Shown here one piece after another: positions 1 through 33,362 of a stretch of DNA of 33,362 bases (position 1 is the stretch's first letter; every line of letters starts with the position of its first letter). The notes under the pieces were generated by a model. The model was not told where the DNA came from and searched no databases. It worked only from the letters and a program-made list of their open reading frames with translations. Source of the DNA: Saccoglossus kowalevskii. Its lineage: Eukaryota > Hemichordata > Enteropneusta > Harrimaniidae. The DNA lies in NCBI RefSeq assembly GCF_000003605.2, contig NW_003126883.1, positions 1,508,645 to 1,542,006 on the forward strand. Direction: 5' to 3'. Both the position numbers and the translations under genes were made by a program.

Positions 1-70
1 AGGCGGAATATTTGATATCCTGGGGGGTTGAAATGAAGCCTACCCCCCTATCTGATATTTTTTTTGCACT
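1..70. repeat. Fragment of a dispersed repeat, cut by the window edge
   Basis: The first 30 bases contain TTTGATATCCTGGGG followed by a G run. The same 15-mer occurs in reverse orientation near 4807-4822. I take both as pieces of one dispersed repeat family with G-rich and T-rich tracts. Bases 70-240 show nothing recognisable. Confidence 0.4.
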
Positions 71-239
71 CAACGATTGTTTCAATTTTTTTCAGTATTT
101 TAAGTAAAGTAGATGACTTGTATATTAGCCCTCTTTAACATCAGGAAAGGGTTTTTCTATTAGTCCACCTCCTGGATGTGTTCTCTATTCCAAACCACGA
201 TCGTCCAAACCAGGCTACTGAACAGTACACTTAACTACT

Positions 240-2140
240 TGACATTTATTTACCGACCCACCTGAAAAATTCCAGACCATTCTGGTGAAAGAGGAGAAGG
301 AGGCGTTTGCAGATATCAAACGCCTGGCTGGAGAAGAACATCAGGCTCTGGCTAATGAAAAACTAAGACAATTCCTCAAAAAATAGTGCAGGACCCCCGA
401 AAGGGCTGGAAACGCACTTCTAGCGACCCGCAAACCAAACTGCCCTTTTCAGGGCCACCACATCTTCCCAAAAGAGAACTACCGTTATTACTATGGACTC
501 TGTCCATACAATCAATAACACAAAACGCAATAAACACTTCTCACGTAAGAAACACATTGCAAGATGCAAACGAATAAAGAAACACGATGCAAAACTGGCT
601 ACTTATAAACGATTGGCTGATCAAGCTCAGTTGGTCTCAAATTTTATTCGGAATTTTCGAGTAAAATTCTAACCCCAACAGAGGTCATTGCCCTTGGCAA
701 CGGACTCAAATTTGATGCCAACCCCACCTAAGCAACCTATCACACTTTGCTCAGAGACATGTCTATGCTATCTAGGAAAATGCATATCAAATATTTAATG
801 TGCAACAAACAATCTCAACAACATCCTCTCAAAATGATTGTAATAAAACCAGTCGACAAAAGTCGTGGCATTGCAAACATGAATACAACTGACTATATAT
901 ATGAAAGCCTTCGTCAACTAAACAACAAGCAATACTATACTAAAATTAGTGGTACCGATACCATAGTTACAAGTAATTTAGTCCATAAGCTTGTTACAGA
1001 AATGTACAATCTGAAATTAATCGATTACGACACGTATACATATACAGACCTATTTAACTACAAAGTTAGAACGCTCCGGTGGTATTTACTGCCTAAAATA
1101 CACAAACCACGACCAGTATAGACCAATAATCAGTCGGTGGTTGCTCTGGTCCGACAGAGAAAATACCAGAATTGATTGACCACTTTTTAATTCCAATCGT
1201 TAAAAGGCAACATACATACATCAAAGATACTACTGATTGTATTAACAAAATCTAAAAATACAAGTATCTGAAAATAATGTCCTAGTAACCATGGATGTCA
1301 TATCAATGTATACTAATACTGTTCACGAAGAAGCGATCCGAGCAACCGCTAATGCAATGCAGTCAAATTGCAATCACAATTATAGTCCTTTGAAACCACT
1401 ACCTTTGGAATATATAATAAAAAATATTCTGAAAAGAAACACATTCAAGTTTAATAATGAATATTATACTCAAACATGTGGAGTTAGCATGGTATCACCT
1501 GAAATTACATTCCACCTACTGGAAAATCGAATGTTACTACTCAGTGTTAGATAACTTGTTATCGTTTTCGAGATGACATCTTCATGGTATTCAAAACTAC
1601 CGTACCTGAATTACACAAATTTGTTCAGGAAGCTAATATGCTTCATAACAAATACCGGCTCACATTTGAATACTCCATGACGCAAGTTACGTACCTTGAC
1701 CTTGACCTTGACCTATATAAAGAACAACGCTTCCATGATCTGACTATATTAGACGTGAAAACGCACACCAAGACAACGGAAACGTTTCAATATTTGAAAC
1801 GTAATTCTTGTTGCCCTGCATCAGTATTCAAAGGATTTATTAAAGACGAAACCATTTGGTATGCTCGAACATGTAATAATCTAAACGATTTCTACATAAA
1901 CGTAATCTATTTATTGAAAAATTGCGTGATAATGATATCGAAAAGATACTCTTCATTAATGAACAATCGTATCTCACATTTACGTGAATCAATGCATAAT
2001 AATGAAGGGCAAACAATATTCACAACTACATTAAACCCTTATATACAAGGGTCTAAGCTCAAAAGAGCCCTACTGGTACTTAATTCGGAATGATCAGTTT
2101 GTAGGCAAAGGTTCGTGTCGTGGAGTAGGAGAGACTAAGA
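240..2140 (+). pseudogene. Penelope-like retroelement reverse transcriptase relic
   Basis: Broken coding remnants in at least three frames run in the order expected of a Penelope-like element. An N-terminal region with PTEV and LLRDM-type motifs lies at about 600-800. The finger segment at about 840-1120 ends in LPKIHKPRP. A shifted segment follows with CSGPTEK, PIVK and YIKDTTD (1134-1255), typical of Penelope-type transcriptases. Motif A appears as MDVISMYTN (1291-1317) and the catalytic motif as YRFRDDIF (1560-1583), keeping both aspartates. The downstream connector has THTKTTETFQYL and YARTCNNLNDF (about 1755-1900) and WYLIRNDQFVG (about 2071-2104). The GIY-YIG endonuclease normally found C-terminally is not visible; the sequence runs straight into the neighbouring LTR-like repeat. 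Stops near 1119 and 1254 and several frame changes make it a dead copy. Confidence 0.88.
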
Positions 2141-2218
2141 CGAGGCGTGCCTAGTTTGAACACAAAGCAGCAACTGACTTAATCGTTAAAACTAAGCATC
2201 TATATACTGTTACATGTC

Positions 2219-2346
2219 AATATTTGGGTAAACAGAAATTGTAGAGTAGCAGGATGTTCCATAATACTCGAGTCGTAAAGAATACATATGGTTAGCCATC
2301 CGTTCTTCTTATCTATGCCGTCAAAGACATGACACATTTTCCGACA
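2219..2346 (-). repeat. LTR-like direct repeat, left copy
   Basis: This 128-bp block is repeated in the same orientation at 3957-4084 with few mismatches. On the minus strand it begins TGTCGGAAAA, in keeping with an LTR that starts with TG. It flanks a gag relic on that strand, so I read it as part of the 3' LTR of a deleted BEL/Pao-type element. Shared sequence stops at 2219, so the inner LTR end is not defined. Confidence 0.6.
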
Positions 2347-2692
2347 CTCCGGGCTGGCCGGTTGAGCAGATAGATAATCGAATTAATAGTTAAAAGAATA
2401 AGGTTATAAACAGAAATATAAAAAATGTATTGACACAATATGAGTTAACGAAAAATGTGACGCGGCGCGAATACTCTAATTGAACGAATAGCACAACTTA
2501 AAAGATTGCAATTTGAATATTACGTACAATTACGAATATTAAAAACACAATACTATAAAACATGAACATAAGTCTACGATAACATATCAGGTTATTCTAC
2601 AATGAAATTTGGATTTGCAGTCATGTACATTATGGTGTCCTAAGCAGTTGAAACACAATCTGTCTCTTTTCACAAATGCATTACGTGTATCA

Positions 2693-3600
2693 TTACGTGG
2701 GGGTACTTGCTTGTCTGGCTTGAATTTCCTTGTGGACCGCTTCCTTTAACTTGAATTCGTGTATTGACCACGCTGTGTTGCCATGCTCGCGGGATATCTG
2801 AGTTTTGACGTTTGCCGGTAATTTCTCAAAAATAACTGGCACAAGTAAATTATCATACGAATCTTCACTTTCACCCATGTGAGTTTGAAGATTGTCATAA
2901 GAGTTGGTCGTGCTGGATTACGTATTATCTGGTGGCGGTAGTTCCAACAATGCCTTCAAGTTCGTGTAGCTTGAAATAATTTTGTGTGGCTGACCATACC
3001 GTTGTTTCAAGGTGGCTAGCGCTTCGGAATAGTTAGCGGAATTGGTTAACTGGAGGCCCTCGATTGTTCGCGCTGCTTCACCGCCTAGTTGAGCAATCAA
3101 GTATTGGAATTTCTTGACGTCTTCTAGGTTAGGGTTCTTATCTACTGATAATGTGAATGCTTCAAAGAACGTAGTCCTTTTTAGAACGCTACCTTCAAAT
3201 ATCGGCAACTGCAATTTGGGGAGGTTGACCGTCCGTCTTGTTGTAGATGATGTAATGTAGGCATCATGCGTTGAGCTTGCATCAGGTATCGATCTCTGCT
3301 GAGTGTTTTTCTCTATGAAGTTTTCGTAACGTACCACATGTTCGTTGATAATTATAGCATAATCGTCCGCTTCTTCAAAGTACCGTGCGTATTCGTCTTT
3401 CGTCAAGTATTATTTCGTCGCATTCCTGGATGGTTTCTATGCGTTTCTTGATGTCTCGAATTGTTGTCACCATTACGTTTTTCTTTTCTCATAATCTCTT
3501 CAGCCTTGAGTTGCTTGGTCATTTGGTCTGTGTTGTCCTTCCATTTCTTGTAAGCCTATTGGATTTCTGTCTGTTGAGTTACACGATCGGTAGGCATATC
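2693..3600 (-). pseudogene. BEL/Pao-type retrotransposon gag relic
   Basis: On the minus strand a charged, probably coiled-coil N-terminal part (about 3590-3400) leads into a 162-residue open segment (3406-2918). That segment has the gag (DUF1759-like) signature: LPKLQLPIFEGS, then a KFQYLIAQLGGEAARTIEGL stretch, then LKQRYGQPHKII. A second segment (2878-2693) continues in another frame with SEDSYDNLLVPVIFEKLP, matching the usual next part of this gag. A stop or frame change lies between them at about 2880-2918. No protease, reverse transcriptase or integrase follows, so this is an internally deleted copy between the two 128-bp repeats. It produces no full gag as it stands. Confidence 0.85.
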
Positions 3601-3670
3601 GAAGGTGTCTGTCTTAGTCTTGACTGGGAACTCACGATCCTGTATCGGCACCAAAAATGTAGGGAAAGTT

Positions 3671-3957
3671 TCGGGTCATGAAGAAAGGAAAAGACTTTTT
3701 GAAGATTGTGATCTTAATTCTAATTTACCAGACAATTTTTTTCTTGAGGTAATGAAAAATGCAAAAGCTCTTTCACTATACCTTAAAGATACTATCTATA
3801 AATCCCCTGTTTTTATTTTTTGGATATTTCTTTAGTATTTATCTTTTAAATGTTTTGTTTGTTTGTTTGTTTGTTTGTTTATTCTTGTCTTGTTATTCTC
3901 TTTACCTTACTAAATCCTCTGATAATTTAGTTGTGTAATAAAGTTATTATTATTATA
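3671..3957 (+). mobile_element. Retroposon 3' end with TTATTATTA tail
   Basis: The segment ends in TGTAATAAAGTTATTATTATTA, a tail seen again in reverse near 31741-31765. Ahead of it is a (GTTT)n run (about 3848-3880). Before that is an open stretch reading LPDNFFLEVMKNAKAL, which could be the very end of a non-LTR retrotransposon protein. It ends exactly where the right LTR-like repeat begins, suggesting insertion into that LTR. The 5' limit is a guess. Confidence 0.5.
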
Positions 3958-4084
3958 ATATTTGTGTAAACAGAAATTGTAGGGTAGCAGGATGTTGCAT
4001 AATACTTAAGTCGTAAAGAATACATATGGTTAGCCATTCGTTCTTCTTATCTATGCCGCCAAAGACATAACATATTTTCCGACA
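3957..4084 (-). repeat. LTR-like direct repeat, right copy
   Basis: This is the partner of 2219-2346. Its outer edge (4084 on the plus strand, TGTCGG on the minus strand) would be the start of the 5' LTR of the minus-strand BEL-like relic. Its inner part is replaced by the retroposon tail at 3957. Confidence 0.6.
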
Positions 4085-4690
4085 CAGTTACTCGGTAACA
4101 TTTTTCCAAATCCTCCGCTTATTGCATTTTGTAGAAATACTAACTTGAAAGATAAACTTATAAGTTCTACACTAGGTACTGACAAACTCGTGAAAAACGA
4201 CACACCAGACGACGAAGAATTACTTTCCATTTTAACTAAATCGTACAATGAAAGTAATAACGGCGAACATTCTGAAAGCTAAATAAATCGAACGATTCGG
4301 TCAGGTACTGTTTCGACTGATGAAGGGTTCAACAAAAAATCCGAAAGAGCTCCATCACACTTGTGAATAGTCCAAAATACGGATAAATTTGAGTGCTGTA
4401 TCGACATAGGATTTCTTCGTATTCAGTTTCGTATTCAAATATTGTTTCCGTGTTTACTTCTATCGGGATCACACTTGAAATATTTTGTAACGCGGAATAA
4501 TACGTCTGTTACGTATTTAGTTAGCTAATGCAATACTGCCTTCAGTTGGTGAGATGTTCGTCAATCCACCATCGATAATAAATGCATTGTTAGAGACAGT
4601 TTATACATATTGTTGTTTATATAAATTGTTGAGGCAAATGATCAATAAAAGTTATTCTTTAAAAAAATATTTGTTGTCCTGTCTTTTCTT
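4085..4690. other. Intergenic, nothing recognised
   Basis: The short open stretches here show no domain, codon pattern or splice context that I can defend. There is no tRNA-like or hairpin-rich segment. Confidence 0.5.
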
Positions 4691-4835
4691 GATTTTGTTC
4701 AGGGGGCTGAAGTTTCAGATTTGTTTTTACATGCATAAAGTGTAGGATTTTTTTTTCCAAGCATTGTCATAGAATTTTTGTTTTTACAAAATCTTCCTGG
4801 CCCGCCCCAGGATATCAAATGGTCCGCCCCTAAAA
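4690..4835. repeat. Dispersed repeat fragment with T-rich tracts
   Basis: Repeated runs of the form AATTTTTG or GATTTTTTTTTCC end in CCAGGATATCAAATGGTCCGCCCC. On the minus strand this reads GGGGCGGACC and then TTTGATATCCTGGGG, matching the sequence at the left window edge. The layout of poly-T blocks ending in a GC-rich terminus fits an interspersed repeat, which I cannot name with certainty. Confidence 0.45.
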
Positions 4836-5917
4836 CGTCTAACGTCTGAGCAATTGGGGATTTGTTAAAGCATGAAAGCAAAATCACATGTTCAAGTTAT
4901 TCAATCAATGTGTATACCGTTCATATATTACTTGTGAGCAAATGACAAAGTGTTCAATACAATCTTGCGTTCAGACAAATAATGTCCATTGAAAACAGCT
5001 GTGTAGCAAAAAACTCTAATATTACTCTAATACATCGCCCATGATTGTACACGTTGTCGTATGTTTACTGCAAGTCTATTGTCAGTTCACTCCATAGCCG
5101 TTACCAGTACTAAAAATCCTCGCTTTCTATATCAAATACACACTAATGTGCCACCGGGAATATTACGTAATACCGGCAATAGGTATAGTACATAAACTAA
5201 ATATAAATATATTTAAATGAATCTACATACGGTGGTGAACTGTATTATCCGTTATAACTGATCGATATTTCTGAAGTATTTATTTGAAACGCACGTTAAC
5301 ATTTCAACCACAATTTTGTTATTACAACTATTTACGAACACTGATCGACAAACAGGATTTAGCATATCCGACCTGGCTTTTTACTGTATCCAAAACGAGT
5401 AATAAACGTAAATTACGGCAGTTTGTAAGTGGAAAATTGATCAGCGCGAACTACCGAATCGCATTTGGTATGCAATGTTATGACTTTGTATCCATTTTCA
5501 CTCAGATATATCATCAATGGCTCTGGTAGATCCAAGACGCACATACACATACCAGGGACAGAGTTATTTTGATTCAGATTAATTTGACATTTTTCGTTAA
5601 GAAAATAATTTACTAAACGGCACAAGCAGTCACGATTAACAAAATTACATTTGTATTTATAAATTGAGCGTATGCAATATCAAGTTTATCCCATCAATCA
5701 TGATGTGTTTCACAAATTACACCAAAAACACGCGTTCTTGTGTGTCTTTCACGGGATTCTCGCACTGCACGCACGACCCAACTAGTCTCAAAGGACATAA
5801 CAACATCTGTTGTTAATTATTCTGTATTTCCCAAAAGCACAATATATCGTGAAACTATTGAAAGGTGAATACGACGTGGTATGCCATGACTGTCTTATAC
5901 TCATTTTTTTCCATTCC
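4836..5917. other. Intergenic, nothing recognised
   Basis: This stretch is AT-rich. Open stretches of 70-95 codons on both strands lack any recognisable motif. Confidence 0.5.
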
Positions 5918-6001
5918 ATGATAGGCATTCAACAGGACATGGTAGGTATTCGCCATTACATAATAAGCATTCACAATTACATGGTAGGCATTCTGCACGA
6001 G
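5918..6001 (-). repeat. Four inverted units of the 21-bp minisatellite
   Basis: Four consecutive 21-bp units, each starting ATGATAGGCATT or a close variant (ATGGTAGGTATT, ATAATAAGCATT, ATGGTAGGCATT), are the reverse complement of the unit that builds the large array at 6781-8085. They lie about 780 bp to its left in opposite orientation. Confidence 0.9.
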
Positions 6002-6780
6002 TATTTCGTTATTCTATTTTCAGTGTATACCGAAATCCAGGCTAGTCCATATTTCAGGTTAGTGTGCATAATGAAGAGTCTTGAGGCCACAAATTGAAAG
6101 TATGGTACGATATGGTACAAGGGCGCGAGACTACGTGATTACCATCGAGCACGTCTAATCCCGAAAGCTCTAGTCAAATTGTGTAAAACAAGGAATGTTT
6201 ATTTACGCCTGTGTGCCAGAGCCTGTTTATTTTTTTTATTTTCACTGATAAGAAATAATACTGAACATAGATCATTGTTTTTAATAATTGTATGTACCAT
6301 CTCTGTCTTGCATTGATCAATGAGCGTTTCAGAATTTCTGTTGTTATATTTCGTAACCTGGTTATGACATAGTATATAATATCAATATCAGGTTTAGGAT
6401 TGGGCCGGGGATGGGGTCCGTTTTTTTCTAATTTCAAAGTATTTACCCGAGTTTTAGTACTTTTATTGATGAGCCCGAGTGCTGAGTAGATCCAACCTAT
6501 AACTGAATCAATTTAGTGATAATTTGGTCTCTGATGGGAAATACAAAAACACTACTTATCCTATAATGGGATATGGTTTTTGAGGTGAAAATGGTCTCTG
6601 ATGGGGTCTGGGAATTTACTTCCCGGCTGCACACCCCCACCAAAACAAGAGACCAGTGACCCCTCGGGGTCATGCATCCTTGTACAGTCCTTGCACAGAC
6701 GTATTGTATAGGTTAACCCCAGCAGATTTTCCTTGCCACAAACCTGGTAGCCAAAAAACAATGTAAACGAATCCATTACG
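6002..6780. other. Spacer between inverted and main minisatellite
   Basis: There is no gene here. The phrase GGTCTCTGATGGG occurs twice (about 6525 and 6591). The block 6500-6720, with GGGGTCTGGGAATTTA and CACCCCCACC, looks like part of a dispersed repeat. It is loosely reminiscent of the intronic repeat pair at 23.3 and 28.9 kb, but I did not establish homology. Confidence 0.4.
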
Positions 6781-8085
6781 TCTATCATGTCATGGATAAT
6801 GCCTATCATGTCGTGACAAATGCCTATCATGCTGTGTCGAATGCCTATCATGTCGTGGCAAATGCATATCATGTCGTGGCAAATGCCTTTCATGTCGTGG
6901 CGAATGCCTATCATGTTATGGTGAATAAGTACCATGCCGTGGTGAATGCCTATTATATTGTGGAAAATGAGTGCAATGTGACGGCGAATGCCTAACATGC
7001 TGTTGTGAATGCCTATCACGTCATAGCGAATGCCTATCACGTCATAGCGAATGCCTATCATGTCACGGCGAATGCCTATTACGTCTTGGCAAATGTCTAT
7101 CATGCCTATCACGTCATAGCGAATGCCCATCACGTCATGGTGAATGCCTATCATGTCGTGGTGAATGCCTATCATGTTGTGGCGAATGCCTATCACGTCA
7201 TGGCGAATGCCTATCATGCCATGGCGAATAGCTATCATGTAATGGTGAATGCCTATCACATTGTGGTGAATTCGTATCATGCCGTAGCGAATGCCTATCA
7301 TGATGTTGTGTATGCCTATCATGTCATAGAGAATGCCTATCACATTGCGGCTAATGTATATCATGTCATGGCGAATGAGTAACATGTCTTGGCGAATGCC
7401 TAACATGCCAAGGTGAATGCCTATAACGATGTGCAATCAAGTACCATGTCATGGCAAATGCCTAACATGCCGTGGCTAATGCCCATCACTTTGTGGCGAA
7501 TGCATATCATGTCATTGCGAATGCCTATCATGTTGTGGCAAATGTCTATCATGCCGTGGTGAATACCTACCATGTTGTGGCGAATACCTATCATGTCATG
7601 TTGAATGCCTATCACATTGTTCCGAATGCCTATCATTCTGTGGCGGTTGCCTATCATGTCGAGGCGAATGCTTATCACATTGTTCTGAATGCCTATCATG
7701 TCGTGGCAAATGCCTATCATGTGGCGAATGCCTATCATGTCATGGCGAATGCCTATAATGTGGCAATTAAGTATCATGTCGTGGCAAATGCCTAACATGC
7801 CATTGCGAATGCCTATCTTGTTGTAGTGAATGTCTATCAAGTCATGGCAAAAGTTTATCACGTCATGGCAAATACCTATTATGTGGTGGCAAATACCGAT
7901 CATGCCGTGGCGAATGCTTACCATGTCATTGTAGCAAATGCCTATCATGTCGTGGTAAATGCCTATCATGTTGTGGCAAATGCCTATCATGCCGTGGCGA
8001 ATGCATATCATGTTGTGGCGAATGCCTATCATGTCGTGGCGAATGCCTATCATGTCGTCGCAAATACCTACATGTCGTAGCGAAA
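6781..8085 (+). repeat. Large 21-bp minisatellite array
   Basis: Roughly 62 imperfect tandem copies of a 21-bp unit close to AATGCCTATCATGTCGTGGCG fill this block. Because 21 is a multiple of three, most units keep frame. The array stays open for long stretches in several frames: plus-strand NAYHVVA heptads, a second plus frame with ECLSRHG-type heptads, and minus-strand MIGIRHD heptads (open 6561-7436 and 7421-8053). Substitutions fall in all codon positions, and some units gain or lose bases (for example near 7100 and 7715). No start context, signal peptide or flanking domain supports translation. I treat it as non-coding. Confidence 0.95.
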
Positions 8086-9220
8086 CAATATTTACCTATC
8101 CAATCCATAGTTCTTCTCATATAGAAGACGAAAGCATTGAACTTACAATATCCCATATTAACGGGACAACATTAATTCCGAATATTAGTAGTATTATCTT
8201 GTCCGCTCTGATCGTTTCTCTAAAATTCTTAAAATTATATTATTATCAAAATGCAGTGAGTAATGTTCAAATAAATATCATTATTGTTTCAAGCAATGCG
8301 ATATTTGAATCCAAAGATTCATGAACTTGAGTTTAATCGGTTATCCGTCACATAAAGAAATGAATGGAGGCCGCTGCAAATATCAATGTAGTACACAACT
8401 GCCGACGCTGGCTCTATCAATTACACTTTCCACACGCTTCGTTACAGAGTAACAATATCATCATACCTTCAGGTTTGTTTAGGGTAACTTCCGGTTTCCT
8501 TCTTTTCTCGGGAAATCAAAAAAGTCGTCATTCGGTTCAAGTTGTATCACTTCTTCAACGAGTATGCCGCCTGCCCACACACTCCCAATAGTAGAATTCA
8601 ATCATGGATGAGCCTGCGCACGAGTTACCAGTTACTTGAATACGCAAAATACATTAATGTCCACCGTCGCTTACAAAAGTGATCTCAAAATATTTGCAAA
8701 GAAGTAGCAAACTTATTTATTGTTCAATATGTTTTCATATTGTATTTATTGTATTAATTAAATTTCTAAATAACAATTGAATGGTTATGTATTATTAGAG
8801 GCTTAGAGGAGCTCGTTTAAATTATACGCAAATTCGTACGGGTGCGTGGTAATCACCGTATTAGAATTCAATGCTTCACCAATAGCATAAGAACTGTAAA
8901 GACATTGAATTCAATAATTAGATCACAGGGAATCAATGTCTGTTTAGCGCAGCGTCATCCAGCTTACTAACTCGAACATTGATAACAACACCGTGCATGT
9001 TTAATTACATCGGTTATTAAACTTGTGACAGGTACGCACACTCGCAAAATACTAATATTGGTGAATTTGTCGCTACATGCACAGTATGACTTGCTGACAA
9101 GTATGACGTGTGTGAGCATTTATTCCAATAAATATACTGCATACGGGCAGTAATAAGTAGTGTGTACATTATAGATGCATACCATAGACGGCATACTAAA
9201 GTGTCCCGTATATAATCGGA
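8086..9220. other. Intergenic, nothing recognised
   Basis: No domain, RNA gene or repeat stands out. Short open stretches at about 8100-8590 are unsupported. Confidence 0.5.
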
Positions 9221-9690
9221 TGTTTTAGGTTGAAACATTGCATGTGTGTTTTCTGAAATGCCTCAAAATAAAACAGTTTTTTTTAGTTACACTGTTGAAA
9301 TTGTGTACACGTCGTATACATAAACACTTATAAAACATGCATAGTCGAGTGTTTTACCTTGAAACATTACATGTGTGTTTGTTTTAGGAAGTGTTTTATG
9401 ATAAACAATCTGTAAGAAAAGTGTTTTAGTTACACTGATGACAGTGTGAACATGTCGTATACATAAACACTTAGAAAGCATGCATAGTCGAGTGTTTTAC
9501 CTTCAAACATTACATGTGTGTTTGTTTTAGAAAGTGCTTCACGATAAATCAATTTAACAATTTGGAAAAAGAGTGTTTTAGTGTTTTACTCTCATAAACA
9601 AAAGGAGACTAACACTTTGTAAAATATTTATAGTCCGGTGTTTCGGGTTGAAAGATTGTTAGTGATGTTGATGCCTGGAGTGTTTCAAAT
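9221..9690 (+). repeat. Diverged tandem repeat, about four units of 130-145 bp
   Basis: Units begin at about 9221, 9350, 9493 and 9639 with TGTTTTAGGTTGAAACATT or close variants. They share ACATGTGTGTTTGTTTTAG, TTAGTTACACTG and CGTATACATAAACACTTA blocks, and junctions marked ATGCATAGTCGAG. The last unit is partial and diverged. Spacing of 129, 143 and 146 bases shows indels between copies. Confidence 0.85.
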
Positions 9691-10080
9691 TGAACATTGT
9701 TCGGGACAAATCACATGTTTAAACCACATGTGAGAATACTCAGATGTGATTGGAACTACAACTACCGTTCACCAAATGCGGATTAATAACATCCATTAGG
9801 TCACGAGGTACTTATATTATGTCTAGTTGTACTTAGGTTGGTAAGACCATATAGGTTGGTGCTTGACATAACATTATTTTCTGGAGGTAATCTCATTGTG
9901 CGTTGAAATTGAATTACGTCACTTTCGGTGATTGTCTAGTTGGCATATATAGCATAATGCTTACGCACGAGTCCCCAGATTTTTCACTCAATTTTGTTAA
10001 TACTGCTTGCATAAAGTTGGATGCATTAGCCCACAAATGTTCTTTCATTAAACACTTTAAATACACATTTATGTCACCGT
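9691..10080. other. Intergenic, nothing recognised
   Basis: I see no gene, RNA or strong repeat here. Confidence 0.4.
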
Positions 10081-10315
10081 AAAACACTCAGTGTTTTATT
10101 TTGAAAAAGTGTTTTTTTGTTTGTTTACAATGTGCTTAGTTTTCATCAAAAAGTGTTTCAATGACTCCCTGAAACACTTTTCTAAAAATACTAAAACACT
10201 CCTGTTTTGATAGAAAATACAAGTGTGTTATTATATAATACACATGTTTTTAATCACAACAGTGTGTTTTCAATTAAAACGGTGTGTTTTAATGAAAAAC
10301 ATGAAAATGCTTTCA
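10081..10315. repeat. GTGTTTT/AAAACAC-rich block
   Basis: Dense copies of GTGTTTT and its complement AAAACAC occur in both orientations, for example AAAACACTCAGTGTTTTA and AAGTGTTTCA ... TGAAACACTTTT. These can pair as hairpins. The motif is shared with the tandem array at 9.2-9.7 kb, so the two blocks may be parts of one repeat family. The rest of 10316-11180 shows nothing. Confidence 0.5.
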
Positions 10316-11178
10316 AGATTTAGTGTATATGGACAATAGCAAGTAGAATACACCAACATCAGATTGTATTTAGGTTATTGTCGAATACGCAGCCACATTA
10401 GGTTGCGTAAATTTTCACATGTAAGACAATCATAAACAAAATTCTTTATGTTAAATCACTAACCGACTGTATATCTTCCTAAACCATTAAGTGATAAAAA
10501 TAGGGTGAACACTAATGTCTTTATTTGGAATTGAATGAATTCATATTTTGGAATAGTTTGATAGAGGGAAATCTCACGCAATCAGAGCATTTCAGGTCAA
10601 ATGAGTTGATTGTTTGTAAAACGAGTCTCAATAAATTGCAGTAACAGTATACACACAGCAGAGTAAATACTATTTTAATTAAAGTAAACACGAAATGGGG
10701 AAAGTGTGCCGGATATGGTTTTGATTGAGCAGGGTATCGACACGGAGATGAACAGAATGGAAATGCAAAAATGACTAACACTTATTTCATTGCCTAATTA
10801 AACAAGTAAAAGAAAGAAAGAAAATCCTTCATAAACAATCCAAATCATAACTGGGAGCTCTGACTGTTTCTTACAATATCACGTGATACAAATGTATTGT
10901 GCTAAGTGCGTCTATACAATGGCCGTTGCGACCCAACGGCGTCGAATGCAAAACCGTTCAAATTGTCGTCGAAATAGTGTATAACAATTTATAAACAATT
11001 TGTTGATTTTCATGTGATATTAACAACATGACATCTGCATGACAGTCGTTCAATATATATTATTGAAATACATATTCACTTTGCCATTTTTCAAAGCATA
11101 CACTAAAAATGCGATATTTGTCAAATTTATCGAAATTTTATTTTATGATAGCAAACAAAATCCCACTTCAGCTTGATC

Positions 11179-11199
11179 GATATATATATATATATATAA
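11179..11199. repeat. (TA)n run upstream of the first coding exon
   Basis: A short alternating TA run lies about 60 bases before the proposed start codon. It could double as a TATA-like element, but a bare microsatellite is equally likely. Confidence 0.5.
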
Positions 11200-11258
11200 T
11201 TGTCCAAATAACTATTATGTTTTCTTAACAAAGCAGAAGTGCCCCCTAAAGAAGAGTA

Positions 11259-11295
11259 ATGGACTTTATTGACTCTGCGTTGTGGGCTTCTGTTG
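11259..11295 (+). CDS. Exon 1: start codon and first half of signal peptide
   Basis: The ATG has G at -3 and G at +4. It encodes [12 protein letters not shown] and then a phase-1 donor (G|GTAAGT). Joined to exon 2 it gives a textbook signal peptide. No other upstream ATG exon joins the kringle exon as neatly, and this is why I chose this start. Confidence 0.75.
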
Positions 11296-14200
11296 GTAAG
11301 TTTGTTTTATTTATTAGTCTGGTGATATTCCATACGCATATGCGTAGCCGACATGCCTGTCAATTAGAAGAGGTGACACCGGACGGAAATACAATAGGAC
11401 AATACTTATTTCTATATACGTTATTATACTGATATGACTTATAAGTATGGGCTTTTAAAGAATAAATAAATAGCAAAACCGAAATGTGTGATTTCGGAAC
11501 GGAACATCATTCGTGGATGGATTGGAAATAGATCACGTGGATTGGAATATTTATCTCAAAATAAATCTTATTAAACTTTTCATAAACTTAAAAGCATACG
11601 AATGAATTAAGAATGAAGTGATGATCTTTCATTCTCAGTTACGTTGCTGCTGTTTGTTTATGCCGGCTTTGCCACTGGGGATGACACATCAATGATTTCT
11701 GCCATAGGTAAGATTCTTACTTCTACGATTATGGAAATACTGAGATAGTAAAGTGTTCATGAATATCTTATCATGATCGGAATTTAAACAGATTCCCAAA
11801 GTTATAAGTTTGAGAGTAACAGTTAAAATGTAATACAGGTGGAAGCGGTTTGTGTGCACATATTTTAAATTTGTTAATAGATGCGCGAAGAAAATACCAT
11901 TTTGCACATTTGCATCATTGGTCTTGATCTTGTTGATACAATTGATAGTGCATGTATTTATTTCAATATATATGTAGTTATATTTCATTTTAAATGCTGC
12001 TACATGCCGTATGTTCTAAAAGTACATGCAATTACACAGGCTATGGGATCGAGGGATATAATATCCTCCTCTATGGCAGGACAAACATGATTTCTTTGGA
12101 AAACATATGCAAATTATTAGTTTTTCATGGGAAGCTAACAATATAGAACGGAGAACATTCACCACTCAGTGTGTTCTTTTAAATAAATGTAAAACATCAA
12201 ACATACTAGATCCGGTAACTGCAGAGATTCGAAATATATATTGTCATATAATATACATCTGTATTTGAGTATGCTACTCATAAACAATTATATTCCGTTC
12301 AAGCACAGTTTCTATATACCATGTCCCACCAGATGTGTTGCACGAAGGTTCATCATGCGTTGAGTAAGTGCGTGCTTGCAAGAATGTGCAAATGGGTGTA
12401 TGAGCGTGAGAAAACAAATGAACAACCATGTTTTGTTTAGAGTGCTACACAGAGCCCGACGGCATGGACTACAGAGGTCATGTTTCCCAAACTCAAAATA
12501 AGTTAACATGTCAGAAATGGACACACAAGTCGCCACACAGTCACTACCACACTCCAGAAAACTTCCCACACACTGGACTAGGAGATCATAACTATTGCCG
12601 CAACCCAGACTACGGCGAAGACGTGGTGAGTGTCTACCACGGGCCTTGGTGTTACACGGAAGATATAAACACGCGATGGGATTACTGTGATGTGGGCGAG
12701 CGTCAACAGCACTGTGTTCGAGGTGAGTAGCTTTAAAGGGTAGCATGCTACAAATCTTATACAGTCTTTTAGTATTTGTTACATGTATTCGAAACACAAC
12801 TATTTTTAGAAACCACCTCACATGTCTTACCGGAATTACCGTTCTCAAATTGGGTGTCACCTACGTCCAACCAAGACAATGTAGCGGACTTAAACGCTAA
12901 ATGTGACTGAATTATATTTCAGATGTATGCGTACAAGTTGACCCATGTCTTAATGGCGGCACCTGCGTCGACGAAGGCGAAGACTTTCGTTGTAACTGTA
13001 GTCCAGGTTTTCTAGGAAGATTTTGTAACTTTCGTAAGTTTGGTTTTTTTTTTAAAACAATTGTTGTGGGTTAGGCAATAGTGAATGACACTTTTGTATC
13101 ACTTGGCCTATTTTTAAACAGGGTCCGACTGTGCATATGCTTCACCCAACCACATAAACCGTATTTGTAATTTCTATTTTTGGGACTACGTGGTAGAAAC
13201 ATATGTATGGCCCCCGCATTATAGCAGTTTAATGCCCTGTCATGAACTTTAACAACGATTTCTTATAATTCGCGCCCGTTAATCAATGCACTATGATCGG
13301 TGCCTCCGATCCTCCCATAGACTCTGCTTCTCAAAAAGTACGGGTCGAACCGTTCTCGCTGTTTCACTTCACGGTTCTGGTGAAACAACCACTGTGTAAA
13401 CAGTAATCTGTAGTCATTATTTGCATCAATAAACTTGTGCTTCAATGCTTATTCTTATTAACTTAATGATTGGTTGGAGAGCCGAGTTGCGCTTCTTATT
13501 AAACATGCTTAATTATATTATTTTACTTTTACAGCTAATGTTTTTCAAGCACAGTTGTCTGGAACAATGGAAGACTTTGGAGACGCCCAACAACTGTGTG
13601 ATTCGATGGACGCGGATATAGCAAACTATATTCAGTTGGATAGATCATGGAGCGATGGACTGGACACATGTGAATGCGGCTGGCTTGTCGACAGCTCAGC
13701 TCGCGTAGCTGTACACACACTCTCGGATAGATGCTCGTTCGACTTTGAAGGAATTCACGTCTGCGGTACTTATCCATCTGCACAGGTTATGTTGGTGTAC
13801 TGTTTTCCACGTCTGAATGAAGGTTGGTAGAGCTCGATATTTAATTCATATACTTAGAATGGTTTGTTTAAAGGTTAAATGTAGTCTAAATGTGAAACCG
13901 AATCCAGTGTCATGGTATGCATAACAATGTTTTATCAATATGAAATCATAGAAACATTGCGACAAAACATAATTCGATGCTTATATCGTTGAACAATGGT
14001 TACAATTGTATGTGTGACACATTTTGCTGAAATATTTGAAGAGATATATCCTATCACGTTATGGCCTTCTCCATGCTATCAATCCGTGAATAAGAAAAAC
14101 ACCCTAATATTGTGATATAAAATACAGAGAGGGCCTTTGTGGGGCTACTCTGTATTCTGGAGCTGAGAGCGAATCTTCAATATAGTTTCAATAATAGATG

Positions 14201-17200
14201 TCTCTGGTTGTGTGCTTATCTGATAAGTTTTCACCTTTCAGCTCGTCCGCTGTCACCGGGTGGGGATCGTTTGGTGAAAGTATATCACCACAACAGTGGC
14301 AGTGCAAGAAAGGAAATATACCGGTAACAAATACAATAAATAAAAAAAACACTATATAAGGTTTTCTTCATTTTAATAAATAACAAGTCATTGTTGATGC
14401 CACAGTCCCCGTCCAATATTTTGTGATCTGACATATCAATTTGATGCCGATGAAGTCATTGAGATTAAATTGAAAGCATTAATAGGTAATGGATTTAAAA
14501 AAAAATATGATTGAGTGTTTTTACACAGAATTGGACGTTGGACAGTCATATTGAATCAAATTACAAAAATAATGTTTATGTTGATGTATCTATTGGTATA
14601 CTGTCTTTGTACACAATTTAAACAGAACTGTTCATTGCATTCAAGAGAAAGTAGCATTGGTATTATGGAAAACAAAATGGCCGCCAGTCGGCCATGTTTG
14701 TTCGAATCACAAACAAAAAATGACGTGCACCTACAACCAAATATGTATGATCATCTTACCAACTTTGATGCAAATCGGCCCAGTCATCTCCGAGAAACTG
14801 TTGCGGACACGTTTAAGTATCAGAAATGACAAATTTTACATCCAAAATGACCGCGAGATATAGCTCCGGACGTACGGAACGAATCCAAATTAATAGTTCC
14901 CGTTTTCGTACTTCGGCCGAACGGGGACTCAATAGTACGGGATAAATAGTCACTAGTACAATTTAAACACGTGCTCTGAGTTCAGCGAGTATCGGCAGCT
15001 GTACTGCTATCTGCTGCCACTTGTGGCACCGGTACAACCGGAGCATTTCGGGCAGTGAGCCTCAGTGGTGCATGTTGATCAGCAGGGATTATTCCACAGC
15101 ATATTATGATTATTCTGCATATGTAACCCTGTATAGGGTACAGCTCACGGAAGTCAGGAATCAACATCACAGGATGTTACAGCATCAAGTCAGGTCACCT
15201 CCGTGACTGAAGTTTTTTACCTATGTTGCAACTTAAATACTACAACTAAACCATGGCCACGCAAACAATAAAATGTATTCAACGAAATGATTGTTTATCT
15301 CGAAATAGCGGACAAATCAGTAAATATAGAATAGTAGAATGAACCACTTTTTATTTAAGCTCTACCAATTTAAAACAGGAGACTGGGGTCAATGATGTAA
15401 TATCTATTGTCATTGCCACAACACCGGGCTCAGCACATTCCAATGTATTTCACAATCACCATGCCACTGTCTGCGACATGCCAGTATGCCACAGTGGAGA
15501 CAGAATGTATGTATATCAAATTCTGCTGACAACACAATCCAGTGACTATATCAGCAGTCTCAAAATAAACATGTGCAATGGGTTGTTGCAAAGTATCCAA
15601 ACATGTGTGCTTTTCATTCACACAGCAAGGGCTCTGTTTTCTAAAAAGTACTTTTCACTTACAATTTATGTCACAATATACATTTTGAATCAGCATATAT
15701 TCGCTTCCAGGTGTAAAGTGGAGAGGCGACTGGCGTTGTGGCACTGCACTGGCATCGGGTGCAGCCGAAGCCATATGTGATCCTGACGGGCAAAGTCCCT
15801 GCTGTTCTTCCGTTGGATGGTGTGGATATACTAGTGCTCACTGTGACTGTGATGAGTGCTTCGATTCTTCCACTGTCGTGGGTACGTACTTTGTGTTTGG
15901 ATTTCGCCAGGTAACCTTTGAAACGAGCTGATAAAGTATTCACAGATTTTATTCAAATATACGACCATTCTGATCGATTACGGATTTATTTCAATGAATG
16001 ATAGTCGTATTGAAAATTCAATGTAATAACAAGTGAATTACCTAGAGGTAATAACGATGTGTTACGATGTTACAACAAAGGAAACGTTGTATATATATAC
16101 CTATTATCACCAATGTGTATTCGACCATTGTCTTATCTCAGTCATTCTATTTTGACAATTGCATTTAACCTTATTACTAATATTCTAGAACAAATACAAG
16201 AGAAACGTGGTTGGATATCACACCCTAATCTGGGCAGTTACCCGCGAAATATGAATCGACATTGGATTGTAACAGTAAGAAAAGGTAAATAACTTGTATA
16301 GACAAACCTTCAAAATGTTTACAGTACTATGAATGGTGAATTCAATTGTATATTCTACCTCCGAAATCAGTACAAAATCATCACAACTGATTGTACAAAA
16401 TATGCCATGAGATAATTCATAATTGTTTTGTCCCATTTTACTAGGTATGAGGATAGCAGTAATGTTTAAAAAGTTTCATCTTCAACGATCATGTATTAGT
16501 GTTAAAGATACATGTTTTATGGATTATGTAGACATCCATGACGGCGCCGTTACAAACCACACTAGAATTTTCCATTACTGCGGGGACCAACTACCACCCA
16601 AGGTGAGCTTTTCATTCTTACTGAAGATTCAAGGACCATGTTCGATGGTACGTGACCATCAATTTACAGGGAAGACTCGCTTACAGAAATACTGTACAGC
16701 GTGGTATTTGTTTCTATCATTCTGTATCATCGCTCGATATACATATATAAGGTTGTCGCAAATGATCATTTCCACAGATGCATAGCATCACAAGGTCTTA
16801 GTGTGTCATTATTAAAGATTGGAGTAGACATAAACTGTCTATTCCTAAACAATCGCAAAATCAATTTACAGATTTTCATGATAAAACAAGTATTGCTTGT
16901 TTAATGCCTTTTGACATTTTTTTTATTTCGACCAAATTCATTCCCACTACATCCATACATATGTGTATTGGTGTATGACAAATTGTTTCGTATTGTCCAC
17001 TGTGAAGTAGCTAATATGCACTAAATTGCAGCAAATGTATTAACAAATAAATAACAATTGAGTTTACTATTGCAACAACCACTTATAGTAGAACCATCCG
17101 GATTATTACTTCCACAGGAATATATTTTCAGTTCGCAGAATGAAATATCAATAATCTTTCACAGTGATGCTGAAATAACAGGTCGTGGGTTTTCACTATA

Positions 17201-20200
17201 CTACGAGGAATATGGTAAGTACGATGTTAAAAGAGCGTAAATATATATTCTCAAATGTGAGTGACATTTATTGTCATTATTATTTACTTGCATTTGTGCT
17301 CATATCGAGGAAGTCGTAGATGAGTTACCTGTGGTATTACGTTACGTAAGTTCTTAATAATGTCTTTGAGAGGAAAACACGTTTACTGTCTGCTTGTCGT
17401 ATCTTTAGTTGCGTTGAGTGTGTCTCCTAGTTATGTCGTAGATTAAATCTTTCTGTCAGCTGAAATGACAGAAACAACACAAGTGCGCTGAATATAACTA
17501 TGCTCGATTAATGAGACTTTCGTCTATGTATTAATTGTTGCGTCTACACAGTGCAATTGATGACACATCGCATACATACTATTGCGTTCACATGTATTTA
17601 TGCGGAATGAATACAGGGAATACTGATCAATCAAAATATTATTGAGTTCCGTTGCCTCTTCAAGGTTTATCAGCGTGTCAACGTTCGATTGGTTACAACG
17701 CCTTACCCAACTCAATGACCACCAATATTCCACTGAGTAATGAAGTCACCTTTATTGACAAGAATCTCCAGATGTCTTGCTCGGGGCGTGTGGTTGCATG
17801 GTATTTTGAGAATGATCAGACGAGTACTTCTGCTGTGCGTCTTGGAATCTATCGACATCAGGACGGAGACACATACGTGCTAATTGGACAAAATGTTATT
17901 AGTTTTCCTTATCTAACAGTAGGGGAACACTTGGTTAATGTCTCTGAAAACGAACAGATTAGCTTTGAAAAAGGCGATTACATCGGTGAGGACTGTGTAA
18001 AGGATTGTAATTATTGTAAAAAGAATTGTATAATTCCATTGTGTAATTAATTAATTATTAACTTGTAGATACAAACGTAGATACGAATGTGAATATATAT
18101 ATCGTAAACGAATAAGTGACTGGGTGATAATTATAAAGTTAGAATATGTCAGCACTGTAACAAATGTATATGAAATAACGTCTATTATAGGTTGGTATTG
18201 TGATACGATTTGTCCATTTTTCACTGCAATGCGTGACACTTGTGTGGACGGTCTTAATATAGTACATACTGACTCACTAAGCGATATAAATTCAACTGTA
18301 ATAAAAGCATCCAGTGTGCTGAATACGTCTTTGTCCATGGCTTTGGCTGCTCATATAGCATCGAATGGTAATTATAAACTTTCATATTTGTTACAACTGA
18401 CATAAACTGAGCTTTCTGTTGATGTAATCAATTTGACATAGATAAAAATAAAAAAAAAATTATGACAGTAAAATTAAAATTAGCTGGCCCATTCAAGGCA
18501 CAGATCAAATCATTTGATAGAGAGAATGTATACAATCTAAATCATATCCCAGCTACTTTTGTTTTTTTCAGTTTGTCAAAGTGACGAGTCGAATCTCGAA
18601 TTGGATAGAAACGTGGCCATTCACGTGGATTGCATGAGTTCATTTGCATCGATTAATCACCCAGGTCAATACTATCCAAATGATTACTACTCCTGGGACA
18701 TACGTGTACCAGAAGGAGACGTTGTTGGCATCTCATTCGTTGAGTTTGAGTTGGAAAACCGAACGCCCACAGGACAATGCCTTGACTATGTGCGACTAAA
18801 AGAAGGTATATGACTATAGTAATAAAATCATTTCTCCATAATGTATGTAATATAGCAGTGTGAAACTGTGTTTATATCTCCATATACTGTGTAATAACAA
18901 CCTCTGCAATCTGATTGGTCCATGCAAGCAGACTGAACTTTTTATATCGTCATGACTGACTATCACGCAATACACCAATATCTTACGATATTAGTGGTTT
19001 TATACAATATTTCTTGAATTATTCTTAAGAACTACATTAATTCAAACAAGAAAACATTCGGAAAAGCTGACATTTCAACTAATATGGCCCTGCATTTGTA
19101 TTTATTGGATTCTTACTATATCTTCAAATGTTGTTTTTATGACAACCAGATCTACAACTCAACCAACATTCAATTGAACTACAACTCTACCAACATTCAA
19201 CATGAATTGGTCACTGCAACAACATCAACCTCTTCTGAAAATTAAATCCCAAAGTTGTTATTTCCATGGTAAATCTGCCCATATATTTATCAAAATGTAA
19301 TTGGTTGAAGGGCAACCAATCTTAGAAATTGTAATACTTACATTTTAAATAATTTTGGCAGTGGTAATAATTCTGATATTTTCAGACGTTGACTATAACT
19401 CTTGTTTGACATAAAGCCGCACATTTTGGAGACATCATCTCAAACTACTTTAACGTTAACTACTCTGAACACAAAAATATTTTTCACCATTTTTCTTTTC
19501 TCCATTTCTCTCTCGCCAATTTCATGCAGAGACACTCATGAGATTTGCCCTATGGTCTCGGTCTTCGTTTATACCAATTATATTGCTGTATTGAATAACT
19601 TATTCGTGCCGACGTTATCGTAACGAACGCGTAATACTCAAAAACGTCTAGCTATTTTTAATAGTTACATGTATTTAGGACTACGATTACCAAATATTAT
19701 CTTCTATATAGCGTAATACTTTGATTGTATATTGATTATCTTGTTATTTGCTTTGCTAGTCATATCATCATGTTTTAGAATATATCAAGTTTAAGAATAT
19801 ATCATATTATATATGTGATTGAAAGTAGTTTTCATGATTCAAAATTGTTTCTGCATAACCTTTACAAATGTGTACGAATTTAGGAAAAATAGACAGTAAT
19901 TGTGATCACATTTGATTTAAAAGAAAATAAAACACAATTTAAACTTTACTTTATTTTTATTTTTTTTCATTATTGAGAGTCAATTAAGATGCGTTGTGTT
20001 ATATCGTGTACGTTGACATAATAGATAAATACATGCACGAAAATCGTATCAAAAACATCACTTAGTATATTGACTGTTTAATTCCATAGGAGCTAATGGT
20101 ACTACTACTATAATAGGAGATGACATTTGTGGTAATGATAATATTCCTGCCGCAACGTCATTTGGAAATGCATTAACAGTGGAATTTTCAACAAATGGTA

Positions 20201-22293
20201 TGAACAATTATCATGGATTTGTAGCAGAGATTATGAGCTGTGGTAAGTTCCACTATTAATTAACCCAAGCAGACGCTCCATGGTTATCGTATATGTTCAT
20301 GGGATAATTTCCCTTGATGTTTTCTTCATCGAGCTCAAATGTGTTATCATAATACATTTATCAATTTTGTGGTTGTCGCCGACCAGCAAAGTGATATAAA
20401 AAAACTACTAAAATGTAATACTAATGAAAAATCATGATTTGAATGCATCTTTGTTGATGTTATTATTTAGCCCGAACACTGCCAAACGTTACTATTGCTC
20501 TTGTCGACACCGGGCATTATTTATTGTTTATTAAACAAACGTGGTTAACGACCATACTAACTATTCATTGTATATTAATAGGATGTGAATGTGATATGTA
20601 TGGTTCTAGTGGCAACATTCAATCTTCAGTCACCAATTCCAACAGAAGAGTCGACAAAAGTGGAATGGTTACCTGTACATGGAACATTACTGTTCCCAAT
20701 GACCACGGAATAGAATTGAATATTGCTCAAAGCCAGTTACGTAATAGTTCAAATGATGGTGGCAACTGCGAAAACAGTCTAGAAATCCTAAATCAACATT
20801 CGAAAATGATAGCGAAGATCTGTTCGCCGGATGAGCTTATTTCAAAATCATTGATCTCAATATCTACAAGTCAGACTATTATCAATATGCAGATGAAGGA
20901 TGACGTCACAAAACTGATTGCTACATTTCAAGCAGTTCCCAAGACTCAAAGTTAGAAAAAGGTCTTGCAAAATCAGTATCGAATATATTGTTATCATCCT
21001 TTTTGGTAGATTTTATGCAATATGGACGAAGTCAAGTACTTTGAATATTTTTGTTCGATACTCTATACTGTATACTGAATCAGTACAGAAAGAGTTTTCG
21101 TTACTCACAATTGTATCCGTTAAATTGAAAATCTAAGTCACCAACACACGTGTGCATAGTTTGCTATTGTACGTACCAAAACAAAACGTATTATAGAAAT
21201 GTTATTGTTTCATGGAATGAACATTCAGAGGTCTGTTTACAAGAACAATGTCATAAATTATCATAAATCATAGCCCAATATCATCTGTATACATTCGTAA
21301 CAGCAATACTGACAATTGTATGTTGTCGTTCATCTGTTCATAATTAGATTGCAATATGATATTGACCAACGAATCGGGAGAGATACAATCGCCGAACTAT
21401 CCAGGGCATTATCCACATAATGTCAGGTGTTCATGGTCAATAGATGCAGGAATAGGACACGCCATTGTTGTCCGATTCATAGAGCTGGCACTGGAAACTG
21501 CTGACCACAGCGAATGCAGTGACCAACTATTGCTGTATGAAGGTTACATTGTATCCACACATCCGATTGTGGAACCTCTGTGCTCCTTCAGCGAAAACTC
21601 AACTCGTGACGTGGTGTTGAGTGAACAATGGTTGTCTCTGGTATTCACGAGTGATTCCACAATAGCTGGTACAGGTTTCTTCTTGGAATACCAACGCATT
21701 GCACGTGAGTACAACATGTAACTACTGACAGTGTCCATCTACTAGATCCTAAGACATCGACCGTTGTTTGAAACACGTGTAGATGATAATGTTAACAGCA
21801 TGAGATTTTACTCTGTATGTATAGGTGCATGTCCACCAGGCTACTCCATGGGGTATGGAGTGACAAACAAAGTTGGTATAGCGCACGTTTCAAATGTCAG
21901 CAATACCAGCATTCAGACATCATAGTATCTGATACCGAAGAGGAGCACTTGTGGCTGAGGGCATTGTTTGAAGAATCCGTCTCCACTGACAAACTATGGA
22001 TAGGTATGCCCTGTTTAATTCTTTACATAGATACAAGATTTGGTACACCGATGGAATGTGCAACGATTATTGCAATTGTTGACGAATATTGTTTCATATT
22101 AAAATGCAAAACTCTATTGCGGCACATTTCCGTTGAAATTTATGTTAAATTGTTGAATAATAGTACATCTTTGTCAAATACTGTAAAGCCATGGCTACTA
22201 ACAGTGAGGGCGACAGCGTGTTCAATACATGGTGGGCGACGCCTGCCCACGTTTGGACCTTATAACACCTGACCGGGAATTAGTGAAATTATA

Positions 22294-22343
<50 letters not shown>

Positions 22344-22422
22344 NNNNNNNNNNNNNNNNNNNNNNNNNNNNNNNNNNNNNNNNNNNNNNNNNNNNNNNNN
22401 NNNNNNNNNNNNNNNNNNNNNN

Positions 22423-22453
<31 letters not shown>

Positions 22454-24809
22454 TTGACTCACATTCAGGAATGACCGACGATATGGAGGAAGGGGAATGG
22501 AAATGGGTGAATAAATATCCCGTTGATGATTGGTTGATGGGAACAGAGAGGTATTGGGAACCTGGTGAGTCTGAGGATTTGGATCCCGGACCACAAGTAC
22601 CAACTGGAGCTGAAGAGGACTGTGGGGCCCTGGTGTCTTCGAATGGAGTCCTTGCTAGTCTTTACTGCGAGAAGTTATTAGGTTATATTTGTGAATTCCG
22701 TGAGTACCCTCATTCATAACGTATTGAAATCATATGTGCAATGTATCAAAGCAATGTTGCAGTGGTGTCAACCGACGTGTCTGGTGCAATGAAAACAAAT
22801 CGTCTTGTTTAGTCTATATGTGCATTTTGTCTATTAGTTTATATTCACTTCAATGCCAAAACTATTTGCATGTTGTAAAAATCTATCCATATCCACCTCG
22901 CTAATTCCCAACCCCGGTTAGTTCGCCATAACGCCGTCTTCCCCAAATATCACCGGGAACTTATACTCAGGCGTCACGGTCTGTTCTGGTACACACACTC
23001 AGTCAATCACCATGTCGACAACACACATTATTATACGACACTCGGTTGGGGTGAAATGGATTACCAATATCTGTCACATGTTATTTTTGATATATTAAAA
23101 TAATTTATTCGATCCCATGCCAATCGAATGAAACAAAACATGTTAATATCACGATAACCTGATTATTATAAACATGTTTTTACCACAGTGATACCCTGCT
23201 ACAGAACTTAGTATGTTAATATCACAGTCGCTAGAAACTAGTAGGTTTGAAACATATTCATGTTTAAAATCACAGTCAGCTGGCATCGGTGTCGCTGGGT
23301 GTATATGATAGAGCTCCCCCCCGTACTTGCAAAAAATACTGACAGGGTGTGTAGCTGGTTGTTTGAAACTCCTACCTCTTATCAGACAGAAATAAACTCA
23401 ACTTGCACAGCCCTTTTTAGACAAACTGTGCATATTTTGACACCCCTCTCCAGACATTAGGCATTGATGGTACGAAGGGAAAAGCAGGTGGACTCCCGGG
23501 GATGGACTTCGACGATCGAAATGAAGTTACAGAAAGAAAAATCAGCTTCATTCTCCTGATTGTAGGATCACTCAAGCTCTAGAGACAGTCCTTAGAAAAT
23601 ATGAACCCTTTTTCAACCAGAAATAATGAAAAAAAGATACCCCTTTTCAAAAAGACAAGGTAAAAATAACATACCCCTTTTTATACAGAAGTGGTGAATT
23701 TGGAACCCCTTTTGGTGGTACATATACATATATCACTTAAATGAGATTACCCCCGGGGTAGAGGGAAATTTGTGCAATCAAATTTGCCGATTTCACAGTT
23801 TTTTGCCAATAAAAAATAACTAAGGCAAAAACTCACGGTTTTTGAGCATTTTTGCAAAGACATTATTCTCAATCAATATTCCGCCCAAAACAGGAACATT
23901 TCTACTAATTCTTGTTATGTTTTTTTGCGACGTTTTTACTGAAAAACCTGCATTTTTTCAAAATCCTACTCAAAAGTGTTTATATTATATATGGGCCTTC
24001 TGATTTAAGACTGTAGAACCACTTTGATCTATAGTTTGATTTATTTAACATACTTACCAAGAAAGTACAGAAAAGTTCGCCATAGTTCCCGTATGATAGA
24101 ACGCGTATTTTGATCTCTATGTGGCCAACCAATGGCTGGACACGATACGTTTTCGGTCGTTGCCAAAGAGCCCCGCGTCCATTGTCTAGCGAGGCTCTTC
24201 CGTTTCACCCCACCAGAATGTTCTACCATTATCAGCCATGGTGTGTGTGAGAAGGCATTTCACGTATGCAACATTACATATAAGCGTTCAGTGCTGTTGC
24301 ATGATTTATTGGATGTATACCACAATACGAAACTATGCACTAAACTTTCACGATGTCTTCTAGATGTCAACGAATGCCTTTATAACAATGGAAATTGTTT
24401 CCAACTGTGCATAGACTTATCTGTTGGATATCATTGTCAGTGCAATACCGGATATTACCTCGTGCCAGTTCACAACAGAAAATGTGTTGGTACGTCAAAT
24501 AAGTATCTTAATTATATAATAACGTCGTGCATTCGTATGAATATGTATTAGGTCATGCGTAATATATAACGTAACATAACCATAGGACAGCGAGATGCGT
24601 AAATTTGTTTCAGTGGTTATTTATTTACAAGGTCATTTACTTGGTATTCAGACGTTTGCTCAGTTATGATTGGGGAAGAATGGAGCTACGATGCGGGATA
24701 TTGCCATTATTACAATGATAGCTATGACTCTACTTCAGGTAAAAGAAATAATTCAGTTTTGAATAATTACACAACAATGATATCGATATACCGTCGAGGT
24801 AAATACTAC

Positions 24810-24876
<67 letters not shown>

Positions 24877-27800
24877 CGTATAAATATGTATTACTTAGTG
24901 CATTATTCGTTAGTTAATAACTGCAATCGTATATAAATGAAATTTAACTACATTTATATACCTTGAGCATAACCTCGTGTATTTGTCTTGCAGTTAACAG
25001 TGACTATGGTACGTGCGAAGCTAATATAACTGTACTGAGTGCCCTGATTGGAATGCTGCAGTCAATGAATTACCCATTACAATTCTCTAAGTATATGTCG
25101 TGCTATTGGTTGATTGACGTTCCTGTTGGTCTTGCAATCAGGTATTGTCAACCACAAAAGACATTACTCGTTGGATGTTGTAAAAGTATGTATATATCTG
25201 TAGAAGAGCCAGTGTGAAGTTACTTACAAGATTGTGCCTGACTCGCTACCTAACCGACGTCTTTCAGTCAGACCAATCAAAGAACAGCTTTGACTGTGTT
25301 TTTTTCAACGTATCAATTCTTGCCTTGTATGCTTCGACTCAACTTCTGTGATGAGTTGTAACCTTATTCACATCAAGCTACCTACTACACACTCTTCAAC
25401 TGATTTACTGATTGCATACATTATGTATTTCAGACTATGGTTTATATACCTGAATTTTGGCACATATATTTCCGAGTGTGTATCTAGCCTGACAACATAC
25501 GACGATGGTAAATACCTTATAAACACATACTGTGGAAGCGTCAACAACGCATATGTTAGATCTACCTCTCATCGTTTGCTTTTGGAGTTCAATTCAGGAG
25601 ATGTGGTGGAAGATGGTGCTGGGATTCTGGCCGTATATAACAGCACTGGTAGGAACCATTTCTCATGTCAACCAATTGGTAGTCAGTCTTATTTGCAAGC
25701 GTAACAAAACGTGCGCATATATGCATCACGTTAGCATGAGACTGCCAAACCAAGTTTACTTCATCATGACACTATTTTACATAAATCCATTTCATATATT
25801 TTCAAATAATATTTTCAAAATTACAGAATGTCCGTTTGGTGAATGTTTTTCTGATTGTGGCAGTCCCAGTCATTTCATTGACACCCCAGGACAGTTTGCA
25901 TCAATGAACTTTCACATGGACGAGTTGTTCTATCGCCCATACAGTCGGTGTCAGTGGACAATCATCGTCAGCGATGACAAGTTTGTTCAATTAGAATTTC
26001 CCGTATTTGATCTACCATCTACCAATCTCAGTGCATGCCGTGATTACGTGGAAGTCGATATTAGTGATATTGGCGATATTATGAATTTCGTTCGTTACTG
26101 TGGTGTGGATGCACCACGCGTATCATCTCTCAGCAATCGCATGAGAGTCACGTTTTCTACTTTCGAATACAGCCAAGGAGGAGGATTCCAAGCTTATTAT
26201 GAAGAAGCAGGTATGACCATGTATTTTATAATATACATGCTTTATATACATTTTATCCATGTAATGTCAGGATACTGTGTGCCTGCGTGGACTAATAAAC
26301 CGATGCTGGGACTCACTCCTAACTAAAATCACTTAGAAATAGCTATTGTGTTAGCTACCTCAGAAGGAAACTTATTATTTGAGGAGGCAATCAAACTGAC
26401 ACTTCTACGTTGATTGTGGAGTATATTGGTTGACACATATATTTTTTTCTAATATTCTACTTAGACTGTCCTGGATTTGGTATGGGAGTACGAGAATGTT
26501 CTCGGTACCTTCATCTGAATGAAAGCTGTGGATATGTCCAATCAAGCAACTATCCTAATCCCTACCCTGATAACAGCTACTGTGACTGGAACATTGTCGC
26601 ACCTGAGGGGAAATTAGTACTACTAGAGTTTCTTCATCTCGACATCGACGGTGGTTCGAACTGTTGTGACAATTACGTGAAGATCTATGACGCCAACATG
26701 GCAGATCCAAACCATCTAGTGGATACATTGTGTAACAGTAAAGTTTACACAACGTTTATTTCCAAATTCAATAGCCTGTATGTTGAATTTGTTGGTGCGC
26801 ATGCGGACAATGGTATTGGATTCTTTGCCAGGTTCGAAGCGTACAGCGTCGTCCCTATTGTTAATTTGAGTAAACCAACCGACCAAGGTACGTGTTGCTC
26901 TTAAACTATGTTCCATATTGCTAAGCTACATTACATACCTAGTAACAAATAATTTTCATAACTATGTGTATCAGATCCAGACGAGACATTTTCTTTACAG
27001 ATTACGCATGTCTTCACGGGTGGTATCTGTTTAATGCCTACTGTTATCGCTTCTTTGTCGCGAACTCAACTTTGAGTTGGACTAAAGCTGAAGGCAGATG
27101 CACGAACATGAACTCCCACCTTGTTAGTATACTAAATTATGAAGAAATGGTGTTTGTTCACTACAGACTGACAAACACGTGGTGGACTGGAAAAATGGAG
27201 ACGTCTATTGGTATTTTCATTGTTTCAATAGATCTGTGTTACATTATTTTCCGGGCTATTGCTTACATTGTTGAGAATGTATTATATCAATATTATATAT
27301 CAATATGTATATAAAACCGATAAACAGTACCTGTGTATGAGCGTTTGCGAACACATACTGTGCCAGGCTTTTGAATATATTAATATTATACGATACCCTC
27401 CACGAAACTTATACATGCAGTGTACGTGCAAAAATGAATAAAACTGTTCCTTTTCCATATACTATTTACCATACTTTTTAGGATTATACAAAACGACAGA
27501 TGTTAGATACCAATGGACTGACGGGAGCCCCATGTCGTACACCGATTGGTAAGCTGTATTAACCTTCCCCCTTTACTGAAGTTTATTTACTTCTGTTACT
27601 CAGTAATTATAAGTTGAATCGTTCATATTTCATACAAGGTATTATTTTATAGGGCAGAAGAAGAAGGAACTGATGGGACATATATATTCCAGCCGGATGG
27701 AGGAATGTTTGAGCGATGTACGATGATCAATTTAGCTAATTTACATTCAACCAATCATTGGCACGATATCCCATGTGCGTTGGACACCATTGCGCAATAT

Positions 27801-30800
27801 ATATGTAAACAACCAGCAGTGTATACAGGTATGAGCCTTGTTCTAGTTACATTTTAGTATTGTACATTAACGTCCGAAAGAATAACAATTTGTACATTAT
27901 TTTATTATTATTTATTTATTATTTTTTGACAGGGGAAAGAATAATCGAAATTATTGTCGATCCTGTATGGAATCATCTTGGTAAGTACGAAAATATTACA
28001 TTAAATTGTTCCAGTATTTTCTAAAAACATAAACAAATAACCGAACTGTTGTTAACATTGAACAGCGTTCTATAGTCACACGTGTCTGCTACTATTTCGG
28101 TATTTCAGGAACTCAAACGTGTGATACGTTTCATAAATGTGATGATGATTCATGTCTCCATTATGCATTTGTATGTGATGGTGCGGTAGATTGCCCAGAT
28201 GGTAGTGACGAAAGAATATGTGGTACGTACATAATTAAATGTTCAGAATTTTAGAGGACAGTTTCAATAGGGTCAACCCATAAGGCCATTGTAATCCCAT
28301 TTTATCTGCAAAGAGTATATTATTTCATCATAATTATGTTGTTTCACACAGATAGTGGGTGTTCGAAGGATAGTTATCATTGCTCAAATGGTGGGTGCGT
28401 ATCGATGTCATTTTACTGCGACTTCATCGACCAGTGCGGAGACAATTCTGACGAACAGCATTGTGGTATGATGCGTAATTGATACTTGTCATGGCATTGA
28501 CATCAATAAATAACAGTTATAAAATATTAACGTAACATAGTATACACTGTATAGCAAAAACATTCAACGACTGTATTCATGATTGTGTAAAATAATTCAT
28601 ACAATATAGATTTGAATATACGTGTAAATGGTGATAGGAATGTATTTCTAATGCTTTTATATATTGATACTCAGTGTATCGCAATTGCACAGAAGACCAA
28701 TATACGTGCTCCAATGGTCAGTGTATATCGAAAGAAAAACGATGCAATGTTGTTAAAGATTGTTTGGATGGTAGTGATGAAACACTGTGTGGTAGGTATA
28801 TGAACCGATGCAGTAGGTTGTGTATTACTCGTGGGGTGGGGGGGGGGGGTGACTTGCAAAAATACTGAGTAGCTGGTTGTTTGAATCCCCTAATCCTTTA
28901 TCAGACAGAAATAAACTCAAATTGCCCTTTTCATACAAACTGGGGGTATTTGACACCCCCTTCCAGACAGTTAGCATTAATGATACCAAGGGAAAAGCTA
29001 GTAGACCTCCGGGAATGGAAAAAATCAGCTTCATTCTTCTGATTGTTGGATCACTCAAGCTCCAAGGACAGTGTATAGAAAAAGTTTACCTCTTTTCAGA
29101 CAGAAATAATGAAAAAAAGTATACCCCTTTTCAGACAGACAGGGTAATATAACATACCCTTTTCAGACAGAAGTGGTGAATTTGTGACCCCTTTTGGCGG
29201 CACATATACATACAGTACTTCAATGTCAGTACCCCCGGGGGTATTACTTTAAAAAATTGTTTTTGTCGTTGATGTACCACAAGTTTGTTCCTTATGTTTC
29301 TGTTCGCTATAACGGGACGCAGTCACATACGTTTGGTGATATTTCATTTCAATATTTCAAACTCAGTGAGTAATACTTAATAGACAAAATTGCATATAAA
29401 ATTGAGAAAATTAATATTTTGGTCCATTTGTTTAGAATCTTGTGATGGATTCCAATGTTATGATGGACAGTGTATACCTGATCACGCCAAGTGTGATTTC
29501 ACTTACGATTGCCAAGGCAACAGAAAAGAAGACGAGTATGGTTGTGGTGAGTATTTAGTCCCATCCTATCTTACTTGCCCATCACGCAAAATCAACATAT
29601 TCCCCCTTAACAACCTGTGTCGCAATGTATAGAATTTTAACAATGTTTCGTGCTGGAGATATGAACTGCGATTGTGGATAGATAATGTAATTGAATGCAT
29701 AACCATGTACTGTGATGTAAGGATAAGTGAAGTATGATATGAATTGTGACAGCGATACACAAACTCAATCAAAAACTAAAACACTGCTTCTCCAGAACAT
29801 ACTACATACATAATACGCAAGTGAGGTAGAAAGAAAAACAGCCTGATACACTTTCTACTTCATTCGAAAACTTACTTACTTTGCATTTCTGTGCTTGGAT
29901 CCATCATACATGCACGCTTGATAATAATGATGAAAATACTACTTGTCGATAGATCTGGGAGTGATAGGTGGCTGTGACAATGACGAGTTTCAGTGCAATA
30001 ATTACCAATGTACAAATCAACGAAATATTTGTCTGTATGACTTTGACGAGTATGGTTATCCAGTTGGTTGTCGTGACGTGTCACGCTTGAAGTCATGTGG
30101 TGAGTTGTTCAGATTTATAAATTATATTTCAATTAAGCACAATGATGTAGCTAAATATGCAATTTCCAGTGATACAGCAGTTTATGTTAGATTTATACCT
30201 ATATATATATGTCTAAACTTATTTATTGTTTCTATATTTTAGATACCTTTAAATGTACACGTGGAATGTTCAAATGTCCCGACAGTTATTGTATATCGGT
30301 ACATAGAGTATGCGATGATGTCTACGACTGTCCTGATGGTATTGATGAGCATGGCTGTGGTGAGTTTGTGAATATTTACGGCAATACAGATACATTATAT
30401 TAATTGAAATGGTAATTCAATAGTTACCCATATGTTCGTCACTTTACAATTAAAAAAACGGTCTTAAAGAAATATTATTTCATTTATTTTAGCTCAAAAA
30501 CAAACTGTATGCGTTGCCCTGGTTTTACTTTTCTCCATATACTCCTTTGTTACAACGTACCAAGTAATAACATGTGTATTTAAAAGGCATCTAGCACTAT
30601 GTTTGCAACGTTGTGTTAATTTTCGGGAACTGTCATCAAACTATATCTGTCTACCTTAACTAAATCATATTGTATTAAATTCAATCGTAAATCTGAAAAT
30701 AAAGGTCTTATAAAGTGTTTATAATTGTTCAGTCATAAAATTAAATACTTTTTCAACATTCCTAATTCATTATGGGATTCAGATGAATGTTTAAAAAGAT

Positions 30801-33178
30801 GTAGTTTTGGTGTGTTAAACTGTGATTAAATTGTTAAAACATAATCTTCACAAGGAATATTTGGGTTTACATAAAAAAGTGCTTATTAGAAAGCATCATG
30901 TGAAGTTAAGGTCTCTCATATGTATACGAGATTAGCCTATTTATATTTCTCTATATTATCATTCGCTCTTTCCCCATCTGTAATATACGCCCGAAGTATA
31001 ATAGATTATTTTCCGTTCACTGCGAGAATCACGCGTTATGCATGAAATCGAACGTGAAAACAGGACAAAGAAAGATCGTAGTGGCGTCAAACATCACGTG
31101 GGATTCAACAAACGTATTTTGGGGGACATTTCCATGCTTAATAATGTGCTATCTACGTTTGATGATAGGCTATTTCGATTTAGTAAGGGTATTCGGAACA
31201 GTATTCCTTTGTCGAAGATCGGCCGGTCGATGTGAGCTACGAAATAAAGAAATTCGAGCTCAAAATCAAATCGTTCCATTTTTGCGGCAGACGTTCGACG
31301 CGCGTTTTTCATGCAACTCGCGAGATCTCGCAATTGTATGGAAAATCACCTATTAATTCATATGATTTACAGCAATTCCAGGCACTGATTTGACGCTGAA
31401 ATAGTACTAGATATAGATAACATTCTACAATAGGTTACACACTTTGTTTTCACATTTACATAAGTTGTAACTAGAAATATAAACATCGACTGCAAATCAG
31501 AGGAATGATTGATAGATACTGCCCACAATGTTTTCTATTTTTGCTACAAAGTCCGATGTCCAGTCACTTTTGGTTAGTCATCGTGTTGATTGCATTTGTC
31601 CAAGTTGTTTAAACATCGCGATGGAGAAGCAAGGAGTCGAAAACCAGTTGAAGTGAGAACAAGAGTTGTCGATTTGTATTTTCGTGGGCTGTTATTTGCT
31701 GAGATCGGAGATCGAAGTGGTGTTTCAAAGCAGACAGCTTTTAATAATAATAACTTTATTACACTACTAAAAACCTTCAGAGGGTTTTTGTATGGTAAGG
31801 AACATAAATACAAAGAAATACAAATACCATAAAATATCGTCTATATATAATATCGTCAAACGGTTTGCTACCGCCGAGAGTATACTGCCAGGAAAGCGTA
31901 ATAGCGACCAATCCGCGACTAAAAATCTAATTGTAATATAAAACGTAGAGACCGAGCATTTACGAACGGGAAATTCGACAAAAAATACCCGAAAACGGTG
32001 TATACGGCGGCAACCCTCCCCGGACGTGTGATCGTGTGTTTCTAGTGATAAGCTGCGATTATTTGGTGGCACATCAACTTTTTAGTTCTCATCGTCGAGA
32101 ACTAATAATCGAATAACACCCATTCTACTTATGTATTCAATTTCATTCTTGATATACTGGACGAAGTCTTCATAGGACATTTGTTGCAGGCGGCTTTTAG
32201 TTATATAGATCGGCGTAATACGGATATTTCCATAGTAGGAATGCTGGTAATGCGTTTTGATCAACAATTCTGCCATGATCGGCCGGTCAGCTGGTTCTGT
32301 AAAATAACTCTAACGTTCTTTACAGTGCCACCACTTTATGCGCGCCTCTCACTGAAATAACATGTGACGCAAATTGTAGTAGGAAACTAAGTTGAGAGCC
32401 TCGATTGTTTATTGGAGGAGAAATTCAAAACTAATGTACCTTCCGGTGCGCTTCAAATTCCAGACATGCTGTCTGCATATTTGTAACAACTTCTGTAATT
32501 GTGAAAACAAAGTGTGTAACCTATTGTAGTAAGTTATCAACATCTAGCACTGCTTCGTCGTCAAATAAGTGCCTGGAATTGCTGTAATTAATTAAACGCT
32601 TGGACCTACTTTAAAATCAGTTATTCCATTTCCTCAATTAAAATATATTGTTTCCTAATAAAGTCTGGCATCTTCAACAACTTTGTTTTACTTCACGCAA
32701 ATACAATAATTGGTTATCCATGGTTTTTTTCTTCAGATAATTACACATGTGTCAATGGCATACGGTGTCATGGTGTGCGAAACTGCATTGAACAACATCA
32801 TCTATGTGATGGAGTTAGGCAGTGTCCTGGGGGAGACGATGAAATGTTGTGTAGTAAGTAATAATGAATTAATATTGAATAATATTGTTTGTTCGTTCGT
32901 TCGTTCTTTTGACCCTCTTTTCAATGTATAAATGCAATGCATGCTCGCAATGTTGTATTATAATATTTCGTCATACTTTATTTGGAATGTGTATTTTTAA
33001 ATAGGTTGTGAATATGTCTCAAAAGTCTCACTGTGTTTAATAATGACCGTTCAATCCTTTCACATCTTTCAGATATAACATGCCCCGACATTTGCTCGTG
33101 CAATGGTTTGTATGTTGACTGCGCAGACTCAAACATCACAACTTTACCAATTACTCTCGACCATGACACACGAAAATT
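11259..33178 (+). CDS. Large mosaic receptor ectodomain gene, 5' part (36 exons, continues beyond window)
   Basis: Joining the exons listed below gives a secreted or membrane-anchored protein of about 2,050 residues up to the window end. The order is signal peptide, kringle, EGF, Link, hevein-like module, CUB1, unnamed domain, CUB2-4, C-type lectin 1, EGF, short segment, CUB5-7, C-type lectin 2, linker, LDLa x7, LRR N-terminal cap. Every exon is bounded by AG and GT, and frames join throughout except for one frameshift in exon 17. Almost all introns are phase 1. LDLa repeats followed by LRRs are known from GRL101-type and relaxin-type receptors, so an LRR-bearing GPCR is my best guess; the transmembrane part lies outside the window. 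The domain set would face the extracellular side and bind glycans, lipoproteins or matrix. A split into two genes is not excluded, since I cannot see transcripts. Confidence 0.8.
11639..11707 (+). CDS. Exon 2: hydrophobic core of signal peptide
   Basis: A good acceptor (CATTCTCAG|TT) joins in phase 1. It reads [18 protein letters not shown] followed by MISAI. The leucine-rich core and small residues suggest cleavage near FATG|DD. A phase-1 donor (G|GTAAGA) leads to the kringle exon. Confidence 0.8.
12441..12722 (+). CDS. Exon 3: kringle domain
   Basis: The exon (94 codons, phase 1-1) encodes one whole kringle. Visible landmarks are [51 protein letters not shown] and YCDVG, with the last cysteine in QHC. 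All six kringle cysteines are present. The segment between NPD and GPWCY is several residues longer than usual and disrupts the DxD pair that binds lysine in plasminogen kringles, so classical lysine binding is doubtful. Kringles bind protein or glycan ligands and have no catalytic role of their own. Confidence 0.93.
12923..13033 (+). CDS. Exon 4: EGF-like domain
   Basis: The exon (37 codons, phase 1-1) carries a complete six-cysteine EGF module with [12 protein letters not shown] and GFLGRFC. It follows the kringle directly, as in several shuffled extracellular proteins. It lacks the D-x-N/D-E/Q calcium motif before the first cysteine. Confidence 0.93.
13034..13534. other. Intron 4, no feature seen
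   Basis: This 501-base intron has canonical ends. Nothing recognisable lies inside. Confidence 0.6.
13535..13822 (+). CDS. Exon 5: Link (hyaluronan-binding type) domain
   Basis: The exon (96 codons, phase 1-1) encodes a single Link domain: [20 protein letters not shown], then [11 protein letters not shown], then DRCSF, then MLVYCF at the end. The signature (F..A...C, DG.D.C..GWL, and a final VYCF) is clear. Two extra cysteines (in CECGW and HVC) may form an additional bridge. Link domains bind hyaluronan in vertebrate proteins; whether this one does cannot be told from sequence. The donor is GTTGGT, weaker than the others in the gene. Confidence 0.9.
14242..14323 (+). CDS. Possible exon 6: short linker, optional
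   Basis: Between a good acceptor (TTTTCACCTTTCAG) and a GTAACA donor lies an open segment, [17 protein letters not shown] and on to EIY. It enters in phase 1 but leaves in phase 2. It fits the next exon only if that exon uses an internal acceptor (after GTAAAGTGGAG, about 15723). If it is skipped, exon 5 joins exon 7 in frame. I am unsure it is used. Confidence 0.35.
14640..14945 (+). repeat. SINE-like interspersed repeat in intron
   Basis: The block starts near AAACAAAATGGCCGCCAGTC and CGGCCATGTTTG, which form a small hairpin. It runs through GATCATCTTACCAACTTTGATG, CGGCCCAGTCATCTCCGAGAAA and CGGACGTACGGA. It ends at CCCGTTTTCGTACTTCGG and CCGAACGGGGACT, a second hairpin. I recognise the pattern of a paired ATGGCCGCC/CGGCCAT start and a GTCCCCGTTTTC/GAAAACGGGGAC end from interspersed repeats of several marine invertebrates. 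The 3' hairpin is diverged here. Family name not assigned. Confidence 0.55.
14946..15710. other. Rest of intron before exon 7
   Basis: An open stretch after an AG at 15378 (15379-15542) begins [17 protein letters not shown]. It has plausible splice ends but no phase that joins its neighbours and no recognisable domain. Nothing else is evident. Confidence 0.4.
15711..15881 (+). CDS. Exon 7: hevein-like, chitin-binding-type cysteine-rich module
   Basis: The exon (57 codons, phase 1-1) reads KWRGDWRCG, then [14 protein letters not shown], then [17 protein letters not shown]. The CDP, PCCS, GWCG and HCDC spacing matches the type 1 chitin-binding (hevein-like) fold, in the invertebrate form that starts WRxDxRCG. 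Hevein domains bind N-acetylglucosamine polymers, but this side branch is poorly characterised, so the ligand is open. Confidence 0.8.
15882..16188. other. Intron 7, no feature seen
   Basis: About 307 bases with canonical ends; nothing recognisable. Confidence 0.6.
16189..16284 (+). CDS. Exon 8: CUB1, first part
   Basis: 32 codons, phase 1-1. [20 protein letters not shown] and then IVTVRKG match the opening beta strands of a CUB domain (G.I.SPN.P..YP....C.W.I). The usual cysteines before G and before W are absent, so the first CUB disulphide is missing. Confidence 0.85.
16445..16602 (+). CDS. Exon 9: CUB1, middle part
   Basis: This exon enters in phase 1 and leaves in phase 0. It reads [16 protein letters not shown], then [11 protein letters not shown], then [12 protein letters not shown]. 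The C.DYV.I.DG and YCG motifs are the CUB core with its second disulphide. Its phase-0 donor is one of the few non-phase-1 junctions in the gene. Confidence 0.88.
16603..17117. other. Intron 9, no feature seen
   Basis: About 515 AT-rich bases. An earlier AG at 17089-17090 would put a stop in frame, so the acceptor at 17117 is preferred. Confidence 0.6.
17118..17214 (+). CDS. Exon 10: CUB1, last part
   Basis: Entering in phase 0 after TTCCACAG, it reads [20 protein letters not shown] and then [13 protein letters not shown], the closing strands of a CUB domain (I.F.SD....GF...Y). It returns to phase 1 at G|GTAAGT. Confidence 0.9.
17215..17664. other. Intron 10, no feature seen
   Basis: About 450 bases; nothing recognisable. 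Confidence 0.6.
17665..17985 (+). CDS. Exon 11: unnamed extracellular domain, first part
   Basis: 107 codons, phase 1-1. Landmarks are [15 protein letters not shown], then [11 protein letters not shown], then [20 protein letters not shown], then [18 protein letters not shown]. Alternating hydrophobic residues suggest a beta sandwich. The CSGxVxxWxF, GIYR...YxLIGxN and IxFxxGDxIG pattern looks like a module that recurs in uncharacterised invertebrate extracellular proteins, but I know no accepted name or function. It sits between CUB1 and CUB2, so it is very likely extracellular. Confidence 0.75.
18191..18367 (+). CDS. Exon 12: unnamed domain, second part
   Basis: 59 codons, phase 1-1. It begins [17 protein letters not shown] and ends [11 protein letters not shown]. 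It follows directly from the GDYIG end of exon 11, and four cysteines could pair locally (WYC, TIC, DTC and one from exon 11). The function is unknown. Confidence 0.7.
18572..18805 (+). CDS. Exon 13: CUB2, first part
   Basis: 78 codons, phase 1-1. [20 protein letters not shown] is followed by [20 protein letters not shown] and [11 protein letters not shown]. This matches the CUB N-terminal half with its C.DYV.L motif. Confidence 0.88.
18806..20089. other. Intron 13, short local duplication only
   Basis: A 1.28-kb AT-rich intron. ACAACTC(A/T)ACCAACATTCAA occurs twice near 19150-19200. No gene or transposon is recognised. Confidence 0.5.
20090..20242 (+). CDS. Exon 14: CUB2, second part
   Basis: 51 codons, phase 1-1. 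[19 protein letters not shown] and then [19 protein letters not shown] give the ICG and closing V.F.T.....GF.A strands of a CUB domain. Together with exon 13 it completes CUB2. Confidence 0.87.
20582..20950 (+). CDS. Exon 15: CUB3, degenerate
   Basis: 123 codons, phase 1-1. Reading [19 protein letters not shown], then [19 protein letters not shown], then [11 protein letters not shown], then IAKICSP, then LIATFQA, it follows the CUB outline with four main cysteines but has lost SPNYP, DYV and GF. There are several N-x-S/T sites. The donor (CAAA|GTTAGA) is weak but is the only one before the in-frame stop at 20953 that keeps phase 1. Confidence 0.75.
21348..21704 (+). CDS. Exon 16: CUB4
   Basis: 119 codons, phase 1-1, a complete CUB in one exon: [19 protein letters not shown], then [20 protein letters not shown], then [11 protein letters not shown], then LCSFSE, then [19 protein letters not shown]. 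Four cysteines are at the expected places, making it a canonical CUB. Confidence 0.95.
21825..22003 (+). CDS. Exon 17: C-type lectin domain 1, first part, with internal frameshift
   Basis: The exon enters in phase 1 as [11 protein letters not shown], the usual CTLD opening. The frame then changes between about 21857 and 21885 to [13 protein letters not shown], then [17 protein letters not shown], then KLWIG, which are clear CTLD strands. The exon is 179 nt where phase 1-1 needs a multiple of three, consistent with one lost base (or two gained). Either an assembly or sequencing error or a true disabling mutation explains this; the rest of the gene is open, so error is more likely. The second N-terminal cysteine typical of long-form CTLDs is not seen. 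Confidence 0.8.
22292..22452. repeat. (TA)n microsatellite with 79-base assembly gap
   Basis: Alternating TA on both sides of 79 N bases (22344-22422) lies inside the intron between the two halves of C-type lectin 1. The true length is unknown. Apparent open stretches reading YIYIYI are artefacts. Confidence 0.97.
22469..22699 (+). CDS. Exon 18: C-type lectin domain 1, second part
   Basis: 77 codons, phase 1-1. [14 protein letters not shown], then [12 protein letters not shown], then [10 protein letters not shown], then [14 protein letters not shown] match G.TD...EG.W.W, W..GEP, EDC and YIC of CTLDs. The sugar tripeptide is EPG, not EPN or QPD, and the WND motif before the third cysteine is replaced by LASLYC. 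Classical calcium-dependent sugar binding is therefore doubtful. Confidence 0.92.
22700..24363. other. Intron 18 carrying a dispersed repeat
   Basis: This 1.66-kb intron holds the repeat copy at 23322-23760 and otherwise unremarkable sequence. A short exon could be hidden here, because the joint codon to the next EGF is unusual. Confidence 0.5.
23322..23760 (+). repeat. Dispersed repeat, copy 1
   Basis: This block aligns by eye with 28853-29240. Shared phrases include GTAGCTGGTTGTTTGAA, TCAGACAGAAATAAACTCAA, AGAAATAATGAAAAAAAG followed by ATACCCCTTTTCA, and GAAGTGGTGAATTTG. Both copies end in TACCCCCGGGG. No terminal repeats or protein are evident. Confidence 0.85.
24364..24489 (+). CDS. Exon 19: calcium-binding-type EGF domain
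   Basis: 42 codons, phase 1-1. [15 protein letters not shown], then [13 protein letters not shown] and RKCV give six cysteines in the EGF-CA pattern. Joined to exon 18 the first residue is His, where DVNEC is normal; a preceding exon ending in G would restore Asp. This may mean a missed exon. Confidence 0.9.
24652..24738 (+). CDS. Exon 20: short two-cysteine segment
   Basis: 29 codons, phase 1-1: [18 protein letters not shown] followed by [12 protein letters not shown]. It resembles the first strand of a CTLD (C..GW.....CY.F), but the next exon is CUB, so it may be a lectin remnant or a linker. Confidence 0.6.
24807..24874 (+). repeat. (AAT)n microsatellite
   Basis: An uninterrupted trinucleotide run within the intron after exon 20. 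The open Asn run it creates is not coding. Confidence 0.97.
24994..25141 (+). CDS. Exon 21: CUB5, first part
   Basis: This exon enters in phase 1 and leaves in phase 2. [20 protein letters not shown], then [20 protein letters not shown] and LAIR form the CUB N-terminal half. The phase-2 donor (AG|GTATTG) joins exon 22 to complete an Arg codon. Confidence 0.88.
25434..25648 (+). CDS. Exon 22: CUB5, second part
   Basis: Entering in phase 2 it reads [19 protein letters not shown], then TYDDGKY, then INTYCGSVN, then LLLEFNSGD. This completes the CUB fold with the second cysteine pair, and it leaves in phase 1. Confidence 0.88.
25827..26210 (+). CDS. Exon 23: CUB6
   Basis: 128 codons, phase 1-1, a full [22 protein letters not shown], then ACRDYVEVD, then [13 protein letters not shown], then [21 protein letters not shown] short cysteine-rich lead ([12 protein letters not shown]) precedes it. 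Confidence 0.94.
26465..26887 (+). CDS. Exon 24: CUB7
   Basis: 141 codons, phase 1-1, the best-preserved [23 protein letters not shown], then [20 protein letters not shown], then [10 protein letters not shown], then TLCNS, then [21 protein letters not shown] linker of about 15 residues rich in Val, Pro and Thr leads to the lectin. Confidence 0.95.
27001..27210 (+). CDS. Exon 25: C-type lectin domain 2, first part
   Basis: 70 codons, phase 1-1. [18 protein letters not shown], then [20 protein letters not shown], then WWTGKME are the opening strands of a long-form CTLD with its extra N-terminal cysteine pair. Confidence 0.94.
27482..27548 (+). CDS. Exon 26: C-type lectin domain 2, middle part
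   Basis: 22 codons, phase 1 in, phase 2 out. [16 protein letters not shown] matches the W.DGSP..Y..W loop; the Trp codon is split by the intron. Confidence 0.9.
27653..27828 (+). CDS. Exon 27: C-type lectin domain 2, last part
   Basis: Phase 2 in, phase 1 out. [19 protein letters not shown], then IPCAL, then AQYICKQ give the final CTLD cysteines and a WHD in place of WND. No EPN or QPD is present, so glycan binding by the classical site is unlikely. Confidence 0.92.
27933..27980 (+). CDS. Exon 28: 16-residue linker
   Basis: A small phase 1-1 exon reading [17 protein letters not shown] sits between good splice sites. It separates the lectin from the LDLa row and has no domain. Confidence 0.7.
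28109..28222 (+). CDS. Exon 29: LDLa module 1
   Basis: 38 codons, phase 1-1, six cysteines. [20 protein letters not shown] is followed by [16 protein letters not shown]. The acidic calcium motif DxxDCxDGSDE is intact, so this module should fold around calcium. Confidence 0.96.
28352..28465 (+). CDS. Exon 30: LDLa module 2
   Basis: 38 codons, phase 1-1. [20 protein letters not shown], then [17 protein letters not shown]. Six cysteines and the SDE triad are kept; Gln replaces the usual Asp before the fifth cysteine. Confidence 0.95.
28675..28791 (+). CDS. Exon 31: LDLa module 3
   Basis: 39 codons, phase 1-1. [20 protein letters not shown], then [17 protein letters not shown]. Canonical except for Asn in place of the first Asp after the fourth cysteine. 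Confidence 0.95.
28792..29435. other. Intron 31 carrying a dispersed repeat
   Basis: It starts with a G run near 28837-28850, then the repeat copy at 28853-29240; nothing else is seen. Confidence 0.6.
28853..29240 (+). repeat. Dispersed repeat, copy 2
   Basis: Same family and orientation as 23322-23760. It contains the TCAGACAGAAATAAACTCAA block, several CCCTTTTCAGACAGA phrases and the TACCCCCGGGG end. Confidence 0.85.
29436..29546 (+). CDS. Exon 32: LDLa module 4
   Basis: 37 codons, phase 1-1. [19 protein letters not shown], then [18 protein letters not shown]. Six cysteines are present, but the DGSDE core reads GNRKEDE, so calcium coordination may be weaker. Confidence 0.92.
29547..29952. 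other. Intron 32, no feature seen
   Basis: About 406 bases with nothing recognisable. Confidence 0.6.
29953..30099 (+). CDS. Exon 33: LDLa module 5, expanded and divergent
   Basis: 49 codons, phase 1-1. [20 protein letters not shown], then [14 protein letters not shown], then RLKSCG. The six cysteines remain, but the calcium-binding loop is lengthened and lacks DGSDE. A second AG at 29974-29975 could give a shorter exon in the same phase. Confidence 0.85.
30243..30359 (+). CDS. Exon 34: LDLa module 6
   Basis: 39 codons, phase 1-1. [20 protein letters not shown], then [17 protein letters not shown]. Near canonical; Ile replaces Ser in the DGSDE motif while the acidic ligands stay. Confidence 0.95.
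30360..31367. other. Long intron 34, left part
   Basis: AT-rich; nothing recognised to about 31.0 kb. A less AT-rich stretch at 31030-31356 is open for 104 codons but shows no motif. GATCGGCCGGTC near 31218 recurs at 32278 inside the transposon. Confidence 0.5.
31590..31940 (+). pseudogene. Tc1/mariner-type transposase N-terminal relic
   Basis: [20 protein letters not shown], then [14 protein letters not shown] (about 31635-31748) reads as a paired-type helix-turn-helix. After a roughly 100-bp insertion the frame resumes as [17 protein letters not shown] and NSDQSATKN (31849-31926), the expected next part. No DDE/D catalytic region is recognised. The gene is dead. Confidence 0.65.
31742..31848 (-). 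mobile_element. Very short retroposon 3' tail inside the transposase relic
   Basis: On the minus strand it ends GTGTAATAAAGTTATTATTATTA, the same tail as at 3935-3957. It splits the transposase frame. At about 100 bp it would be a severely 5'-truncated copy. Confidence 0.55.
32585..32736. other. Right end of intron 34
   Basis: Short AT-rich tail ending in a strong acceptor (TTTTTTTCTTCAG). Confidence 0.6.
32737..32853 (+). CDS. Exon 35: LDLa module 7
   Basis: 39 codons, phase 1-1. [20 protein letters not shown], then [16 protein letters not shown]. Six cysteines with an acidic loop; DGSDE reads GGDDE. It lies past a 2.4-kb intron but is in frame with module 6. Confidence 0.93.
33073..33178 (+). 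CDS. Exon 36: LRR N-terminal cap
   Basis: Phase 1 in, phase 2 out. [19 protein letters not shown], then [15 protein letters not shown] matches the LRRNT pattern CP..C.C....V.C....L..LP and the run into the first LRR. The phase-2 donor (TT|GTGAGT) falls where LRR exons of this receptor class are commonly split. The first LRR exon is not in the remaining 180 bases. Confidence 0.92.
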
Positions 33179-33362
33179 GTGAGTACGAATAACCAAGCTT
33201 CACTATTATATTTGAATAAATTATAGAAACATTAATATTTATTTTCAATAAATGTAGTGCATTCTGTCTTTAAAGATTACCATAGGTTTCAAGGTAGTGA
33301 AACTAGAACTAATTACCAAACGCTTCAGCGTGGTATTAAGAGTTAGTTTTCAGGGGTGGGTG
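33179..33362. other. Start of intron 36 to window end
   Basis: No LRR-like continuation is seen. An AG near 33284-33285 opens a reading without leucine periodicity. Confidence 0.5.

Follow-up and report, generated by a model that had tools for sequence, protein, structure and literature searches.

The window analysed here is a stretch of 33,362 nucleotides from Saccoglossus kowalevskii (bases 1508645-1542006 of contig C1938, NW_003126883.1, a contig of 1,904,593 bases). Exon-by-exon Pfam analysis revealed a kringle, an EGF, a Link, a hevein-like module, seven CUB, two C-type lectin and seven LDLa modules and an LRR N-terminal cap, all on the plus strand and in the order claimed in the initial annotation. 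Two elements absent from that list were also found: an EGF/FXa-type module and an unnamed domain of about 160 residues encoded by two exons. Coordinates of all modules, together with those of a second locus described below, are listed in the table. Kringle, EGF 1, Link, CUB1, CUB2, CUB3, CUB4, CUB6, CUB7, both lectins and LDLa 1, 2, 3, 6 and 7 score over the Pfam cut-offs (21.4 bits for CUB and 24.1 bits for LDLa). The hevein-like module (cut-off 27.8 bits), both CUB5 halves, LDLa 4, LDLa 5 and the LRR cap (LRRNT, 25.8 bits) lie at the right position with scores under the cut-off; EGF 2 likewise stays under the FXa_inhibition cut-off of 33.4 bits. Splicing over the introns raises the half-modules of CUB1, CUB2 and lectin 2 to significance.

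Table. Features of the window gene and of its paralogue on contig C46, with Pfam E-values, bit scores and splice sites.
Locus	Feature	Position	Strand	Evidence and remarks
Window	Doubtful exon 1	11259..11295	+	Start codon from the initial annotation; phase-1 donor 11295, no hydrophobic stretch before it
Window	Kringle exon	12441..12722	+	Kringle 4.6e-21, 75.4 bits; phase 1-1
Window	EGF 1 exon	12923..13033	+	EGF 1.8e-8, 34.9 bits; phase 1-1
Window	Link exon	13535..13822	+	Xlink 1.5e-16, 60.9 bits
Window	Hevein-like exon, runs into CUB1	15711..15881	+	Chitin_bind_1 1.2e-4, 22.7 bits
Window	CUB1 first part	16189..16284	+	Spliced with 16445..16602: CUB 2.6e-11, 44.3 bits
Window	CUB1 second part	16445..16602	+	Donor phase 0
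Window	Unnamed domain first part	17674..17985	+	Open, phase 1-1
Window	Unnamed domain second part	18191..18367	+	Phase 1-1
Window	CUB2 first part	18572..18805	+	Spliced with 20090..20242: CUB 6.3e-16, 59.1 bits
Window	CUB2 second part	20090..20242	+	Spliced CUB as for first part
Window	CUB3 exon	20582..20950	+	CUB 1e-4, 23.0 bits; weak donor, score -0.1
Window	CUB4 exon	21348..21704	+	CUB 2.4e-18, 66.9 bits
Window	C-type lectin 1 first part	21825..22003	+	One-base frame change at about 21850
Window	C-type lectin 1 second part	22469..22699	+	Spliced lectin 1: Lectin_C 6e-14, 53.1 bits, X at frame change
Window	EGF 2 (FXa_inhibition/EGF_CA type)	24364..24489	+	FXa_inhibition 1.2e-6, 29.0 bits
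Window	CUB5 first part	24994..25141	+	CUB 3.5e-4, 21.3 bits; donor uncertain
Window	CUB5 second part	25470..25648	+	CUB 0.013, 16.2 bits; start not fixed
Window	CUB6 exon	25827..26210	+	CUB 4.8e-15, 56.3 bits
Window	CUB7 exon	26465..26887	+	CUB 77.7 bits; of the window CUBs nearest to the single CUB of C46
Window	C-type lectin 2 first part	27001..27210	+	Spliced with 27658..27828: Lectin_C 6.5e-6, 27.3 bits; weak donor -0.9
Window	C-type lectin 2 second part	27658..27828	+	Contains QPDGG...HSTNHWHD
Window	Short linker exon	27933..27980	+	Acceptor 9.1, donor 5.4, phase 1-1
Window	LDLa 1 exon	28109..28222	+	6e-9
Window	LDLa 2 exon	28352..28465	+	1.7e-8
Window	LDLa 3 exon	28675..28791	+	1.4e-9
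Window	LDLa 4 exon	29436..29546	+	5.6e-4, 20.5 bits
Window	LDLa 5 exon, atypical	29953..30099	+	0.081, 13.6 bits; weak acceptor 0.6
Window	LDLa 6 exon	30243..30359	+	5.5e-9
Window	LDLa 7 exon	32737..32853	+	1.3e-5
Window	LRR N-terminal cap exon	33073..33178	+	LRRNT 1.3e-4, 21.9 bits; phase 1 in, 2 out
C46	Kringle	359485-359727	-	1.2e-8
C46	EGF		-	1e-9
C46	Link	358802-358990	-	2.1e-8
C46	F5/8 type C		-	Spliced 2e-4, below cut-off
C46	CUB (single)		-	4.8e-17
C46	C-type lectin		-	5e-5, first exon
C46	LRR exons		-	87, 72 and 72 bases, LRR-like peptides; the one Pfam-tested gave LRR_8 0.028 only
C46	7TM exon		-	7tm_1 7.7e-17

Analysis of the unnamed domain found no significant Pfam family (the best match, at 0.096, is implausible) and no PDB chain at E<=1, and its single-sequence AlphaFold model was set aside because a pLDDT of 42.7 made it unusable. 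The minus strand, scanned in three frames over 11001-33362, gave no Pfam family at E<=0.01, and neither did the plus-strand gaps 13823-15700 and 30360-32700. A short plus-strand frame (31590-31829) in the large intron that separates LDLa 6 from LDLa 7 resembles, by eye, the helix-turn-helix of a Tc1/mariner-like transposase. Upstream of the modules lie a plus-strand reverse-transcriptase-like element in fragments across several frames (424-2090), which by eye we take to be Penelope-like, and a long minisatellite (6717-8121) in which several frames read as short repeats such as CECLSCRG units.

Splice phases were examined in a blind test, in which the top-scoring site at each end of 16 single-exon modules was taken irrespective of phase; four of the 32 sites had just one candidate. 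All 16 acceptors and 14 of the 16 donors were picked at phase 1. The donor exceptions are the hevein-like exon, where the phase-0 donor at 15910 scores higher than the phase-1 donor at 15881, and the LRR cap, where the sole candidate donor is in phase 2. At CUB3 the sites picked blind are not the listed exon ends, yet they too are in phase 1. If phases are equally likely, 16 of 16 in phase 1 is expected by chance with a probability of 2.3e-8. Shuffled extracellular genes commonly consist of phase-1 modules, and hence the pattern is taken as a fit to such a gene and not as proof that the gene is one.

A single plus-strand reading path through all modules had been proposed for this locus. Order, strand and phases agree with it, and several places do not close. 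At the doubtful exon 1 the phase-1 donor precedes the hydrophobic stretch and the donors beyond that stretch are in phase 0; a search of 8000-12440 with fixed thresholds for another signal-peptide exon (ATG, hydrophobic core and phase-1 donor) found none. An exon closing CUB1 after 16602 was not located, and no acceptor was found for the second part of CUB5. In the first exon of lectin 1 the frame shifts by one base, not far from a run of 79 N (22344-22422) that sits in a TA repeat. The frame change, the end of CUB1, the CUB5 joint and the signal exon that was not found could together mark the window copy as a decayed or truncated family member that gives no working receptor. We consider this unlikely, since the remaining listed domain exons are open with consistent phases and the acidic calcium motif is retained, by eye, in five of the seven LDLa modules (LDLa 4 and LDLa 5 are atypical). 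Furthermore, the N run shows poor sequence quality nearby, and therefore an assembly error is a plausible cause of the frame change in lectin 1.

Genome-wide profile searches of the 572 Mb assembly (4830 contigs) identified 11 Link candidates, of which two, the window and a minus-strand locus on contig C46, reach E<=0.001. The C46 Link is adjoined by a kringle. Analysis of this locus revealed, within 12.5 kb of the minus strand (359741 to 347267), the order kringle-EGF-Link-F5/8C-CUB-C-type lectin-seven LDLa-LRR cap-LRR-7TM. When joined, its exons 1-7 (from the kringle to lectin exon 1, F5/8C and CUB included) form one open frame, and the joined exons are in phase 1 throughout, except for a phase-0 intron within F5/8C; several of the splice sites used are weak. 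Lectin exon 2 and LDLa exon 5 were left out of these joins, since none of their top-scoring candidate acceptors is in phase 1. The C46 LRR cap exon has sites available for entry in phase 1 and exit in phase 2, as in the window.

The seven LDLa modules of the window and the seven of C46 pair in order, which is the best of the 5040 possible orders. The odd form of window LDLa 5 recurs in the fifth LDLa of C46, and the two are each other's best score in both row and column; the call of LDLa 5 is supported by this shared atypical form. A third locus, on contig C4310, has a kringle-EGF-Link-like region and an LGR 7TM that share one strand, with the stretch between them not read through. A clear kringle-EGF-Link head is thus present at two loci, and C4310 is probably the third.

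Comparison with C46 bears on whether the window holds two or more adjacent genes, namely one for a secreted protein with kringle-EGF-Link(-CUB-lectin) and, after it, another for an LDLa-LRR receptor. Such a division would suit the 22 kb span with its long introns (e.g. 13.8-15.7 kb and 22.7-24.4 kb), the weak CUB3 donor directly ahead of an in-frame TAG, and the 41 AATAAA/ATTAAA words on the plus strand, many of which are expected in AT-rich introns. It would also suit the two C46 joints, between lectin exons 1 and 2 and between LDLa 4 and 5, at which no splice was resolved. Against this, 12.5 kb of C46 contain both a head that matches and a tail with the same LDLa-LRR-7TM order, and C4310 again combines such a head with an LGR 7TM. 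Since the C46 frame is open from the kringle to the first lectin exon, a boundary between genes could lie only within the lectin or beyond it. Separate genes are therefore judged very improbable. The LDLa pairing, the kringle-to-lectin open frame and the 7TM match uphold the single-receptor reading.

The 7TM of C46 lies in a frame of 397 amino acids that matched 7tm_1 and no further Pfam family up to E 0.1. Among solved structures, relaxin receptor 1 (RXFP1) is its best match (8.4e-28), followed by the LH, TSH and FSH receptors at about 1e-15 (LH 1.1e-15) and LGR4 (2e-5). The matching head, a 7TM nearest to RXFP1 and the LDLa modules paired in order make it very probable that the window contains most of the ectodomain of one type C (GRL101-like) LGR gene with an added adhesive N-terminal head. 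The earlier proposal of a GRL101- or relaxin-type receptor with kringle and Link ahead of LDLa and LRR is strongly supported through this paralogue. We infer that the modules belong to one transcript and that the window gene has a 7TM of its own, with its LRRs and 7TM placed past the window.

The left flank consists of 10,218 N (1498427-1508644) right up to the window start, and a run of 32,416 N (1542007-1574422) starts at the window end, which makes the LRR cap exon the last readable exon of the gene. The readable 17 kb past this run contained no LRR- or 7TM-like frame (frames >=60 residues, by eye). The first recognisable gene there is an arylsulfatase A-like gene, identified by eye on the minus strand at about 1580.9-1590.9 kb of the contig. 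The N directly after the LRR cap and this readable part would also accommodate a gene whose product lacks a 7TM and is either soluble or anchored by a single membrane pass. Such a product appears to us highly unlikely, as 32 kb leave ample room for the LRR and 7TM exons, which span about 2.8 kb in C46, and the LRR cap exon leaves in phase 2, as expected if LRR exons in phase 2 follow it as in C46.

GRL101 is a type C2 LGR that was first found in the snail Lymnaea and has bilaterian homologues. As far as the available text of the sources goes, type C2 comprises GRL101-type LGRs with multiple LDLa modules (PMC4079206, PMC11863921), and GRL101 has twelve LDLa modules and six LRRs (PMC8286064). 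The receptor proposed here would have the same plan of several LDLa modules, then LRRs, then a rhodopsin-type 7TM, the last known here from C46. At both loci the seven LDLa modules are N-terminal to the leucine-rich part, which is the LRRNT cap in the window and the cap together with LRR exons in C46, and both carry the multiple LDLa modules of type C2. In contrast, the parts of the GRL101 descriptions available place only LDLa and LRR ahead of the 7TM and mention no kringle, EGF, Link, hevein, CUB or C-type lectin. Type C1 receptors such as RXFP1 share the position of LDLa ahead of the LRRs, and RXFP1 is the best match of the C46 7TM. However, relaxin-type and related receptors have one or two LDLa modules rather than the seven found here, and the available portions mention no adhesive head for them (PMC8286064, PMC11863921). 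The core is thus nearest in plan to GRL101, and its putative placement in C2 rather than C1 is based on the number of LDLa modules.

The novelty is the adhesive head, as the LDLa-LRR-7TM core is already a known family. A kringle or Link on an LGR is not described in the available text of PMC8286064, PMC11863921, PMC6267866, PMC12716839, PMC2246102, PMC11521371 and PMC4079206. Literature searches, which covered openly available papers, gave no match for the module combination. The middle block also differs between the paralogues, with F5/8C in C46 as against hevein, CUB, lectin and the unnamed domain in the window gene.

Adhesion GPCRs, a family that carries a GPS site, were considered as the parent family and rejected, as the C46 7TM is 7tm_1 only and no GPS was found in the scanned ORFs; convergence is favoured instead. 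The available text on amphioxus Adhesion GPCRs describes kringle, C-type lectin, CUB and LDLa in front of seven helices (PMC2246102). This likeness is the nearest precedent that we met, and it belongs to another family: the amphioxus receptors are of the GPS-bearing kind, whereas an LRR and a rhodopsin/LGR-kind 7TM are found here. We give roughly even chances to the view that the loci represent a small family of relaxin/GRL101-type receptors with a common kringle-EGF-Link head and a swappable middle, which would act as matrix-anchored peptide receptors convergent with kringle- and lectin-bearing Adhesion GPCRs.

In relaxin-type receptors the peptide is bound by the LRRs and the LDLa module takes part in activation. 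In the matrix-anchored receptor proposed here, the LRR ring would bind a small disulfide-rich peptide of the insulin/relaxin kind, a ligand class that we infer, and the row of LDLa modules would couple this binding to the helix bundle, like the LDLa of relaxin receptors. The Link domain is a hyaluronan-type binder, and several of the head modules are of kinds with ligand-binding relatives. The head could hold the receptor on glycans or matrix, or concentrate ligand there, and peptide signalling might thereby depend on the local substrate. Whether the head localises signalling by binding glycan, matrix or ligand is, in our judgement, an evenly balanced matter. According to the available text, GRL101 has been argued to bind an insulin-like peptide (PMC8286064), and GRL101-type receptors are orphans for which a second IGF receptor and a chemosensor are debated (PMC8286064, PMC6267866).

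The several module kinds with ligand-binding relatives could also mean that the gene encodes an immune pattern-recognition receptor that acts through its adhesive head and has given up a peptide ligand. Lectin 2 of the window retains QPD...WHD, a motif of the C-type lectin calcium/sugar site, and its QPDGG...HSTNHWHD is shared with contig C1468. The corresponding motif in the C46 lectin is KPN...WHD, and by eye no QPD...WHD-like motif is present in window lectin 1. The genome is moreover rich in C-type lectins (at least 147 matches) and kringles (at least 86). On the other side, the C46 7TM is of the relaxin-receptor kind, and the known ligands of relaxin receptors are peptides. An immune receptor that has given up its peptide ligand is an unlikely reading. 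A role in pattern recognition is compatible with parts of the matrix-anchored receptor reading and is one of several possible roles.

If the matrix-anchored reading is true, the presence of Link, kringle and lectins on one chain would couple peptide signalling to contact with matrix or glycans, and the locus would supply defined modules for expression and testing. The head would also represent front-end domain shuffling of an LGR on a scale otherwise described, in the available part of the literature, only for Adhesion GPCRs.

Searches of the assembly also revealed features at other loci. On contig C4110, C-type lectin matches recur on both strands at a spacing of about 8 kb (minus strand at 4287, 12274, 20299, 28328 and 36318; plus strand at 7273, 15258, 23282 and 31313) and constitute a recent tandem array. 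A dense LDLa array is present at C4670:35786-41390, mostly within one open frame of 1735 residues. Contig C4830 (locus L033) is the mitochondrial contig; its COX1 reads TGA as Trp, and its COX1 and COX2 frames contain no AGA or AGG codons. COX1 lies on the strand opposite to COX2 and nad1 (both named by eye), which is an unusual arrangement.
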